Source: Frondihabitans australicus (GTDB lineage: Bacteria > Actinomycetota > Actinomycetes > Actinomycetales > Microbacteriaceae). Taken from it: a stretch of DNA of 64,000 nt. The position numbers were made by a program, and so were the translations under genes. The DNA is taken from positions 1,736,001 to 1,800,000 of the forward strand of contig NZ_RBKS01000001.1 of assembly GCF_003634555.1 (NCBI RefSeq), in the 5' to 3' direction. The notes under the pieces were generated by a model that was given only the letters and a program-made list of their open reading frames with translations, was not told where the DNA came from and did no database searches. Below are positions 1-64,000 of the stretch, one piece after another. Position 1 is the first letter of the stretch. Every line of letters begins with the position of its first letter.

Positions 1-827
1 CCCGGTACCGCGTGCATGACCGTCGCCTGCTCCAGCGGCCTGGACAGGATCGTGACGCCTGCGCGCGAGGCGAGCTCGGCCGGCGCCGTCGACCGTCGCT
101 GCACAGGCGCCGCGTTCGTGTCGGGCCAGCCGGCCCGCAGGAGGGCGGCCTCGATGCGGCCCACGAGGAGGTCGTGGTCGACGGCCCCCGCGACGGTGAC
201 GACCAGGTCTTGCGGGCGGTAGTTCGCCCGGTAGTGGCTCAGCACGTCGTCGCGGCGGGCCTCGCGGATGCTCTCCGGCGAGCCGCCGATGGGGCGGCCG
301 AGGGGGTGGTCGCCGAGCACCGACTCGAACAGGCGCTCGGAGCCGATGTCGCCGGCGTCGTCGGCCGCCTCGGCGAGCTCGTCGAGGATCACCCCGCGCT
401 CGACCTCGAACTCGTCGGCGTCGAGCACCGAGGAGGTCACCATGTCGGCGAGGACGTCGACGGCCATGTCGACGTCGACGTCGCGGACCTTGGCGTAGTA
501 GCAGGTGTACTCCTTCGCGGTCGCGGCGTTGTGCTCGCCGCCGACCGACTCGAAGCTCACCGAGATGTCGAACGCCGACCGGGTCGGGGTGCCTTTGAAC
601 AGCAGGTGCTCGAGGAAGTGCGTCGAGCCTCGCTCGGTGTCGCCTTCGTCGCGGGAGCCGACGGCCACCCAGAAGCCGACCGTCGCGCTCCGGGCGCCGC
701 CCATCCGCTCCGAGAGGATCCGCACGCCCGTGGGGAGGATGCTCCGCCGCACGCGTTCGTCCGCCGAGACGTCGAACGCCAGCTCGACCTGGTCGAGGGG
801 CAGGGGAACCGGTCCATTCATCGTCAT
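1..827 (-). CDS. M16 family zinc metallopeptidase, N-terminal part (cut by window edge)
   Basis: Reading the minus strand from 827 gives an open frame that reaches base 1 without a stop, about 275 residues of a protein usually near 430-470. The inverted zinc motif HFLEH (HxxEH) lies near residue 60, preceded by a conserved block with GFWVAVGSRDE, and a following ERGSTHFLEHLLFKGT context is typical of pitrilysin/mitochondrial processing peptidase-like enzymes. These are soluble zinc endopeptidases. ATG at 821 is an in-frame alternative. The gene normally follows pnp in actinobacteria; here pnp is the next core gene on this strand but a TetR and an aldo/keto reductase gene lie between. C-terminal half not visible, so activity is inferred from the motif. 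Confidence 0.9.
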   Translation of the reverse strand, partial: MTMNGPVPLPLDQVELAFDVSADERVRRSILPTGVRILSERMGGARSATVGFWVAVGSRDEGDTERGSTHFLEHLLFKGTPTRSAFDISVSFESVGGEHNAATAKEYTCYYAKVRDVDVDMAVDVLADMVTSSVLDADEFEVERGVILDELAEAADDAGDIGSERLFESVLGDHPLGRPIGGSPESIREARRDDVLSHYRANYRPQDLVVTVAGAVDHDLLVGRIEAALLRAGWPDTNAAPVQRRSTAPAELASRAGVTILSRPLEQATVMHAVP

Positions 828-868
828 CGAGCCTACGGGATGCATGACACCCGAACTGGGGTACGCCG

Positions 869-904
869 AAAGAGGACAGACACACCTGTCTGTTTGTCCT
901 CTTT
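869..904. promoter_or_regulatory. Overlapping palindromes, probable TetR operator
   Basis: Two inverted repeats overlap. The outer one is AAAGAGGACA (869-878) with TGTCCTCTTT (895-904). The inner one is ACAGACA (876-882) with TGTCTGT (887-893). Their centres differ by two bases, as in sites that bind two TetR dimers. TTGTCC and TAGTGT just downstream could be promoter elements for the TetR gene at 1035, and the M16 gene starts on the other side, so the site could govern both. Confidence 0.7.
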
Positions 905-1034
905 CTGCTAGTGTCATGTCACCGATCGGCGCCTCCCCTAGCAGGCCCGGTCGGCGGCTCACAGACGTTCGTTGTCTGGCCGCTGTTTCCCCTGACGGCG
1001 GTCCCCGGCCGAATGATCCCCAAGGAGCCACGCT

Positions 1035-1658
1035 GTGACGGTCGAATTCCCCCCATCGGCCGTCCAGCGTTCCCTGGGGGAAGCCTCCCCCGCGCTCCAG
1101 CCGGGCCCCGGCGCGAAGCAGCGCGTCCTCGTGACCGCCGACCGCCTCTTCTACGACGAGGGCATCCGCACCGTCGGCGTCGACCGGCTCATCGCCGAGT
1201 CGAGCGTCACGAAGGCGACCTTCTACAAGCACTTCGGCGCGAAGGACAACCTCGTGCTCGACTACATGCGCCGTCGACGCGACGACGCCATGGCCACGGT
1301 CGACGAGATCCGCGCCGACGCCGGATCGCCGCTCGACGCCCTGCGCGAGCTCCTGGCGTCGATCTCCGACGAGATCCAGGCCCCAGGATTCCGCGGCTGC
1401 CCGTTCGTGAACGCGGCCGCCGAGTTCGCCGAGCCCGAGCACCCCGTGCGTCAGATCGTCGTGCAGCACCGCGAGTGGTACACCGATGCCCTCGTGACCC
1501 TGTTCCGCGAGGCCGGGCATCCGATGTCGGGCGACGCGGCCGACGAGTTCTACCTGGCCCGCGACGGCGCGATGGTGGCCGGCTACGCCGGCGACGCGAT
1601 CGCCGCGACCTCGGCCATGGCGCGCGTGACCGAGCGACTCTTCGCCGACTGCGCCTGA
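1035..1658 (+). CDS. TetR/AcrR family transcriptional regulator
   Basis: A 207-residue protein with an N-terminal helix-turn-helix at about residues 30-75 (VDRLIAESSVTKATFYKHFG, the classic TetR recognition helix with YKHF) and a variable helical ligand domain. The GTG start at 1035 has an AAGGAG ribosome site at 1022-1027. Upstream lies a double palindrome (869-904), which predicts autoregulation. The gene converges on an aldo/keto reductase (11 bases between the stops), so that reductase is not in its operon; whether it is a target is unknown. Ligand cannot be predicted. The first 25 residues are a loose extension before the DNA-binding domain. Confidence 0.92.
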   Translation: MTVEFPPSAVQRSLGEASPALQPGPGAKQRVLVTADRLFYDEGIRTVGVDRLIAESSVTKATFYKHFGAKDNLVLDYMRRRRDDAMATVDEIRADAGSPLDALRELLASISDEIQAPGFRGCPFVNAAAEFAEPEHPVRQIVVQHREWYTDALVTLFREAGHPMSGDAADEFYLARDGAMVAGYAGDAIAATSAMARVTERLFADCA

Positions 1659-1668
1659 GCCGCTCGAG

Positions 1669-2745
1669 CTACGCGCTGACGCGATCGAGCTCGGCGACCT
1701 CGTGTCGCGTGAGCTGGACTCGCGCGGCCTCGGCCAGCTCGGTCACCTGGTGCGGCGAGGTGGCGCTGACGACAGGCGCCACGACGTTCGGCTTCGTGAG
1801 AAGCCAGGCGAGGGCGACCGCGGCCACCGGGCTCGCGTGCAGCGAGGCGATGCGGTCGAGCTCGGCCAGGATCCGCAGGTTCTTCTTGCTGAGGAGCCTC
1901 GCCACCTCGCTCCCCCGCCGGTAGCCCCGGATGTCGGAGCGGGTGCGGTAGCGGCCGGAGAGGAACCCGCTCGCCAGGGCGAAGCGGGGCATCACCGCGA
2001 GACGCTGCTGCTGCGCGACCTTGGCCAGCCCCTCCTCGTACTCGCGGCGGTGGACCAGGCTGTACTCGTTCTGGAGCGCCACCATCGGCGCGACGCCCAG
2101 CATGCCCGCGGCGATGCGCGCCTCGTAGAGGCGGTTGCCCGAGTGGTCGGACCCGCCGAAGTAGCGCACCTTGCCGGCACGGATGAGGCGGTCGACCCCG
2201 AGAAGAGTGCGCTCGAACGCGACCTCGGTGTCGTCGACGTGCAGGTACAGGAGGTCGATGCGATCGGTGCCGAGTCGACGCAGGGACGCGTCGACCGCCC
2301 GCTCGATGGAGCGCGGGGTGAGACCGGGGTTCTCTTCGCTCTTGCCGACCTTCGTCGCGAGCACGATGTCGTCGCGGGTGATGCGCGACTTCATCCACGC
2401 GCCGATCAGCGACTCGCTGAGACCGTTGGCGTAGGAGTCGGCGGTGTCGACGAAGTTGCCTCCCTGGGCGAAGTAGGTGTCGAGGACGTCGAAGGTCTGC
2501 TGCTCGTCGGCGGTCCAGCCGAACACCTTGCCGCTGAGCGCCACGGGGAACACTCGCAGGTCGGCGACGCCGAGTCGGCGACGCGGCTGGATCACGCCGA
2601 GGTCGACGGGCACCGTGGTGATCGGCGACGTCGGGATCGAGTGGCGGCCGGTGGTGCGCGCGAGGGGCGCTTCGTCGTCGGGCATGATCAGGGAGTTCGG
2701 AGCGGCCGACCGTGACGATTCGACGTGGCGGGTCGCATCGGTCAC
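1669..2745 (-). CDS. Aldo/keto reductase
   Basis: A 358-residue NAD(P)H-dependent oxidoreductase of the aldo-keto reductase superfamily. Visible family blocks are FVDTADSYANGLSE (catalytic Asp and Tyr), LATKVGKSEEN (catalytic Lys) and DLLYLHVDD (catalytic His), in the expected order. An N-terminal stretch of about 60 residues precedes the barrel and is poorly conserved. GTG at 2745 was chosen because AGGAGG stands just before it; a longer frame upstream lacks a ribosome site. A spaced palindrome GACCGG/CCGGTC (2784-2805) lies 40-60 bases upstream and may be an operator. Substrate unknown. Confidence 0.88.
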   Translation of the reverse strand: MTDATRHVESSRSAAPNSLIMPDDEAPLARTTGRHSIPTSPITTVPVDLGVIQPRRRLGVADLRVFPVALSGKVFGWTADEQQTFDVLDTYFAQGGNFVDTADSYANGLSESLIGAWMKSRITRDDIVLATKVGKSEENPGLTPRSIERAVDASLRRLGTDRIDLLYLHVDDTEVAFERTLLGVDRLIRAGKVRYFGGSDHSGNRLYEARIAAGMLGVAPMVALQNEYSLVHRREYEEGLAKVAQQQRLAVMPRFALASGFLSGRYRTRSDIRGYRRGSEVARLLSKKNLRILAELDRIASLHASPVAAVALAWLLTKPNVVAPVVSATSPHQVTELAEAARVQLTRHEVAELDRVSA

Positions 2746-3015
2746 TGTCGCCTCCTGATCCTGTTCACCTGTGAGGCTACGTGGACCGGCCGACATCGAC
2801 CGGTCGGCGGCGGGCGAGTTTTCCAAATCGTTACATGGCCGGGCCCACAGACAGTCCATAGGGAGCGCTCAGCCGATCCTGTGCCCCATCGAGTGCGCGG
2901 CACAGGCCTCGTCCGTAGTGTTTCTGGTGTGCGGTTCCTGGGAGGGTTCCGAAGCAACGTTCTCTGTGGTGGGGAGCGATGCAGTCACTATGTGCGCCGG
3001 TGAGATCCCGGCACA

Positions 3016-3049
3016 GAAGGCCCGAGCGGTGGGGATCGCTCGGGCCTTC
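3016..3049 (-). terminator. Perfect 13-bp stem-loop downstream of pnp
   Basis: GAAGGCCCGAGCG (3016-3028) pairs with CGCTCGGGCCTTC (3037-3049) around an 8-base loop. It lies about 60 bases past the pnp stop codon and after a first stem-loop; no strong U-tract follows, so it may act as a tandem or Rho-assisted terminator or an RNA-stabilising hairpin. Confidence 0.65.
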
Positions 3050-3065
3050 GCCAAGTTAACGGACG

Positions 3066-3095
3066 GCGCCCGCCCTGCCGAGGCAGAGCGGGCGC
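3066..3095 (-). terminator. Stem-loop immediately after pnp
   Basis: GCGCCCGC (3066-3073) pairs with GCGGGCGC (3088-3095), with an inner CTGCC/GGCAG pairing. It begins 15 bases after the pnp stop and is followed on the minus strand by a moderately T-containing stretch. Confidence 0.65.
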
Positions 3096-3110
3096 GGAAC
3101 GGGTGTCTGA

Positions 3111-5384
3111 CTACGCGTCGACGGAGGCGTCCTGCGACTCCTCGGTGGCGCCGGACGAGTCCGTGTCGGCCTCGTCGGCGATCACCGGGGCGAGCGAGAG
3201 CTTTCCGCGGTCGTCGATCTTCGTGATCTCGACGAGGATCTTCTGCCCCACGCCGAGGACGTCCTCGACGTTCTCCACGCGCTTCCCGCCGGCGAGCTTG
3301 CGCACCTCGGAGATGTGCAGCAGGCCGTCCTTGCCGGGGAGGAGCGAGACGAACGCGCCGAAGGTCGCGATCTTGACGACCGTGCCCAGGAACTGCTCGC
3401 CGACCTCGGGGTTGGTCGGGTTGGCGATGGCGTTGACCTGCGCACGCGCGGCCTCGGCCGAGGGGCCGTCGACGGCGCCGATGTACACGGTGCCGTCCTC
3501 CTCGATGGAGATGTCGGCGCCGGTCTCGTCCTGGATCGCGTTGATCGTCTTGCCCTTCGGGCCGATCAGCTCGCCGATCTTGTCGACGGGGATCTGCACC
3601 GAGATCACGCGCGGGGCGGTCGGAGCCATCTCGTCGGGCTCGTCGATCGCGCTGGTGAGCACGTTCAGGATGGCCGTGCGGGCCTCCTTCGCCTGCTTGA
3701 GCGCGGCGTCGAGGACCGCCGAGGGGATGCCGTCGAGCTTCGTGTCGAGCTGGATCGCCGTGACGAACTCCGACGTGCCGGCGACCTTGAAGTCCATGTC
3801 GCCGAGAGCGTCTTCGGCGCCCAGGATGTCGGTCAGCGCCGCGTAGCGGGTCTGGCCGTCGACCTCGTCGGAGACGAGGCCCATCGCGATGCCGGCGACC
3901 GGCGCCTTGAGCGGCACACCGGCGTTGAGCAGCGACAGCGTCGAGGCGCAGACGGAGCCCATCGAGGTCGAGCCGTTGGAGCCGAGGGCCTCGGAGACCT
4001 GGCGGATCGCGTAGGGGAACTCCTCGCGGCTCGGGAGGACGGGGACGAGGGCGCGCTCGGCGAGGAAGCCGTGGCCGATCTCGCGACGCTTCGGCGACCC
4101 GACGCGACCGGTCTCACCGGTCGAGTAGGGCGGGAAGTTGTAGTGGTGCAGGTAGCGCTTCTTGGTGACCGGGCTCAGCGAGTCGATCTGCTGCTCCATC
4201 TTGAGCATGTTCAGCGTGGTGACGCCCAGGATCTGGGTCTCGCCGCGCTGGAAGATGGCGGAGCCGTGGACACGCGGGATGACCTGCACCTCGGCGTCGA
4301 GCGGACGGATGTCGGCGAGGCCGCGGCCGTCCATGCGGACCTGCTCGGAGAGGATGCGCCCGCGGACGACCTTCTTCGTGACCGACTTGTACGCGGCCGA
4401 CACCTGCGACAGGGCGGAGTCGGGCAGCTCGCCCGCCTCGACCTTGGCGGCGATGGCCTGCTTGACGCGGCCCTTCAGCTCGTCGTCGGCGTCCTGGCGC
4501 TCGATCTTGCCGGCGATGCGGTAGACGGAGCCGAGCTCGGTCTCCGCCTCGGCCGCGACGGCGGCGTAGACCTCGTCGGAGTACGGCGGGAAGACCGGGT
4601 AGTCCTGGATCTCCTTGGCCGACTGCGCGGCGAGCTTCGCCTGCGCCTCGACGAGCACCTTGAGGAACGGCTTGGCCGCCTCGAGGCCCTGCGCGACGAT
4701 GCCCTCGTCGGGCTTCGTGTCGCCGCCCTGGATGAGGCCCCACGAGTGCTCGGTGGCCTCGGCCTCGACCATCATGATGGCGACGTCCTCGTTGCCCGCG
4801 GCGTCGGTGACGACGCGGCCGGCCACGGTCAGGTCGAAGACGGCGTCCTCGAGCTGCGACGCCTTCGGGAAGGCGACCCACTGGCCCTTGATGAGCGCGA
4901 GGCGCACACCGGCGATGGGGCCGGAGAACGGCAGACCCGAGATCTGCGTCGAGGCGCTGGCGGCGTTGATCGCCAGCGCGTCGTAGAACTCGTCCGGAGC
5001 GATCGAGAGCACCGTGATGACGATCTGGACCTCGTTGCGGAGGCCGTCGACGAACGACGGGCGCAGCGGGCGGTCGATCAGGCGGCAGACGAGGATCGCC
5101 TCGGTCGACGGGCGACCCTCGCGGCGGAAGAACGAGCCGGGGATCTTGCCGGCGGCGTACGAGCGCTCCTCGACGTCGACGGTGAGCGGGAAGAAGTCGA
5201 AGTTGTCCTTCGGGTTCTTCGACGCGGAGGTGGCGGAGAGAAGCATCGTCTCTTCGTCGAGGTAGGCGGCGACGGCTCCCTGAGCCTGCTGCGCCAGACG
5301 GCCGGTCTCGAACCGGACCGTGCGGGTGCCGAACTTGCCGTTGTCGATGACGGCTTCGGCGAATTTGATCTCTGGACCCTCCAT
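3111..5384 (-). CDS. pnp: Polyribonucleotide nucleotidyltransferase (PNPase)
   Basis: A 757-residue phosphorolytic 3'-5' exoribonuclease that degrades mRNA and, in actinobacteria, can also add 3' tails. Two RNase PH-like domains are visible: [20 protein letters not shown] near residue 90 and [13 protein letters not shown] near residue 350, the latter with RGETQ. A KH domain ([19 protein letters not shown], about residue 600) and an S1 domain ([20 protein letters not shown], about 670-735) follow. An acidic tail ends the protein. The ATG at 5384 has AGGAG upstream in an A-rich leader. rpsO, its usual upstream neighbour, is 5.9 kb away here. Confidence 0.98.
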
Positions 5385-5720
5385 GCGGGGGTTTTCTCCT
5401 CTTTGTTTTAAATCGTCCGTCCCGTGTGGAGGGCGATGTCATTCATCAGGAGCAGATCGGCTTCAGGCACAACGATGCGCGTACGGTCCGGCCCGGCCTT
5501 CGTGGCACGGTGACGGTGGCGTATGCCTGGTCAACAGTAGAAACGGTCGGGATCGGACTCGCCCCGCACATCACCACCGGTGACCAGCTGCTGCCAGCCG
5601 GCTCCTTCGCGCAAGGGTAGCACCCGGCGTGTCGCGGGCCCCGGAAGCCGCCCCCAGAACGAGCGACACGGGGCACATGTGACTGGTGTTACTCGTGTGA
5701 ATCGGGTTACAGTCGAGGCC
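5385..5720. other. Divergent spacer between pnp and a secreted lysozyme-like gene
   Basis: No gene seen. The pnp side ends in an A-rich leader containing the AGGAG ribosome site (about 5400-5410). A TTGACC hexamer lies on the minus strand near 5530 but no convincing -10 follows. On the plus side TACAGT (5708-5713) stands seven bases before the ATG at 5721, and GTTAC occurs twice (about 5688 and 5706), possibly a regulator site for the cell-wall gene. Confidence 0.5.
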
Positions 5721-6989
5721 ATGGCTTCTGCAGAGCGACGATTCCGCGCGCCCGACGCTGCGCGCGCGACACGCCGACGCCGCACTCGCGCCCTCGCGAT
5801 CGCGGGCGGCGCCGCCACCCTCGCCGTCGTCGGCGCGCTGCTCGTCGCCCCGCTCTCGGCCTCCGCCTACCCGTCATGGAGCGACGTCGAGGCCGCCAAG
5901 GGCAATGCCGCGGCGACGAAGAAGCAGGTCGATGCCATCACCGCCGACCTCACCAGCCTCCGCACCGTCGCGAACGAGAAGAGCAACGCCGCGATCAAGG
6001 CCAACGCGGCGAACTCCGAGGCGCAGAGCCAGCTCGCGTCCGCCACGAGCACGGCGACGGCCCTCGAGGCGCAGCTCGCCGCCGAGCAGAAGAAGGCCGA
6101 CGAGGCCCACACGCAGGCCGGCCAGCTCGCCGCGCGCCTCTACCGCCTGGGCGGCTCGAGCCAGCTCGACGGCCAGCTGTTCTCCGGGTCCCAGGCGTCT
6201 TCGACCCTCTACAAGCTCGGCGCTCTCGCCCAGCTCACGAAGCAGTGGCAGACCGTTCTCGACGAGGCGACCGTCGCCTCCAAGTCGGTGTCGTCGCTCA
6301 GCGACCAGGCCACCGTCGCCGAGAAGGAGCGCGACCGCCTCGCAGGCGCCGCGAAGACCGCCCTGGCCGCGGCGCAGAGCGCGCAGGCCGCGGCCGACTC
6401 CGCCGTGTCGAACGCGCAGTCGCACCAGTCGACGCTCGAGGCGCAGCTCGTCTCGCTCGACTCGAAGGCCGCGACGATCGAGGTCGGCTACAAGAACGGC
6501 GTCATGGCGCGAGCCGCGGCGCTCGCGCAGCAGCGGGCCGCGGCGGCCGCAGCCGCCAAGCTCGCCTACGAGAAGGCGCACCAGAACTCCGGGTCGTCCA
6601 CGAGCAACGGCGCGTCGAGCGGCGGCTCCGGCTCGACGGCCTCGACCGGCTCCAGCTCGAACCTCGGCGCGGGCGTCGTCGACGACCCCGCCGGCGCCCA
6701 GGCCTACGCCTCGGGCCAGCTCGGCAGCCACGGCTGGGCGTCGTCGCAGATGTCGTGCCTCATCTCGCTCTGGAACCAGGAGTCGGGATGGCGCACCGAC
6801 GCCCTGAACGTCTCCAGCGGTGCCTACGGCATCCCGCAGTCGCTACCGGCCGACAAGATGGCCACGTACGGCGTCGACTGGCAGACGAACTACCGCACGC
6901 AGATCAACTGGGGACTCGCCTACATCGCCGCGGCCTACGGGTCGCCGTGCGGCGCGTGGGCTCACGAGGTCGCTCACAACTGGTACTGA
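5721..6989 (+). CDS. Secreted coiled-coil protein with C-terminal lysozyme-like domain
   Basis: 422 residues. A basic N-terminus and hydrophobic segment (about 28-50) end in ASA, a likely signal peptide. Residues about 55-290 are Ala/Gln/Glu/Lys-rich heptads, a long coiled coil as in PcsB/RipA-type cell-wall proteins. A Ser/Gly linker follows, then a domain of about 90 residues with SCLISLWNQESGW (likely catalytic Glu near 354), YGIPQSLP and the end GAWAHEVAHNWY, as in actinobacterial lytic transglycosylase/aggregation-promoting-factor-like proteins. It should act on peptidoglycan. A second protein in this window (34535-35506) shares the same C-terminal domain. The TACAGT box seven bases upstream suggests a leaderless message. 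Confidence 0.85.
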   Translation: MASAERRFRAPDAARATRRRRTRALAIAGGAATLAVVGALLVAPLSASAYPSWSDVEAAKGNAAATKKQVDAITADLTSLRTVANEKSNAAIKANAANSEAQSQLASATSTATALEAQLAAEQKKADEAHTQAGQLAARLYRLGGSSQLDGQLFSGSQASSTLYKLGALAQLTKQWQTVLDEATVASKSVSSLSDQATVAEKERDRLAGAAKTALAAAQSAQAAADSAVSNAQSHQSTLEAQLVSLDSKAATIEVGYKNGVMARAAALAQQRAAAAAAAKLAYEKAHQNSGSSTSNGASSGGSGSTASTGSSSNLGAGVVDDPAGAQAYASGQLGSHGWASSQMSCLISLWNQESGWRTDALNVSSGAYGIPQSLPADKMATYGVDWQTNYRTQINWGLAYIAAAYGSPCGAWAHEVAHNWY

Positions 6990-7055
6990 GCCCGGCCGCT
7001 GGCTCCTGCGCCAGCGCCATAGGCGGCTCATAGAGTCGGCGGATATCCTGCACGA

Positions 7056-8564
7056 ATGGACACACTGGCAGGCCTGATCGCCACCCGTTCGACCGAGGCG
7101 CCGTCTGCGCACTACCTCGAAGACGCCCGCTCCGAGCGCGTCATCACGTTCGCCGCCCTGGCGTCGCGCACCGCCGAGTGGGCCGACGTCTTCGACGACC
7201 GCGGGCTCTCCGCCGGCGCGACGGTCGTGCTCGACGTGCGCGACCCGCTGTCGTTCGCCGTGGCTCACCTCGCCGTCGTCGCGTCCGGCCGCCGCAGCGT
7301 GCCGGTCAACCCGCAGGGCACGTGGTCCGAGACGCTGAAGTCCGTGGACCTCGGGTCGTCCGAGGCCGTGATCACCGATCGCGACGAGCCGGGCGAGACC
7401 GACGTCGTGGTGCTCCGGCCCGAGGCCTCGACCGGTTCTCCCGCTGAGGCGACCGGGGCGCAGGATCGCGAGAGCCGCACGCCCGACACCTCCTCGAAGA
7501 CCGAGACCGCGCCCTCCGGCTCCGTGATCCTCTTCACCTCCGGATCCACCGGCCAGCCGAAGGGCGTCGAGCTCACCGAAGCGCAGCTGCTCTTCGTCGC
7601 CCGGGCGATCGCCGAGCACAACGCGCTCACGAGTGCCGACCGAGGCTTCAACTCGCTGCCGCTCTTCCACGTGAACGCCGAGGTCGTCGGCCTCCTGTCG
7701 ACCCTCGTCGCGGGCGCCACTCTCGTGCTCGACGACCGGTTCCACCGCACCGGCTTCTGGGAGCTCCTCGCGGAGCGGCGCATCACGTGGCTGAACGCCG
7801 TGCCTGCGATCCTCGCCGTGCTGGCGAAGTCCGGCCCCGCGCAGGCGCCCGAGGGGCTGCGCTTCGTCCGCAGCGCCTCGTCGGCCCTGCCCGAGGCCGT
7901 CCGCACCGCCTTCGCCCACGTGCCCATGATCATCAGCTACGGCATGACCGAGGGCGCCAGCCAGATCACTGCGACCCCGCTCGGCGTCGAGCCTCGGCCC
8001 GGCTCCGTCGGCCTGCCCGTCGGCGGCGAGGTCGAGCCCCGCGACGCCGAGGGCCGCGCGCTGCCCGTGGGCGAGATCGGCGAGCTCTGGATCCGCGGGC
8101 CGGGCGTCGTGAAGGGCTACTTCCAGGGCCGCGCCGCCGAGCGCTTCGACGCCGACGGCTGGCTCCGCACCGGCGACCTCGGCCACCTCGACGCCGACGG
8201 CTGGGTGTACCTCGCCGGCCGCACCGACGACGTCATCAACCGCGGTGGCGAGAAGGTCTACCCGGCCGAGGTCGAGGACGTCCTGCTGGAGGACGCCCGG
8301 GTCCGAGAGGCCGTCGTCGTGGCGAGACCCGACGACGTCCTCGGCTTCGTCCCGGTCGCGTATGTCATCCCCGCCGACCTGTCGCTGCCGGACGACGTCC
8401 GGGCCTCCCTCTCCACCGACCTCGGTAAGCGCTGCGAGGCGGAGCTCCCCCGCTTCAAACGCCCGATGGAGATCACCGTCGTCGACGACCTGCCACGCAC
8501 TCCGACGGGCAAGGTGCAGCGCAACAAGACCAGGCAGATGCTCGCCGAGGCAGCGGGGGCGTGA
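7056..8564 (+). CDS. AMP-dependent acyl/aryl synthetase (adenylate-forming ligase)
   Basis: A 502-residue class I adenylate-forming enzyme that activates a carboxylic acid with ATP, usually to a CoA thioester. Core motifs are visible in order: LFTSGSTGQPKG (A3, near residue 155), YGMTEG (A5), WLRTGDLG (A7), GRTDDVINRGGEKVYPAEVE (hinge, A8) and PRTPTGKVQR with the C-terminal catalytic Lys (A10). A low-complexity Ser/Thr/Glu stretch (about 120-150) precedes A3 and may be a flexible insertion. TATCCT six bases before the ATG points to a leaderless start. Its stop overlaps the start of a membrane acyltransferase, so the two are probably co-translated. Substrate unknown; CoA as acceptor is assumed, not shown. 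Confidence 0.9.
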   Translation: MDTLAGLIATRSTEAPSAHYLEDARSERVITFAALASRTAEWADVFDDRGLSAGATVVLDVRDPLSFAVAHLAVVASGRRSVPVNPQGTWSETLKSVDLGSSEAVITDRDEPGETDVVVLRPEASTGSPAEATGAQDRESRTPDTSSKTETAPSGSVILFTSGSTGQPKGVELTEAQLLFVARAIAEHNALTSADRGFNSLPLFHVNAEVVGLLSTLVAGATLVLDDRFHRTGFWELLAERRITWLNAVPAILAVLAKSGPAQAPEGLRFVRSASSALPEAVRTAFAHVPMIISYGMTEGASQITATPLGVEPRPGSVGLPVGGEVEPRDAEGRALPVGEIGELWIRGPGVVKGYFQGRAAERFDADGWLRTGDLGHLDADGWVYLAGRTDDVINRGGEKVYPAEVEDVLLEDARVREAVVVARPDDVLGFVPVAYVIPADLSLPDDVRASLSTDLGKRCEAELPRFKRPMEITVVDDLPRTPTGKVQRNKTRQMLAEAAGA

Positions 8565-9775
8565 GCGAGGGCACGTCGCAGCGGGCGGCCGAGTCCGCCG
8601 ACGCCGACGATCTGGTGAGCGGGGCCGCGGCCGCCTCGGCTCCCGAGCCCGCCGACACTCCCGCGCAGGCGAAGGCCAGGCGCCGCCACCTCTACGAGGT
8701 CGACATCCTGCGGATCCTGACGTTCGTCTGCGTCATCTCCGTGCACGTGGTGAGCCACGCCGACAGCGCGAGCGACCTGGGGCAGAACGGCTTCCTGATC
8801 CTGGTCCATTTCACCCGCGAGGTGTTCTTCGCCCTGACCGCGTTCGTGCTCGTGCTGTCGTTCCTCGCGAAGCCGAGGCCGCTGCGCGAGTTCTGGCCGA
8901 AGCGGTTCCTGCTCGTCGCGCTCCCCTACGTCACCTGGTCGGCCGTCTACGACTTCGCCTCGTGGGTGCACAGCCCCTCGGGCACGCTCGGCGACTGGCT
9001 CGCGAACTTCTGGCACGACCTCTACACCGGAAACGCCTGGTACCACCTGTACTTCCTGCTCGTGACCATGCAGGTGTACCTCTTGATGCCCGTGATCGTG
9101 TGGCTCGTGAAGAAGACGCGCGGCCACCACGGACTCGTCATCGGCCTGTCGTTCGCCGTCGAGATGTTCTTCACGGTCTGCTACCAGTACTACCCGAGCG
9201 TGATCCCGCACGCGATCAGCCAGTACAGCCGCATCGAGTTCTGGAGCTACGAGTTCATGATCGTGCTGGGCGCTGTGGCCGCCGACCACGTCGACCCGCT
9301 CATGGCCTGGGTGCGCAGGAGCAGGCTCACGATCCTCGGGCTGGTCGTCGCCGGCGCCCTGCTCTCGATCGCCGTCTACGCGATCAACCTCGGCCTCGGT
9401 CAGAGCCCGGTGAAGGCCTCGACGGCGCTGCAGCCGGTCGTGCTGGTGTGGTCGGTGCCCGTGATCCTCGGCTTCCTCGCGCTCGGCACGAAGTGGGCCG
9501 ACCAGCGCGTCGCAGGCTCCCGCTTCGCGCGCCTCGTCGACACGGCCTCCGACCGCTCCTTCGGCATCTTCCTCGCCCACCCGTTCTTCATCTGGCTGCT
9601 GCTGCTCGCCGGCGGCGGCTGGATCACGCACACGATCCCGGACGGCCCGCGCGCCGTGGTGCTCTACGTGCTGGTCGTCCTCTGCACCGTCGCGTTCATC
9701 GAGATCCTGCGCCGCACCCCGCTCAGCCTTCCGCTGACGGGGCGACCGTTCCGCTCCGGGCGCAAGAAGGCCTGA
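8561..9775 (+). CDS. Acyltransferase 3 family integral membrane protein
   Basis: 404 residues with a polar 45-residue cytoplasmic N-terminus, then about ten hydrophobic segments. The first contains EVDILRILTFVCVISVHVVSH, matching the R...H pattern of OafA/YrhL-type O-acyltransferases, which move acyl groups across the membrane onto sugars or lipids. The end (FLAHPFFIWLLLL) is typical. The GTG start overlaps the ligase stop by four bases (GTGA), implying translational coupling. Context suggests the ligase supplies an activated acyl group that this protein transfers to a cell-surface or exported molecule; that is inference. Confidence 0.85.
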   Translation: MSEGTSQRAAESADADDLVSGAAAASAPEPADTPAQAKARRRHLYEVDILRILTFVCVISVHVVSHADSASDLGQNGFLILVHFTREVFFALTAFVLVLSFLAKPRPLREFWPKRFLLVALPYVTWSAVYDFASWVHSPSGTLGDWLANFWHDLYTGNAWYHLYFLLVTMQVYLLMPVIVWLVKKTRGHHGLVIGLSFAVEMFFTVCYQYYPSVIPHAISQYSRIEFWSYEFMIVLGAVAADHVDPLMAWVRRSRLTILGLVVAGALLSIAVYAINLGLGQSPVKASTALQPVVLVWSVPVILGFLALGTKWADQRVAGSRFARLVDTASDRSFGIFLAHPFFIWLLLLAGGGWITHTIPDGPRAVVLYVLVVLCTVAFIEILRRTPLSLPLTGRPFRSGRKKA

Positions 9776-9777
9776 CT

Positions 9778-11088
9778 CTAGGCCAGCTTCTGGTTCGACA
9801 CGAGCCCGTCGCGTGACGTGATGCGCTTCGGGTTCATGCGCCAGGCCACGACCGCGGAGACGACGAGCAGGACGATCGAGGCGAAGAACGGCCACTGCCA
9901 TCCGGTCGCGGAGACCAACGCGGCGAAGACGATCGGCGAGAAGATGCCGGCGATGCCGAAGCCGGTGTTCATCATGCCGCTCGCGGTGCCCGCCCACTCG
10001 GGCGCGGTGTCCATCGGGATCGCCCAGAGGGTCGCGTTGCAGAGCTCGAGGAAGAAGAACGAGAGCGTCAGCGAGACGATCGCGACGGCGAGGTTGTGGA
10101 TCGCGAACACCGGGATCAGCCAGAGGGCCGAGCCGATGAGGCCGATCATGAGCGTGTTGCGCCGCGCCTTGCGCATGTCGCCCGTCCGCCGGAACCAGGC
10201 GTCGCTGACCACCCCGCCGACGGTGTCGCCGAAGACGCCGCCGATGAGGACGACCGAGGTGAACCCGGCGTAGCTCAGGAGCTTGAGTCCGTAGCTGTCG
10301 CCGAGGAACGACGGCAGCCAGGTGAGGAACACCCAGAGGGTCCAGCCGTAGCCGAAGTCGACGAAGGCGACGGGCGCGATGGAGCGCATCATGCGGCGCC
10401 ACGGCACCGGCGGGCGCTTCTCGGACTTCGGACGGTCGGGCATCTCGGCGAGCTCGATCTCGGTGACCCTCTTGTGCTCGTCCGGCCGGTTGCGGAAGTA
10501 GACGAACCAGATGACGCCCCAGATCACGCTGACGACGCCGAGCACGATGAACGACTCGCGCCAGCCCGCCCAGACGATCAGCCAGGCGACGATCAGGGGC
10601 GCCGCGGCGTTCCCGAGGCGGGAAGCCGAGTGCACGACCCCCTGCACGAAGCCGTTGCGGTCGGCCGGCACCCAGCGCGTCATGGCGCTCGTCGCCGTCG
10701 GGAACGCGGCCGCCTCGGTCAGGCCGAGCAGGACGCGCGCTCCGAAGAGGGTCCAGAAGCCGATCGAGAGTCCGGTGGCGAGGGTGGCCACACCCCAGAG
10801 CAGGGCGATCCAGAACAGCGCCTTGCGCGCTCCGAACCGCTCGCCGAGGTTGCCGCCGAAGACCTGCAGCAGCGCGTACGGGATCGAGAACGCCGAGACG
10901 ATGAGACCGGTCTGGTCGGTCGTCAGGTGCAGGTTCGCCTGGATGGTGGGCAGGGCGGTGGAGATGTTCGTGCGGTCGATGTACGAGATCGCGTACATGA
11001 CGCAGAGGATGATCACCACGTTGCCGCGCACGCGGTGCCGCATGGGTGTCGCGGCGACTCTGCTGGGTTTCTCGTCGAGGAGGCTCAT
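9778..11088 (-). CDS. MFS transporter, anion:cation symporter (ACS)-like
   Basis: A 436-residue, 12-segment major facilitator. Start of TM1 reads YAISYIDRTNISTALP, the hallmark of the ACS family (glucarate, galactonate, tartrate and related carriers), and the TM2-3 loop has GGNLGERFGARKALF. A hydrophilic central loop (EHKRVTEIELAEMPDRPKSEKR) splits the halves. It converges on the acyltransferase two bases away, and lies after rpsO, from which it is insulated by a strong terminator. Sugar acid or organic acid uptake is likely; the exact substrate is not predictable. Confidence 0.88.
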   Translation of the reverse strand: MSLLDEKPSRVAATPMRHRVRGNVVIILCVMYAISYIDRTNISTALPTIQANLHLTTDQTGLIVSAFSIPYALLQVFGGNLGERFGARKALFWIALLWGVATLATGLSIGFWTLFGARVLLGLTEAAAFPTATSAMTRWVPADRNGFVQGVVHSASRLGNAAAPLIVAWLIVWAGWRESFIVLGVVSVIWGVIWFVYFRNRPDEHKRVTEIELAEMPDRPKSEKRPPVPWRRMMRSIAPVAFVDFGYGWTLWVFLTWLPSFLGDSYGLKLLSYAGFTSVVLIGGVFGDTVGGVVSDAWFRRTGDMRKARRNTLMIGLIGSALWLIPVFAIHNLAVAIVSLTLSFFFLELCNATLWAIPMDTAPEWAGTASGMMNTGFGIAGIFSPIVFAALVSATGWQWPFFASIVLLVVSAVVAWRMNPKRITSRDGLVSNQKLA

Positions 11089-11190
11089 GGGTTGATGCGC
11101 TTTCGGGGGTCGGGAACTGTGTCTTTTCTACACGTTTGCATCGACTCTGCTCTCGCCCGCTATGCGGAGCCTATGAGCGGCCAAAGCAAA

Positions 11191-11220
11191 CGGCCCCGTC
11201 TCCGTGAGGAGACGGGGCCG
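11191..11220 (-). terminator. Strong terminator of rpsO
   Basis: CGGCCCCGTCTCC (11191-11203) pairs perfectly with GGAGACGGGGCCG (11208-11220) around a four-base loop. On the minus strand it is followed by TTTGCTTT, a U-rich tract. It begins 36 bases after the rpsO stop. Confidence 0.9.
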
Positions 11221-11256
11221 TCGGCCAGACCTGAAGTGCTGCTATCGCCGCAGCTT

Positions 11257-11526
11257 TTAGCGGCGCAGACCCAGGCGCTCGATCAGCGAGCGGTAGCGGT
11301 TGATGTCGACGTCGGCGAGGTAGCCGAGCAGACGACGACGCTGACCCACGAGCAGAAGCAGGCCACGACGCGAGTGGTGGTCGTGCTTGTGCTCCTTGAG
11401 GTGCTCGGTCAGATCCTTGATGCGCTGGGTGAGAACGGCCACCTGGACCTCGGGGGATCCCGTGTCGCCCGGGTGGGTCGCGTACTCTTCGATGATCGCA
11501 GTCTTCACTTCGGGTGCAAGTGCCAT
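11257..11526 (-). CDS. rpsO: 30S ribosomal protein S15
   Basis: 89 residues, the normal length for S15, an early-binding protein of the 30S platform that contacts 16S rRNA helices 20-22. The motif [20 protein letters not shown] with [12 protein letters not shown] is diagnostic. The ATG follows AAAGG in a GA-rich leader. A candidate -10 (TAGGAT, 11615-11620) lies inside the end of the upstream VanZ gene, so rpsO probably has its own promoter. It ends at a perfect stem-loop. Its usual follower pnp is displaced by about 5.9 kb. Confidence 0.98.
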
Positions 11527-11609
11527 AACTGGGACCCCTTTCTCTCGTTGCGCGGTGCGTCACGCCGGTTGCGTGCGCTCTCTTTCTCCGCGGCCGTTCG
11601 ACGGCAACC

Positions 11610-12062
11610 TCACGATCCTAGCAGAGCCCTCGGCCTGCTCCTGCGCCTGGGTGCGAAGGTGACCCGCATCAGGAGCGCGAGGAACGCGCCGGCCGCTCCC
11701 CCGAGGCCGTTGTGGAGCACGTCGTTCATGTCCTCCACGCGGGTCGAGGCGAGGAACGTGCCCTGGTACGTCTCGATGCCGTAGGAGGCGAGGACGCACA
11801 GGGCGGCCGCGACGATCCAGAGCGGACGCGGGAAGAACAGCGCCAGGAAGAAGCCGAGCGGCACGAACATCGCGACGTTCGCCAGGCTCTCGACCGTGTC
11901 GAAGGTCAGCCAGCTCGTCGAGCGGTGCTCGGCGAAGATCGCGAGCGCCCGGTAGAGCAGCGTGGCGGTGCGGCCGTCGTAGACGGACGTGCGGAGCGTC
12001 ATCCAGGCGATGAACCCGCAGTAGAGCGCGGTCACGACGAGGAGCCAGGGGCGGAACTTCAT
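11610..12062 (-). CDS. VanZ-like family membrane protein
   Basis: About 150 residues with four hydrophobic segments and the VanZ core: FDTVESLANVAMFVPLGFFLALF, YGIETYQGTFLASTRVEDMNDVLHNGLGGAAGAF. VanZ-like proteins are widespread membrane proteins; in Enterococcus VanZ raises teicoplanin resistance, but most relatives, including this one, have unknown roles. ATG 12062 (MKFRPW) and ATG 12080 (MRHHRR) are both possible; neither has a close ribosome site. It follows a NERD-like gene on the same strand after 41 bases, so the two may be co-transcribed. Confidence 0.85.
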   Translation of the reverse strand: MKFRPWLLVVTALYCGFIAWMTLRTSVYDGRTATLLYRALAIFAEHRSTSWLTFDTVESLANVAMFVPLGFFLALFFPRPLWIVAAALCVLASYGIETYQGTFLASTRVEDMNDVLHNGLGGAAGAFLALLMRVTFAPRRRSRPRALLGS

Positions 12063-12103
12063 CCGACGATGGTGCCTCATGCGCCCGGGGCGAACCCTTG
12101 ACG

Positions 12104-12937
12104 TCAGCTGGACAGCTGCTGGACGACCATCGGCGCGATGACGGCGGCGGCGGCCACGGTGCCCGAGAGACCCGTGACCCAGGCGAGCCGCACCCGGCGA
12201 GCGCGAGCGACCTCGGTGCGCAGGCGGGCGAACCAGAAGCCGAGTTCCGAGGCGGTGGGATGGGCGTGGGATCCTGCGCCCGGAGCCGACGAGGAGAAGA
12301 CCGCGGTCTCCCCCGGCGCACGCCAGGTGCGCGGCTTGAGGGCGACCCGGGTGATCTCGCGGACCTCCTCGACCGACTGGACCGGCACGAGGGAGCGGAG
12401 GTGGCGCACGAGCCGGTCGAGGCCGACGACGTCGACGCCCGGGATCTCGGCGGGGCGGCGTCCGGGCTCGACCACGACGGTGATCGCGCGGACCACCGCG
12501 GGGCGACCGAGCGCGTTGGAGAGAAGGGTCGAGGCGAGGCGGGCCTCGACGAGCGGTTCGCGCACGTGCGTCTCCGAGCCGGACTCGTCGCGGGTGGCCG
12601 TGCTCAGGGCGAAGACTCCGGCGGGGCCGATGACGAGGTGGTCGATCGCGGGGGCGCCGGCGACCACGGGGATCGCGTGGAGCACGCGCCACGGCTCGCC
12701 CGAGGTGCTCAGGGTGCGCAGCAGCTCGGCGGTGCGGGCCTCGCCGAGCGCGGGCGCGAACCAGGCGCGGGCCGAGTCACCCAGGGGGCTGCGGCCCAGG
12801 ATCCGAGACGCTCGCGTCCGCGGTGCGACCGGCGCCTGACGGTCCCACAGCGCCTCCACGGCGGAGATCGCAGCGGCGCCCGAACCGGGGTGCGTGAGCA
12901 CCTGCGCTGCGTCGTCGTCGGGGGCGGAGATCGTCAC
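12104..12937 (-). CDS. NERD-like (nuclease-related domain) protein with C-terminal membrane anchor
   Basis: 277 residues. Residues about 105-180 contain WRVLHAIPVVAGAPAIDHLV followed by IGPAGVFAL, a clear match to the NERD core, where IDHLVIGPxGVF is conserved. In active NERD nucleases a Lys follows in the next strand (xxAKxxxG); here the run is STATRDES, with no Lys, so catalysis is doubtful. A hydrophobic helix (about 250-272) near the C-terminus should anchor it. GTG 12937 is chosen for its AAAGG site and because upstream sequence is non-conserved. It is divergent from a membrane metallopeptidase and shares its 140-base promoter region. Confidence 0.75.
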   Translation of the reverse strand: MTISAPDDDAAQVLTHPGSGAAAISAVEALWDRQAPVAPRTRASRILGRSPLGDSARAWFAPALGEARTAELLRTLSTSGEPWRVLHAIPVVAGAPAIDHLVIGPAGVFALSTATRDESGSETHVREPLVEARLASTLLSNALGRPAVVRAITVVVEPGRRPAEIPGVDVVGLDRLVRHLRSLVPVQSVEEVREITRVALKPRTWRAPGETAVFSSSAPGAGSHAHPTASELGFWFARLRTEVARARRVRLAWVTGLSGTVAAAAVIAPMVVQQLSS

Positions 12938-12969
12938 GGGAAGGCCTTTCGGAGTGCTGTCCTCGAACG

Positions 12970-13013
12970 GTACCGATCGGCGCCAGCACGCGGAATCTCC
13001 CGTTGGGGGGTGA
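12970..13013. promoter_or_regulatory. Two-part upstream element, also found at 42901-42960
   Basis: GTACCGATCGG (12970-12980) and CCCGTTGGGGGGTGA (12999-13013) both recur exactly, in the same order and orientation, upstream of the small membrane protein gene at 42511-42846. The gap is 18 bases here and 34 there. It stands in the divergent spacer between the NERD-like gene and the M50B-like peptidase gene. Confidence 0.6.
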
Positions 13014-13077
13014 AATCCCGAACAGGGGGTGGCCCCTCGCGTCGGGGGCTGTCGGCTCGGCTCTCTACTCTGGTCAC

Positions 13078-13803
13078 ATGCATGTCCTCGAGTCGCTCTG
13101 GTCACGAGCGACACAGACCTCCGAGCCGCTCGGCGTCGCGCTGCTGTTCGGCTCGCTCGCGGTCGGCCTCGTGCTGGTGCTCCTGCCTGGCACGTGGCAC
13201 ACCGTGCGGCACGCGGTGACCGTCGTGCACGAGGGCGGGCACGGTCTCGCGGCGGTCCTGACCGGGCGCCGCCTCACCGGGATCCGGCTGCACTCCGACA
13301 CCTCGGGGCTGACCGTGTCGAAGGGGCCGCGGACCGGCTTCGGCATGGTCATCACCCTGCTGGCCGGGTACACGGCGCCGGCCCTGGCGGGGCTCGGGGC
13401 GGCGTGGATGCTGCACCGCGGCTACGCCTCGGGTCTCCTCTGGGCGCTCCTCGTCGTGCTCGCGCTGATGCTCGTGCAGATCCGCAACTGGTTCGGCCTG
13501 TGGGTGATCCTCGTGGGCGCGGCCGTGGTCTTCGCGGTCACGTGGTTCGCGGCTCCCGAGTGGCAACTGGTCTTCGGGCACGTGCTCACCGCCGTGCTCG
13601 CCCTCGGGGCCCTTCGAGCGAGCCTCGAGCTGCAGTCCAGCCGGCGACGAACCCGCTCGGCGCAGTCCGACGCGGATCAGCTGGCGCGGCTGACCCGGGT
13701 TCCGGGGCTGGCGTGGGTGTTCGTCTTCGTGCTCGTCGCGCTGGCGTGCGCGGTCGCGGACCTGTGGATGCTGGTGCCGCAGGGCCTGCTCACGATGCCG
13801 TAG
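13078..13803 (+). CDS. M50B-like membrane zinc metallopeptidase
   Basis: 241 residues, six to seven hydrophobic segments. HEGGH (residues about 51-55) is the HExxH zinc motif placed in a transmembrane segment (AVTVVHEGGHGLAAVLTGRR), as in the peptidase M50B-like family. Family members are intramembrane proteases or non-proteolytic relatives; substrate unknown. TACTCT six bases before the ATG indicates a leaderless start, which also excludes a longer upstream frame. It is divergent from the NERD-like gene and ends before a long stem-loop. Confidence 0.82.
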   Translation: MHVLESLWSRATQTSEPLGVALLFGSLAVGLVLVLLPGTWHTVRHAVTVVHEGGHGLAAVLTGRRLTGIRLHSDTSGLTVSKGPRTGFGMVITLLAGYTAPALAGLGAAWMLHRGYASGLLWALLVVLALMLVQIRNWFGLWVILVGAAVVFAVTWFAAPEWQLVFGHVLTAVLALGALRASLELQSSRRRTRSAQSDADQLARLTRVPGLAWVFVFVLVALACAVADLWMLVPQGLLTMP

Positions 13804-13835
13804 CGCCGCTCCTGCGCCCCGGCCCTTCGCTGCCC

Positions 13836-13897
13836 CTGCGACAAAACGCGACACCTGCGACGCATCCGGGTGTCGCAGGTGTCGCGTTTTGTCGCAG
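13836..13897. repeat. Long hairpin, family A copy 1
   Basis: A perfect inverted repeat of 26 bases per arm (13836-13861 and 13872-13897) around a 10-base loop. The arm begins CTGCGACAAAACGCGACACC. It lies between the convergent ends of the metallopeptidase gene and apt, so it could terminate both. A second copy is at 15657-15714. Confidence 0.9.
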
Positions 13898-13906
13898 ACG
13901 GAAGGG

Positions 13907-14446
13907 TCAGGCGGGGGCGGAGCCGAGCGCGTGCACGGGCACCCGCGACGCCAGGCGGTCACGACCGCCGAGGCCGTCGAGCTCGAGCAGCACGGCGATG
14001 CCGACGACCTCGTAGCCGGCGCGCTCGAGCAGAGTGATCGAGGCCTCGGCGGTGCCGCCGGTGGCCAGGACGTCGTCGGCGACGAGCACGCGCGACCCCT
14101 TCGGCAGCTGGCCGGGGCGCAGCTCGATCGAGGCCTCGCCGTACTCGAGCGAGTAGCTCTCCTTCAGCACCTCGCCGGGGAGCTTGCCCGCCTTGCGCAC
14201 CGTCAGCACCCCCGTGCCGGTCTGGGCGGCGATGCCGCCCGCGAGCGCGAAGCCGCGCGCCTCGATGCCGGCGACCGCCGTGAAGCCGCCCTCGAACGGC
14301 TCGGCGAGCCCGGCGCAGACCGTCGAGAAGGCCTCGGCGTCGGCGAAGACCGGGGTGACGTCGCGGAACAGGATGCCCGGGGTCGGGAAGTCGGGGACGA
14401 CCGCGGTCAGGCGGTCGACGAGGGCGGCGGCGTCGGAGGCGGTCAT
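13907..14446 (-). CDS. apt: Adenine phosphoribosyltransferase
   Basis: 179 residues, standard length. It converts adenine and PRPP to AMP in purine salvage. The PRPP-binding loop VLVADDVLATGGTA and FPTPGILFRDVTPVF are clear, as is IEARGFALAGGIA. The ATG at 14446 has a TAGCGT box seven bases before it, the leaderless pattern; a frame extending to 14485 is less likely. In many actinobacteria apt sits by secF/relA; here it stands between two long hairpins next to a secreted cellulase, converging on the metallopeptidase gene. Confidence 0.95.
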   Translation of the reverse strand: MTASDAAALVDRLTAVVPDFPTPGILFRDVTPVFADAEAFSTVCAGLAEPFEGGFTAVAGIEARGFALAGGIAAQTGTGVLTVRKAGKLPGEVLKESYSLEYGEASIELRPGQLPKGSRVLVADDVLATGGTAEASITLLERAGYEVVGIAVLLELDGLGGRDRLASRVPVHALGSAPA

Positions 14447-14582
14447 GGGCTCCACGCTACCGGCCTCGGCTCCTGCCCCCTGCACTGGGTGCTACTGCTG
14501 CGAGCACCGGCCTGCTGGACTCGTAGCGGTCGACGACGGGTGCAGGGGTGCCCCGAGGCCGCAGACCAGGGGTTGCCGCGCC

Positions 14583-15623
14583 ATGCCACGACACCGCTCC
14601 ACCGCTCTCGCCCGTGCCGCCGCGCTGATCGCCGTCGCGGTGTCCGTCGCCGCCGGGCTCGCCGCCGGCGGGCCCACGGCCGGCCCGGCCGCTCAGGCCG
14701 CGACGCCCGTGGCCGTGCTGACTCCCGCGCAGATCCAGGCCGCATCCACGAGGACGCTCTACAACACGGGGCTCGCCGTCCAGCCCGGCAACCAGGCCTC
14801 GCAGGTCGTCAGCCTGCTCCGCACGAAGTACCACGCCACCGCCGAGGCGAACGAGATCGACCAGATCGCGTCGCAGCCCGTCGCGGTGTGGCTCGGCGAC
14901 TGGTATTCGCGGGCACAGCTCGTCAAGGTCATCACGGCGTCGATCGCGAGCGCCGCGAAGACCGGCCGCACTCCCGTGTTCGTCACCTACGCGATCCCCG
15001 ACCGGGACTGCGGCGGGTACTCGGCCGGCGGGCTGACCGCCTCGCAGTACCTGGCCTGGAATCAGACGATCGCCACGGCGCTGCGCGGCCACCGGTCGGC
15101 GGTGCTCGTCGAGCCCGACTCGCTGGCGATGATCTCGAGCTGCCCGTCCGTCGCCGACACGCGCCTGCCGCTCATCCGCTCGGCGGTCGACCAGCTCACG
15201 TCGGACGGCGTCGTCACCTACCTCGACGCGGGCAATTCGAACTGGGTCGCTCCGGCGGCGATGGCGCAGCGGCTGGAGGCGGCCGGAGTCGGCGAGGCGC
15301 GCGGGTTCTTCACCAACGTGTCGAACTTCTACCCGACTTCGAACGAGGTGTCGTACGCGAACAGGGTCTCGGCGCTCACCGGCGGCTCGCACTACGTCAT
15401 CGACACGTCACGCAACGGCGCCGGCTGGAAGGGCACCTGGTGCAACCCGACCGGCGCGGCTCTCGGGGCGAACCCGGCCGTGGCATCTGGTTCGACGAAG
15501 CTCGACGCGACGCTCTGGGTGAAGACGCCCGGCGCGAGCGACGGCACGTGCAACGGCGGCCCGGCAGCGGGGACGTGGTGGGAGCGGTACGCTCTCGGGC
15601 TGGTCAAGAATCGGGCGAGGTAG
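14583..15623 (+). CDS. Secreted glycoside hydrolase family 6 (endoglucanase/cellobiohydrolase type)
   Basis: 346 residues. A Sec-type signal peptide (basic MPRHR, hydrophobic Ala/Val/Leu core, AQA at about 38-40) is followed by a single GH6 domain. Signatures: FVTYAIPDRDCGGYSAGG (first GH6 signature with the conserved Asp in DRDCGG) and VLVEPDSLAMI (second signature; Asp of EPDSL near residue 179 is the proton donor). Three further Cys fit GH6 disulfides. No carbohydrate-binding module is present. GH6 enzymes cleave beta-1,4-glucan with inversion. It is divergent from apt and ends before a family A hairpin. Confidence 0.92.
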   Translation: MPRHRSTALARAAALIAVAVSVAAGLAAGGPTAGPAAQAATPVAVLTPAQIQAASTRTLYNTGLAVQPGNQASQVVSLLRTKYHATAEANEIDQIASQPVAVWLGDWYSRAQLVKVITASIASAAKTGRTPVFVTYAIPDRDCGGYSAGGLTASQYLAWNQTIATALRGHRSAVLVEPDSLAMISSCPSVADTRLPLIRSAVDQLTSDGVVTYLDAGNSNWVAPAAMAQRLEAAGVGEARGFFTNVSNFYPTSNEVSYANRVSALTGGSHYVIDTSRNGAGWKGTWCNPTGAALGANPAVASGSTKLDATLWVKTPGASDGTCNGGPAAGTWWERYALGLVKNRAR

Positions 15624-15656
15624 GTTCGCCTGCTCCTGCGACTTCGAAGCCCCTCA

Positions 15657-15714
15657 GCGACAAAACGCGACATCTGCGACACGTGCCGGCGTCGCAGATG
15701 TCGCGTTTTGTCGC
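15657..15714. repeat. Long hairpin, family A copy 2
   Basis: A perfect inverted repeat, 24 bases per arm (15657-15680 and 15691-15714), 10-base loop. It matches copy 1 except for one position in each arm: C-G in copy 1 (ACCTGCGAC/GTCGCAGGT) is T-A here (ATCTGCGAC/GTCGCAGAT), a compensatory change. It lies between convergent gene ends (GH6 and SnoaL-like). Confidence 0.9.
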
Positions 15715-15730
15715 GGGAAACCCGTGCGGC

Positions 15731-16057
15731 TCAGGTGATGACGAGCGACTTCACCAGGTCTCCCTCGACGGTGAAGGTCATGGTGCCGAGACCGTTGTAG
15801 CCCTCGCCGGTCACGTCGACCGTGACGACGAACTCGCCGGGCTTCGCGCCCTCGGCGACCTCGACGACGTCGAAGCGCGAGTGCTTGCCGATGTTGTCGG
15901 TCTGGTTCCAGGAGGCGACGCCCGAGGTGCCGTGGAACACCCGGCCCCAGTCGTCGAGCGTCGCATCGTCGGCGAAGGCGGCGAGGAACCCCTCGGTGTC
16001 CTCCTCGTTGGTCGTGTCGATGAAGGTGCGGATGGCTCGGGGCGTCTCGACGGTCAT
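15731..16057 (-). CDS. SnoaL-like / NTF2-like domain protein
   Basis: 108 residues, the size of one NTF2-like cone fold. TPRAIRTFIDTTNEEDTEGFLAAFADDATLDDWGRVFHG is the usual opening of SnoaL-like proteins (helical start, then the acidic DDATLDDWG turn), ending with FTVEGDLVKSLVIT. Such proteins are small cyclases, isomerases or binding proteins; no catalytic assignment is possible. It lies downstream of nothing obvious on its strand and is separated from the HelD gene by 37 bases, so it may be the last gene after HelD. Confidence 0.8.
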   Translation of the reverse strand: MTVETPRAIRTFIDTTNEEDTEGFLAAFADDATLDDWGRVFHGTSGVASWNQTDNIGKHSRFDVVEVAEGAKPGEFVVTVDVTGEGYNGLGTMTFTVEGDLVKSLVIT

Positions 16058-16094
16058 GCCTCATCGAACCACGCACCCCTAGGCGCGAGCCCGG

Positions 16095-18353
16095 TCAGGC
16101 GAGCGAGACGACGGTGAGGCGCTGCGTCGGCCGGGTCTCGGCGACGTAGAGGCTCGCGTTGCCGCGCGACGACCGGGCGACGATGCCGGCAGGGTCGACG
16201 ACGACGACCGAGTCGAACTCCAGCCCCTTCGACGTGGCCGGGCTGAGCACGCTGATCGGCCGCGTCAGCGACGACGAGCCGTCGGCCACGAGGCCCGGGA
16301 ACGCCGCCGAGAGCGCCGCCAGCAGCGACGTGACGAGGGGTTCGGGGGCGATGACGGCCAGGGTGCCGCCCGAGTCGACGGCGCAGTCGGCCTCCACGGC
16401 CGAGACCACGGTGGGCGCAGGATCCTGCACCCTGCCGGGCACCGAGACCTCTCGTACCGCCCACTCGCTCGCCCGCACCGACCGGCTCGGCGTGATCTCG
16501 AGCCCCGTGCTGCGCGCGGTCGCCTCGGCGTACTCGACGATCTGCGACGGCGTCCGGTAGTTCACAGTGAGCTCTTCCAGCCGCCAGGATCCGCCCGCCT
16601 GCGCGGCCCCGCGCCTCCTCGGCAGAAGACCCTGCAGCGCGCGGTCCCACGACGTCGCCGACGCGGGCGACGACGCCTGCGCGATGTCGCCGACGACGGT
16701 GAACGACCGGAGCGGGCAGCGTCGCGCCAGCAGGCGCCACTGCATGGGCGAGAGCTCTTGCGCCTCGTCGACGACGACGTGGCCGTAGGCCCAGGTGCGG
16801 TCGTCGGCGGCGCGCTCGGCCGAGGTCAGCGAGACGGCGCGCTCGGCGAAGTTGCCCGCGATATCGCGGGCGTCGACGAGGCCCTCGACCTGCATGTTCT
16901 CGATGGCGCGCTCGGCGTTCTCGATGTCGCGCTTCTGCTGCTGCTTGAGGGCGCGGCGCTCGGCGTCGACCTTCGTGTCGAACTCGCCGAGGAGCTCGGC
17001 AGCCTCGTCGAGCAGCGGGACGTCGCTGATCGTGAACGCCTCGCCTCGCGCACGGCGCAGCAGAGCACGATCCTCGGGCGACCAGCGCTGCGTGATCGAG
17101 GCCAGCCAGTTCGGCCGCGCGTACAGGTCTTCGAGCAGCTTCTCGGGGCTGAGCGGGATCCACGCCGTGTTGAGCAGGACTCGCACGTCGTACGACTGCC
17201 GGACGTCCTCGCGGAGCACCAGCTCGTCGGCGTCGTCGATCGTCGTGCCGCGGCCCCGGAGCTGGTCGACAAGCTGCCGGGTGAGGGCTGCGAGGGCGTA
17301 GCGGTTGAAGAGCACGCGGCCCTCGTTGTGCGGCTTCCCTCGCTCCTGCGCCCGCTTGAGCGCCTCGGCGACGAGGCCCGGCTGGACCGTCATCCGCTCG
17401 CCGTCGATCTCGACGTCGGACGGCTCGGTCGGCGCGATCTGCCGCGAGCGCACGGCCCGGCGGAGCAGGTCGGCCATCTGCCCCGAGCCCTTCAGGGCGG
17501 CGGTCGCGGGGGCGTCGTCGGCCGTGGCCTCGACGCCCGGGTAGAGGCCGCCGAGGCTCGACAGCACCACGCCCGACTCGCCGAGCGACGGCAGGACCTG
17601 CTCGATGTAGCGGAGGAACGAGCGGCTGGGGCCGACGACGAGCACGCCCGAGCCACGCAGGCGCTCGCGGTGCGAGTAGAGCAGGAACGCCGCGCGGTGG
17701 AGGGCCACGGCGGTCTTGCCGGTGCCCGGGCCGCCCTGCACGACGAGGATCCCGTCGAGCGCCGAGCGGATGATCCGGTCCTGCTCGGCCTGGATCGTGG
17801 CCACGATGTCGGTCATGCGCCCGGTGCGCTGAGCGGTGAGGGCCGCCATGAGAGCGCCCTCTCCCTGCAGCTGCACGTCGTCGCGGCCCAGCAGCTCGGG
17901 GTCGAACACCTCGTCCTCGATGCGGGTGACCTCGCGGCCCTGCAGTGTGAGGTGGCGGCGGGCCCTCGCGCCCATGGGCGTGGCCGCGGTGGCCTGGTAG
18001 AACGCGCTCGCGCCGGGCACGCGCCAGTCGAGCAGGATCGGGTGATGGTCGGTGTCGCGGAGCCCGATCCGCCCGATGTACCGGTATCGGCCCGAGCCCG
18101 AGATCGACGGGTCGTCAGGATCGGTGAGCTCGAGCCTCCCGAACGCCAACCGGTCGTCGACCTCGCCCAGCTGCGCGAGGGTGTCCTCGTAGAGACGCGC
18201 GTAGGCGTCGCGCTCGCTGCGGCTCTGGTGGTTGCCGCCGACGGTCTCGCGGCGGGTCTCGGCCAGTCTCGCGCGCGCGTCGTCCTTCAGGGTGTCGAGG
18301 CGCTCGTAGAGAGCGCCGACGTAGTCGCGTTCGCGGTCGAGTTCAGATGGCAC
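16095..18353 (-). CDS. helD: HelD-type RNA polymerase-associated ATPase (UvrD-like superfamily 1)
   Basis: 752 residues. An N-terminal coiled-coil (about 1-60) is followed by the split superfamily 1 core: YIGRIGLRDTDHHPILLDWR, GGPGTGKTAVALHRAAFLLY (Walker A, near residue 205), VVDEAQELSPMQW (Walker B) and late motifs STSKGLEFDSVVVVDP. This arrangement is typical of HelD, which enters RNA polymerase channels and recycles stalled complexes; related HelR proteins give rifamycin tolerance in some actinobacteria. GTG start at 18353. Upstream is a promoter with TAGAAT and a palindromic region (18373-18425). Whether it is a HelR-type resistance factor cannot be told by eye. Confidence 0.85.
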   Translation of the reverse strand: MPSELDRERDYVGALYERLDTLKDDARARLAETRRETVGGNHQSRSERDAYARLYEDTLAQLGEVDDRLAFGRLELTDPDDPSISGSGRYRYIGRIGLRDTDHHPILLDWRVPGASAFYQATAATPMGARARRHLTLQGREVTRIEDEVFDPELLGRDDVQLQGEGALMAALTAQRTGRMTDIVATIQAEQDRIIRSALDGILVVQGGPGTGKTAVALHRAAFLLYSHRERLRGSGVLVVGPSRSFLRYIEQVLPSLGESGVVLSSLGGLYPGVEATADDAPATAALKGSGQMADLLRRAVRSRQIAPTEPSDVEIDGERMTVQPGLVAEALKRAQERGKPHNEGRVLFNRYALAALTRQLVDQLRGRGTTIDDADELVLREDVRQSYDVRVLLNTAWIPLSPEKLLEDLYARPNWLASITQRWSPEDRALLRRARGEAFTISDVPLLDEAAELLGEFDTKVDAERRALKQQQKRDIENAERAIENMQVEGLVDARDIAGNFAERAVSLTSAERAADDRTWAYGHVVVDEAQELSPMQWRLLARRCPLRSFTVVGDIAQASSPASATSWDRALQGLLPRRRGAAQAGGSWRLEELTVNYRTPSQIVEYAEATARSTGLEITPSRSVRASEWAVREVSVPGRVQDPAPTVVSAVEADCAVDSGGTLAVIAPEPLVTSLLAALSAAFPGLVADGSSSLTRPISVLSPATSKGLEFDSVVVVDPAGIVARSSRGNASLYVAETRPTQRLTVVSLA

Positions 18354-18372
18354 CGGGTGCAGCCCCCTCGGG

Positions 18373-18425
18373 AAAGTCGGCCTTCAATTCTAATCACCTC
18401 GACGAAAGGTGAAACTGACCGACTT
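18373..18425 (-). promoter_or_regulatory. helD promoter region with nested inverted repeats
   Basis: On the minus strand TTTCAC (18409-18414) and TAGAAT (18387-18392), 16 bases apart, look like -35/-10 boxes. CACCT/AGGTG (18395-18399, 18407-18411) lies in the spacer, and AAGTCGG/CCGACTT (18374-18380, 18419-18425) encloses it. It may be an operator controlling helD. Confidence 0.6.
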
Positions 18426-18454
18426 CTGTCCGGAGGGGGCCGCCCGGCGTCGCC

Positions 18455-19297
18455 CTAGAACTCCTCGTGCGTGTCGGGGTCTGCGCCCCAGATCCGGCCG
18501 CGCTCGAGACCGGAGATCGCGGAGACCTCGTCGGCGGTCAGCTCGAAGCCGAACACGTCGAGGTTCTCGCGCTGGCGGCCCGGGTCGGCCGACTTCGGCA
18601 CCGGCACGGCGCCGATCTGCGTGTGCCAGCGGATCACGACCTGCGTCGGCGACTTGCCGTAGCGTGCGGCGATCTCGGCGATGAGCGGCTCGGTGAGGAG
18701 CTCGCTCTTCTTGCCGATGGGGCTCCACGACTCGGTCACGATGCCGTGGGCGTCGTGGAACGCACGAAGCTCGCCCTGCGGGAAGTACGGGTGCAGCTCG
18801 ACCTGGTTGACGGCCGGGGTGACGCCCGTCTCGGCGATCACGCGCTCGAGGTGGGCGATCGTGAAGTTGGAGACGCCGATCGAAGTGACCCGCCCCTCCT
18901 GCTGCAGCCTCGCGAAGGCCGTGAACGACTCGACGTACCGATCGATGCGCGGCAGGGGCCAGTGGATCAGGTAGAGGTCGACGTGATCGAGGCCGAGGTT
19001 CTCGAGGGTCTCGTCGAATGCGGTGAGCGTCTCGTCGAACCCGTGGAACCGGCCGGGCAGCTTCGACGTGACGATGATCTCGTCGCGGGGCACGTCGGTC
19101 TCGCGGACCGCCCGGCCGACGGCGTCTTCGTTGCCGTAGTTGAGGGCGGTGTCGAGAATGCGATAGCCGGTGTCGAGCGCCGACTTCACGGCGACCGTGC
19201 CCTCGTCGCCGTTGAGGCCGTAGGTGCCGAGGCCGACGACCGGGAACGCCGTGCCGTCGTTCAGGGGCCGGGTGGGAACCGTGATGGGTTCGGCCAT
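18455..19297 (-). CDS. Aldo/keto reductase, 2,5-diketo-D-gluconate reductase-like
   Basis: 280 residues, the compact length of AKR5-type enzymes. Catalytic tetrad context: GYRILDTALNYGNEDAVG (Asp, Tyr), IIVTSKLPG (Lys), DLYLIHWPLPR (His). Cofactor end: VPVPKSADPGRQRENLDVFGFEL. NADPH-dependent carbonyl reduction is expected; natural substrate unknown. The ATG at 19297 shares its A with the stop codon of the upstream FKBP gene (TGATG), so translation is coupled. Confidence 0.9.
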   Translation of the reverse strand: MAEPITVPTRPLNDGTAFPVVGLGTYGLNGDEGTVAVKSALDTGYRILDTALNYGNEDAVGRAVRETDVPRDEIIVTSKLPGRFHGFDETLTAFDETLENLGLDHVDLYLIHWPLPRIDRYVESFTAFARLQQEGRVTSIGVSNFTIAHLERVIAETGVTPAVNQVELHPYFPQGELRAFHDAHGIVTESWSPIGKKSELLTEPLIAEIAARYGKSPTQVVIRWHTQIGAVPVPKSADPGRQRENLDVFGFELTADEVSAISGLERGRIWGADPDTHEEF

Positions 19298-19671
19298 CAG
19301 CTCACGCCGAGGAGGTCGATCACGAAGATCAGGGTCTTGCCGCTGAGCGGGTGACCGCCGCCGGCGGGGCCGTAGGCGAGGTGCGGGGGAAGGACGAGCT
19401 TGCGGCGGCCGCCGACCTTCATGCCGGGGATCCCCTCCTGCCAGCCGCGGACGAGCGCCGCGAGCGGGAAGTTGATGGCCTCGCCGCGACCCCAGGACGA
19501 GTCGAACTCCTCGCCGGAGTCGTACTCGACGCCGACGTAGTGGACGTTGACGGTCGAGCCCGCCTGCGCCTCGGCGCCGTCGCCGACGGTGATGTCGGTG
19601 ATCTCGAGGCCCTCGGGCGCCGGGCCCTCGGGGGCGTCGATCTCGGGCTTGATGGATGCGTCGTGAGTCAT
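19297..19671 (-). CDS. FKBP-type peptidyl-prolyl cis-trans isomerase
   Basis: 124 residues, a single FKBP domain without signal peptide, hence cytoplasmic. VNVHYVGVEYDSGEEFDSSW, FPLAALVRGWQEGIPGMKVGGRRKLVLPPHLAYG and LIFVIDLLGV are the conserved strands and active-site residues (Tyr, Asp, Phe, Trp, Tyr). It catalyses proline isomerisation in protein folding. A TAGGCT box six bases before the ATG (19678-19683) marks a leaderless promoter. Its stop overlaps the start of an aldo/keto reductase, an unusual pairing with no known functional link. Confidence 0.95.
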   Translation of the reverse strand: MTHDASIKPEIDAPEGPAPEGLEITDITVGDGAEAQAGSTVNVHYVGVEYDSGEEFDSSWGRGEAINFPLAALVRGWQEGIPGMKVGGRRKLVLPPHLAYGPAGGGHPLSGKTLIFVIDLLGVS

Positions 19672-19740
19672 GCACCCAGCCTACGCACGACCGGCGAGCC
19701 GCCGCGCGCACGGTGCGGAACACCTGCCGCCGCACATGAC

Positions 19741-19796
19741 GATGGACCGACCGCTCGCCTCCTCCGCCCTCGGAGAAGCCGCTCGGTCGGCCCATC
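19741..19796. other. Stem-loop in the spacer between FKBP and an MFS gene
   Basis: GATGGACCGACCG (19741-19753) pairs with CGGTCGGCCCATC (19784-19796) with one mismatch, and an inner CTCCG/CGGAG pair (19762-19766, 19771-19775) closes a four-base loop. It lies in the divergent 256-base spacer, about 130 bases before the MFS start, and could be an attenuator or a small RNA element. Confidence 0.5.
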
Positions 19797-19927
19797 GTCC
19801 ATCCACACCGAGATCGTGTCATCGATGCGAACGAATGCAGATTACGCCCCGTGACGCATGTTTCGCAAAACGATGTGCGCGCTCACATCGGTCGGTCGTC
19901 GACACGGGGCTGGGCCATGATGGAACC

Positions 19928-21265
19928 TTGACCTCCTCCGACACGTCCCCCGCGCGACCGAAGCGTCGCGGACTCCTCGTCGATCTCTCGCCGATCCGGC
20001 AGAGCCCCGCCTTCGCCCGGCTCTGGATCGGCAGCTCGGTCTCGGGCGTCGGCGCTCAGCTCACGCTCGTCGCCGTGGGCCTCGAGATCTACGACATCAC
20101 GAAGTCGACGTTCGCCGTCGCGCTCGTCGGGGTCATCTCGCTGGTGCCGATCATCGCTGCCGGCCTCTACGGCGGCATGCTCGCCGACGCCTTCGATCGC
20201 AGGATCGTGGCGATCGTCGCCGCGGTGGTCGCCTGGGCCACCACCGGGTGCATCGCCCTCCACGCCTACCTCGGGCTCCACGAGGTCGGCCTGCTCTACG
20301 CGCTCACCGCGATCGACGCCGTGGCCGCCACGATCATCAACACCTCGCGGTCGGCGATCATCCCCCGCCTCGTCCGGCCCGAGCTGCTGCCCGCGGCAAG
20401 TGCGCTCGGCGGCATCGGCACCGGGTTCCAGCTCACCGTGGGGCCGGCTCTCGCCGGGATCCTGGTGGCCTGGATCGGGTTCCCCGGCACGTACACGGTC
20501 GACGTCGTGCTCTTCTCGGCCGCCTTTCTCGGCATCTTCTCGCTGCCCGCGATCAGGCCGGAGGGCGAGAGTCAAAGGCCGGGGCTCGCCTCGCTCATGT
20601 TCGGCGTGAGGTTCCTGCGCCGGTCGCCGAACATCCGCATGACGTTCGTCATCGACATCATCGCGATGACGTTCGGGCAGCCGCGCGTGCTGTTCCCGGT
20701 GGTCGGTGCGCTGCTCATCGGCGGCGGGGCCGTGTCGGTCGGCGTCCTGACGGCGGCGGGCGCCGTCGGCGCGCTCCTGTGCAGCCTGTTCTCGGGTCGA
20801 CTTGGGCACGTCAGGCGGCAGGGAGCCGCGGTCAACTGGGCGGTGTCGGCCTACGGGCTGTGCATCCTGGCGTTCGGCCTCGTGCTCGTGGTCGCACAGC
20901 TGAGCGGCCACAGGGGTGTCGGCTCGCTCACCGAGGGGCTAGGGTCGGCGAACCTGCCGGCGCTCGCCTGCGCCGCCGTCGCCCTGGCCGCCTCCGGGGC
21001 CGCCGACAACGTGTCGTCGATCTTCCGCAACACGATCCTGCAGACGGCGGCGCCCGACGCCATGCGCGGCCGGCTCCAGGGCATCTTCATCGTCGTCGTC
21101 ACCGGCGGCCCGCGCATCGGCGACCTCTTCGTCGGACTCATGGCCTTCGCCGGCACGATCTGGCCGCCGCTGCTCGGCGGCGCCCTCATCATCGCGCTCG
21201 TCGGGCTGCTCGCCCGGGTCCAGCCGGCGTTCCGGAGGTACGACGCGCTCAACCCGACGCCGTAG
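19928..21265 (+). CDS. MFS transporter, EntS/DHA3-like exporter
   Basis: 445 residues. After a polar 35-residue N-terminus, twelve hydrophobic segments follow, beginning SPAFARLWIGSSVSGVGAQLTLVAVGLEIYDITKS, the form seen in enterobactin exporter EntS and macrolide exporter-like MFS proteins. A motif GLYGGMLADAFDRR lies in the TM2-3 loop. TTG 19928 is the best start (GGA five bases before it, no ATG/GTG nearby in frame), but this is uncertain. No siderophore genes are near, so substrate is open. Confidence 0.85.
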   Translation: MTSSDTSPARPKRRGLLVDLSPIRQSPAFARLWIGSSVSGVGAQLTLVAVGLEIYDITKSTFAVALVGVISLVPIIAAGLYGGMLADAFDRRIVAIVAAVVAWATTGCIALHAYLGLHEVGLLYALTAIDAVAATIINTSRSAIIPRLVRPELLPAASALGGIGTGFQLTVGPALAGILVAWIGFPGTYTVDVVLFSAAFLGIFSLPAIRPEGESQRPGLASLMFGVRFLRRSPNIRMTFVIDIIAMTFGQPRVLFPVVGALLIGGGAVSVGVLTAAGAVGALLCSLFSGRLGHVRRQGAAVNWAVSAYGLCILAFGLVLVVAQLSGHRGVGSLTEGLGSANLPALACAAVALAASGAADNVSSIFRNTILQTAAPDAMRGRLQGIFIVVVTGGPRIGDLFVGLMAFAGTIWPPLLGGALIIALVGLLARVQPAFRRYDALNPTP

Positions 21266-21282
21266 GCGCCGGTCGCCGGGCT

Positions 21283-21308
21283 GCGACGGCCCGCCGTCGG
21301 GCCGTCGC
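21283..21308. terminator. Bidirectional stem-loop between convergent genes
   Basis: GCGACGGCCCG (21283-21293) pairs perfectly with CGGGCCGTCGC (21298-21308) around four bases, just after the MFS stop and two bases before the stop of the VOC-type gene on the other strand. Confidence 0.75.
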
Positions 21309-21310
21309 GG

Positions 21311-21778
21311 TCAGGCGTCGAGCAGCTCCTGGATCACGATCTTCTTCTGCTGCATCATCACCTGGATCTTTGCCGGCGACGTCAGCAGCCCGCCGAGGTC
21401 GGCGGGGATGATCTGCCAGGAGACCCCGAACCGGTCGCGGCACCAGCCGCACTGCTCGGCCGCAGGATCAGCCGACAGCCGCTCCCAGTACGAGTCGATC
21501 TCGGCCTGGTCCGCACACCCCACCACGAACGAGATCGCGTTCGTGAACGGGAACAGCGGACCGCCGTCGAGGCAGGTGAAGTCGACGCCGTTCAGGGTGA
21601 ACCGGCCGTTGAGCACACGCCCCGTCATGCCCTCGAAGTGCTCGTCGAGGTTCTCGTCGGGGTACGGCTCGATCGACACGATAGACGAGTTCGGGAACGT
21701 GTCGACGTAGTACTGCATCGCCTCGCGCGCCTGGTCGTCGAACCAGAGGCAGGGCTGGATGGCGGCGATCTCGGGCAT
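21311..21778 (-). CDS. PhnB-like VOC superfamily protein
   Basis: 155 residues of the PhnB/3-demethylubiquinone methyltransferase-like branch of the vicinal oxygen chelate fold. IQPCLWFDDQAREAMQYYVDTFPNS opens the first beta-alpha-beta unit, and QCGWCRDRFGVSWQIIPADL is the conserved end of the second. Members are often annotated as glyoxalase-like; catalytic role unproven. ATG at 21778 has AGGAG seven bases upstream; the promoter region overlaps the start of the divergent BrkB-family gene. Confidence 0.88.
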   Translation of the reverse strand: MPEIAAIQPCLWFDDQAREAMQYYVDTFPNSSIVSIEPYPDENLDEHFEGMTGRVLNGRFTLNGVDFTCLDGGPLFPFTNAISFVVGCADQAEIDSYWERLSADPAAEQCGWCRDRFGVSWQIIPADLGGLLTSPAKIQVMMQQKKIVIQELLDA

Positions 21779-21866
21779 GGCGACTCCTGTTCGACGTTGG
21801 CGCTGTTGCCGGTCAGAGTACCCGTGCCGCCGCGCCGCCGACCCGGGCCGTCGATATCCTGAGGAC

Positions 21867-23093
21867 ATGACCCGCGCCCCGTCTCGTTCCGAGGCGGGAG
21901 TCGGCCGCCTGGCCGTGCGGGCGCTCGCGCGCCTCACCCTGCCGACCCTGTCGTTCGTCGGGCTCCTCGTCGCCTCGCCCTTCGTGTGGGCCTGGAAGCA
22001 CTGGCTCGTGGTGGGCAGCGTCGACCCGATCCCCTGGCGCTACGCGCTCCGCCGCACGTACCACGGCTTCTACCGGCACAAGACGATCGACTCCGGAGCC
22101 GCGCTGGCGTTCTTCTCGACCCTCGCGGTGTTCCCGGGCGCGCTGGCGATCGTGTCGGCCGTGGCCCTGTTCAGCCAGTCGTCGAGCGACGCCGTCGACG
22201 ACATCCTCAGCATCGCGACGATCGCCATCGGCCCGAACGCCGCCCAGGCGCTGCGCTCGCCACTCATCTCGCTGCTGAGCCTGTCGAGCCCGGGCATCAC
22301 GCTCGGCGTGGGCCTCGGCCTGACACTGTGGTCGCTCTCGGGCTACTCGTCGGCGTTCGGGCGAGCCATGAACGTGATCTACGACGTGCAGGAGGGGCGC
22401 CGCTTCGTGCGGTTCCGCTCTCAGATGCTGCTGCTCGCCCTCGCGCTCATGGTCGCGTTCGGCGGCATGGCGACGATCCTGCTCATCACGCCGTCGATCG
22501 CGCAGGGCATCGGCGACCAGTTCCGGTTCGGCGAGGTCTTCGTGGTGCTCTGGAACGTGCTCAAGTGGCCGCTGCTCGTCGCCTTCGCGGTCGTGGCGGT
22601 CGGGCTCCTCTACTACTTCACGCCGACGATCAAGCACCCCGAGGTGCGCTGGGTCTCGTACGGGGCGCTCTTCGCCATGGGCGGCTGGGGCGTCGCCACC
22701 GGCGGCTTCGCGGTGTACGTAATCACGTTCTCGCACTACGACCACGTCTACGGCTACCTCGGCGGCGCCGTCGTCGTCCTCGCGTACGCGTTCATCTCGA
22801 ACTTCGTGCTCGTGCTCGGCGGCGAGCTCGACTCGCAGATCATCCGCGTGCGGTACCTGCAGTCGGGCGTCGAGGCCGAGGGCGTGATCCCGCTGCCGAT
22901 GCGCTCGACGAAGCGCAACCTCGCGCTCGCGCGGCACCAGTCGCTCGACCTCGTCGACGGCCGGACGATGCGGCTCAAGGCCGTGCGCCTCTACGGCGAC
23001 CCCACGCTCGACGACACCGGGCGGCCGGTCGTGCGGCCGCGCTTCCAGACGATGTCGGGTCGCGAGAAGAAGAACCCCGCGCCCGAGGAGTGA
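21867..23093 (+). CDS. YihY/BrkB family inner membrane protein
   Basis: 408 residues with six main hydrophobic segments and the family core: TIDSGAALAFFSTLAVFPGALAI, LWSLSGYSSAFGRAMNVIYDVQEGR, and KHPEVRWVSYGALFAM plus YGYLGGAVVVLAYAFISNFVLVLGGELD. It was once called ribonuclease BN by mistake; actual function is unknown, with proposals of transport or envelope roles. A TATCCT box lies six bases before the ATG, and GAGG could also serve as ribosome site. The final codons form part of the terminator stem. Confidence 0.9.
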   Translation: MTRAPSRSEAGVGRLAVRALARLTLPTLSFVGLLVASPFVWAWKHWLVVGSVDPIPWRYALRRTYHGFYRHKTIDSGAALAFFSTLAVFPGALAIVSAVALFSQSSSDAVDDILSIATIAIGPNAAQALRSPLISLLSLSSPGITLGVGLGLTLWSLSGYSSAFGRAMNVIYDVQEGRRFVRFRSQMLLLALALMVAFGGMATILLITPSIAQGIGDQFRFGEVFVVLWNVLKWPLLVAFAVVAVGLLYYFTPTIKHPEVRWVSYGALFAMGGWGVATGGFAVYVITFSHYDHVYGYLGGAVVVLAYAFISNFVLVLGGELDSQIIRVRYLQSGVEAEGVIPLPMRSTKRNLALARHQSLDLVDGRTMRLKAVRLYGDPTLDDTGRPVVRPRFQTMSGREKKNPAPEE

Positions 23094-23110
23094 CTCTCTC
23101 GGGCGCGGGG
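23075..23110. terminator. Terminator overlapping the BrkB-family stop codon
   Basis: CCCCGCGCCCGAG (23075-23087) pairs with CTCGGGCGCGGGG (23098-23110) with the TGA stop in the loop. Flanking GAAGAA and TCTTCT extend the pairing. It separates the gene from convergent aspA. Confidence 0.85.
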
Positions 23111-23135
23111 TCTTCTGGTGGAGGGGCCGGACGGC

Positions 23136-24719
23136 CTAGCCGGCGGTCTCGTCCGCGTGCGCCTGGTCGAGCGACGCGAGGTGCTTCGAGATCTGCTCGG
23201 CCGTGACCACCGGAATCGACGTCGTGATCGCCTCGAGCCCCGACAGCCGAGCCGGCGACAGCACGTGCTCCACCTGCTCGGCGCTCATGAGGCCCGCCGC
23301 GACGACCAGCGTCGCGATCGACGTCTCGGTGGCGAGCGCCGTGTGCGCGATCGACGCGGCGGCGGCGTAGCCGATGTACGGCGTCAGCGCCGTGACGACG
23401 CCGATGTTCGTCTCGACCTGCTGAGCGAGGCGGCCGGTGTTCGGCTGGATCCCGTCGATGCAGTTCTCGCGCAGGGTCTCGCACGCGCGCGTGAGCCAGC
23501 CCAGCCCCTGCAGGACCGAGTTGGCGATGACCGGCTCGAAGGCGTTCAGCTGGAGCTGACCGGCCTCGGCCGCCATGGTCACGGTGACGTCGGATCCTGC
23601 GATCGCGAACGCGACCTGGTTGACGACCTCGGGGATCACGGGGTTGACCTTGCCCGGCATGATCGACGACCCTGCCTGGCGCGGCGGCAGCAGGATCTCG
23701 CCGAGGCCCGCCTGAGGCCCGGACGACAGCAGCCGCAGGTCGTTGCAGATCTTCGACAGCTTCATCGCGCTGCGCTTGAGAGCGCCCGACACCGTCATGA
23801 ACACGCCCGCGTCGCTCGTGGCCTCGATGAGGTCGGGCGCCGTGACCATCTCGATGCCGGTCAGGTCGCTGAGATGACGTCGCACCGCTTCGGCGTAGCG
23901 TGCGTCGGCCGTGATGCCGGTGCCGATCGCCGTGGCGCCGAGGTTGATCTCGGCGAGGAGGGGCAGCGTGTCGCGGAGTCGTTGCTGGTCTTCGAGGATC
24001 GTGTGGGCGAAGCCGGTGAACTCCTGGCCGAGGGTCATCGGCACGGCGTCCTGCAGCTGGGTGCGCCCGACCTTGAGGATGTCGCGGAACTCGCGGCCCT
24101 TCGCGGCGAACGACGCGGCGACGCGGCCGAGCTCATCGACGAGGGTCGCGAGCGCGAACGACATCGCGAGCTTCACGGCCGTCGGGTACGTGTCGTTCGT
24201 CGACTGGCTCCGGTTGACGTCGTCGATCGGGTGCAGGTGCTCGTAGTCGCCCTTGGCGTAGCCGAGAAGCTCGAGCGCGCGGTTGGCGATGACCTCGTTG
24301 CTATTCATGTTCGTCGACGTGCCGGCGCCGCCCTGGATCACGCCGACGCGGAACTCGTCATGAAGGGCGCCCCCGCGGATCTCCTCGCACGCCGCCTCGA
24401 TGGCGTGAGCCTTGCGCGGGTCGAGCACGCCGATCTCGACGTTCGCCCGGGCCGCGGCCTGCTTCACGATCGCGAGGGCGTTCACGAGGTCCGGGTAGAC
24501 CGAGATCGCACGGTTCGCGACCGGGAAGTTCTCCACTGCGCGGAGCGTGTGGATGCCCCAGTACGCGTCGACGGGCACGTCGCGGGACCCGAGGGAGTCG
24601 GTCTCCCGCCTCGTGGGCGACGAGTCCGGCGAAGCCGCCGGGTCGATGATCTGGGGATCTGTCGCGGTGCCGTCCTGCGCCTTCTGGGCGAGGTCGTCAG
24701 CCGTCACGTCGTGTGCCAC
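23136..24719 (-). CDS. aspA: Aspartate ammonia-lyase (aspartase)
   Basis: 527 residues of the fumarase/aspartase superfamily, which splits L-aspartate to fumarate and ammonia. The signature GSSIMPGKVNPVIPEVVNQV holds the catalytic Ser in the flexible loop; GRTQLQDAVPMTLGQEF and STNDTYPTAVKLAM are the other two conserved regions, and GAGTSTNMNSNEVIANRA is present. A 55-residue N-terminal extension (Thr/Asp/Pro-rich) exceeds the usual length of about 470. GTG 24719 has a strong AAGGAGG ahead of it, so the extension is probably real. Fumarase-like class II enzymes share the fold, but the loop reads as aspartase. Confidence 0.9.
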   Translation of the reverse strand: MAHDVTADDLAQKAQDGTATDPQIIDPAASPDSSPTRRETDSLGSRDVPVDAYWGIHTLRAVENFPVANRAISVYPDLVNALAIVKQAAARANVEIGVLDPRKAHAIEAACEEIRGGALHDEFRVGVIQGGAGTSTNMNSNEVIANRALELLGYAKGDYEHLHPIDDVNRSQSTNDTYPTAVKLAMSFALATLVDELGRVAASFAAKGREFRDILKVGRTQLQDAVPMTLGQEFTGFAHTILEDQQRLRDTLPLLAEINLGATAIGTGITADARYAEAVRRHLSDLTGIEMVTAPDLIEATSDAGVFMTVSGALKRSAMKLSKICNDLRLLSSGPQAGLGEILLPPRQAGSSIMPGKVNPVIPEVVNQVAFAIAGSDVTVTMAAEAGQLQLNAFEPVIANSVLQGLGWLTRACETLRENCIDGIQPNTGRLAQQVETNIGVVTALTPYIGYAAAASIAHTALATETSIATLVVAAGLMSAEQVEHVLSPARLSGLEAITTSIPVVTAEQISKHLASLDQAHADETAG

Positions 24720-24853
24720 GCGGGCCTCCTTGCTCTCGGTGCCCCGAGCCTATCCGGGGCCCGCGTGGAGGCGTTCGACGAAGCGGCACGGGCGTGGCGG
24801 GTCGCAGGACGAAGCGTCCGCCGGTCGACTCCGGCCGCCACTAAGGTCATGGG

Positions 24854-25408
24854 ATGCCCTTCCCGCTGGAGACCGATCGGCTCACGATCGCCCCGCTCGC
24901 GCACACTCACGCCGAGGCGTTCGTCGCCTACCGTCGCGATCCGGAGGTCGCCCGCTACCAGTCCTGGGGCACCGACTACTCCCTCGACGACGCCACGCGC
25001 CTGATCGACGGCCAGCACGACGGGCGCCTGCCGATGCCGGGCCACTGGCTGCAGCTGGCGGTGCAGGATCGCCGATCCGCCGAGCTCCTGGGCGATCTCG
25101 CCCTGCACCGCTCCCCCGACCAGCCCGACACCTTCGAGATCGGCATGACGCTCGCGCCCGCCGCCCAGCATCGCGGCATCGCCTTCGAGGCCGTCGAGGC
25201 CCTGCTCGAGTTCGTCTTCGAGCAGGAGCACGCGCACCGCGTCACGGCCTTCTGCGACTCGCGGAACGCCCCCGTCGCCCGGCTCCTGACGAGACTCGGG
25301 TTCCGCCACGAGTCGACGGCAGTGGAGGCCGACTGGTTCAAGGACGAGTGGACGACCCTCGAGGGGTACGCACTCCTGGCGCGCGAGAGGGAGGCCGCCG
25401 CGCTCTGA
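24854..25408 (+). CDS. GNAT family N-acetyltransferase, RimJ/RimL-like
   Basis: 184 residues. ETDRLTIAPLAHTHAEAF is the standard RimJ/RimL opening; IGMTLAPAAQHRGIAFEAVEALLEF contains the acetyl-CoA loop (QHRGIA, in place of QxxGxA) and NAPVARLLTRLGFRHESTAV is the C-terminal motif. It should acetylate a protein N-terminus or small amine with acetyl-CoA. TAAGGT six bases before the ATG indicates a leaderless transcript. It stands divergent from aspA without an obvious partner. Confidence 0.88.
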   Translation: MPFPLETDRLTIAPLAHTHAEAFVAYRRDPEVARYQSWGTDYSLDDATRLIDGQHDGRLPMPGHWLQLAVQDRRSAELLGDLALHRSPDQPDTFEIGMTLAPAAQHRGIAFEAVEALLEFVFEQEHAHRVTAFCDSRNAPVARLLTRLGFRHESTAVEADWFKDEWTTLEGYALLAREREAAAL

Positions 25409-25479
25409 CCGGCACGGCCGTCCGACCGGTACAGTGAGCCTCGACCTGGTTGGATTCACCAACCGTCCAGGAGAGCGCG

Positions 25480-26865
25480 ATGGCGGATCAGGAGTCCGCG
25501 CACGACACGGGCGCGGCATCGGCACCTCGGGGCGTCGGGCGTGCCCGCCGGCTCCTGCGCCTCACGCGCGGTCGCCGGGGTGCCGTGTGGGCGACCGGGC
25601 TCCTCCTGCTCGCGGCGATCGTGGTGACCGTCGAGCTGACGCCGGGGACGTCGTCGGGCTTCAGCGCCGTCATCAACAACTCGCAGAACACCGTCGGCAC
25701 GGCGCCGAACTTCAGCGCGTCGGGCGGGGTGCTGCCCTACAGCGACGGCTGGGCGGGCGGCGACACCGGCTGGATCGACTACGGCGGCACCTGGACGACC
25801 GCGTCGACGGCCTCGGGGGCGACGTACACCGAGTCGGCGGGCGGCGGCGCGGGCAACAAGGCGATCAGCGGTCAGACCAGCTGGACGGACTACACGCTGC
25901 AGGGCGACGTGAAGATCCTGTCGGGCACGCAAGCCGGCCTCGTGTTCCGCGTGACGAACCCCGGCGTGGGGGCCGACACCCTCAACGGGTACTACCTCGG
26001 GCTGTACACCTCGGGCACGATGACGCTCGGTCGAGAGAACAACAGCTACGCGTCCCTCAAGTCGTCGACGTACGCGGTCTCGACGAACACCTGGTACCAC
26101 CTCGCCGTGCAGGTCGTCGGCTGCGTCATCACGGCCTCGGTGGTCCAGGTCGGCGCCACGCCGCCGGTGACGCCGACCTACCTCAGCTACACCGACACCG
26201 GTTGTCCCACCTCGGGCGCGATCGGAGTGCGCGACTACGCCTCGACGGCGGCGTTCCGCAACATCACGGCCACAGCGGGCGGCACGACCTCGACGACCAT
26301 CGCGCCGTACTATGCGCCGTTCGCCAACGTGCTCACTCCCCAGTACGGGCAGACGACCTACGGCGGGCTCTGGACGGCGTCGTCGGCGAACGAGACCTAC
26401 ACCGACAACACGGGCGGGCAGGGCGACAAGTCCGTGATGGGTCTCACGACCTGGGGCAACTACTCGCTGACCGGCGACGTGCAGCTGAACTCGTCGGCCA
26501 CGACGTCGACGAGCTCGGGGTTCATCGTGCGCGTCGTGAACCCGTCCAACGCCGTGAACGGCATGACGGGCTACTACGCCGGCGTCTCGTCGACCTCGCT
26601 CGTGCTCGTCGACATCAACAGCGGCACCGCGACGACGATGGCGACCGCTGCCCTGCCCGCGACGCTCGGCACGAACACCTGGTACCACCTCACGGTCGAG
26701 GCCGTCGGCTGCACCATCACGGCGACGGCCCAGCTGAAGACCGGGTCGGCGCTGACCGTCGCGTCGGCGACCGACTCCACCTCGTGCCAGACCACCGGCG
26801 CGGTCGGCGTACGCACGATCGGGACGTCGGCCACCTGGCGCGACGTGGCCGTCACGCCGCGGTGA
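25480..26865 (+). CDS. Surface/secreted protein with two concanavalin A-like (lectin-like) repeats
   Basis: 461 residues. A cytoplasmic arginine-rich start (about 1-38) precedes one hydrophobic helix (VWATGLLLLAAIVVTVEL) and then SSGFSAVINNSQNTVGTAPNF, which resembles actinobacterial SipW-dependent-type exported proteins. Two homologous units of about 190 residues follow (about 75-260 and 270-461), each with a G-x-W start, W..Y.L.GDV, G(L/F)(V/I)(F/V)RV.NP, GYY(L/A)G, TNTWYHL, GC.ITA and GA(I/V)GVR. This is the jelly-roll of LamG/DUF1080-like carbohydrate-binding domains. No hydrolase motif is seen. Probably glycan binding or a pilus-like surface role. CAGGAG precedes the ATG. Confidence 0.75.
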   Translation: MADQESAHDTGAASAPRGVGRARRLLRLTRGRRGAVWATGLLLLAAIVVTVELTPGTSSGFSAVINNSQNTVGTAPNFSASGGVLPYSDGWAGGDTGWIDYGGTWTTASTASGATYTESAGGGAGNKAISGQTSWTDYTLQGDVKILSGTQAGLVFRVTNPGVGADTLNGYYLGLYTSGTMTLGRENNSYASLKSSTYAVSTNTWYHLAVQVVGCVITASVVQVGATPPVTPTYLSYTDTGCPTSGAIGVRDYASTAAFRNITATAGGTTSTTIAPYYAPFANVLTPQYGQTTYGGLWTASSANETYTDNTGGQGDKSVMGLTTWGNYSLTGDVQLNSSATTSTSSGFIVRVVNPSNAVNGMTGYYAGVSSTSLVLVDINSGTATTMATAALPATLGTNTWYHLTVEAVGCTITATAQLKTGSALTVASATDSTSCQTTGAVGVRTIGTSATWRDVAVTPR

Positions 26866-26868
26866 CGG

Positions 26869-27876
26869 CTAGGTCGTCACGACGAGTTTGCCGGCGCCGC
26901 CGCCCGCGATCATCGCCTCGTGCGCGGCCCCGATCTCGTCGAGCGTGAACACCGCCTGGATCGGCACCACGGCCCGCCCGGCAGCCACCTCGTCGAGGAA
27001 TTCCTGCAGAACCTCGGCGGGCAGGTCGCCGGCGTCGCCCGCGTAGGCGGCCAGCCGGACGCCGCGCGGCAGCCAGCCGTTCGGGTAGAAGTCGGGCAGC
27101 ACCCACTGGTTCGAGAGCATGCCGGTGAAGCACACGGCGCCGTGGTAGCCGGTCGCCAGGAGCGTGTCGCGCACGGTCGGCACGCCGACGAGCTCGAGCG
27201 CGCTGCCGACGCCCTCGGGCGCGATGGCCCGCACCTGCGCCGCGACGTCCCCGTCGTCGACGAGCGGGTGGTCGACGCCGATCGCCCTCAGCGCGTCGAA
27301 CTTCGACTCGTCGCGCGTCGTCGCGAACACGGTCATCCCGCGCTGCTTGGCGAGCACGGCCGCCGCCATCCCGACGCTCGACGTGCCGCCGCGGATCAGC
27401 ACGCTCGACCCCGGCTGGGCGTCCATGCCGACCGTGAGCGAGCCGTACGCGGTCTGCAGCATCTCGGGCACCGCTCCGAGCGTCGACCACGGCAGGTCGC
27501 TCGTGAACGGGATCACCTGCGACACCGGCACCGAGGTGTACTCCGCATAGCCGCCGTCGAACGTGCGCCCCATGCCACCCATCATCGCGACGACCTGCTG
27601 GCCGGGCTCGAACTCGCCGCCGGGAGCCGCGACGACCTCTCCGGTCGCCTCGATCCCGAGGACGCGCGGGAAGGTCACGCCCTGGGCCATGCCCATGCGG
27701 GTGTGGAGCTCGGAGCGGTTGAGGCCGAAGGCCCGCACGCGGATCAGCACACGGCCGGGCTCGGGGAGGGGCACGGGCAGGTAGCGGAGGGCGAGTGCCC
27801 CGGGCTCCTGCTCGGTGCCGGGTGCGGCGAGCACGGCGGCCCTCATGGTGGCGGGAAGGGATGTGTCGGGGGTCAT
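26869..27876 (-). CDS. Zinc-independent quinone oxidoreductase / MDR-type alcohol dehydrogenase
   Basis: 335 residues of the medium-chain dehydrogenase/reductase superfamily. RVRAFGLNRSELHTRMGMAQGVTFPRVLGIEATGEV is the N-terminal catalytic domain without zinc-ligand cysteines, so a quinone reductase type is likely; VLIRGGTSSVGMAAAVLAKQRG is the NADPH-binding Rossmann loop. The ATG overlaps the stop of the upstream MarR gene by four bases (ATGA), so both form an operon under the palindromic promoter at 28344-28371. MarR plus quinone reductase pairs often respond to quinones or electrophiles; that is inferred. Confidence 0.9.
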   Translation of the reverse strand: MTPDTSLPATMRAAVLAAPGTEQEPGALALRYLPVPLPEPGRVLIRVRAFGLNRSELHTRMGMAQGVTFPRVLGIEATGEVVAAPGGEFEPGQQVVAMMGGMGRTFDGGYAEYTSVPVSQVIPFTSDLPWSTLGAVPEMLQTAYGSLTVGMDAQPGSSVLIRGGTSSVGMAAAVLAKQRGMTVFATTRDESKFDALRAIGVDHPLVDDGDVAAQVRAIAPEGVGSALELVGVPTVRDTLLATGYHGAVCFTGMLSNQWVLPDFYPNGWLPRGVRLAAYAGDAGDLPAEVLQEFLDEVAAGRAVVPIQAVFTLDEIGAAHEAMIAGGGAGKLVVTT

Positions 27877-28313
27877 TCGGAGTCCTCTCGGGTGGGTTCG
27901 GTGCGCAGGAGCCGAAGCGCTCGCGCCAGGTGGTCGAGGGTCGCGCCGTCGAGGCGGTCGCCGAGCCTGCGCGCGAGAGCCGCCTCGTACACCGGCGCCG
28001 CCCGGTCGAGCGTCGCCCGGCCCTCGCGGGTGAGCGCGACGAGCGAGGAGCGGCGGTCGACGGGGTTGGCCCGGCGCTCGACGAGGCCGGCCCGCTCGAG
28101 GCGGTCGGCGATCTTGCTCGCGCCGCCGACGGTGATGCGGAGGTCGTCGGCGATGTCGTTGACGCGGCAGACGTCGCGCGCCGCGATGACACGGAGCGAT
28201 TCGATGCTCGCGAGCGACGTGTCAGCCGCCTCGCGGAGATCGGCGTCGACGCCGTTCCAGAGGTCGATCTGGAATCGGACGAGGTCGGTGAACACCTGGT
28301 CGAGATCGGTCAT
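27873..28313 (-). CDS. MarR family transcriptional regulator
   Basis: 146 residues. The winged helix is clear: RVNDIADDLRITVGGASKIADRLERAGLVERRANPVDRRSSLVALTREG, with the DRRS wing typical of MarR proteins. The start at ATG 28313 has GAAGGG six bases ahead; ATGs at 28340 and 28355 are further upstream, lack ribosome sites and would overlap the promoter. A TTGACA promoter with a 22-base near-palindrome centred on TTCCATGGAA lies upstream, predicting self-repression. Its downstream partner is a quinone reductase-like enzyme. Confidence 0.93.
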   Translation of the reverse strand: MTDLDQVFTDLVRFQIDLWNGVDADLREAADTSLASIESLRVIAARDVCRVNDIADDLRITVGGASKIADRLERAGLVERRANPVDRRSSLVALTREGRATLDRAAPVYEAALARRLGDRLDGATLDHLARALRLLRTEPTREDSE

Positions 28314-28343
28314 GCGGCGCCCTTCGCGTGTGCTTTCCATCGA

Positions 28344-28371
28344 TTTAACTTCCATGGAAACTAAATGTCAA
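28344..28371 (-). promoter_or_regulatory. marR promoter with MarR operator in the spacer
   Basis: On the minus strand TTGACA (28366-28371) is a consensus -35. The 22-base near-palindrome 28344-28365, core TTCCATGGAA, with outer TTTA/TAAA arms, fills the spacer and overlaps a TTAAAT/TAAATC -10. Only two symmetric positions are mismatched. This is the best promoter-operator in the window. Confidence 0.85.
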
Positions 28372-28764
28372 GCACTCGAAGGTGGTTCTCGGTGGCGTAC
28401 CCCGGCGTGTCCTCCAAAGTGACCACAGGGTACGACCGTGTACCCCGATTCGGGTCCCCCCTTGTGCCGACACCCCCCTTGGGGACTGTGCGGTGTCCCC
28501 CGTCGATGGTTCCCTAGGTACCGAGGGAAGCCAGCAGCGAAGCGTCCAGGGGTATTCGGGTTACCCCGGACGCTTCGCTGCCATCACGGGAAGAAGCAGT
28601 CACAGGAACCACCGATTCGGACGCCTTCGGGCGGCGGTGGAGTCACGGCAGACGTCGATGCGACGTCAGGGCGTTGCCCATGCCGTTTTTCGGCGACGGC
28701 GATTTCTCGGGCGTCCCTCGTGACGATCCGCCTCTCGGGGAGGCGGACGTGAGAGGGAACGCAC
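28372..28764. other. Structured leader upstream of the GH16 gene, no protein gene
   Basis: No supported coding frame. Several stem-loops crowd the region on the plus strand: GGGTAC/GTACCC (about 28428-28444), GGGGAC/GTCCCC (28481-28486, 28495-28500), TTCCCT/AGGGAA (28511-28516, 28524-28529) and the large one at 28535-28580. TACCCC recurs several times. The GH16 gene starts at 28765, so this is probably a long promoter/leader. Confidence 0.6.
28535..28580 (+). other. Long stem-loop in the GH16 leader
   Basis: CAGCGAAGCGTCC (28535-28547) pairs with GGACGCTTCGCTG (28568-28580), continuing after a one-base bulge with GGGGTA/TACCCC around a 7-base loop. No U-tract follows, so it is more likely a structural leader element than a terminator of an upstream gene. 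Confidence 0.7.
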
Positions 28765-29991
28765 GTGAACAGCAGCATTCGGACCACCCTGACGGCCGCG
28801 GCCGTCATCGCAGGGCTCGCGCTCGCCGGCCAGGCCGCACCGGCCACGTCGGCGGTCCTCGCGCAGGGCACGACCGCGACGTCGTCGAGCACCCGCTCGG
28901 CCGGCTCGGTCGACGTCGTCGACACGTCGTCGCTCGGCGCGGCCTCGTCCGCGACGGCGGCTGCGAGCTCTCGGGCGACGACCGACAGCACGGCGGGCAC
29001 GTCCACCAGCACGGGGACCACCTCGACCACCGACACCGGCACCGCCGCGACCGTCTCGGACTACGCGGCCGCGTCCAAGTCGCAGGCGGCGGCGAGCGCG
29101 AAGGTCTCGTCGCAGCTGTCCAGCCCGCAGGCGACCGCCGTGGCCGACACGCGCGCCCGCAGCGGCAACACGGCCAACACCGTCATCCCGCCGACGGCCG
29201 CCACGAGCCTCCTCGCGGGCGGCACCGGCGCCTCGTCATCGACCGACACCTCCACCCCCGCGTCGCAGGATCCGAGTGCCGACTCGACCGCCATGCCGGT
29301 CGGCGACGTGACGACGAACGGCCGCACCTGGGTGCAGAGCTACGCGCAGGACTTCAACACCCCCGCCGCCCTCGGCTCGTTCTCGAAGGTCTACCCGTCG
29401 ATGGCGACGTACTCGGGCTTCAAGGACACCTCGGGCCAGGGCCTCTACGCCCCCGACAAGGTGCTCAGCGTCTCGAACGGCAACCTCGACTTCTACCTGC
29501 ACTCCGAGAACGGCCAGCCCCTCGTCGCCACCGTGATGCCCGACGACTACGCGCCGCACGTGACCGGGCGCGTCTCGATCCGGTTCAAGGCCGACGAGAC
29601 CGCCGGCTACAAGTTCGTGGGCATGTTCTGGCCGAGCGACGACGACTGGAACGAGGGCGAGATCGACTGGCCCGAGTCGGACCTCGGCCAGATCCCGCGC
29701 CCAGCGTCGGCCATGCCCGGCACCTACTCGAACGGCAACATGAAGTTCATGCCGGCCACCGAGATGTTCGCCGACAGCAACACCACCGGGTACCACACGG
29801 CGACGACCGAGTGGGACAAGAACGCGGTCCGCTTCTACTGGGACGGCCAGTTGGTCTCCACCGTGACGAATGCGGTGCCGACCACGGCGATGCGCGTCAC
29901 CCTCCAGGCCGAGACCTGGATCGGCGAGGGTGCGGTTCCGGCGAACGCCTCCGGTCACCTCGACATCGACTGGATCAGCATCTGGAACTGA
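28765..29991 (+). CDS. Secreted glycoside hydrolase family 16-like protein
   Basis: 408 residues. Signal peptide with AxA-type end (GQAAPATSA, about residue 30), then a long Ser/Thr/Ala-rich linker (about 35-170), then a C-terminal jelly-roll domain. WNEGEIDWPES contains the GH16 catalytic ExDxxE pattern, with TTEWDKNAVRFYWDGQLV as the typical following strand and DIDWISIW at the end. GH16 enzymes cleave beta-1,3/1,4-glucans, agar or xyloglucan; specificity is open. GTG at 28765 has AGAGGGA before it. The Ser/Thr linker suggests a cell-wall-spanning or glycosylated stalk. A structured 390-base leader precedes it. Confidence 0.87.
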   Translation: MNSSIRTTLTAAAVIAGLALAGQAAPATSAVLAQGTTATSSSTRSAGSVDVVDTSSLGAASSATAAASSRATTDSTAGTSTSTGTTSTTDTGTAATVSDYAAASKSQAAASAKVSSQLSSPQATAVADTRARSGNTANTVIPPTAATSLLAGGTGASSSTDTSTPASQDPSADSTAMPVGDVTTNGRTWVQSYAQDFNTPAALGSFSKVYPSMATYSGFKDTSGQGLYAPDKVLSVSNGNLDFYLHSENGQPLVATVMPDDYAPHVTGRVSIRFKADETAGYKFVGMFWPSDDDWNEGEIDWPESDLGQIPRPASAMPGTYSNGNMKFMPATEMFADSNTTGYHTATTEWDKNAVRFYWDGQLVSTVTNAVPTTAMRVTLQAETWIGEGAVPANASGHLDIDWISIWN

Positions 29992-30010
29992 GCCGACTCC
30001 TCGCCCGCTG

Positions 30011-30056
30011 ACGACCACGCGCCCGCCCCGATCCTCCGGGGCGGGCGCGCGGTCGT
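30011..30056. terminator. Bidirectional terminator between GH16 and ABC permease genes
   Basis: GCGCCCGCCCCG (30019-30030) pairs with CGGGGCGGGCGC (30037-30048), six-base loop, and ACGACC/GGTCGT (30011-30016, 30051-30056) extends the stem. It sits between convergent genes. Confidence 0.85.
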
Positions 30057-32800
30057 TCAGGCGACGAGGTCGCGCCGGGTTCGCAGGAGCGCCCGGGGTC
30101 GACGGCTGACGAGCCACGATCCCGCGGCGATCAGCAGCGGCATCCCGACCGCCGTCAGCCCGAGCTGGAGCCAGGGCGGCGTGAACGGCAGGTAGCCGTG
30201 GGTGATCCCCGGCCCCCGCAGGCCCAGAGCGAATGCCGGCACGAGCCCGAGGACCACGCCGATCACCGATCCCACGCCGACGACTACGACGCCCTGCCAG
30301 AAGCCGAAGGAGCGCTGGACGCGGGGCGCCGCTCCGACGACGGCGAGCACGTGGCTGTCGCGACGTCCGTCGGCTCGGGCCAGCGCCAGGGCGACGGCAG
30401 CGGCGCCCAGGGCGATGACGGTCGTGAGGCCGAGCAGGGCCCACGACCAGGTCGCGGCGTACAGCGAGGGCCCGGTCTCGAAGGCGACGTAGCCGTTGCC
30501 GATCGCGACCGTCAGGTCGGCCGCCACGGCGTCCTGCTCGGCGGTCGTGGGCGAGTGCGCCATCGTGGTGAACACCTGCGACGGCACGACGTGCATGCCG
30601 AGGCGATCCGCGGTGGCGCGTGTCACGAAGACGCCGTACTGCTCGGGATGGGCGGGCTCCTGGACGACGGCAGGCACGGTGTGAGAGGCCACCCGGGGCC
30701 CGGCTTCACCCGGGTTCGCGCCGGGCTTCACGGCGTCGAACGTCACGGTGCCGCCGGAGACGTACTGCGGGTAGAGCGAGACCGCTCCCCCGGCCTCGAG
30801 CGTGGCGAGGGACTCCGACGACACCTTCGCGCCCAGGATCGCGGCGAGGTCGTCGGGCGTGCCGACCGTGATGTGGTCCGACACCCCGATGCTGCCGAAG
30901 TACGAGGGGGCCGACGCCCCGAGTTTCGGCACCCGCACCGTCGTGTAGGTCGGCAGCGCCTTCCCGAGCACGCCGAGATCCGGGCTCGAGCTCAGGATGC
31001 GTGCGTGCGAGCCCGGCAGGTCGTGGTCGAGCACGCGGACGACCGACTGCCCGCCGACGAGGGTCGTCGTGCCGTCCGACTGACTCTCGTACAGGCTGAC
31101 CACGCCGGTGTTCATCGGCGACTGCCAGTCGTGGTTCCGGACCCCGAGCTCCTGCCCTCCGGCGAGGAGGCACATGGCGAACGCCGACACGAACACGCAG
31201 CTCATGATCGCGGCGAGCGCCGGCACGCTGCGGCCCGGGTTGCGTGCCGCGTCGCGCGCGGCCAGCCGGGCGCCGGTCCCCCACCGGCTCAGGATCGACG
31301 ACGCGCCGCGGAGAAGGAGCGGCGCGATGAGCACCATGCCGATCTGCATGACCACGGGACCCGTCGCCAGGAGCACGATGCCGCCGACGACCACCTGGCG
31401 CGGCGGATCGATCGTCTGGTTCGCGCCGATCGTGACGAGACCGCCCAGGAGGGCCACGATCGAGCCGCCCGCCACGACGAAGACTCCGACCATGGGGCGC
31501 CGGATCGACACCCTCGGTGGCCGGCGGGCCCCACGGAGCGCCGCCACGGTGTCGACCTTCGACGCGGCGCGCGCCGGGGCCGACGCGGCGGCCAGGCCGG
31601 CCACGATCGCTCCGGCGATGATCGCGGCCACGACGGGCACGTCGACCCGGAACTCGGGGTACTGGACCTGCGAGCCGCCGGCGATCCGCGGTTCGGCGAC
31701 GAAGGCCGCCGCGATGCCGCCGAGCGCTCCGGCGACTCCGCCCACGAGCCCCAGGATCGCGCCCTCGACGGCCATGACGCCGAAAAGCAGCCGACGCGTC
31801 GCCCCGACACTGGCCAGGATCGCGAACGACCGCTGACGGTGGCGCGCTCCGACCGCGAAGGCGGCGCCGGCCAGGAGGCAGACCTCGAACATCGCGAAGA
31901 CGCCGAGGAGCGCCACGAGCAGGACGTCGAGCCAGGGGCTCGAGACCGCCCCCGACGTCAGGTGCGGGCTCGTCGGCGGATGCAGGAGCACGTCGCGCGA
32001 CAGGACGGTCATGCCCTGACGGTTCAGCGCACGGACCTCCGACCACGGGACGACGCGGTCGGGGACGTAGTAGATGCGGGCCTGCACGGCGTCGAGCCGG
32101 TCGGCGTTCGAGGCATCCTGCGACCCGGCGCCCGGGAACGCGCCGAGCGCGCCGTAGACGACGTCGTCGGTGGATCGATCGGTCACGCCGCGGAGGGTCC
32201 CGACGACGCGGTACGTCGCGCGGGTCGGCTGCACCCGGACGACCGTGCCGCCGAGCCTGACGCCGAGTCGGGTCAGGGCGTGGGGGCTGACCAGGATCTC
32301 GTCAGCGGAGCGCGGGGCGCGACCGGACTGGAGGTCGTACGAGCCACGGAAGGACGGGCCCCACACGGCGCCCTCGACCGCGGCGATCGAGCCGACGCCG
32401 GTCGCGGTGCTGAGGATCGCGGTCGTCTGCTCCGTGGGGATGATCCGCGTGCCCTGCGGGAGCACCGCCTGGGGCGACAGGTAGTCATCGGCCTGCATGG
32501 TGCTCGAGTTGTCGGTGCCGCTCGAGTAGGTGAACGGGTCGTTCGGGGCCTGCTCGAGATGCGGATCGGGCGGGCTCACCACGCGGATCGCGGCCTGGTT
32601 CTGCCCGAGCTGGAATCGCGCGGTGTCGGCCGGCGTCGTGAGGTGGCTGGCCTCGACCGTGTCGATGCCCGTGACACCGACGATCGGCAGCGCTATCAGC
32701 CCCGCGATCAGGAGGCTGCGGCCGATCGACTGCAGAGCCATGCGGCGGGCGAGCCGGACGGCGAGCGACACGGCGCCCCGCGATGTTCCCCCGACGGCAC

Positions 32801-32804
<4 letters not shown>
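30057..32804 (-). CDS. FtsX-like ABC transporter permease
   Basis: 915 residues. An N-terminal helix is followed by a large extracytoplasmic domain (about 45-315), a first block of three helices with RQRSFAILASVGATRRLLFG (the FtsX/MacB signature loop), a helix pair in the middle, a second extracytoplasmic domain, and a last block of helices. This duplicated FtsX layout is that of MacB-type and antimicrobial-peptide exporters. The GTG start overlaps the ATPase stop by four bases (GTGA). Works with the ATPase at 32801-33526 under a PadR regulator; substrate may be a peptide, lipid or antibiotic. Confidence 0.9.
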
Positions 32805-33522
<718 letters not shown>

Positions 33523-33526
<4 letters not shown>

Positions 33527-34146
33527 GAGCGTGCCTCCGGCCCTGCGCCGCGCGCCGCCCGGGCGCGACGAACGGGTGCCTCGCCGAGCGGCAGGGCTGC
33601 GCCGAGGCCGCGCTCGGCCGCGCGGACGAGCGTGGTCTCGGAGTGGTCGAGCCAGCGGATCTCGGCCTCGGCCTGGAACAGGAGCGAGTCGACGACCAGC
33701 TGCCAGGCGAGGTCGTCCGCCGAGGTCGCGGGGCCGGTCGCGTTCTTGGAGCGCGTCAGCTCCTGAAGAACCTTGAACGTCGCGGCGCGCTGAGTCTGGA
33801 TCAGCGCGACGATGTCGACGCCGGGCAGCGTCACCGCGATCGCCAGCTTCATCGCCAGCTCGTCGCGGGGCGCGGCCGTGGTGCGCGGAACCGGGCTGCC
33901 GAGCCACGCGGCGACCTCGTCGTGGCCCTTCGCGGTGATGCGGTAGTAGATGTGCTCGCCCTCGCCCGAGGAGGCATCGTCGCGCTCCACCAGGCCGTCG
34001 CGCTCGAGGCGGTCGAGCGTCGTGTAGATCTGGCCGATGTTGAGGGGCCAGGTCGCGCCCGTGCGGCCCTCGAACTCGGCCCGCAGCTGGTACCCGTAGC
34101 ACGGGCCCTGATCGAGGATGGCGAGAAAACTCTGACGGATGGACAC
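33523..34146 (-). CDS. PadR family transcriptional regulator
   Basis: 207 residues. N-terminal winged helix FLAILDQGPCYGYQLRAEFE and WPLNIGQIYTTLDRLERDGLVERDD are the PadR pattern; the C-terminal half is the long helical dimer domain (PadR-s1/Vir-like). GTG at 34146 with AAGGGGG ahead. A palindrome centred on AGTATTGCATACT (34180-34192) stands 29 bases upstream, the likely operator. It should repress its own operon with the ABC exporter and release it on substrate or drug binding, as for LmrR-type regulators. Confidence 0.93.
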
Positions 34147-34174
34147 CGGGACCCCCTTTGTCGGCGACGATGCC

Positions 34175-34197
34175 TACTCAGTATTGCATACTCGGTA
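34175..34197. promoter_or_regulatory. PadR operator palindrome
   Basis: A 23-base dyad (34175-34197) whose core AGTATTGCATACT is symmetric around TGC, with TAC and GTA at the outer ends. It lies 29 bases before the PadR start in an otherwise GC-rich region. It also faces the divergent lysozyme-like gene. Confidence 0.75.
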
Positions 34198-34534
34198 CTG
34201 CCCCATTGAGCCGAAATTTTTTCATGCGAACGCATGGGTGAACAGAGGGTTCTGCCAGGCAAATAGGCGGACTTCTCCAGGATCGGTCTGCATACTCGCC
34301 ACTTCGCCTTCCCGGCCCCGGGCTCCGCCCGCCGAGAAGTGCGGGAGGCCTCCCATGCCTCCGCAGTTCCGCCACCGACCCGGTGCTCGCCTTCCGCGCG
34401 ACCGACTCGAGCCCTGCTCGAACCGCGCTGAGGCACGGCCTGGCGCGTCGCTCCACCGCAGGGAGCCCCGCGCGAGGCTCGGCGTTGCCCTGACCTCGCC
34501 GAAGCCCCGGAAGTCGGTCGACCAAAGGACAGGT
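34198..34534. other. Long leader of the second lysozyme-like gene
   Basis: About 340 bases without a credible gene. It opens with an A/T patch and a perfect palindrome CATGCGAACGCATG (34223-34236), then becomes GC-rich with a stem from TGCGGGAGGC to GCCTCCGCA near 34340-34365. I could not fit it to a known riboswitch class. It may be a regulatory leader for the cell-wall gene. Confidence 0.45.
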
Positions 34535-35506
34535 TTGCCGTTCCGCGCGTTCTCCCGTAACAGCCCCACGACCACCAGCACCACCGCCGAGCCCCTCACC
34601 ACGGCCACCGGCACCCAGACGGTCACCACCGCCACCGGCACCCGCCGCGCGATCAGCGCACAGCGAGCCGCCGAGACCCGCCGCCGTCGCACCCGCCGCC
34701 TCCGCATCGCCGGCATCGCAGGAGCCGGCGTCGTCGCCGCGGCCTGCGGCACCGGCTTCGCGTTCGTCGGTACGTCCGGGGCCTCGAACGCCTTCGGGCT
34801 CCCGTCCGCGACCCCCTCCGCCGCCCCCACGCAGATGAGCGTCACCCACTCCGGCGACGGCACCGTCTCGGTGCACGCCGGCAGCGCCGTCACGCGCCAG
34901 GTGGCCGACTCCGCCGCGCAGACGGCGCTCGCCACCGGTCACCTCGTCGCCGAGAACGCCGAGGGCAAGACGAACGCCGCCGAGCTCACGCAGTCGATGG
35001 CGCAGCTCGCCGACTACCGCACCCTCGCCCCCGACACCGTGATCCAGCGTGTCAACGCGACCCAGAGCGCGGCGCAGGCCGTCGGCGCCCGCACCACGGT
35101 CGCGACCGCCCGCATCGAGGCGATCAAGACCGCCAACGAGAAGAAGGCGCAGATCGAGGCCCAGAAGGACGCCGACGCCGCAAGGCAGGCGGCGGCGAAC
35201 ACGCCCGCCGCGGCGCAGGCCACCGCGCAGAAGCTCATGGCGTCGCAGTACGGCTGGGGCAGCGACCAGTTCTCGTGCCTCGTGAACCTCTGGAACAAGG
35301 AGTCGGGCTGGAACTACAAGGCCTACAACGCCTCCGGCGCCACCGGGATCCCGCAGGCCCTCCCCGGCTCCAAGATGTCCAGCGTCGCGAGCGACTGGGC
35401 GACCAACGCCACCACGCAGATCATCTGGGGCCTCGGCTACATCCAGGGCTCGTACGGCACGCCGTGCGCCGCGTGGGCGCACTCCGAGGCGAACAACTGG
35501 TACTGA
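34535..35506 (+). CDS. Secreted lysozyme-like protein (paralogue of 5721-6989)
   Basis: 323 residues. A Thr-rich and then Arg-rich cytoplasmic start (about 1-56), a hydrophobic helix (about 57-80), a Ser/Ala/Thr region, a Lys/Ala/Gln-rich helix (about 170-225), and a C-terminal domain with SCLVNLWNKESGW (likely catalytic Glu near 256), TGIPQALPG and the end CAAWAHSEANNWY. The last 90 residues align with the first lysozyme-like protein; the N-termini are unrelated. TTG 34535 follows AAAGGA by five bases and no ATG/GTG fits better, but the start is uncertain. Likely a peptidoglycan hydrolase. Confidence 0.8.
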   Translation: MPFRAFSRNSPTTTSTTAEPLTTATGTQTVTTATGTRRAISAQRAAETRRRRTRRLRIAGIAGAGVVAAACGTGFAFVGTSGASNAFGLPSATPSAAPTQMSVTHSGDGTVSVHAGSAVTRQVADSAAQTALATGHLVAENAEGKTNAAELTQSMAQLADYRTLAPDTVIQRVNATQSAAQAVGARTTVATARIEAIKTANEKKAQIEAQKDADAARQAAANTPAAAQATAQKLMASQYGWGSDQFSCLVNLWNKESGWNYKAYNASGATGIPQALPGSKMSSVASDWATNATTQIIWGLGYIQGSYGTPCAAWAHSEANNWY

Positions 35507-35525
35507 GCGCCTGACCGGCCGCCGC

Positions 35526-35591
35526 GAGGAGTGGCGATTCACGCGAGGAGTGGCTCCTAGTCGCCACTCCTCACGTGATCGGCCACTCCTC
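35526..35591. terminator. 66-base symmetric hairpin, family C
   Basis: GAGGAGTGGC occurs at 35526-35535 and 35545-35554, and its complement GCCACTCCTC at 35563-35572 and 35582-35591, with equal 9-base gaps, so the arms fold as one long imperfect stem with an 8-base loop (CACG/CGTG pairs in the gaps). It lies between convergent gene ends. Confidence 0.8.
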
Positions 35592-35599
35592 CGTCGGGG

Positions 35600-36520
35600 C
35601 TACGCGAAGACGGCGAGCGCCCCGGGCACGACCTCGATCTCGAGGGGAAGCGGCCCGAGGCGCTCGCCGTCGCCGTAGGCGATGACGCCGGGCGCCGAGA
35701 CGCGCACCCGGCGGGCGCGGGAGAGCCGCACGCGCGGGTCGTCGCCGTGCGTGCCCTTCGCGACCCGCGGGAAGAGCCGGAGGAACGTCCGCCTCGACAA
35801 CCGGTCGACCACGAGCACGTCGAGCTCGCCGTCGTCGACAATCGCGTCCGGCAGCAGGGCGATGCCGCCGCCCACCGAGCGCGCGTTGCCGACGGAGACG
35901 AGCGTGCCGGCCACGGTCTGCCCGACCCCGTCGATCTCGATCTCGTAGTCGACCTGACGCAGCCGCACGAGCTCGAGCACCAGGGCGACGTCGTACCGGA
36001 GGCGGCCGCGAGGTCGGCGCAGCGCGTTCGCCCGCTCGTTGACGAACGCGTCGAACCCCGCCGACACCGTCCCGGCCACCCAGGTCGTGCGCCCGTCGAC
36101 TTGGGTCACGCGCAGGGCGTCGACGGCGCGAGCAGGAGCAGCGATCCGCTCCACGAGCATCCGTATCGCCGCGGCCGGATCGTCATGCGGGATCCCCAGC
36201 GCTCGCGCCATGTCGTTGCCGGTGCCGGAGGGCACGATGCCCAGCGGGACGCCGGTCCCGGCGACGAGGGCCGTGCCCAGGCTCACCATGCCGTCGCCGC
36301 CGACCACGATGAGGGCGTCGGCGTGCTCCTGCGCCCCGATGGCGAGCGAGTCGGAAGCGGCGGCGAGGAGGTCGGCGTGCGACGAGCGCACGAGCGGGAT
36401 CACCTCGTGGCCCGCGGTCTCGAGGGCGGAGACGACGGCGGGCCCGACGGGGCGACCGCGGCCGAACGACGCGGTGGGGTTGATCGCCACCACGAGGCGG
36501 AGCGGCTTCGTCGTCGTCAT
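35600..36520 (-). CDS. Diacylglycerol/lipid kinase family protein
   Basis: 306 residues of the DAGK catalytic family. INPTASFGRG is the phosphate loop, VVGGDGMVSLG the nucleotide-binding GGDG motif and IVPSGTGNDMARALGI the conserved substrate block; the C-terminal half is the beta-sandwich with DDGELDVLVV. Such enzymes phosphorylate diacylglycerol or related lipids, or sphingosine-like substrates, at the membrane. CATGAT six bases before the ATG may be a weak leaderless -10. It ends at a long hairpin facing the lysozyme-like gene. Confidence 0.93.
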   Translation of the reverse strand: MTTTKPLRLVVAINPTASFGRGRPVGPAVVSALETAGHEVIPLVRSSHADLLAAASDSLAIGAQEHADALIVVGGDGMVSLGTALVAGTGVPLGIVPSGTGNDMARALGIPHDDPAAAIRMLVERIAAPARAVDALRVTQVDGRTTWVAGTVSAGFDAFVNERANALRRPRGRLRYDVALVLELVRLRQVDYEIEIDGVGQTVAGTLVSVGNARSVGGGIALLPDAIVDDGELDVLVVDRLSRRTFLRLFPRVAKGTHGDDPRVRLSRARRVRVSAPGVIAYGDGERLGPLPLEIEVVPGALAVFA

Positions 36521-36574
36521 GCAGCGATCATGGCAGACGGCGGGCGAGCGATCGCGACGGCGACGCCGACCGCG

Positions 36575-36787
36575 TCAGCCGCCGTGGAACTGCGGGATGA
36601 TCAGCCAGATGCCGAAGAGGGCGCCGGCTGCGCTCACGGCGAAGCAGACCACGGCGCACACCCGCGCCCAGGTGGGGCTTCCCTCGACGGCGAGGAGCCG
36701 GAGTCCGCCGGCGAACAGGACGACGACGACCGCTGCCGCGATGACCGAGACCAGGGCGACGATGACGAACGCGAGCCAGTCGATCAC
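36575..36787 (-). CDS. Small two-helix membrane protein downstream of the phosphate transporter
   Basis: 70 residues with two hydrophobic helices (LAFVIVALVSVIAAAVVVVL and a second near 45-65) ending IIPQFHGG. Its GTG start overlaps the phosphate transporter stop by four bases (GTGA), so it is co-translated with it. Not recognised beyond that. The coupling suggests a helper or regulatory subunit of the transporter. Confidence 0.75.
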   Translation of the reverse strand: MIDWLAFVIVALVSVIAAAVVVVLFAGGLRLLAVEGSPTWARVCAVVCFAVSAAGALFGIWLIIPQFHGG

Positions 36788-38058
36788 CGGGCGCTCCCGT
36801 CTCCGCTCGCGCCAACGGGTGCGTCGTCGGCCAGACCGAACAGCGAGGACTCGTCGCTCAGCCGGCGGCGGGCCGCGAGGAGCTCGTCGCTGCGCTTCTT
36901 CGCGAGAGCGCGGCGCTCTTTGCGGGTGAGCACCGAGTTCATGGCGACGTCGACCTCCAGGGCGTTGGACTGCTCGGCGGGCTTGCGGCGCGAGAGCACG
37001 AAGATGCCGACGATCACCGCGGCTCCGAGCACGGCGTCCACGATGAGCCCGGCGAGCCCCCGCCGGCCGATGAGCTCGCAGACGGCGCCGACGAGGCCCG
37101 AGGCGGGCAGGGTGATGAACCAGGCGATGACGATCTTGCCTGCGGTGCCCCACTGGATCCTGCCGCCGCGCCGACCGAGACCCGCGCCGATGATCGACCC
37201 CGACGACACCTGCGTCGTCGACAGGGCGAAGCCGAGATGGCTGGAGGCGAGCACGGTGGCCGCGGTCGACGCCTCGGCCGAGAAGCCCTGCGTCACCTTG
37301 ACGTCCGTGAGGCCGCCGCCGAGGGTCTGGATGATCCGCCAGCCGCCGGTGTACGTGCCGAGAGCGATCGCGAGGGCGCAGACGAGAATCACCCAGATGG
37401 GCGGCTCGGCGCCCTGGCCGAGGAAGCCGCCGGCGATGAGCGTCAGCGTGATGACGCCCATGGTCTTCTGAGCGTCGTTCGTGCCGTGGGCGAGCGCGAC
37501 CATCGACGAGGTGAACATCTGGCCGACGCGGAAACCGCCCCGCTGGTTGCGACCCACGGGGCGCCTCGTGATCCAGTAGGCGAGACGGGTCGCCGTGAAC
37601 GCCGCGAGGCCGGCCACGAGCGGAGCCAGGACGGCGGGCAGCACGACCTTCGACAGCACGACGCCGAAGTCGACGGAGTCGAGCCCCGCGCCGACGAGCG
37701 CCGCCCCGATGAGGCCGCCGAACAGCGCGTGCGACGAGGAAGAGGGCAGACCGCGGAGCCAGGTGACCATGTTCCAGATGACGGCGCCGACGAGGCCGGC
37801 GAAGATCATCGACGGCGTGATGTCGACGCCGCCCGGCCCCTCGCGGATGATGCCGCCGGAGATCGTCTTGGCGACCTCGGTGGAGAGGAACGCGCCGATC
37901 AGGTTGAGGATCGCCGCGACGGTCACAGCTACGCGCGGCCGCAGGGCACCCGTCGCGATCGGCGTCGCCATGGCGTTCGCGGTGTCGTGGAAGCCGTTCG
38001 TGAAGTCGAAGAAGACGGCCAGCACGATGACCAGGATGACGATGACTGTGATATCCAC
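36784..38058 (-). CDS. pit: Inorganic phosphate transporter, PiT family
   Basis: 424 residues with about ten helices. The duplicated PiT signature is visible: FFDFTNGFHDTANAMATPIATGA near the start and VALAHGTNDAQKTMGVI after residue 190. It imports phosphate with protons or cations. A cytoplasmic basic C-terminal tail (RKERRALAKKRSDELLAARRR) follows the last helix. GTG 38058 is supported by GGAAGAG and by the family start. A PHO box lies directly upstream (38081-38120), so phosphate starvation control through PhoP is likely, which is notable because PiT systems are often constitutive. Confidence 0.95.
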   Translation of the reverse strand: MDITVIVILVIVLAVFFDFTNGFHDTANAMATPIATGALRPRVAVTVAAILNLIGAFLSTEVAKTISGGIIREGPGGVDITPSMIFAGLVGAVIWNMVTWLRGLPSSSSHALFGGLIGAALVGAGLDSVDFGVVLSKVVLPAVLAPLVAGLAAFTATRLAYWITRRPVGRNQRGGFRVGQMFTSSMVALAHGTNDAQKTMGVITLTLIAGGFLGQGAEPPIWVILVCALAIALGTYTGGWRIIQTLGGGLTDVKVTQGFSAEASTAATVLASSHLGFALSTTQVSSGSIIGAGLGRRGGRIQWGTAGKIVIAWFITLPASGLVGAVCELIGRRGLAGLIVDAVLGAAVIVGIFVLSRRKPAEQSNALEVDVAMNSVLTRKERRALAKKRSDELLAARRRLSDESSLFGLADDAPVGASGDGSAR

Positions 38059-38080
38059 CGGCGGCCACTCTTCCAGCCCG

Positions 38081-38120
38081 GGTGAACGCGAGTCAACCCA
38101 CGGGTGACGGTCGGGTGAAC
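38081..38120 (-). promoter_or_regulatory. PHO box upstream of pit
   Basis: On the minus strand GTTCACC-type units occur at 38114-38120 (exact), 38103-38109 (one or two changes), 38092-38098 (weak) and 38081-38087 (exact), all at 11-base steps. This is the actinobacterial PhoP direct-repeat pattern. TTGACT (38091-38096) in the third unit may be the -35 box. Confidence 0.8.
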
Positions 38121-38139
38121 GCCTCCGGGTGAGGGCTGC

Positions 38140-39669
38140 TCAGAGATGGGGCACGAACGCCTGCCAGACACGGCGCCGCTCGCCCCGGGGGTCGAACTCG
38201 ACGCGGTCGACGGTGTCGATGATGAGGGTGCGGCGGCGGTGCGGATCGTAGGAGGGCCAGTCGTTCACGGCCCCGGTGCGCACGAACTCGAGCCAGCGCC
38301 GCCGCATCCTGCGACCGGCCCGGAGGAAGGCGCGACGACCGCCCAGGAGGCTCATGGTGCGGCCGAAAGCTGAATCCATGCGGTCGAAGAGCGCGTAGAG
38401 GTCGAGGCCGTGGAAGGCGTCGACGCCGGCGACCCGGAGGATCCGCGGCGCGACGTCGAACCGGTAGAAGTAGACCTTCGCGAAGCGGCAGTGCCGCTCG
38501 GCGACCTTGATCGACGGGTACCAGAACGAGAAGTCGCCGCCGAAGTCGAGGGCCGCGGGGCGGTGCGGCAGCCCGGGGTACTGCGCCTGGATCGCCTTGC
38601 GCGCTTTCTTCTTCGTGTTGGCGAAGATCGACCGGATGCGCAGGGGCGTCGTCGCCAGGATGTCGCGGCGCCCCGTGAACACCGACCCCTCGCGGTCGTT
38701 CGTGCCGATGATGAGCGGCACCGGAGCCGCACGGCCGGCCTTGAAGGCGTCGAGCGGACGCTCGGGCAGGAGGTCGCCGTCGATGACCGGCGACAGGAAG
38801 ATCGAGCCGGGCTGGTCGTCGGGCGCCCGGTGGAAGAGTCGCTCGGTGGCCGTCACGATCGCACGGGTGGGCGCCGCGTGCAGGAGTGCTGCGCCGTCTT
38901 CGAGCGACGTCGACTCGAGGTCGTCGTCGCGGACGACGCGGCTGAGGATCTCGAGGAAGTCGGCGGCCCACCGCTCGGTGACGTCGGGCGGGTAGATCGC
39001 GTTCGCCGGCGACGACTGAGCGATGGCGCCGGAGAACAGGCCTCGTGCGCGCGGCACCGTCATGAGCGTGGTGACCGCGTTGGCTCCTGAGCTCTCGCCG
39101 CAGATCGTGACGCGCTCGGGGTCGCCGCCGAATGCCGAGATGTTGTCGTGGACCCACTCGAGGGCTGCGACCTGGTCGCGGAGGCCCAGGTTCGACTCGA
39201 TCGGGTGCTCGGGCGTCGACCAGGCCGAGAAGTCGACGTAGCCGAAGGCGCCGAGGCGGTAGTTGAAGCTCACGTAGACGATGCCGCCCTCGCGCACGAG
39301 CGACTCGCCCTGGTGCGGGAACTCGCGCGCGCTGCCCACGGCGTAGGCGCCGCCGTGGATGTAGACCATCACCGGGAGGGCTTCGCCTGCTCCTGCGCCC
39401 TGCGGTGCGATGACGTTGATCGTGAGGCAGTCCTCGCTCTGCGGCGTGGCCTGGTCGATGCCCACGAAACGCGAGCGGTCCTGCGGGGCCGCAGCGCCGA
39501 AGTGGGCGGCGCTGCGGACGCCCTGCCAGGGCTCGGGGGGCGCAGGAGCACGGAATCGCCGCTCGCCGACGGGTGCGAGCGCGAACGGCATGCCGCGCCA
39601 CGAGAGCACCCCGCGCTCGAGCACCCCCTCGACGTCGCCCGAGGTGGTCCGTCTGATCAGTCCCGCCAT
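38140..39669 (-). CDS. Type B carboxylesterase/lipase
   Basis: 509 residues of the cholinesterase-like alpha/beta hydrolase family. SEDCLTINVIAP and VMVYIHGGAYAVGSA (oxyanion hole) precede VTICGESSGANAVTT (nucleophile elbow, Ser near residue 195), LIIGTNDREG carries the acidic residue region and FHGLDLYALF the His region. No signal peptide, so cytoplasmic. It hydrolyses carboxylic esters; natural substrate unknown. The ATG at 39669 has no strong ribosome site. The 11-mer GGCGCAGGAGC/complement occurs twice within it (39389, 39539). Confidence 0.9.
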   Translation of the reverse strand: MAGLIRRTTSGDVEGVLERGVLSWRGMPFALAPVGERRFRAPAPPEPWQGVRSAAHFGAAAPQDRSRFVGIDQATPQSEDCLTINVIAPQGAGAGEALPVMVYIHGGAYAVGSAREFPHQGESLVREGGIVYVSFNYRLGAFGYVDFSAWSTPEHPIESNLGLRDQVAALEWVHDNISAFGGDPERVTICGESSGANAVTTLMTVPRARGLFSGAIAQSSPANAIYPPDVTERWAADFLEILSRVVRDDDLESTSLEDGAALLHAAPTRAIVTATERLFHRAPDDQPGSIFLSPVIDGDLLPERPLDAFKAGRAAPVPLIIGTNDREGSVFTGRRDILATTPLRIRSIFANTKKKARKAIQAQYPGLPHRPAALDFGGDFSFWYPSIKVAERHCRFAKVYFYRFDVAPRILRVAGVDAFHGLDLYALFDRMDSAFGRTMSLLGGRRAFLRAGRRMRRRWLEFVRTGAVNDWPSYDPHRRRTLIIDTVDRVEFDPRGERRRVWQAFVPHL

Positions 39670-39737
39670 GTCGTCTGCATGCTAGAGCGCGCGTGTGAAC
39701 GCGACCCTCAGGATCGGCGGCGGGCTAGCGTCGTGTC

Positions 39738-40079
39738 ATGAGCCGGAGGGGTGGTTGGGTGCTGCCGAACCCCGCGCTCGCCCGTGCCGTCGGGCGATAC
39801 CGCCGGTGGACGTGCATCGGCGCCTGCTCCTTCGTTCTGATTCTCGGCGCGACAGAGATCGCGCGACGCGCGGACGCACGGTTCGGGCGGAGCGGCATAC
39901 CCGACGCCGTGACGTTGATCGTGTGCGTGGCGTACTCGTACGCGGTGCCGCTGTGGCTGTACTTGGGGCACAGGATCCGGGCCTCGATCGCGAACGAGGC
40001 GTCCCGCGCGAATCGGAAGGCCAGGTCGGTGCCCCTCTGGAGCACTCGACGGCTCCGGCGCTGGCTGGGCGAGGAGTGA
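39738..40079 (+). CDS. Small two-helix membrane protein of unknown function
   Basis: 113 residues. Two hydrophobic segments (about 25-42 and 57-80) are joined by a basic loop, with an Arg-rich C-terminus (RKARSVPLWSTRRLRRWLGEE). Not recognised. TAGCGT lies six bases before the ATG, the leaderless pattern that recurs in this window, which supports the gene. Its stop codon lies inside a perfect 30-base palindrome. It is divergent from the esterase. Confidence 0.6.
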   Translation: MSRRGGWVLPNPALARAVGRYRRWTCIGACSFVLILGATEIARRADARFGRSGIPDAVTLIVCVAYSYAVPLWLYLGHRIRASIANEASRANRKARSVPLWSTRRLRRWLGEE

Positions 40080-40096
40080 CGCGTCACTCCTCGCCC
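40067..40096. terminator. Perfect 30-base palindrome over the small gene's stop codon, family C-like
   Basis: GGGCGAGGAGTGACG (40067-40081) is followed directly by its exact complement CGTCACTCCTCGCCC (40082-40096). GCGAGGAGTG is shared with the hairpin at 35526-35591. Likely an RNA terminator or cruciform. Confidence 0.75.
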
Positions 40097-40109
40097 TCGC
40101 CCAGCCCGA

Positions 40110-40173
40110 CTCCGGGCGACTTCGCGCATCCCAGGCGAACGCGTCGACCCGGGATGCCGGAAATAGCCCGGAG
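40110..40173. repeat. Imperfect hairpin repeat, family B copy 1
   Basis: Arm 40110-40132 (CTCCGGGCGACTTC, then GCGCATCCC) pairs imperfectly with 40151-40173 (GGGATGCCGG through AGCCCGGAG). The left arm and following GGCGAAC recur at 54257-54288, so this is a dispersed repeat. Confidence 0.7.
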
Positions 40174-40190
40174 ACCGGTTCGACCAGGCA

Positions 40191-40207
40191 CCCAGGAGCC
40201 TCCTGGG
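40191..40207. promoter_or_regulatory. Palindrome upstream of the Na+/H+ antiporter
   Basis: CCCAGGAG-C-CTCCTGGG, a perfect 8-1-8 dyad, lies about 10-25 bases before a possible -10 (CAGAAT, about 40220) of the antiporter gene. It may be an operator. Confidence 0.5.
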
Positions 40208-40259
40208 CGTCTGCTGGCAGAATGGGAGCCCACGACCCGCACCCGGACGGACTCCGCCC

Positions 40260-42077
40260 ATGGAACTGCTCGAACTCCTCCTCCTGCTGGCCGGTTCGCT
40301 CGCCGTCACGGCGTTCGCCCGCTGGCGAGGCCTCCCTGCGCCCCTGCTCGTCGTCGCGGTCGCCCTCGGGGTCTCGTTCATCCCGGGCGTGCCGCCGATC
40401 GAGATCGACTCCGAGGTGATCCTCACGGTGATCCTGCCGCCGCTGCTGTACTCGGCGTCGCTCGACGTGTCGTTCCAGAACTTCCGGCAGAGCCTGGTCC
40501 AGATCCGCCGCCTCGGCATCTTCCTCGTGATCGTCACGGCGCTCGTCGTCGGCTGGGTGGCGTACAACCTGATCCCCGACATGACCCTGCCCGCCGCGAT
40601 CCTCGTGGGCGCGGTCGTCGCGCCGCCCGACGCCGTGTCGGCCGCCGCGATCGGCCGGAAGCTCGGCCTGCCGCGCAAGGTCATGGCGGTGATCTCGGGC
40701 GAGAGCCTCATCAACGACGCCGCGTCGCTGACGCTGGTGAAGGTGTTCCTGCTGATCATCGGCGGCGCCACGCTCTCGATCGGCCAGGACCTGTCGATCT
40801 TCGCGCTCGCGATCGGCGTCGGCGTGGGCGTCGGGCTGGTGCTCGGCGTCGTGGCGCACTTCCTGCGCATGCGAGTGAAGGACCCCGTCGTCGAGACGGT
40901 GATCGGCCTGATCCTGCCGTTCCTCGCCTACATCACCGCCGAGCAGCTCGAGGGCTCGGGCGTGCTCGCCGTCGTGGCCGCCGGCCTCTACGTCGGCTAC
41001 AACTCCCCCAAGGCCGGCTACGCCGCCCGCCTGCAGGAGCGACCGATCTGGGCGGCCGCCGACGTCACCCTCGAGGGTTTCGTCTTCGCGCTCATCGGCC
41101 TGCAGCTGAAGACGGTCGTCGGCGACGTCGCCGACTCGACGCGCGACCTCTGGCAGAGCGTCGGCGTGGCGTTCGTCGTGCTCGCCGTGGTGATCCTCGT
41201 GCGGCCGATCTTCGTCTTCGTGACCTACTACTGGTCCAGGTTCTGGAAGCGCTTCGTCTTCACCAGGCTGCGCCGGTTCCGCAAGGCACGAGTCCGACGC
41301 ATGATCTGGGGCCGCGGCGACCCGAAGCTGAGCTGGCAGCAGCTGACCGTCGTGTCGTGGACCGGTATGCGCGGCGTGGTCACGCTCGCCGCCGCGGTGT
41401 CGATCCCCGAGGCCGTCGACGGGCACGATGTTCCTGCGCGCGACACCATGTTCCTCATCGCGTTCGTGGTGACCGTCGGCACGCTCCTGCTCCAGGGCCT
41501 CACCCTGCCGTCGGTGATCCGCGGCCTGAAGGTGCAGGATCTGAAACAGGCCGAGCGCGACGTCCAGGCGGAGCTCCGACTCGTCTCCGACAGCACGCAG
41601 GAGGCCGTCAGCTACCTCGACAAGCGCCGCGACGCGTGGGCCGACGAGTGGGGCGCCGAGCCCATCGACCGCGGCATCACGCTCTTGAAGGACCGCCTGC
41701 AGAGACAGGATCAGGCGTTCCGCCAGGGCCTCCGCGAGGACACCGACCAGGCCGCCGAGATCGAGGCCGAGCAGGCGGGCGTCGACGCCGAGTCGGTGGA
41801 GATGCCGACGCTCGACCGGGGCTCCGAGCTGCGCTCGGTGCCGCACGTCGCCGAGCCCGAGCCGGTGCCGGATCCGACGCTGGTGCGCCCGGGCCGCAAC
41901 AACGCCCGCGCCCTGGCGAGCATCCGCCGCGAGCTCCTGCAGAAGCGTCGCGAGGTGGTCCTCCGCGAGCGCGACGCCGGCAACCTCGACGAGGAGGTCA
42001 TGCGGCGCGTCCTGCTCGGCCTCGACGCCGAGGAGCTGGCGATGGACACGTCGGCGGTGGCGCGCACGAGGTCGTGA
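40260..42077 (+). CDS. Na+/H+ antiporter, CPA1/NhaP type
   Basis: 605 residues. About 12 helices in the first 420 residues, with VGAVVAPPDAVSAAAIGRKLGLPRKVMAVISGESLINDAASL, the CPA1 ion-binding region (Asp of PPDA and of ESLIND), and a cytoplasmic tail of about 185 charged residues (coiled-coil-like, Glu/Arg-rich). It exchanges Na+ or K+ for H+ in pH and salt homeostasis. ATG 40260 chosen by family start (MELLELLLLLAGS). A stem-loop (42107-42129) follows the stop. Confidence 0.93.
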   Translation: MELLELLLLLAGSLAVTAFARWRGLPAPLLVVAVALGVSFIPGVPPIEIDSEVILTVILPPLLYSASLDVSFQNFRQSLVQIRRLGIFLVIVTALVVGWVAYNLIPDMTLPAAILVGAVVAPPDAVSAAAIGRKLGLPRKVMAVISGESLINDAASLTLVKVFLLIIGGATLSIGQDLSIFALAIGVGVGVGLVLGVVAHFLRMRVKDPVVETVIGLILPFLAYITAEQLEGSGVLAVVAAGLYVGYNSPKAGYAARLQERPIWAAADVTLEGFVFALIGLQLKTVVGDVADSTRDLWQSVGVAFVVLAVVILVRPIFVFVTYYWSRFWKRFVFTRLRRFRKARVRRMIWGRGDPKLSWQQLTVVSWTGMRGVVTLAAAVSIPEAVDGHDVPARDTMFLIAFVVTVGTLLLQGLTLPSVIRGLKVQDLKQAERDVQAELRLVSDSTQEAVSYLDKRRDAWADEWGAEPIDRGITLLKDRLQRQDQAFRQGLREDTDQAAEIEAEQAGVDAESVEMPTLDRGSELRSVPHVAEPEPVPDPTLVRPGRNNARALASIRRELLQKRREVVLRERDAGNLDEEVMRRVLLGLDAEELAMDTSAVARTRS

Positions 42078-42106
42078 CCTCGGCGGCCGCCGGGGCCGCC
42101 CCCGCT

Positions 42107-42129
42107 GCCGGAGCACCCCGCGCTCCGGC
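42107..42129 (+). terminator. Stem-loop after the antiporter gene
   Basis: GCCGGAGC (42107-42114) pairs with GCTCCGGC (42122-42129), seven-base loop. It abuts the TAGAAT -10 (42131-42136) of the next gene. Confidence 0.55.
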
Positions 42130-42142
42130 GTAGAATCCTGGC

Positions 42143-42394
42143 GTGTCCCGCCTCGCCCTGCATCGCCTGTTCATCGTCGTCTGCGCACTGTTCGTGATCG
42201 CCGCCGTGGTCCTCTACGTCCTGTCGATCGCGCTGGCCTCGCACGGCGGCGACACGGCCCGCCACTTCGACGAGTACGCGATCTTCGCCTTCATGGGCGC
42301 CGTGCTCTTCGGCATCATCGACTTCTTCGTGCGCCCCGTGATGCGGGCCACCCCTGACGGCTCTCGCGACGTCGAGAACCCGCTCAACGGCTGA
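42143..42394 (+). CDS. Small two-helix membrane protein of unknown function
   Basis: 83 residues with two helices: LFIVVCALFVIAAVVLYVLS and YAIFAFMGAVLFGIIDFFV, plus a short polar tail. TAGAAT at 42131-42136, a near-consensus -10, lies six bases before the GTG at 42143, so a leaderless transcript is likely and the gene is credible. Not recognised as a named family. It follows the antiporter, but with its own promoter. Confidence 0.75.
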   Translation: MSRLALHRLFIVVCALFVIAAVVLYVLSIALASHGGDTARHFDEYAIFAFMGAVLFGIIDFFVRPVMRATPDGSRDVENPLNG

Positions 42395-42456
42395 CCGGAG
42401 GTCGCCCGCCGGGCGCGACCACGGGCTCCTGCGCCGAAGCCCTACCCGCGCAGAAA

Positions 42457-42497
42457 CGCCGAACCGCCTCGATCAGGGTCATCGAGGCGGTTCGGCG
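42457..42497. terminator. Bidirectional 17-bp terminator
   Basis: CGCCGAACCGCCTCGAT (42457-42473) pairs perfectly with ATCGAGGCGGTTCGGCG (42481-42497) around seven bases, between convergent small membrane-protein genes. Confidence 0.9.
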
Positions 42498-42510
42498 TGT
42501 GGTCTGAGTG

Positions 42511-42846
42511 CTACTCGCCCCAGCGGGCGGTGCCGCGGACGGCGAGGGCGTCGCGCTCGGCGCGCGAGCCGGGAGCGTTGTCGATGATCGAGTTCGCGGC
42601 GCGGACGTTGCGCGCGAGGAGCTTCATGCCCTGGCGGACGAGCATGGCGGCGACGCCGGCGATGCCGATCCAGAGGAGGATGCGGCCTTCGGCGCCGAGG
42701 AGCGAGCCGGCGACGACGGCGGTCCAGACGGCCGGCCAGACGAGGGCGGCGACCCAGCCGACGTGGTTGGCCGAGGCGGTCGGGGTACGGTAGGCGTCCA
42801 CCGAAGTGCGGACCTGGGCCGCGAGACGGCTGTCGATCGTGGTCAT
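42511..42846 (-). CDS. Small membrane protein of unknown function
   Basis: 111 residues: a polar start, two adjacent hydrophobic helices (VGWVAALVWPAVWTAVVAG and ILLWIGIAGVAAMLVRQGM) and a basic, polar end. Function unknown. ATG 42846 (MTTID) is favoured over 42849 because AGGGAG then has a workable spacing. Its upstream region has a perfect 8-1-8 palindrome, an ACCGATCGGT dyad and a G-rich element shared with the NERD-like gene promoter, so it appears regulated. Confidence 0.75.
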   Translation of the reverse strand: MTTIDSRLAAQVRTSVDAYRTPTASANHVGWVAALVWPAVWTAVVAGSLLGAEGRILLWIGIAGVAAMLVRQGMKLLARNVRAANSIIDNAPGSRAERDALAVRGTARWGE

Positions 42847-42871
42847 CATGCTCCCTAAGCATTTCACCGTT

Positions 42872-42960
42872 GTCACCCGACGGGTGACGATACGACGAAT
42901 GTACCGATCGGTGCACATCTTCTGCGCCCCCCTCTCGTGGTGCCACCCGTTGGGGGGTGA
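42872..42960. promoter_or_regulatory. Operator-rich region of the small membrane protein gene
   Basis: GTCACCCG-A-CGGGTGAC (42872-42888) is a perfect palindrome. GTACCGATCGG (42901-42911) contains the dyad ACCGATCGGT, and CCCGTTGGGGGGTGA lies at 42946-42960. The last two recur upstream of the NERD-like gene (12970-13013). Confidence 0.65.
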
Positions 42961-42985
42961 TCCCCGAGCTGGCGCGGATCGGGCA

Positions 42986-43513
42986 TCAGAGGGCAAGCTC
43001 CTGCTTCACGGTCGCGAGATCGTCGGCGAACGTGAACTCGCGCGAGACGTGTCCCCCGATCAGAACACCGGGGAGCCACCTGCGGGCGTCGTCCCACATC
43101 TCGCCGTACGGCACGGCGTCGAGATCGAACCAGACCGGGTCGAGCTCGTCGCTGGGGGACGGCTCGCCCGACCATCCCGTGACGACGAAGACCGTCGAGC
43201 GCTGGCTCCACGAGGGCCGGTCGGGGAACAGGTAGCAGAGGTCGCCGCGGTGCTCGAGCGCCGTCTCGGCGACCGACACCCCGGCCTCCTCCGCGATCTC
43301 CCGGACCGCCGCCTGCGGGCCCGTCTCGCCCGGCTCGAGCTTGCCGCCGAGGCCGACGAAGCGCCCCTCGCCGAGACCGCGCTTCTTGCGCCCGAGCAGC
43401 ACCTGCACGACGCCGTCGTGCTCGCGCAGCAGGTACGACACGCAGACGCGCCGAAGCGGCTCGTGCCCCGAGAGGGCTTCGGAGTCGTGCGGCCAGGGCA
43501 CGTCGGAGACCAT
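42986..43513 (-). CDS. Nudix hydrolase, MutT-like
   Basis: 175 residues. The Nudix box is complete: GGKLEPGETGPQAAVREIAEEAGV (G-x5-E-x7-REUxEExGU), preceded by LLGRKKRGLGEGRFVGLGG and followed by a domain with WFDLDAVPYGEMWDDARRWLPGVL. The GLGEGRFVG strand and the WDD/W end resemble the MTH1-like 8-oxo-dGTP diphosphatase branch, so it may cleanse oxidised nucleotides. The ATG at 43513 has GGGGG just before it. Confidence 0.92.
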   Translation of the reverse strand: MVSDVPWPHDSEALSGHEPLRRVCVSYLLREHDGVVQVLLGRKKRGLGEGRFVGLGGKLEPGETGPQAAVREIAEEAGVSVAETALEHRGDLCYLFPDRPSWSQRSTVFVVTGWSGEPSPSDELDPVWFDLDAVPYGEMWDDARRWLPGVLIGGHVSREFTFADDLATVKQELAL

Positions 43514-43545
43514 TCCCCCATCGTGCCAGGCGTAGCATCGCGTCG

Positions 43546-43884
43546 ATGGAGAACAGCCCCCGACGCGAGTTCCGCGGCGCCGGCCGCAGCCTCGAGGTGC
43601 TGCGCGCCGAGGCCTCCGACGAGTTGCGCACGCTCATCGAGCTGCGCTGCCGCGCGGGCGAGGATCCGTGGGACGTCATCCCCGAGCTCCCCACCGTCGA
43701 CGAGCAGGTGGTCGTCACCCTGCGGGCCGATCACTACGGGCACGCGGGATCCGGTGCGTCGACGGGTCTCGGTCTCGACGACGAACTCGAGTTCCTCCGC
43801 GGCATCGCCCTCTGGCACCCCGAGCTCTCTCGGGCCGTGTGGTCGCTGATGGGCCGCCTCGAGGACGTCGGCGGTCGCGCCTAG
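43546..43884 (+). CDS. Conserved-looking protein of unknown function
   Basis: 112 residues, soluble, acidic and helix-rich (SLEVLRAEASDELRTLIELRCRAG, then DELEFLRGIALWHPELSRAVWSLMG). Not recognised. TAGCAT lies seven bases before the ATG (43533-43538), matching the leaderless pattern, and the frame covers the whole gap between the Nudix gene and the next gene with typical codon bias. Divergent from the Nudix gene. Confidence 0.65.
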   Translation: MENSPRREFRGAGRSLEVLRAEASDELRTLIELRCRAGEDPWDVIPELPTVDEQVVVTLRADHYGHAGSGASTGLGLDDELEFLRGIALWHPELSRAVWSLMGRLEDVGGRA

Positions 43885-43893
43885 CCTTTCGGC

Positions 43894-44427
43894 ATGGACC
43901 TCTGGCAGACCCTCATCACCACCGCCGTCGGGGCGTTCCTCGGGTCGGGCGCGGCCTTCGGCGCGAACCTGCTCGCCGGCCGCATAGGCGAGCGCCGACG
44001 CGAGGCGGCGGCCCTCGACGAGCTCGTCCACGAGATCCACTTCCGGCGGGTGTTGCGGCGCATCGAGCCCCGCCTCAGCCCGAACGCCTCGGCGATCGAC
44101 CCCGACTACGACAAGGCGAGGCACTCGGCGTCGACCCTGCGGGGCGACATCAGGCGCGCGAGGCGCTCTCTCGTGTCGGGCTCTGCCGCTGCTCCTGTGC
44201 TCGACACGATGACCCTCGCGTGCAACACCTTCCTCGACGAGAGCGAGGCCGTGCCCGAGCGGTACCAGCTGCAGCTGATGCAGCTGCAGTGGCGGCTCGC
44301 CCAGGCCGTGCACGCGGTCGCGTCGACGTCGTCGCGCGTGAGCGACCTCGAACCGGGCGATGCCGGGCTGGTGCCGACGACTGCGGGGCGCGCGATGCCC
44401 ACCGAGATCGGCGACGCCGCGCTGTAG
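43894..44427 (+). CDS. Membrane-anchored protein of unknown function
   Basis: 177 residues. One N-terminal helix (TLITTAVGAFLGSGAAFGANLLAG) is followed by a charged helical cytoplasmic domain with ERRREAAALDELVHEIHFRR and two Leu/Gln-rich helices (RYQLQLMQLQWRLAQAVHAVAS). TAGCCT six bases before the ATG suggests leaderless expression, its -10 overlapping the end of the upstream gene. Not recognised. Confidence 0.65.
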   Translation: MDLWQTLITTAVGAFLGSGAAFGANLLAGRIGERRREAAALDELVHEIHFRRVLRRIEPRLSPNASAIDPDYDKARHSASTLRGDIRRARRSLVSGSAAAPVLDTMTLACNTFLDESEAVPERYQLQLMQLQWRLAQAVHAVASTSSRVSDLEPGDAGLVPTTAGRAMPTEIGDAAL

Positions 44428-44512
44428 ACGCGCTCACTGTCGGCGGCCTGGGGCGCAGGAGCAGGCGACACCCTCCCGGGGCCGTGTCAGCGCCCTTCAC
44501 TAGGCTTGCGCC

Positions 44513-46729
44513 ATGGCACTCCCCGACGTCCCGCACGCTCCGATCGCCCCGAAGAAGCCCGTCGTCCGCTCGCATCACGGCCGCGACTTCGTCGACGACT
44601 ACGAGTGGCTGCGCGAGAAGGAGAGCCCCGAGGTCGTCGCCCACCTCGAGGCCGAGAACGCGTACACCGAGCTCACCGTGCGGCACCTCGAGCCGCTGCG
44701 GGAGCGCGTCTTCGAGGAGATCAAGGGGCGGGTCCAGGAGACCGACCTCGGCGTGCCGACCCGCGAGGGCGGCTACTGGTACTACTCGCGCACGGCCGAG
44801 GGCAGGCAGTACGGCATCCAGTGCCGCCTCCCGATCCAGGGCCCCGACGACTGGACCCCGCCGACCATCGAGGCGGGCGTGGCCGCGGCCGGCGAAGAGG
44901 TGATCTTCGACGGCAACGTCGAGGCGGACGGCCACGACTTCTTCTCGCTGGGCTCGTTCGACGTCTCCGCCGACGGTTCGCTGCTCGCCTACGCCGTCGA
45001 CGTGGAGGGCGACGAGCGGTACACGCTGAAGGTGCGCGACCTCTCCACGGGCGACGACCTCCCCGACGAGATCGCCGAGACGGCTCCGGGTGCGACGTTC
45101 GACGCCTCCGGCCGGTACCTCTTCTATCCCACGGTCGACGAGTCGTGGCGCCCCGACACCATCTGGCGGCACGAGGTGGGCCAGGCTCCTGCGGCCGGTG
45201 GCGGGCGAGCGGACGTCAAGGTCTTCGAGGAGCCCGACGACCGCTACTGGATCGGCGTGGGCCTCACCCGCAGCCGCCAGTACCTCGTCATCGAGGCCGG
45301 CTCGAAGATCACGAGCGAGGCGTGGCTGCTCGACTCGGCCGACGCCACCGGCGACTTCCGCGTCGTCTGGCCGCGCGAGGAGGGCGTCGAGTACGACATC
45401 GACCACGCCATCGTCGACGGCAGCGACCGGCTGCTCATCACACACAACCGCGGGGCGGTGAACTTCGAGCTCGTCGACGTGCCGGCCGACGACCCGGTGT
45501 CGACGACCGACCGGCGCGTCGTCATCGCGCACAGCGACCAGCGACGGCTCGAGTCGGTCGAGGCGTTCGCCGGCCACCTGCTCGTCGACTTCCGCGAGGC
45601 CGGGCTGTCGCGCATCGGCGTGATCGCTCTGCCCGGCGGCGGCCACGGGTTCGGGCCGCTCAGGACGCTGGAGTTCGACGAGGAGCTCTTCACGGCCGGC
45701 TGGTCGTCCAACCCCGAGTTCACGCAGGCCACGGCGCGCTTCGGCTACACCTCGTTCGTCACCCCGTCGACCGTCTTCGACCTCGACGTCGCGACCGGCG
45801 AGCGAACCGTCCTCAAGCAGCAGGTCGTGCTCGGCGACTACGACCCCGCCGCCTACGCCGAGAGCCGCGAGTGGGCCGAGGCCTCGGACGGCACACGGGT
45901 GCCGGTGTCGCTGGTCTGGCGTCGCGACGCCGTCGAGCCCGGGCGCCCTGCCCCCCTGCACCTCTACGGCTACGGCTCGTACGAGCACAGCATCGACCCG
46001 TCGTTCAGCGTCGCTCGCCTCAGCCTCCTCGACCGCGGCGTCGTCTTCGCCGTGGCGCACGTGCGCGGCGGCGGCGAGATGGGCCGCACCTGGTACGAGA
46101 ACGGCAAGACGCTCATGAAGCGCAACACGTTCACCGACTTCGTGGCCGTCGCCGACCACCTGATCCGCGAGGGCCGGACCACGCCGCAGCGTCTCGTCGC
46201 CGAGGGCGGCAGCGCCGGCGGCCTGCTCATGGGCGCGATCGCGAACCTCGCCCCCGACCGCTTCGCCGGCGTCCTGGCCGCCGTGCCGTTCGTCGACGCG
46301 CTCACGAGCATCCTCGACCCCGACCTGCCGCTCACCGTGATCGAGTGGGACGAGTGGGGCGACCCCCTGCACGACCCCGAGGTCTACGACTACATGGCCT
46401 CGTACTCTCCCTACGAGAACGTCCCCGACGACGCCTCCGCCTACCCGCGGATCCTCGCCGTCACCAGCTTCAACGACACCCGCGTGCTCTACGTCGAGCC
46501 GGCGAAGTGGGTCGCGAGGCTGCGCGAGGCGGGGGCGCCGGTCAGCCTCAAGATCGAGATGCAGGCGGGGCACGGCGGCGTCTCGGGCCGCTACGAGTCG
46601 TGGCGCGAGCGGGCGTTCGAGATCGCCTGGATCCTCGACGTGCTCGGGCTCGCGGGCTCGGGAAGCGACCCCGTCTCCGGTATTGACACCGCGGCGGCGG
46701 TCGAGCCGGGCGCAGGAGCCGAGGCGTAG
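44513..46729 (+). CDS. Prolyl oligopeptidase family protein (S9A), oligopeptidase B-like
   Basis: 738 residues. A seven-bladed propeller covers about 70-420 and an alpha/beta hydrolase domain the rest. PLHLYGYGSYEHSIDPSF, AHVRGGGEMGRTWYENGK, LVAEGGSAGGLLMGAIANL (catalytic Ser near 567), and QAGHGGVSGRYESWRE (His) match oligopeptidase B, which cleaves small peptides after basic residues in the cytoplasm. TAGGCT six bases before the ATG gives a leaderless start. The C-terminal tail (AVEPGAGAEA) carries one copy of the 11-mer. The next gene follows after two bases, so they share a transcript. Confidence 0.92.
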   Translation: MALPDVPHAPIAPKKPVVRSHHGRDFVDDYEWLREKESPEVVAHLEAENAYTELTVRHLEPLRERVFEEIKGRVQETDLGVPTREGGYWYYSRTAEGRQYGIQCRLPIQGPDDWTPPTIEAGVAAAGEEVIFDGNVEADGHDFFSLGSFDVSADGSLLAYAVDVEGDERYTLKVRDLSTGDDLPDEIAETAPGATFDASGRYLFYPTVDESWRPDTIWRHEVGQAPAAGGGRADVKVFEEPDDRYWIGVGLTRSRQYLVIEAGSKITSEAWLLDSADATGDFRVVWPREEGVEYDIDHAIVDGSDRLLITHNRGAVNFELVDVPADDPVSTTDRRVVIAHSDQRRLESVEAFAGHLLVDFREAGLSRIGVIALPGGGHGFGPLRTLEFDEELFTAGWSSNPEFTQATARFGYTSFVTPSTVFDLDVATGERTVLKQQVVLGDYDPAAYAESREWAEASDGTRVPVSLVWRRDAVEPGRPAPLHLYGYGSYEHSIDPSFSVARLSLLDRGVVFAVAHVRGGGEMGRTWYENGKTLMKRNTFTDFVAVADHLIREGRTTPQRLVAEGGSAGGLLMGAIANLAPDRFAGVLAAVPFVDALTSILDPDLPLTVIEWDEWGDPLHDPEVYDYMASYSPYENVPDDASAYPRILAVTSFNDTRVLYVEPAKWVARLREAGAPVSLKIEMQAGHGGVSGRYESWRERAFEIAWILDVLGLAGSGSDPVSGIDTAAAVEPGAGAEA

Positions 46730-46731
46730 TC

Positions 46732-47268
46732 ATGGCCGATTACGTGGCGCTCCTCCGCGGCATCAACGTCGGGCAGGCGAAACGGGTGCCCATGGCCGTG
46801 CTGCGGGAGACCTACGGGAAGCTCGGGCTGCGCGACGTCGCGACCCTCCTCAACAGCGGGAACGCCGTCTTCGCCGCCGACGCAGAACCGGATCCCGCGG
46901 CCCTGCGCGCGGCGGTGCTCGAGGCGACCGGCGTCGACTCCGAGACGATCGTCGTGTCGGCGGAGCGCTTCCGCGAGATCGCCGCGGCGAACCCTCTGGG
47001 TGCCGACGACCGCACGCCGACCCGGGTGATCGTGGCGTTCGCGGCCACTCCGCTCTCACCCGAAGAGGTGGAAGTCCCCGCGGTACTCGACGACGAGCCC
47101 GAAGAGATGGTCGTCACGCCCGGCGCGATCTACCAGTGGATCCCCGACGGCGTCCTGTCGACGAAGGTGCCGCTGTCGTTCTGGCGCACGCTCGGCACGA
47201 CCGTCACGGCGCGGAACCAGCAGACCGTCGCGAAGATCGTGGCAGTGCTCGACAAGCGCGCCGGCTGA
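46732..47268 (+). CDS. DUF1697 family protein
   Basis: 178 residues. YVALLRGINVGQAKRVPMAVLR is the diagnostic DUF1697 opening (ALLRGINVG), with VATLLNSGNAVF and GAIYQWIPDGVLSTKVP and ending FWRTLGTTVTARNQQTVAKI (WRTLGTxVTARNxxTV). The family is cytoplasmic and of unknown function. The ATG at 46732 is two bases after the oligopeptidase stop, so it is co-transcribed. Confidence 0.93.
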   Translation: MADYVALLRGINVGQAKRVPMAVLRETYGKLGLRDVATLLNSGNAVFAADAEPDPAALRAAVLEATGVDSETIVVSAERFREIAAANPLGADDRTPTRVIVAFAATPLSPEEVEVPAVLDDEPEEMVVTPGAIYQWIPDGVLSTKVPLSFWRTLGTTVTARNQQTVAKIVAVLDKRAG

Positions 47269-47312
47269 CGGCGGCGGCCCGTCGCAGCCCGGTCACAGTC
47301 CCTCCGCGCCCG

Positions 47313-48854
47313 TCACAGCCCCTTCGCGGCCCGGCGAAGGCCGGCCAAAGCCGACCGGCGATCCGCGTCGGCGAGGGTGACGATCACACCGTAGGCGAAG
47401 GTGTCCTCGCCGGCACGGCGGGCCGCGTCGGCCGACTGCTCCACCCAGGTCGCGAGCGCGTCGGCGTCGAGGGCGTCGCCGAGGAGGTCCTGGAGACCGT
47501 GCGTGGTGCGCCGGGCGGCCTTCGTGCCCTTCACCCCGGCGGACTTCGCGGCTTCGAGGGCGTACCGGAGGCGGCGGGCGGCCTTGCGGGCCGAGTGGAC
47601 GGTCTCGCGGCGGACTCCCCCGGCTCCTGACACCGCGGTCGTCGCCGCCCGAACGCGCCGGTGCGCCCGCTTCGCCTCGAGCGCGAGCGAGTCGGCGATG
47701 AACTCGTCGCTGTCGTCGAGGGCGCGGTCGCCCTCCGGCTCGGTCACGGGCAGGGCCTCGAGGCGGTCGAGGAGCTCGAAGTAGGCGGGGTCGTCGAGGG
47801 CGCGCTCGAGGTCGATCGCGGCCTCGCGCGAGGTCTCGCGGAGGGCCGCGCGCATGCGGGCCAGCGACTCGTGCGGCAATCGGCCGTCGGGCGCGGCGTC
47901 GGCGTAGTGCTCCAGGAGCTCCGCGCGCACCTCGAGATCGCGGGCGACACTCGCCGCGCGGCCGGCCGTGCGGAGGGCGTCGGCGAGCCAGGCGGCCTCG
48001 TCGTCGGGCAGGACGCCGCGGTACACGGTGAGGATGCTCCGGATCCTGCGCACGGTGGTGCGGAATCGGTGGACGGCATCCGCCTCGCCCGAGCGCACCA
48101 GCGGATCGACCGTCACGAGGTCGCCGACGAGCGGGGCGATCGCGTCGTACACGAACTCGGCGGCGCTGCCGAGCTCGAGCTCGACGGGTTCGAGGGCGAC
48201 CGGCGCGGGCACGTCGACGCCGGCGAAGACGGCCGAGAGCCCGCGGGCGAGCTTCGACTTCGACGACGACACCCGTGCACCCGCCGCGACGAGGGTCTCG
48301 CCGACGGTGTCGAGCAGAGCCTCCCCGTCGGCGCGGTCGACGCCGGGCGCCAGCTCGACCTCCCACTCGCGCCAGGTCGAGGCGGGCGCAGGATCCGACA
48401 CGGCCGGGTCGGACGCCGTCACCTCGTCGTCCGCGACCTCGCCGAGCACGGCCCCGTCGGCGTCGACCAGCCGGGTCACGGTGCGGGTGGTGGCCAGCGT
48501 GAGCACCGGGTGCACGGGACGCCCGCGCAGCACCGACTCGACGACCCGCCGGAGCTCGGCCGGCAGCGCCTCGTCGGGGTCGGCGCCGAGCGGCGAGTGG
48601 ACCTCGCGGCGGGCTCCGGCCGACGCGGGCAGCTTCACGTGCCAGCCCTCGTCTGCGCCGCCCTCGCGGCGACGCAGGGTGATGCGGTTGCCCAGCAAGA
48701 CGTGGTCGGCCGTGTCGAGGTACGTCGCGCGGAGCTCCACCGGCTCCTGCGTCTCGGCCCGCTGGATCGGACCCGTGCCCGCCAGGTCGGGCACCCTCAC
48801 CGCCTCGTCGACGTCGTACTTGCGCTCGATCTCGAGGGAGGTGGTGGGGCTCAT
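47313..48854 (-). CDS. CYTH and CHAD domain protein
   Basis: 513 residues. The N-terminal CYTH domain (about 1-200) starts with the EIERKYD triphosphate-binding motif and has RRREGGADEGWHVKLP and RTVTRLVDADGAVLGEVADDEV. The C-terminal CHAD domain (about 215-513) is rich in conserved His/Arg/Lys (VHRFRTTVRRIRSILTVY, VHSARKAARRLRYALEA), which bind polyphosphate. Such fusions act as triphosphatases linked to polyphosphate granules. ATG 48854, not a longer frame, is the start; CACAAT six bases before it may be the -10. Confidence 0.95.
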   Translation of the reverse strand: MSPTTSLEIERKYDVDEAVRVPDLAGTGPIQRAETQEPVELRATYLDTADHVLLGNRITLRRREGGADEGWHVKLPASAGARREVHSPLGADPDEALPAELRRVVESVLRGRPVHPVLTLATTRTVTRLVDADGAVLGEVADDEVTASDPAVSDPAPASTWREWEVELAPGVDRADGEALLDTVGETLVAAGARVSSSKSKLARGLSAVFAGVDVPAPVALEPVELELGSAAEFVYDAIAPLVGDLVTVDPLVRSGEADAVHRFRTTVRRIRSILTVYRGVLPDDEAAWLADALRTAGRAASVARDLEVRAELLEHYADAAPDGRLPHESLARMRAALRETSREAAIDLERALDDPAYFELLDRLEALPVTEPEGDRALDDSDEFIADSLALEAKRAHRRVRAATTAVSGAGGVRRETVHSARKAARRLRYALEAAKSAGVKGTKAARRTTHGLQDLLGDALDADALATWVEQSADAARRAGEDTFAYGVIVTLADADRRSALAGLRRAAKGL

Positions 48855-48966
48855 CGGTCCATTGTGTCGGTCGCGCGGACCGAGCGCGCACGCGGGCCGC
48901 CGCGCACAGGACAACCGGGGGCAACCATCAGGCGACGGGGTACGCGACGGGCGTAGTCTGCGACGC

Positions 48967-50331
48967 ATGAGCACTGTCGCCCCCTCTCTCGCCGGCTGGA
49001 TGGCGCGTCAGCGCTGGTATGCGAGCAAGGGGCGAACGCCGAGGATCTCGGTGATCGGCAGCATGGAGAGCTCGTTCGACGACGGCATCGTCATGACCCT
49101 CCTCGTACTCGACGAGGGCCCGACCGTGCCGGTTCTCTACCAGGTGCCGCTCGTGGCGCGCATGTCGCCTCTCCCGGGCGGCGACGCGGCGTTCATCGGC
49201 TCCAGCGACGGCCTCTACCTCTATGACGGGCCCCACGACCCGGTGTACGCCGCGGGCCTGCTCAACACTCTCGCCTCAGAGCGGCACGTCGACGGCTCCG
49301 ACGTCACGGCCGACGGTCACCGCGTCGGCGACGCCGGCCGCTATGTGCGCTCGAAGGTGCTCGAGGGCGAGCAGTCGAACACGTCGATCGTCTACCAGGT
49401 GCAGGCCGCCGACGACACGCCCGCGCAGGTCGTCGCCAAGGTGTTCCGCGTGCTCCACCACGGCGACAACCCCGACGTCACCTCGCAGGCCGCCCTCACG
49501 GCCGGCGGCTCCACGCGCGTGCCCGAGGCGTTCGGCTACCTCACCGCGTCGTGGCCAGACCCGGGCCGCGAGGAGGGGCGCGCACACGGCCACCTCGCCT
49601 TCGCGCAGGAGTTCCTGGCCGGGTCGACCGACGCCTGGCGCGTCGCCCTCAACGCGGCCCGGCACGGAACCGACTTCACCGAGGCCGCCCGCGACCTCGG
49701 CCTCGCCGTCGCCGCCGTGCACGCCACCCTGGCGTCGCAGCTCGGCACCGTGGCGGCCACCCCCGACGCGATCGAGGGCGCGCTGGCCAGCATGCGACGC
49801 CGTATCGCCACGGCCGCCCGCGAGGTGCCCGAGGTCGAGCCGTTCGCCGAGGGCGCCCTCGCCGTCTACGAGGCGGCAGCTCAGGCCGACTGGCCCGCCC
49901 TGCAGCGGATCCACGGCGATCTCCACCTCGGCCAGGCGCTCCAGACGCCGGCGCGCGGGTGGATCCTCCTCGACTTCGAGGGCGAGCCCCTTCGCCCCAT
50001 GCCCGAGCGGTCGCGCCCCGACGTCACCCTGCGCGACGTCGCCGGCATGCTCCGCTCGTTCGACTACGTCGCCGGCTCGCTCGCGCAGGAGCGCCCACGC
50101 ATCGACGCCGCCGCCTGGGCGCACGCCGCGCGGCGAGCCTTCGTCGACGGCTACATCGAGGGCTCGGGCGTCGACGTCCGCGCGCAGCGCGCGCTGCTCG
50201 ACGCGTTCGAGATCGACAAGGCCGTCTACGAGGCGATCTACGAGTCGCGGAACCGGCCCGGCTGGGTCGGGATCCCGGTGGCGGCGGTCGAGCGGCTGGT
50301 GTCGCGTGGGGCAGGAGCCCGGACCGCCTGA
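48967..50331 (+). CDS. Maltokinase (Pep2-type)
   Basis: 454 residues. ARQRWYASKGRTPRISVIGS is the typical N-terminal cap (WxxxKGR), SKVLEGEQSNTSIVYQ the nucleotide loop, and RIHGDLHLGQALQTPARGWILLDFEGEP the kinase catalytic and metal motifs, as in actinobacterial Pep2/Mak. It phosphorylates maltose to maltose 1-phosphate for GlgE glucan synthesis. TreS, GlgE and GlgB, its usual neighbours, are not in this window. TAGTCT lies seven bases before the ATG, leaderless pattern. A trehalose-related or other sugar kinase is possible. Confidence 0.88.
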   Translation: MSTVAPSLAGWMARQRWYASKGRTPRISVIGSMESSFDDGIVMTLLVLDEGPTVPVLYQVPLVARMSPLPGGDAAFIGSSDGLYLYDGPHDPVYAAGLLNTLASERHVDGSDVTADGHRVGDAGRYVRSKVLEGEQSNTSIVYQVQAADDTPAQVVAKVFRVLHHGDNPDVTSQAALTAGGSTRVPEAFGYLTASWPDPGREEGRAHGHLAFAQEFLAGSTDAWRVALNAARHGTDFTEAARDLGLAVAAVHATLASQLGTVAATPDAIEGALASMRRRIATAAREVPEVEPFAEGALAVYEAAAQADWPALQRIHGDLHLGQALQTPARGWILLDFEGEPLRPMPERSRPDVTLRDVAGMLRSFDYVAGSLAQERPRIDAAAWAHAARRAFVDGYIEGSGVDVRAQRALLDAFEIDKAVYEAIYESRNRPGWVGIPVAAVERLVSRGAGARTA

Positions 50332-50355
50332 CCGACCACCTGCTCCTGCGCCCCG

Positions 50356-52113
50356 CTACGGCCGGGGGACGTTGCGGAGGTTCGACCGCGCCATCGCGAC
50401 CGCCTCGCCCGCGCCGCCGTTCATGACCACCTTCGACATCGCGAGCGCGAAGCCCTTCACCTGCGTCGCCGTGATCGTCGGCGGCAGCGACAGCGCACGC
50501 GGGTCGGTCGCGATGTCGAGCAACGCCGGTCCGTCGTGCTCGAGCACCGCCTCCATCGCCGATTCCAGATCGGCGGGGTCGTCGACGTGCACCGCGTGGA
50601 TCCCGAGCGCCCGGGCGACGGCGGCGTAGTCGGTCGCTGGCACGTCGACGCCGAAGTCGGGGAACCCCGCCACCAGCATCTCGACCTTCACCAGCCCGAG
50701 GGTCGAGTTGTTGAAGACGACGATCTTCACCGGGATCCGGTACGCCGCCACGGTCACGAGCTCGCCGAGTAGCATCGACAGCCCGCCGTCACCCGACATC
50801 GACACGATCTGCCGCCCCGGGTACGCGTACGCCGCGCCCATCGCCTGTGGCAGGGCGTTCGCCATCGACCCGTGCAGGAACGACCCGATGATCCGCCTGC
50901 GCCCGTTCGGCGTGATGTATCGCGCGCTCCACACGTTCGACATGCCGGTGTCGGCGGTGAACACGGCGTCGTCGGCGGCGAGACGGTCGAGCAGCGATGC
51001 CGCGTACTCCGGGTGGATCGGCACGATCTTCGCGGCGTCCTTCGTGTACGACCCGACGACTCCGGTCATGAGCTTCTCGTGCTTCTTCAGCAGGCCGTCG
51101 AGGAAGCGAGAGCTCTTCTTCGGGGTGATCAGCGGCAGGAGCCGGTCGAGCGTCGCCCCCACATCGCCGTGCACCCCGATCTGCACGTCCGCCCGCCGCC
51201 CGATGTTCGCCGCATTCGAGTCGATCTGGGCGATGACGACCTTCGGCGAGTCCGGAAGGAACTGCTCGTACGGGAAGTCCGTGCCGATCATGAGCATGAG
51301 GTCGGCGTCGTGGATGCCGGCGTGAGCGGCGCCGTAGCCGAGGAGGCCCGTCATGCCCACGTCGAACGGGTTGTCGTACTGGATGACGTCCTTGCCGCGC
51401 ATGGAGTGGCCGATCGGGGCTTTCAGGGCGTCGGCCAGGGCGATCACGCGGTCGTGGTGTCCCGCTGCTCCTGCGCCCACGAACAGCGCCACGGTCTTGG
51501 CCTTGTCGAGCGCCGCGGCGAGGGTGCGCACGGCCTCGTCGTCGGGCTCGAGCCTGCCCGGTTTCACGTCGACGAACGCCGGCACGTGGCCGGACGCCTC
51601 GAACTCGGCGATGTCGCCGGGCAGCGTGATGACGCTCACGCCGCCGCCCGCGAGGGAGTGGCGGATCGCGCTCGCGACGACCCGCGGTGCCTGCTCGGCG
51701 GTCGAGATCATCTCGCAGTAGCCGGAGCACTCGGTGAACAGGCGGTCGGGGTGGGTCTCCTGGAAGTACGACAGGCCGATCTGCGAGGCCGGGATGTGGC
51801 TGGCGATCGCGAGGACCGGCGCACCCGACCGGTGCGCGTCGAAGAGGCCGTTGATGAGGTGGAGGTTGCCGGGGCCGCAGGATCCCGCGCACACCGCCAG
51901 CTCGCCGGTGAGCTGCGCGTCGGCGGAGGCCATGAACGCGGCGGCCTCCTCGTGCCGCACGTGGATCCAGTCGATGCCGCCCTTGGCAGAACCGCCCGTG
52001 CGACGGACGGCGTCGACCACGGGGTTCAGGCTGTCGCCGACGATGCCGTAGATGCGTTTCACCCCGGCGGCGAGGAGCTGGGCGATGAGCTGGTCGGCGA
52101 TGGTCTGGGCCAC
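50356..52113 (-). CDS. poxB: Pyruvate dehydrogenase (quinone), PoxB-type
   Basis: 585 residues of the ThDP-dependent family. RHEEAAAFMASADAQLTGELAVCAG is the ThDP active-site Glu region; SMSGDGGLSMLLGELVTVAAYRIPVKIVVFNNS is the GDG-N ThDP-Mg motif; the middle FAD domain follows ALFVGAGAAGHH. It oxidises pyruvate to acetate and CO2, passing electrons to quinone at the membrane. GTG 52113 is chosen for AAAGG upstream and because a longer frame lacks homology. Convergent with the maltokinase. Confidence 0.93.
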   Translation of the reverse strand: MAQTIADQLIAQLLAAGVKRIYGIVGDSLNPVVDAVRRTGGSAKGGIDWIHVRHEEAAAFMASADAQLTGELAVCAGSCGPGNLHLINGLFDAHRSGAPVLAIASHIPASQIGLSYFQETHPDRLFTECSGYCEMISTAEQAPRVVASAIRHSLAGGGVSVITLPGDIAEFEASGHVPAFVDVKPGRLEPDDEAVRTLAAALDKAKTVALFVGAGAAGHHDRVIALADALKAPIGHSMRGKDVIQYDNPFDVGMTGLLGYGAAHAGIHDADLMLMIGTDFPYEQFLPDSPKVVIAQIDSNAANIGRRADVQIGVHGDVGATLDRLLPLITPKKSSRFLDGLLKKHEKLMTGVVGSYTKDAAKIVPIHPEYAASLLDRLAADDAVFTADTGMSNVWSARYITPNGRRRIIGSFLHGSMANALPQAMGAAYAYPGRQIVSMSGDGGLSMLLGELVTVAAYRIPVKIVVFNNSTLGLVKVEMLVAGFPDFGVDVPATDYAAVARALGIHAVHVDDPADLESAMEAVLEHDGPALLDIATDPRALSLPPTITATQVKGFALAMSKVVMNGGAGEAVAMARSNLRNVPRP

Positions 52114-52192
52114 TGCGGTGCCTTTCTTACGGGTCGCTTCGTGCGGGTGCTCTCTAGCCAACTCCCCGCGTCGTCGGCGTACCCTTGGTGAC

Positions 52193-52471
52193 ATGACCAC
52201 GACTGCTTCCGCGACTTCGTACATTCCCGAGGCCGGGACCATCACGATGTTCTCGACCGGCTGGTGCGGCTACTGCGCCCGCCTCAAGCAGCAGCTCACG
52301 AAAGACGGCATCGACTTCACCGAGGTCAACATCGAAGAGGTCCCCGGCACCGCCGAGATCGTCGAGAGCGTCAACGGCGGCAACCAGACCGTGCCGACCG
52401 TCATCTACCCCGACGGCTCGACCGCGACGAACCCGTCGCTCGCCGACGTGAAGGCCGCGCTCGCGCGCTAG
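52193..52471 (+). CDS. Mycoredoxin/glutaredoxin-like protein
   Basis: 92 residues. TMFSTGWCGYCARLKQQL holds the CxxC active site (CGYC), followed by IDFTEVNIEE and NGGNQTVPTVIYPDGST (cis-Pro TVPT). Mycoredoxin-1 is the mycothiol-dependent reductase of actinobacteria that resolves protein-mycothiol mixed disulfides, which fits this organism. TACCCT seven bases before the ATG indicates a leaderless start. It is divergent from poxB. Confidence 0.93.
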   Translation: MTTTASATSYIPEAGTITMFSTGWCGYCARLKQQLTKDGIDFTEVNIEEVPGTAEIVESVNGGNQTVPTVIYPDGSTATNPSLADVKAALAR

Positions 52472-52515
52472 CCTTTCGCGAGCCGGGCGCGCGAGCCTTT
52501 CGCGGGCCCAGCGCG

Positions 52516-53223
52516 CTAGCGGTAGTCGTCCGGGTGGTCGGTGCCCAGCGTCTTCACCGGCACGCGCTTCTTGCGCCCGTCCGCCTCGAGGTGCTCGGGC
52601 ACGTCGGGCGCGGTCTCGATGGCGGCCGAGGTGCGACCGAGCATGGCCAGCAGGCCGAAGAACTGCACGAAGGCGTTGACGGCGCTCAGCATCAGCACGA
52701 GCGGCACGAAGTTCGGCAGCAGCGCGATGATCGCGGCGACGTACGACAGCGGGAACGCCAGCCAGGCGATCTGGGGCAGCAGGATCCGAGGCATCGCCGC
52801 CTGCAGGCTCTCCGCCCGCCGAGCGGCGGCGAGGCGCTCGGGGATTGACACCTCGGGCTCGCGGCCGGCACGCCACGCCTCGGTGATCCGCTTCTCGGCT
52901 CCGTCGCCCAGCAGGACGCCGCCCCGCCGGAACGGCGGCGGGCCGGTCTTCGCCGCCGAGTCGCCCTTCGGCGGCCGCCACCGGTAGCCGAACACCATCG
53001 GGAGAATCGCCGCGGCCGCCCAGCCCAGCGCGAAGGCCATCGCCACGGCGCCCGGATCGCTCTCGCCCCCGAGGCGCAGAAGGACGTGGGCGACCGCGGA
53101 GCCGACCACGCCGATCGCCGACGCACCGCCGAGCAGCAGGGCGCGACGGCGGGGCGTGTAGACCTCGTCGAGGCCGGGGCGGGCGAGCCGCCAGCCCCCA
53201 CTCACATCCTGAGCCCAAGTCAT
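52516..53223 (-). CDS. Four-helix membrane protein of unknown function
   Basis: 235 residues. Two helices (about 30-72) and a second pair (about 152-200) are separated by a cytoplasmic loop containing YRWRPPKGDSAAKTGPPPFRR, which is basic and proline-rich. The tail has KKRVPVKTLGTDHPDDYR. Not recognised. TACCGT (53231-53236) lies seven bases before the ATG, matching the leaderless pattern. The TA-rich neighbourhood and tail-to-tail position next to the mycoredoxin add no functional hint. Confidence 0.75.
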   Translation of the reverse strand: MTWAQDVSGGWRLARPGLDEVYTPRRRALLLGGASAIGVVGSAVAHVLLRLGGESDPGAVAMAFALGWAAAAILPMVFGYRWRPPKGDSAAKTGPPPFRRGGVLLGDGAEKRITEAWRAGREPEVSIPERLAAARRAESLQAAMPRILLPQIAWLAFPLSYVAAIIALLPNFVPLVLMLSAVNAFVQFFGLLAMLGRTSAAIETAPDVPEHLEADGRKKRVPVKTLGTDHPDDYR

Positions 53224-53335
53224 GTCTTCGACGGTACGCCCGCCTCTCCCCCACATTCGTGCGCGTGCGCATGTCGTCCACAGGAAGCCTCATCGGCCCG
53301 GCGCCCTACGGCCGCGCCTCGTGCAGGGTCGCAGG

Positions 53336-54292
53336 ATGCGAGAGCCGTCCGTCGAGCCCCACCCGTCCCTCCTGGTCCGCTCGTCCCTCGACGACACGCT
53401 CGTGCGTCGGGCGTGCCTTCGCGGCGACCTGATCCGTCTCGTCGCGGGCCGATACGTTCGCCGCGAGCACTGGGAGGCGTTCGACGCGGCCGCGCGCCAC
53501 GTCATGTTCGTGCTCGCAGCGGTCTCGTGCCTGCGCGTGCCCGTCGTCGTGTCGCACGCCTCGGCCGCGGCGTTCTGGGGCCTGCCGCGTCTCGGGGCCT
53601 GGCCCGCGCGGGCGCACGTGATCGATCCGTCCGTGCAGACGGGATCGACGGGGCGCTTCGTCAGCCGACACGCCGGCCGGCTCGACGAGACCGAGGTGGC
53701 CGAGCGCTTCGGCGTGATGGTCACGGGCCCGGCTCGCACCGCGGCCGATGTGGCCCTGAGCGAACCTCGCCGGCAGGCCGTGGTGGCTCTGGATCACTCG
53801 TTGCGCGACGGTGTCACGACACGCGACGAGATCGCCGCGTGCCTCGAACGCCGATCGAACGGGCACGGTGTGAAGAAGGGGCTCACCGCCCTCGACTTCG
53901 CCGACCCTCTCGCGAATCGCCCCGGCGAGTCGCTGAGCCGTGTCGTCATGGCCGAGTCGCACCTGGCTCGGCCGACGCTTCAGCGCACCTTCGTGAACCC
54001 GCACGGTCGAGACGCCGACGTGGACTTCTTCTGGGAGAGCCGGGGCATCGTGGGCGAGTTCGACGGTGAGACCAAGTACCGCGACTCCGAGCGCTGGTCG
54101 GGGCTGCCTGCCGAGGAAGTCGTCATCCGCGAGAAACAGCGTGAGGACTGGCTGCGCAGCCTGCCAGAGGTGCGAGGCTTCGTGCGGTGGACCTGGCGCG
54201 ACGCATACGCGCGCGGACGCCTCGCGAGAATCCTCCTCGACGTCGGCGTACCGCTCGAGTCCGGGCGACTTCACGCATCCCGGGCGAACTAG
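53336..54292 (+). CDS. AbiEi-like / Vsr-like protein of unknown function
   Basis: 318 residues. The first third is a winged-helix-like region (RACLRGDLIRLVAGRYVRREHWE), as in AbiEi antitoxin-type regulators; the C-terminal part DVDFFWESRGIVGEFDGETKYRDS, then EEVVIREKQREDWLRSL, resembles short-patch-repair-like PD-(D/E)xK folds (VDF...GEFDG.TKY). No partner toxin (AbiEii-type nucleotidyltransferase) is adjacent. ATG at 53336 follows AGGGTCGCAGG. The last eleven codons lie inside a dispersed hairpin repeat (54257-54324), so the C-terminus may have been altered by its insertion. Confidence 0.7.
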   Translation: MREPSVEPHPSLLVRSSLDDTLVRRACLRGDLIRLVAGRYVRREHWEAFDAAARHVMFVLAAVSCLRVPVVVSHASAAAFWGLPRLGAWPARAHVIDPSVQTGSTGRFVSRHAGRLDETEVAERFGVMVTGPARTAADVALSEPRRQAVVALDHSLRDGVTTRDEIAACLERRSNGHGVKKGLTALDFADPLANRPGESLSRVVMAESHLARPTLQRTFVNPHGRDADVDFFWESRGIVGEFDGETKYRDSERWSGLPAEEVVIREKQREDWLRSLPEVRGFVRWTWRDAYARGRLARILLDVGVPLESGRLHASRAN

Positions 54293-54324
54293 TCGCGCCG
54301 GGGTGCGTAAAGACGCCCGGAGTC
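54257..54324. repeat. Imperfect hairpin repeat, family B copy 2
   Basis: CCGGGCGACTTCACGCATCC (54261-54280) and following GG pair with CCGGGGTGCG-TAAAGACGCCCGG (54298-54320) with about three mismatches in 23. It matches copy 1 (40110-40139) over CCGGGCGACTTC, GCATCCC and GGCGAAC. The left arm is inside the coding end of the AbiEi-like gene, and its TAG stop is in the loop. Confidence 0.75.
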
Positions 54325-54346
54325 GGGCAGGGCGGGGGGCGGGGGG

Positions 54347-56524
54347 CTAGCGGCGGCGCTGCGGAGCGGCCCGCCGCGCGGCGGGCGACGCCTCGAGCGC
54401 GTCGGTGAGCAGCGCGATGAGCGCCCCGAGCTGCACGTCGGCCGACGACGACACCTCTTCGTCGGACCCGTCGAGGGCGCGGGCGGCGAGCCCGGCCTTC
54501 GAGTCGATGAGCTCGGCGATCTTCGTGTCGATGGTCTGCGCGGCGATGACGCGCCACGCCGTGACGGGCTCCTCCTGGCCGATGCGGTGCACGCGGTCGA
54601 TCGCCTGCGTCTGCTCGGCGTCGGTCCACGACAACTCGGCGAGCACGACGTTCGACGCAACCTGGAGGTTCAGGCCGACGCCGGCCGCGGTCAGCGAGCA
54701 GACGATGACCTCGACCGAGGGGTCGTTCACGAACGCGTCGATGTTCTTCTGGCGCGAGGTGGGCGTCTGGTCGCCGCGGATCGACGAGTACGAGATGCCT
54801 CGCTTCTCGAAGACCTCCTGCGCCGTGTCCATGACGTCGATGTGCTTCGCGAAGAAGACGACCTTGCCGACGTTGCGGGCGAGCTGAGCGGTGTAGTCCG
54901 CCGCGAGGCCGGCCTTCGCCTGGCCGATGCGGCGCACCATCGAGAAGACGTTCTCGCCGGTCGACGAGGTGTCGCCGTCCTCGAGCTCCCACTTCGCGAC
55001 CTGACGCACGAGGTCGTGGTCGATGCCCTCGACCCGGACGCCCGAGGTGCGGGTGGCCAGCGCCTGCTGGTAGCGCGCCACCAGCTTGCGAGACAGGTCG
55101 CGCTCGGCCTCGCGGATGGAGCGGCCGACCTCGTCGTCCAGCTCGACCGGGAGGTCGGCGATGCGGCGGGCGGGGATGTCGGCCGCGACGTCGACCTTGC
55201 GGCGACGGACGATGCCGAGGTCGATGACGGAGGCTCGGGCCGACGCGAAGAAGCCGGGCTCGGCGGGCGTGAGGCCGGTCTCCTCCAGCGACTCCATGAG
55301 CTCGGGGCCCGGCTTCTTGTCGTCGATCCACCCGAGGAACTGCCAGATCGCCCGGAAGTCCTCGATGTCGTTGATGAGCGGGGTTCCGGTGAGCGCCATG
55401 AGCAGCGGGTGCGCGGTGCGGGAGCGGATCCTGGCCGACAGCTGCAGCACGTTGCGGGAGCGCTGCGACTCCTTGTTCTTGATGAAGTGGGCCTCGTCGA
55501 CGACCATGCCGCGGAAGCCGAGGTCGCCGAGCCAGCCGACGTGGCGGTCGAGCACCTCGTAGTTCACGATGACGATGTCGGCGAAGCCGTCGATGTTGTC
55601 GCCGTCGCCGTGGATCACGGTGGCGGTGCGCGACGGGGTCCAGAGGCCGACCTCGCGCGCCCAGTTCGTCTTGACGACGTTGGGCACGACGACGAGCAGG
55701 GGGTACGCGTTCGCGGCCTGCGCGGCGAGCAGCGACTGCGCCGTCTTGCCGAGGCCGGGCTCGTCGGCGAGGAGGAACGTGCGGTGGCCCTGGCGCGCCG
55801 ACTCGACGACCTGCGCCTGGTGGCGCATGAGCTCGACGCCGCCGGGGGCGATCAGCGTCGTCGGCTCGGGGAGGTCCATGCAGGCCGAGGCGCCGCCGGC
55901 GCCGTACTCGAACGACTTGAAGAGCGGCCCGAAGAGCTCCCAGTTGGCGAGGCGCCTTGGGTGCACCTCGTGCTTCTCGGCGAGCGAGAAGTCGGGGGCG
56001 AGGAACGGGTTGGCGAGCTGCCGCGAGATGACCGACTGCGGCACCACCTGGCGCTCGGTGGCCGCCGGGGCGACCGGGGCCTCGGTGGTGATGATGAGGT
56101 CGTCGGGCGCGAGGGCCGCGCCGCTGGCGATGAGCATGTCGCGCTTGAGCGACTTCGCGGCGTCCGACACCACGGCCTCCTCGGCGAGGAGGGCGATGAG
56201 CGACGTGTCGCGCGCGGCGGCCTTGGCGAGGATCGTCGCGACGCCGTCGAGGCGCTTGAGCTGCTCGGCCCGGTCGGCGTCGCTGACGGCCTTGTCGGCC
56301 TTCACGCGGGCGCGCTCCTCGCGCATGAGCAGCGCGACCACCTGGAACTTGGTGCGCACCGACGGCTTCACGGCTCCGCGCTGCGCGGCGGCCTCGACCT
56401 CGCGCACCGCCTTCGCGAGCACCGGGATGATGCCGTCGTTGTCGAGATCGCGGACGCGGCGGTGACCGCCGGAACGGGTGGCGGTTCGAGTACCGCCGGA
56501 CTGGCGCTGGCCTGGTCGAGCCAA
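54347..56524 (-). CDS. SNF2 family DEAD/DEAH-box helicase
   Basis: 725 residues. An N-terminal part of about 200 residues of unknown fold precedes the two RecA-like lobes: LRHQ-type motif near MRHQAQVVESAR, Walker A LLADEPGLGKTAQSLLAAQ, DEAH-type VVDEAHFIKNKESQRS, TGTPLIND, then KVVFFAKHIDVMDTAQE, VIVCSLTAAGVGLNLQVAS and QAIDRVHRIGQEEPV. It is a dsDNA translocase/remodelling ATPase with roles in repair or RNA polymerase rescue (RapA-like relatives). TTG 56524 has GGAGGAGCC before it. No nuclease or methylase partner is adjacent. Confidence 0.9.
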   Translation of the reverse strand: MARPGQRQSGGTRTATRSGGHRRVRDLDNDGIIPVLAKAVREVEAAAQRGAVKPSVRTKFQVVALLMREERARVKADKAVSDADRAEQLKRLDGVATILAKAAARDTSLIALLAEEAVVSDAAKSLKRDMLIASGAALAPDDLIITTEAPVAPAATERQVVPQSVISRQLANPFLAPDFSLAEKHEVHPRRLANWELFGPLFKSFEYGAGGASACMDLPEPTTLIAPGGVELMRHQAQVVESARQGHRTFLLADEPGLGKTAQSLLAAQAANAYPLLVVVPNVVKTNWAREVGLWTPSRTATVIHGDGDNIDGFADIVIVNYEVLDRHVGWLGDLGFRGMVVDEAHFIKNKESQRSRNVLQLSARIRSRTAHPLLMALTGTPLINDIEDFRAIWQFLGWIDDKKPGPELMESLEETGLTPAEPGFFASARASVIDLGIVRRRKVDVAADIPARRIADLPVELDDEVGRSIREAERDLSRKLVARYQQALATRTSGVRVEGIDHDLVRQVAKWELEDGDTSSTGENVFSMVRRIGQAKAGLAADYTAQLARNVGKVVFFAKHIDVMDTAQEVFEKRGISYSSIRGDQTPTSRQKNIDAFVNDPSVEVIVCSLTAAGVGLNLQVASNVVLAELSWTDAEQTQAIDRVHRIGQEEPVTAWRVIAAQTIDTKIAELIDSKAGLAARALDGSDEEVSSSADVQLGALIALLTDALEASPAARRAAPQRRR

Positions 56525-56812
56525 GGCTCCTCCTCAACATGGCCCCACCGCCGGGGAAGGGCGGTGCGGGCGGAGAGTCTTCACCCGGGCGTGGGCTGGG
56601 CCACGAGCCGGGCAGGGTGATTCCGATCTGGGGGACGTCGCCTGCGGCGCCCCCGATGCGACGGAACGGGGTGTTCGAGAAGACCCCGCCGGCCCGTGCG
56701 TCAGATTCACAGGGCCGCTTGTCGCCGGCGCCGACCCGAGTCGGGTGGTGGCGCCGCCGTCAGTTTACGCCTGTCCAGCGGTGCGCCGCCACCACACGCC
56801 GTTCGGCGTGCC
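56525..56812. other. Gene-free spacer between two minus-strand genes
   Basis: Promoter side of the SNF2 gene and terminator side of the Rieske/FAD gene. Visible: a CACCGCC/GGGCGGTG stem near 56545, CGGGGT/ACCCCG (about 56668-56690) and a GGCGCC dyad near 56740-56755. No coding frame is credible. The GC-rich repeats could be terminators. Confidence 0.5.
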
Positions 56813-58303
56813 TCAGGGGCGCAGGATCCGAAGGCCGCGCGTCGACGGCCCCTCGACCACGCGACCCTGCGCGTCGAATCGCGAGCCGTGCAGCGGGCAG
56901 TCCCACGTGCGCTCCTGGTCGTTCCACGTGACCACGCCGCCGAGGTGCGGGCAGACGCCGCTCACCGTGCAGGTCTCGCCGTCGACGGTCGAGCGAGCGA
57001 CCGGGCGGAGCCCCTCGAGACCGACGGATCCTGCACCCTCGTCGGGCACCTCGCCCGGCAGCAGCGGGTTCGCGAACGCCTTCGCCCAGCCCTTCGCGAA
57101 CCACCAGACGGTCGCCGCGTTCGCGCCGACGCCGGCCGCGATGGCCGGCGGGAGGGTGACGCGGTGGTGGATCACGCTCATCCAGTCGGCGGCGTCGCCG
57201 GTGACGTCGGCGACGAGCATCCGGGCGGCGTACACGGCGTCGGGCAGGCCGCCTCCGTCGAAGCCGGTGGCGAGGTAGACGCGACCGTGGCCGCGCGGCA
57301 GGGCGCCGACGAACGGCACCCCGTGCGGCGTGGAGTGGCTCTGCCCGCTCCAGGCCCGGCGAGGCGTCGCGCCGGTCCAGTGCGCTCCGGCCCAGCGCGC
57401 GAGCTCGTCGACCAGGGCCGCCTCGGACGGCGCACGGCCGGTCGGGTGCGACGATCCGGCCACCAGGAGCTCGCCCCGACTCGCCCTCACCCCTCGCCCG
57501 CGCGCCTCCACCGGCTCGTACAGCGCGTCCGGGAGCTCCGACGCGTCCACGCCCGTGAGCGTCAGCACGGAGGAGCGCCGTGCGGAGACCTTGCCGAAGT
57601 ACAGCCCGCGGTCGAGGATCGGCGATCCTGTGCACACGTGCACGCGCTCGGAGCGGACGTCGCCGAGCGCCGTCGACGTGATCACGGGGGCGCTCGCGTG
57701 CACACCGGTCACGGCGGCGTTCTCGACGACGACTCCGCCGAGCGCTCGGAGGTCGGCGGTGAGCGCCTGCACGAGGTCCATCGGGTCGACGAGGCCCTGG
57801 TCGCGCAGTCGCACCGCGCCGATCGTCGCGAAGGGGAGGTCGACGTCGGCGGTCTTGACGAGGTCGAGGCCGGCGCGCCGGCCGACGAGGTACTCGCCGT
57901 CGACGCGGGCGAGACCTGCGCGCGTCGTCGCGTACGACACGGCGTCGCGCCGCTCGACGTCGACGCCGGCGCCCTCGGCGTAGTCGAACAGCCACTCGAC
58001 GCCCTCGCGGACGCCCTCGGCGTAGGCGTCGACGACACGTTGGTAGGTGCGCGCGCGGATAGTCTGCAGCTGGGCTCCGTGCAGGCGGCTGATCGCCACG
58101 CGCGGCGACCCGACGGCCGTTCCGCCGACGCGGCCCGCCTCCAGGACGGCGACCGTGTGGCCGCGCCGGGCGAAGAGCAGGGCGGTGACGAGGCCGGTGA
58201 CGCCGCCGCCGACGATGACGTCGTCGTAGGTCGCGAGGGGTTCGAACTCGTCGGTCGGGATCTCTCGGGAGGCCGAGGTGGAGGCGCTGCGCCAGGGGCT
58301 CAT
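56813..58303 (-). CDS. FAD-dependent oxidoreductase with C-terminal Rieske domain
   Basis: 496 residues. An N-terminal Rossmann loop VIVGGGVTGLVTALLFARRG binds FAD; the D-amino-acid-oxidase (DAO)-type fold fills the first 380 residues (GLYFGKVSARRSSVLTLTG, VYLATGFDGGGLPDAVYAARM). The C-terminus has a Rieske motif CPHLGG, then CPLHGSRFD (CxH...CxxH), 15 residues apart, as in bacterial YhfW-like FAD/Rieske enzymes. It probably oxidises an amine using a 2Fe-2S route; substrate unknown. TACCGT eight bases before the ATG. It is four bases downstream of the APH-like gene, hence co-transcribed. Confidence 0.92.
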   Translation of the reverse strand: MSPWRSASTSASREIPTDEFEPLATYDDVIVGGGVTGLVTALLFARRGHTVAVLEAGRVGGTAVGSPRVAISRLHGAQLQTIRARTYQRVVDAYAEGVREGVEWLFDYAEGAGVDVERRDAVSYATTRAGLARVDGEYLVGRRAGLDLVKTADVDLPFATIGAVRLRDQGLVDPMDLVQALTADLRALGGVVVENAAVTGVHASAPVITSTALGDVRSERVHVCTGSPILDRGLYFGKVSARRSSVLTLTGVDASELPDALYEPVEARGRGVRASRGELLVAGSSHPTGRAPSEAALVDELARWAGAHWTGATPRRAWSGQSHSTPHGVPFVGALPRGHGRVYLATGFDGGGLPDAVYAARMLVADVTGDAADWMSVIHHRVTLPPAIAAGVGANAATVWWFAKGWAKAFANPLLPGEVPDEGAGSVGLEGLRPVARSTVDGETCTVSGVCPHLGGVVTWNDQERTWDCPLHGSRFDAQGRVVEGPSTRGLRILRP

Positions 58304-58307
58304 GCCG

Positions 58308-59570
58308 TCAGACGGTAGGCGCGGCTCCTGAGCCCGGGCCGGGTGACTGGCGCACGCGCGGCCAGAGCGTGCCCTCGGTGGCCTCGACGAGCTGGATCGC
58401 CTTGGCGCGGCCGATCTCGGTGCCGAGGGTCGCCTGCCCGCCGGCGTGGGCGAGCAGCTGGGAGGCGATCGTCGGCGGCAGGCGGTCGGCGATGGCCGGG
58501 AAGCGGTCCATCCACGCCCCCACCACGTCGTCGGCGATGCGCTCGCACGCGCGGGCGGCCGCGTTCTCGCCGTTGCCGCGGTGCCACTGCGCCGTGACGA
58601 CGAGGTGCGCCACGAGGGCCCCGGCGTCGCGGGCGGGGTGCCCCCAGCCGGCGGTGTCGATGTCGAGGAGGCCCGTGATCCGCGTCGGGTCCTCGGGGTC
58701 GACGAAGAGCTGCTCGAGGTGCAGGTCTCCGTGCACCACCTGGCGCTCGTCGCTCCCCCACGTCGCACGCCTGGCCTCGATCTCGTCGTAGAGGCGGTTC
58801 ACGCGGTCGGCCAGGTCGGGCAGGGAGGAGGCGAGGCTCCTGCGATGCCAGCCGGCGTTGTCGAGAGCGTCGGCCTGCGCCGGCTGGTCGAGGTGCACCC
58901 GCGCGACGGCCTCGCCGAGACGCGCGAGGCACGGCACGAAGCCGGGGCGGTCGGCGATGTCGATGACGCGCCCGCCGGCGGGGACCCCGTGGACGCGCTC
59001 GAGCACGAGCAGTCCGTCGGGCCGCACCGCGAGCACCGCGGGCACCGGCAGACCCTCGGCCGTGAACGCGGCGTGCTGCGCGGCGATCGGCTCGGCGCGC
59101 GTGGGCCGCACGACCTTGAGGAAGAGCGTGCGCTCGCGGGTGTCGACACGGATGACAGCACGCTTGCCGGGGCGGTAGGCGGCCACCGTGAGCTGCGGCT
59201 CGCTCACGTCGATGCCGACGTCGCGCAGCAGCGTCACGACGCGCTCAGGGTAGGTCACGGCGGCGAGCGCGGGGAGCGCAGGATCCGCGGGATACGCCCA
59301 CACCCGCACCTGCGCCCCGCTGGCCGAGTCGGTGACGACGGTGGCGCCCGTGCCGCGGGAGGCCGCGACGGACGCCGGATCGGTGTCGATGTAGGTGAGC
59401 ACCGTCGCGGCCAGCCCGGCGCGGTCGACCGTGTCGACCTCGTAGCCGTAGAGGTAGCCGCCGCCGGAGGGCTCCACCGAGTGCGGGCGGAACGCGACGA
59501 CCGTCACCCCGCCGTCCGCGAAGGCGGCGGGCAGAACGTTCGCTGCGTCAGGCCACACACCAGCAGTCAA
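58308..59570 (-). CDS. Aminoglycoside phosphotransferase (APH)-like kinase
   Basis: 420 residues. The N-terminal part (about 1-150) is a divergent domain; the kinase fold follows with GKRAVIRVDTRERTLFLKVV (ATP-binding Lys) and VVHGDLHLEQLFVDPEDPTRITGLLDIDTAGWG (HGDLHxxQ catalytic loop and DxD metal site). Such genes phosphorylate sugars, choline or antibiotics; resistance is not implied. TTG 59570 follows GGAG by six bases. The N-terminal domain resembles that of maltokinase-like proteins only weakly. Confidence 0.85.
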   Translation of the reverse strand: MTAGVWPDAANVLPAAFADGGVTVVAFRPHSVEPSGGGYLYGYEVDTVDRAGLAATVLTYIDTDPASVAASRGTGATVVTDSASGAQVRVWAYPADPALPALAAVTYPERVVTLLRDVGIDVSEPQLTVAAYRPGKRAVIRVDTRERTLFLKVVRPTRAEPIAAQHAAFTAEGLPVPAVLAVRPDGLLVLERVHGVPAGGRVIDIADRPGFVPCLARLGEAVARVHLDQPAQADALDNAGWHRRSLASSLPDLADRVNRLYDEIEARRATWGSDERQVVHGDLHLEQLFVDPEDPTRITGLLDIDTAGWGHPARDAGALVAHLVVTAQWHRGNGENAAARACERIADDVVGAWMDRFPAIADRLPPTIASQLLAHAGGQATLGTEIGRAKAIQLVEATEGTLWPRVRQSPGPGSGAAPTV

Positions 59571-59581
59571 TCGTGTCTCCG

Positions 59582-59593
59582 ATGAATATTCAT
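59582..59593. promoter_or_regulatory. Palindrome ATGAATATTCAT in the APH/FUSC divergent spacer
   Basis: A perfect 12-base A/T-rich dyad in an otherwise GC-rich region, 12-23 bases upstream of the APH-like start. TCCGA and TCGGA flank it as an outer pair. It may be an operator or contain the -10 of the APH-like gene. Confidence 0.5.
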
Positions 59594-59653
59594 GATTTCG
59601 GACGGCGACGCGCCGAATCCGCCAGGCGGCGACGTGCGCTCTACCCTCGATTC

Positions 59654-60769
59654 GTGGCCGCCCCTCCTGTCCGATTGCTCACCTCCCTCGTCACACGACT
59701 CCGCCAGCCGACGCGACTGCCGTGGCTGCAGATCGGCAAGTCGGTGCTGGCCGTCGCGCTCGCCTGGGTGATCGCGGCGCTCCTGCTGGGCCAGCCCGAG
59801 CCGACCTTCGCCGCCATCGCCGCCCTGCTGGTCATGCAGCCGAGCATCAACCAGTCGTTCGGGCGCGGTCTCGAGCGGAGCGTCGGCGTGGTCATGGGCG
59901 TCGGGCTCGCCTACCTCGTCGTGGCCGTCCTCGGCCATCAGCACACCTGGGTCGTGCTGGTCGCGATCGTCGTGGCGATGCTGTTCGCGTGGCTGGTGAA
60001 GCTGACCCCGACCTCCGCCACGCAGGTGCCGATCTCGGCGATGCTCGTGCTGGTCACCGGCCTCGTCACACCGGGCTATGCTGTCGACAGGATCGTCGAG
60101 ACGGTCATCGGCGCGATCGTCGCCCTCGCCGTCAACACCCTCGTGGCGCCGCCGGTGCTGCTGGGGCCGGCGCACCTGGCGCTCGGCCGCCTCGCCCGCG
60201 ACCTGGCGACGGCGATGGACGACCTGGCCGGGGCGCTCGAGGAGCCCGTTCCGTCCGCCGAGCTCGACGCGATGCTGGTTCGGGCCCGCGAGCTGCGGTC
60301 GGTCCGGCAGCCGGCGGCCGAGGCCCGGGTGCGGGCAGGAGCCGAGAGCCTCACCCTCAACCCCCGCGCCACCCGCCAGCGCAGGGTGCTCGAGGCCGAC
60401 CGCGCGCTGCTGGCGACGCTCACGAACCTGTCGCACCGGATGCTCGCGATGACGCGGTCGGTCCGCGACAACTACGAGCCCGAGCTCACCGAGGACGTCG
60501 TGGTCGACGGGATCGCCGAAGAGCTGCGCCGGGCCTCCCACGACGTGCGGCTGCTCGTCCGCGAGCGGGAGGAACGGGCGTCGACCGGGGTCGGCACGGG
60601 CACCACGAGCGGCGGCGTCTCGACGGCGACCGCGGATCTGCCGGCGCTGACGGCACCGCTGTCGGTGGTGCGGCCCGATCCTGCGCGCTGGGTGCTCATC
60701 GGGTCGCTGCTGGAAGACCTGCGCAGGATCCGCGAGGAGATCGTCGGCGACGACCCCGCCCCGCGCTGA
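59654..60769 (+). CDS. FUSC family inner membrane protein
   Basis: 371 residues. PWLQIGKSVLAVALAWVIAALLLG, then FAAIAALLVMQPSINQSFGRGLER (FUSC motif), six helices to about 185, then a cytoplasmic helical tail of about 180 residues with RVLEADRALLATLTNLSHRM. FUSC/AaeB-like proteins are thought to export aromatic acids or other metabolites. The start is uncertain: GTG 59654 has TACCCT six bases before it (leaderless), while GTG 59573 or ATG 59582 would add 27 or 24 residues but no ribosome site. Confidence 0.82.
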   Translation: MAAPPVRLLTSLVTRLRQPTRLPWLQIGKSVLAVALAWVIAALLLGQPEPTFAAIAALLVMQPSINQSFGRGLERSVGVVMGVGLAYLVVAVLGHQHTWVVLVAIVVAMLFAWLVKLTPTSATQVPISAMLVLVTGLVTPGYAVDRIVETVIGAIVALAVNTLVAPPVLLGPAHLALGRLARDLATAMDDLAGALEEPVPSAELDAMLVRARELRSVRQPAAEARVRAGAESLTLNPRATRQRRVLEADRALLATLTNLSHRMLAMTRSVRDNYEPELTEDVVVDGIAEELRRASHDVRLLVREREERASTGVGTGTTSGGVSTATADLPALTAPLSVVRPDPARWVLIGSLLEDLRRIREEIVGDDPAPR

Positions 60770-60781
60770 CCGCCCTCGGCC

Positions 60782-61459
60782 CTAGTCGCGCACCGCCGCG
60801 AGGATCATCGCCCGGCCGACCGGATGCCCGAGCGGCCGGAAGTGCCCGTCGAGCGGCACCCGCACGTTCGTCGCCCCCTCGAGCACGCTGCCGTCGGGCA
60901 CGTGGCCGTCGAAGTCGGCGAAGACCGACGTGATGCGCGAGTTGACCTCGACCTCCGAGATGAGCCGGCTGAGGAACGGGTCGTCGGGCCGGAAGGCGCG
61001 GAAACCGGGCGTGGGCATGAACCGCGCCATCCGCGAGCCCGAGAAGGGGCTGTTCACGGCGACCATCCGGCGGATCCTGCCGCCGGTGTCCGTGTCGAGC
61101 ATCATCGTCTTGCCGACGAGACCGCCCTTCGAGTGCGCGAGGATCACCACGTCGTGCAGGTCGTGTGCGTCGAGCACCGCCTGGGCCAGCTGAGCGGTCC
61201 ACAGGAACGGCCGACGGTTGTGCGCCATGCCGGGCACGACGACGATCGGGTGCCCCTCGGCGTTCAGCGTGTCGCCGAACCAGCGGAGCGTGCGCCACGT
61301 CTCGTACACACCGGGCAGCAGCAGGATCGGCGACAGCTCGCCGTGCCGATACGCCTCGGGCACCGACCCGCCGAGCATGGTCCGCGCGTGCACCCGCAGC
61401 GCGTACGAGTAGTCGCCGGGCAGGAATCGGGCGTAGTGCAGGATCCCACCGCGTCGCAT
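60782..61459 (-). CDS. Alpha/beta hydrolase, PGAP1/esterase-like
   Basis: 225 residues. PILLLPGVYETWRTLRWFGDTL is the core strand with oxyanion turn, and VVILAHSKGGLVGKTMM the nucleophile elbow (AHSKGG; Ser near 110). DGHVPDGS and PLDGHFRPLGHP carry likely Asp and His. Small, soluble, substrate unknown. TAGGCT (61466-61471) stands six bases before the ATG, leaderless pattern. Its stop is 12 bases from the convergent FUSC stop. Confidence 0.87.
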   Translation of the reverse strand: MRRGGILHYARFLPGDYSYALRVHARTMLGGSVPEAYRHGELSPILLLPGVYETWRTLRWFGDTLNAEGHPIVVVPGMAHNRRPFLWTAQLAQAVLDAHDLHDVVILAHSKGGLVGKTMMLDTDTGGRIRRMVAVNSPFSGSRMARFMPTPGFRAFRPDDPFLSRLISEVEVNSRITSVFADFDGHVPDGSVLEGATNVRVPLDGHFRPLGHPVGRAMILAAVRD

Positions 61460-61512
61460 GCCCTCAGCCTAGGCCGGGCGGCTGTGCGCGCCGGCCGAGG
61501 GCCGGTGTGCGG

Positions 61513-61875
61513 TCAGGCTGCGATCGTCGAGAGGACGGCGTCGAGCCCCGACTCGAGGAGGCGCTCCCAGAACGCCTCCGCGTAGCCGGCGGCCCACTGC
61601 GGCGGCCGCTCGGCCGCGGCGTCGATCACCTGCATCGCCCAGGCCGCGTGGCCCTCGCGGGCCGCGAGACTCGCGGCGTCGGCGATGGCGACGAGGATGT
61701 CGTCGTACATCCGCACGCGGTGCTCGTAGCTGAGCCCCTCGACGTCGTCGCTCGCGTGGAACGCGGTCGTGAGCGCGCACTCGAGCCGCTTGATCGCACG
61801 GGGAAGGTCGCTCCCCCAGGTGGTCGCACGCGATTCGGCGCGTGCTGAAGTCTCGGTCGAGACCATTCGGGTCAT
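61513..61875 (-). CDS. Helical protein of unknown function
   Basis: 120 residues, acidic, helix-rich and Ala-rich (LPRAIKRLECALTTAFHASDD, AIADAASLAAREGHAAWAMQVIDAAAERPPQW). No known domain. The ATG at 61875 follows GAGGGGGG by seven bases. A GC-rich stem (61474-61496) follows its end. It is divergent from the FAD reductase; both start regions are near a TTGACA at 61898-61903. Confidence 0.7.
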   Translation of the reverse strand: MTRMVSTETSARAESRATTWGSDLPRAIKRLECALTTAFHASDDVEGLSYEHRVRMYDDILVAIADAASLAAREGHAAWAMQVIDAAAERPPQWAAGYAEAFWERLLESGLDAVLSTIAA

Positions 61876-61969
61876 GGTCCGCCCCCCTCAAGGCCAGTTG
61901 ACAGGATCCTACACGGCAGGGGTACACCGCACGAGCCCCTTTCTACCGACACGGCGTACCGTCCACCGC

Positions 61970-63151
61970 ATGGCAGACGACTACGACTACCTCATCGTCG
62001 GCGGCGGCATGGTCGCCGACGCCGCGGCCCGCGGAATCCGAGAGCGCGACGCGTCGGGGAGCATCCTGATCCTCAGCGACGACGTCGACGAGCCCTACAC
62101 GAGACCCGCCCTCTCGAAGAAGCTCTGGACGGATCCCGACTTCGCATGGGCGGACAACGACCTGCACACGGCCGCCGAGACCGGAGCGGAGATCCGCTTG
62201 TCCACGCACGTCGACCGCATCGACCGGGCGGCGCGCACGATCACGACGGGAACCGGCGAGACGGTCGGCTACGGTCGGCTCCTGCTGGCCACCGGTGGCC
62301 GCCCGAAGACGCTGGATCTGCCCGACGACGATGGCGTGATCTACTTCCGCACCGCCTCCGACTACCGGCACCTGCGCGACCTCGCAGGATCCGGGCGGCA
62401 CGTCGCCGTCGTCGGCGGCGGGTACATCGGCTCGGAGATCGCGGCGGCGCTGGCGCAGAACGACACCCGGGTCACCATCGTGTTCCCCGACGACGACCTC
62501 GGCGGCTCGACCTTCCCGGCGGACGTCGACGAGCGCTTCGAGTCGCGATTCCGCGACCACGGCGTGAGCTTCCTGGCCGGGCGACGCCTGGCTTCCGCCG
62601 CCGCCTCGGGCGACGGCTTCACGCTCACCCTCGACGACGGCTCGACGCTCGACGCCGACGGGGTCGTCATCGGGCTCGGCATCGAGCCCAACACCGATCT
62701 CGCCTCCGGTGCGGGGCTGCAGGTCGACGACGGCATCGTCGTCGACGCCCGGCTCGCGACCAGCGACCCGTTCGTCTACGCCGCAGGAGACGCGGCCAAC
62801 TACCCCGACCCGATCCTCGGCCGCCGGCGGGTCGAGCACGTCGACAACGCGCAAGAGCAAGGAGCCGTGGTCGGGCGCATCATGGCCGGCTCCGACGAGA
62901 AGTACACGCACACGCCGATGTACTACTCGGACGTCTTCGACCTCGGCTACGAGGCCGTCGGGCGCCTGGACTCCTCGCTCGAGACCGTCGAGGACTGGAA
63001 GGACGACGACTCGGTCGTGGTCTACTACCTCGACGACGGCGTGCCTGTCGGCGTTCTGCTCTGGAACGTGTGGGACTCGACCGACAAGGCGCGGCAGGTG
63101 CTCGCCGAGGGCTCGGCGCTCACCGCGGACAACCTCGTGGGGATGATCTGA
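61970..63151 (+). CDS. FAD/NAD(P)-dependent oxidoreductase (ferredoxin/rubredoxin reductase-like, AIF-like)
   Basis: 393 residues. YDYLIVGGGMVADAAARGIRE binds FAD, DVDEPYTRPALSKKLW and RLLLATGGRPKTLDLP are typical, and HVAVVGGGYIGSEIAAALAQN binds NAD(P). VYAAGDAANYPDP and VEHVDNAQEQGAVVGRIMAG close the FAD site; a C-terminal interface domain follows (about 310-393). It should shuttle electrons to a ferredoxin or dye-like acceptor. ATG 61970 has no ribosome site but TACCGT seven bases before it. A small HeH protein starts two bases after its stop. Confidence 0.92.
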   Translation: MADDYDYLIVGGGMVADAAARGIRERDASGSILILSDDVDEPYTRPALSKKLWTDPDFAWADNDLHTAAETGAEIRLSTHVDRIDRAARTITTGTGETVGYGRLLLATGGRPKTLDLPDDDGVIYFRTASDYRHLRDLAGSGRHVAVVGGGYIGSEIAAALAQNDTRVTIVFPDDDLGGSTFPADVDERFESRFRDHGVSFLAGRRLASAAASGDGFTLTLDDGSTLDADGVVIGLGIEPNTDLASGAGLQVDDGIVVDARLATSDPFVYAAGDAANYPDPILGRRRVEHVDNAQEQGAVVGRIMAGSDEKYTHTPMYYSDVFDLGYEAVGRLDSSLETVEDWKDDDSVVVYYLDDGVPVGVLLWNVWDSTDKARQVLAEGSALTADNLVGMI

Positions 63152-63153
63152 CC

Positions 63154-63438
63154 GTGGTGGCCAAGGCGACGAAGGCCGAACGCGAGAATCCTTCGCTCAA
63201 GGACCCCGACCTCTACGCCGAGCTCCGCGCGGAGGGAAACTCCGAGTCGAAGTCGGCGCGGATCTCGAACGCGGCAGCCGCGCGCGGTCGCACGAGCGTC
63301 GGCGCCAAGGGCGGCGAATCGGGTTCCTATGAGGACTGGACCGTGCCCGAGCTGAAGAAGCGGGCGAAGGAGATCGGCCTGACCGGCTACTCGCGGAAGA
63401 CGAAGGCCCAGCTCGTCGAGGCGCTGCGCGACAGCTAG
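63154..63438 (+). CDS. Small protein with C-terminal HeH/Rho-N-like (SAP-like) domain
   Basis: 94 residues, strongly charged. The N-terminal half (NPSLKDPDLYAELRAEGNSESKSARISNAAAARG) is the type of conserved stress/plasmid-stabilisation-like domain seen in actinobacteria. The last 35 residues (WTVPELKKRAKEIGLTGYSRKTKAQLVEALRD) form a helix-extended-loop-helix nucleic-acid-binding domain as in Rho N-terminus or SAP proteins. Start is GTG 63154 or 63157. It follows the FAD reductase by two bases and its stop codon overlaps that of the convergent Ku gene. Confidence 0.85.
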   Translation: MVAKATKAERENPSLKDPDLYAELRAEGNSESKSARISNAAAARGRTSVGAKGGESGSYEDWTVPELKKRAKEIGLTGYSRKTKAQLVEALRDS

Positions 63439-64000
63439 CCGGCCTTCTTCTTGCGGGCGGCGGGCTTCTTGGGCGCGGACTTGCTCGCGGCGGGCTTCTT
63501 CGCCGCGGACTTCTTCGCGGCGGGTTTCTTCGCCGGTGTCTTCTTCGCCGCGGGCTTCGCGGCGGCGGGCATCCTGGCGGCGCGGTTCCGCTCGACCGAG
63601 GCGCGCAGGGCGTCCATGAGGTCGATGACCTCGCCGCCCTTCTCCTCGCCGTCGTCCTCCTCCGACTCGCCGAACGTCGCCGCCGTGTCGAGCGCCTCGC
63701 CCTCCTTGAGCTTCGCGTCGATGAGCTGCTGGAGCTCTTTCTGGTAGTCGTCGCTGAAGTCGGCCGGCTCGAAGTCGTCCGAGAGGCTGTCGACGAGGCT
63801 CGCCGACATGTCGAGCTCCTTGTCGGTCACGCGCGTCGACTTCGACAGCGCCGGGAAGTCGGCCTTCCGCACCTCGTCGTCCCAGAGCAGCGACTGAAGC
63901 ATGAGCACCTTCCCCCGCACGCGCAGGGCGCCGAGACGGGTCTTCTGCCGCAGCGAGAAGTGCACGATCGCCGTCCGATCGGTCTCCTCGAGAGTGCGCC
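63435..64000 (-). CDS. ku: Bacterial Ku protein, C-terminal part (cut by window edge)
   Basis: 188 C-terminal residues of the homodimeric Ku that binds DNA ends in non-homologous end joining. RTLEETDRTAIVHFSLRQKTRLGALRVRG is the conserved strand/bridge region, MLQSLLWDDEVR and ELDMSASLVDSL are the C-terminal part of the core. The end is an extended Lys/Ala/Pro-rich tail (AKKTPAKKPAAKKSAAKKP) of about 45 residues, as in mycobacterial Ku, which helps DNA binding and ligase D recruitment. The start lies beyond base 64000. No ligD is in view. Confidence 0.95.
   Translation of the reverse strand, partial: RTLEETDRTAIVHFSLRQKTRLGALRVRGKVLMLQSLLWDDEVRKADFPALSKSTRVTDKELDMSASLVDSLSDDFEPADFSDDYQKELQQLIDAKLKEGEALDTAATFGESEEDDGEEKGGEVIDLMDALRASVERNRAARMPAAAKPAAKKTPAKKPAAKKSAAKKPAASKSAPKKPAARKKKAG

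What the first reader, a model, noticed from the sequence alone, without database searches (positions are those of the whole stretch)
7002..51477. An 11-mer, GCTCCTGCGCC, recurs at least 12 times in 64 kb
Exact copies (either strand) that I found by eye start at 7002, 11637, 13808, 17342, 25551, 39389, 39539, 42425, 44452, 46709, 50342 and 51467. With base composition near 72 % GC, a rough estimate is about 0.3 copies by chance. Some are intergenic; others lie in coding DNA in different reading frames, encoding for example Gly-Ala-Gly-Ala, Ala-Gln-Glu or Leu-Arg-Leu, so protein constraint cannot explain them. Nine of the twelve are in the same strand orientation. A related form, CAGGATCC, is also very frequent. 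Candidates are a chromosome-orientation signal, a recombination hotspot, a nucleoid protein site or a genus-specific repeat.
Basis: partly seen in the sequence, partly recalled or inferred. Interest (0 to 1): 0.75.

Follow-up and report, generated by a model that had tools for sequence, protein, structure and literature searches.

The report
Uptake-signal-like DNA motif dialects in Microbacteriaceae
A short DNA word is repeated about two thousand times in this actinobacterium, and its relatives repeat their own variants of it, a pattern resembling the DNA 'passwords' by which Neisseria and Haemophilus recognise DNA of their own kind; whether it does the same job here is untested.

Summary
The repeat is real and genome-wide: 13 exact copies in the window, 527 in the 4.04-Mb chromosome against 27 for the reversed word. 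The 11-mer is the peak of a degenerate motif, G[AC]TCCTGCG[AC]CC; its core G[AC]TCCTGCG occurs 517 times in 864 kb sampled and in genes is 7-fold over a synonymous-codon shuffle. It has no replication polarity (263 leading, 254 lagging), is nearly absent from low-GC stretches, and close neighbours point in opposite directions. All six held genus-mates have their own variant around TCCT. Related words are amplified elsewhere in Microbacteriaceae: CGGCATCCG, up to 3,084 copies, and GCGCCTCC in G137 and in Frigoribacterium loci. Many published traits of DNA uptake sequences are matched, two are not (even spacing; a sense-strand preference in genes). My paper searches listed no such sequence in Actinobacteria. 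Best reading: an uptake-sequence-like self-DNA mark with dialects. A Chi-like recombination signal is the main rival.

The parts
7002..7012 (+). exact 11-mer GCTCCTGCGCC
11637..11647 (+). exact 11-mer
13808..13818 (+). exact 11-mer
17342..17352 (+). exact 11-mer
25551..25561 (+). exact 11-mer
39389..39399 (+). exact 11-mer
39539..39549 (-). exact 11-mer, inverted neighbour of 39389
42425..42435 (+). exact 11-mer
44452..44462 (-). exact 11-mer
46709..46719 (-). exact 11-mer
50342..50352 (+). exact 11-mer
51467..51477 (+). exact 11-mer
7459..7467 (-). 9-mer core G[AC]TCCTGCG
9314..9322 (-). 9-mer core
9703..9711 (+). 9-mer core
12270..12278 (+). 9-mer core
15632..15640 (+). 9-mer core
16416..16424 (-). 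9-mer core
20198..20206 (-). 9-mer core
21461..21469 (-). 9-mer core
23593..23601 (+). 9-mer core
27904..27912 (-). 9-mer core in the gene called at 27873-28313; the aligned site in G001, G002 and G006 carries those species' own variants
29264..29272 (-). 9-mer core
30082..30090 (-). 9-mer core
34717..34725 (-). 9-mer core
45185..45193 (+). 9-mer core
48042..48050 (+). 9-mer core
48387..48395 (-). 9-mer core
48743..48751 (+). 9-mer core
50084..50092 (-). 9-mer core
51876..51884 (-). 9-mer core
56820..56828 (-). 9-mer core
58836..58844 (+). 9-mer core
59277..59285 (-). 9-mer core
60677..60685 (+). 9-mer core, inverted neighbour of 60722
60722..60730 (-). 9-mer core, inverted neighbour of 60677
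62383..62391 (-). 9-mer core

Best explanation
The 11-mer is the strongest form of a short, non-palindromic self-DNA mark (G[AC]TCCTGCG[AC]CC) that works like a DNA uptake sequence: a sequence-specific DNA-binding part of the transformation machinery prefers DNA carrying the mark, taken-up fragments recombine into the chromosome, and the mark therefore accumulates in long-resident DNA on both strands. Shown here: amplification, dialects, lack of polarity, scarcity in low-GC DNA, inverted neighbours, fast site turnover, and ComEC plus type IV pilus genes in the held genomes of the genus. Inferred: that the mark acts in uptake or recombination at all, and which protein reads it (a minor pilin, a Tad/Flp pilus part and ComEA are candidates).
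For: Amplification beyond codon usage: 424 cores in genes against 60 after synonymous shuffling, 12-mer 135 against 4.2; 527 vs 27 genome-wide. Dialects: de novo counts in 100-140 kb of each of 6 genus-mates put an own variant among the strongest words; words chosen on one part reach 1083-2233 per Mb in a separate region of the same genome and 11-219 per Mb in 80 named loci of other genera. Related words elsewhere in the family: CGGCATCCG or its parts lead in G091, G118, G007, G011, and CGCCTCCT-type words in G137, 2.4-6.7x over synonymous shuffle; 718 and 627 GGCATCCG per Mb in 13 Agromyces and 13 Microbacterium loci, 703 GCGCCTCC per Mb in 3 Frigoribacterium loci. 5-kb bins below 66% GC: 3 cores in 65 kb, 1.4x an iid expectation, against 13-20x in the other bins. 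Neighbours within 800 bp: 47 same, 139 opposite (p=9e-12); 0 of 10 control words has a significant excess of opposite pairs. Convergent intergenic 5.1x, tandem 2.3x for the 12-mer. 13 of 106 comparisons of G000 sites with aligned relatives show the site shared. ComEC in 7 of 7 genus genomes, a PilB-like and an adjacent PilT-like ATPase in 7 of 7, a pilus operon in G000. Traits stated for known uptake sequences (passages of PMC1626085; PMC2397512; PMC3630211) agree in density, lack of replication bias, opposite close pairs, scarcity in acquired DNA and dialects with a constant core.
Against: No uptake was measured. Eight genomes at least 99% complete and rich in CGGCATCCG (211-717 per Mb: G071, G142, G085, G153, G088, G107, G169, G133) have neither PilM nor a PilB beyond weak ATPase cross-hits; the fragmented G027 and G082 likewise. 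Conversely 40 of 76 PilM-bearing genomes have 200 per Mb or less of this word (other words not tested there). The PilM association is weak by genus (p=0.064 for genomes of 2.4 Mb or more). No pilus protein or ComEA distance tracks dialect distance. Known uptake sequences favour one orientation inside genes (PMC2346458); here sense 207, antisense 217. Spacing is not more even than random (5-kb bins mean 2.99, variance 3.23). Gene-end enrichment is clear only in G000, G137 and G002; in G001 the word is not among the top intergenic words. The orientation rule is significant below 800 bp in 5 of 12 genomes, and for the exact 11-mer alone it is not (6 same, 11 opposite). The shuffle null is imperfect: a control word, CGCCGACGA, also reaches 1.7x.
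Confidence: 0.5

Rival explanations
1. Chi-like recombination signal: the repair exonuclease of these bacteria (AdnAB, AddAB or RecBCD type) responds to the word in one orientation, so the word marks self DNA for repair and recombination.
For: The strand GGGCGCAGGA[GT]C is G-rich like Chi (recalled); low-GC DNA is poor in it; opposite-facing neighbours would serve both ends of a break; the word is amplified in genomes without PilM and PilB.
Against: No leading-strand bias (263 vs 254), a trait recalled for E. coli Chi; 9-12 informative bases, longer than the Chi sites I recall; words change between species whose PNPase is 94-95% identical; 3'-end intergenic enrichment in G000. No exonuclease gene was examined.
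Confidence: 0.18
2. Binding site of an abundant chromosome-organising or nucleoid-associated protein whose specificity has drifted between species.
For: Both strands, all frames, Poisson-like density; inverted neighbours could suit a bridging dimer.
Against: I recall no nucleoid protein with so long a word at about 0.6 per kb that changes between species of one genus; convergent gene ends are enriched (5.1x for the 12-mer) with little or no excess between divergent genes (0.9x core, 1.5x 12-mer).
Confidence: 0.15
3. Interspersed mobile repeat such as REP/REPIN elements copied by a RAYT-type transposase.
For: Some short inverted pairs exist, such as GCGCAGGATCCGCGGATCCTGCGC.
Against: Strong conservation ends within about 7 bp before and 1-2 bp after the 11-mer; 424 of 517 cores lie inside genes, in all six frames. 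RAYT genes were not searched.
Confidence: 0.04
4. Codon and composition by-product of a GC-rich genome (for example Leu-Leu-Arg CTC CTG CGC).
For: 424 of 517 cores are coding and some frames are favoured.
Against: 7-fold over synonymous shuffling, 32-fold for the 12-mer, reversed word 0.7-fold; relatives of similar GC lack this word.
Confidence: 0.03
5. Transcription terminator or 3'-end processing element.
For: Convergent (5.1x) and tandem (2.3x) intergenic enrichment of the 12-mer; some inverted pairs could form hairpins.
Against: 61 of 197 12-mers lie between genes; of 28 adjacent inverted pairs under 150 bp, 21 are inside genes.
Confidence: 0.03

Closest known systems
DNA uptake sequences (DUS) of Neisseriaceae and their dialects (PMC3630211, passages seen)
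   Same: About 10-12 bp, 1,543-3,770 copies in the genomes named in those passages, species dialects around a constant three-base core, several genera of one family, five genomes without an abundant repeat; under-represented in low-GC acquired genes (PMC2397512 passages).
   Different: Different phylum (66-72% GC in the genomes sampled); different word; opposite orientation of neighbours reaches about 800 bp in G000; several bearers lack PilM and PilB; uptake not tested.
Uptake signal sequence (USS) of Pasteurellaceae, Hin and Apl types (PMC1626085 passages; PMC2346458 part 1 of 3)
   Same: Around one copy per kb, no replication orientation bias, some oppositely oriented close pairs, subclade-specific variants.
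   Different: AT-rich flanking tracts are not seen; more variants within one genus; spacing not more regular than random; no preference for one orientation or for gene ends within genes.
Chi sites (recalled)
   Same: Short, asymmetric, G-rich, over-represented, species-specific words.
   Different: No co-orientation with replication; longer word; gene-end enrichment in G000.
HIP1 of cyanobacteria (recalled)
   Same: Very abundant short word of a bacterial group.
   Different: HIP1 is a conserved palindromic octamer; this word is non-palindromic and differs between species.

Membership tests
DNA uptake sequence (DUS/USS) | Motif-bearing DNA is taken up or transformed preferentially | not testable with these tools
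   Needs an assay; hence I say it works like a DUS, not that it is one.
DNA uptake sequence (DUS/USS) | Short word amplified to around one copy per kb, beyond codon usage | tested here: met
   0.60 per kb for the G000 core; up to 0.77 per kb CGGCATCCG in G129; synonymous-shuffle ratio 7.1 in G000.
DNA uptake sequence (DUS/USS) | No orientation bias along the chromosome | tested here: met
   Leading 263, lagging 254, p=0.72.
DNA uptake sequence (DUS/USS) | One orientation commoner inside reading frames (reported trait, PMC2346458) | tested here: not met
   Sense 207, antisense 217. A reported trait, not a definition.
DNA uptake sequence (DUS/USS) | Closely spaced, oppositely oriented pairs | tested here: met
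   Under 300 bp: 65 opposite, 14 same in G000.
DNA uptake sequence (DUS/USS) | Preference for non-coding DNA with many coding copies | tested here: inconclusive
   Clear in G000, G137 and G002, weaker in G005; not clear in G001, G003, G004, G006, G091, G118, G007, G011.
DNA uptake sequence (DUS/USS) | Dialects between related species with a constant core | tested here: met
   Held-out counts in 7 genus genomes, with overlap between the words of G001, G005 and G006; other genera.
DNA uptake sequence (DUS/USS) | Scarce in recently acquired DNA | tested here: met
   Low GC as a proxy: 3 cores in 65 kb of bins below 66% GC.
DNA uptake sequence (DUS/USS) | Somewhat more regular spacing than random (reported trait) | tested here: not met
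   5-kb bins: mean 2.99, variance 3.23, 172 bins. A reported trait, not a definition.
DNA uptake sequence (DUS/USS) | Competence machinery with a type IV filament in the bearers | tested here: inconclusive
   ComEC, PilB-like and PilT-like ATPases in 7 of 7 genus genomes; 8 word-rich family genomes lack PilM and PilB, with only distant T2SSE-ATPase cross-hits; ComEC was not sought in those.
Chi site | Enriched on the leading strand | tested here: not met
   263 vs 254, p=0.72.
KOPS / architecture-imparting sequence | Strong ori-to-ter strand polarity | tested here: not met
   Same numbers; forward 11-mer density 64.4 vs 68.5 per Mb in two parts of the chromosome.
REP/REPIN (RAYT) element | Mostly extragenic palindromes of 20-40 bp with conserved flanks | tested here: not met
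   424 of 517 cores in genes; strong conservation confined to the 11-mer and a few flanking bases.

The most novel reading that the evidence does not exclude
Many Microbacteriaceae mark their own chromosomes with a set of related uptake-type passwords (CGGCATCCG in Agromyces, Microbacterium and others; GCGCCTCC in Frigoribacterium; species dialects such as G[AC]TCCTGCGCC, GTTCCTGCGC, GGGCATCCTGC, CGGATCCT[GT] and CGATCCTGCGC in the genus of this window): the first such system outside two families of Gram-negative bacteria, with an orientation rule reaching about 800 bp that goes beyond the close inverted pairs described for the known ones, and a reader that changes specificity between sister species, so that switching dialect isolates species genetically.
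Probability: 0.43. Interest if true: 0.93.

Novelty: new variant of a known kind. Interest (0 to 1): 0.84.

Why it matters
In the papers I saw, self-recognition by repeated DNA words is described for Neisseriaceae and Pasteurellaceae; its reader and its purpose (sex, repair or selfish spread) are debated. An actinobacterial family with several words, some differing inside one genus at about 77-80% nucleotide identity, would give many natural replicates: sites gained, lost and re-spelled at homologous positions, and genomes with and without type IV pili. It would also tell experimenters which DNA to offer these bacteria. If it is instead a Chi-like or chromosome-organising signal, its fast re-spelling would be just as surprising.

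Tried and rejected
Chromosome polarity: rejected. Codon-usage artefact: rejected as a full explanation. Confinement to the window: rejected. Longer mobile repeat: rejected. A mixture model for TCCTG flanks picked up codon periodicity in G001, G002, G003, G005, G006 and the control sets and was set aside in favour of held-out word counts. Correlation of dialect distance with pilus, ComEA and housekeeping protein distances over 7 genomes (21 pairs): partial r between -0.43 and 0.45, no support for any reader. Position bias along genes, reported for Pasteurellaceae in PMC2346458 (part 1 of 3 read): none here (sense KS p=0.58, antisense p=0.26). Type IV pilus as an absolute requirement: rejected. 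Ten genera mix PilM+ and PilM- genomes; leaving out g87 (G157 has a partial PilB), PilM+ is higher in 7 of 9, lower in g54 and g63. DnaA-box and parS patterns gave no clear origin, so dnaA was searched. Paper searches: in the listings (titles and abstract starts) I saw no uptake sequence reported in Actinobacteria; the library lacks most subscription journals and preprints. Read as passages: PMC3630211, PMC6370729, PMC2397512, PMC1626085. Genus name: not settled; PNPase is 90-92% identical to named Frigoribacterium and Curtobacterium and 94-95% to the unnamed genus-mates.
Full report
Observation. The 12 copies listed are exact; one more lies at 36325. The window is bases 1,736,001-1,800,000 of a one-contig 4,036,723-base chromosome, G000. 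It holds 270 forward and 257 reverse copies, against 15 and 12 for the reversed word. The 11-mer is the commonest of the window and exceeds order 1-4 Markov expectations at least 14-fold.

What the motif is. I read 40 stretches of 20 kb spread over the chromosome plus the window, 864 kb in all. A position weight matrix grown from the 11-mer converges on G[AC]TCCTGCG[AC]CC with weak preferences just before it; at a score of 13 it has 605 hits against 43 on reversed sequence. The core G[AC]TCCTGCG occurs 517 times, about 2,415 per genome by extrapolation.

It is not codon usage. With every protein kept and synonymous codons shuffled within each gene, genes hold 424 cores against 60, 95 11-mers against 8.9, and 135 12-mers against 4.2; the reversed core is at 0.7, and a codon-type control word, CGCCGACGA, at 1.7, so the null is not perfect. 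Coding sites fall on both strands in all six frames.

Where it sits. 424 of 517 cores are in genes; the 12-mer is 5.1-fold over length expectation between convergent genes, 2.3-fold between tandem and 1.5-fold between divergent genes. 5-kb bins below 66% GC hold 3 cores in 65 kb, 1.4 times an iid expectation; the other bins have 13-20 times. Counts per 5 kb are Poisson-like. With dnaA at 3,086,630 as origin, 263 cores are leading and 254 lagging. Sense and antisense in genes are 207 and 217.

Orientation rule. Neighbouring cores less than 300 bp apart are opposite in 65 and same in 14 cases; below 800 bp 139 and 47 (p=9e-12). Same-strand pairs below 150 bp number 1 against about 23 expected; the deficit fades near 800 bp. 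None of ten control words has a significant excess of opposite pairs; GATGCCG and, weakly, CGAGGCCG, CGGCTTC and TCGGCGAT lean the other way. The rule reaches p<0.05 below 800 bp also in G004, G006, G137 and G007, and not in G001, G002, G003, G005, G091, G118, G011; opposite exceeds same in 11 of 12 genomes. For the exact 11-mer alone the numbers are small (6 same, 11 opposite, p=0.33).

Dialects in the genus. Seven genomes of this genus are held. The 11-mer is strongly enriched only in G000; G003 has 104 copies against a control of 50 and the others 16-29. De novo counting in 100-140 kb of each of the other six finds a related word among the strongest in each: GCATCCTGC and GGATCCTGC (G001), GAGTTCCTGCGC (G002), GGGCATCCTGCG with GGCTCCTGC (G003), CGGATCCT[GT] (G004), GGATCCTGC[CG] (G005), CGATCCTGCGC (G006). 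Between genes alone the word is among the top in all but G001. Six 9-mers with TCCT chosen on one part of each genome were counted in a separate region: 1083-2233 per Mb in the own genome; for G002, G003 and G004 at least 1.6-fold less in every other genome; for G000 only 1.1-fold less in G006; and G006 exceeds the own genome for the words of G001 and G005, because the words overlap. The 80 named loci of other genera have 11-219 per Mb. WTCCTGCG, counted in 299 family genomes, is at about 287-618 per Mb in six of the seven genus members and 177 in G004, whose dialect it covers only in part; the highest I find among the other 292 is G075, 673 copies in 2.9 Mb, about 232 per Mb.

Site turnover. 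In 50 aligned orthologous genes, 13 of 106 comparisons of G000 sites with relatives show a motif at the same place; over all ordered pairs of genomes it is 113 of 851, far above density expectation as homology predicts. Amino-acid identity at the motif codons of G000 is 0.57 against 0.65 in the flanks and 0.76 overall; the dip is smaller or absent in G003-G006. A shared site can be re-spelled: in the gene at 27873-28313 the aligned site reads GGCTCCTGCGC in G000, GCATCCTGCGC in G001, AGTTCCTGCGG in G002 and CGATCCTGCGC in G006, each species' own form. That is one example, not a statistic.

Beyond the genus. I sampled 80 kb from each of five other genera with PilM. In G091, G118, G007 and G011 CGGCATCCG or its parts lead, in G137 CGCCTCCT-type words; in genes these are 2.4-6.7 times the synonymous shuffle, while GGCATCCG in G000 is at 1.2 and GATCCTGC in G091 at 3.3 on 9 copies. 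In 150 family genomes CGGCATCCG ranges from a few copies to 3,084 (G169, 717 per Mb) and 2,929 (G129, 771 per Mb); 48 of 150 exceed 200 per Mb. Loci around PNPase of named genomes give names: GGCATCCG 718 per Mb in 13 Agromyces loci, 627 in 13 Microbacterium loci, over 900 in single Galbitalea, Ruicaihuangia and Leifsonia Root4 loci; GCGCCTCC 703 per Mb (reversed 75) in three Frigoribacterium loci. Curtobacterium, Rathayibacter, Labedella and Plantibacter loci show neither word above control (GGCATCCG 90-135 per Mb there, reversed 0-86). These loci are homologous, so they are not independent.

Machinery. All seven genus genomes have ComEC (in two pieces in G001), a PilB-like ATPase, an adjacent PilT-like ATPase and a third, separate T2SSE ATPase. 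In G000 the operon holds PilB, PilT, PilC, two pilins, three proteins in the minor-pilin position (two with an N-methylation motif), PilD, PilM, PilN and PilO (PilB, PilM, PilO and pilins have Pfam matches, the rest I name from order and sequence); ComEA is a 196-residue protein with SLBB and helix-hairpin-helix domains. Minor-pilin-like proteins are 34-68% identical to the genus-mates', PilB 92-96%. PilM is found in 76 of 150 family genomes; density of CGGCATCCG is higher in these (median 176 vs 64 per Mb, p=4.6e-7; genomes of 2.4 Mb or more 203 vs 95, p=0.005; by genus p=0.064; without g1 and g56, which use other words, p=0.026 by genus). Against this, G071, G142, G085, G153, G088, G107, G169 and G133 are word-rich and lack PilB too, and 40 of 76 PilM-bearing genomes have 200 per Mb or less; G151 and G157 do have PilB or part of it. 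A review passage says that Micrococcus luteus, also an actinobacterium, transforms with Flp/Tad pili and has ComEA and ComEC (PMC6370729), so a reader other than a type IV pilus is conceivable.

Interpretation. Of the traits stated for known uptake sequences in the passages I saw, density, lack of replication bias, opposite close pairs, scarcity in acquired DNA and dialects with a constant core are matched; even spacing and a preferred orientation inside genes are not; non-coding preference holds only in some genomes. I hold an uptake-sequence-like mark as most likely without claiming membership, since no uptake was measured. A Chi-like signal would explain genomes without pili and the opposite-facing pairs, but not the lack of replication bias or the rapid re-spelling.

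Noticed in passing
window 13840-13893 and 15659-15712: Two similar inverted-repeat elements (GCGACAAAACGCGACAYCTGCGAC and its reverse complement around a short centre) between convergent genes; AAAACGCGACA occurs 20 times in the 864-kb sample, so this looks like a separate REP-like or terminator family.
   Followed up: partly
G000:C1 708309, 708366, 1609932 and 1609994: CCTGAATTCAGG palindromes in two intergenic clusters.
   Followed up: no
G000 sample of 864 kb: Another interspersed sequence, CCTCCCAAAAACGACTCTGC by overlap of enriched words (about 8-11 copies each).
   Followed up: no
G003 and G004 stretches (L135-L140, L153-L159): GAGACTCCAC / GTGGAGTCTC is strongly enriched in G003, and AGACTCC words between genes in G004; unrelated to the main motif.
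   Followed up: no
G002 stretches (L132-L134, L149-L152): Runs of nine or more G/C (38 nine-mer counts against under 1 expected) and TTCACCTAC/GTAGGTGAA words.
   Followed up: no
G001:C1:2981383-2982173; L260 (G005): ComEC of G001 is matched in two pieces in different frames, and PilT, PilC and PilM of G005 are called short; decay or sequencing error.
   Followed up: no
window 16095-18353 (-): HelR/HelD-type RNA polymerase recycling ATPase, matching four NCBIfam models below their curated cut-offs.
   Followed up: no
L052, L054-L067, L091 (Curtobacterium loci): CGGGAGGC/GCCTCCCG between genes and AGCTTGCC are frequent, but these loci are homologous, so enrichment could be shared ancestry.
   Followed up: no
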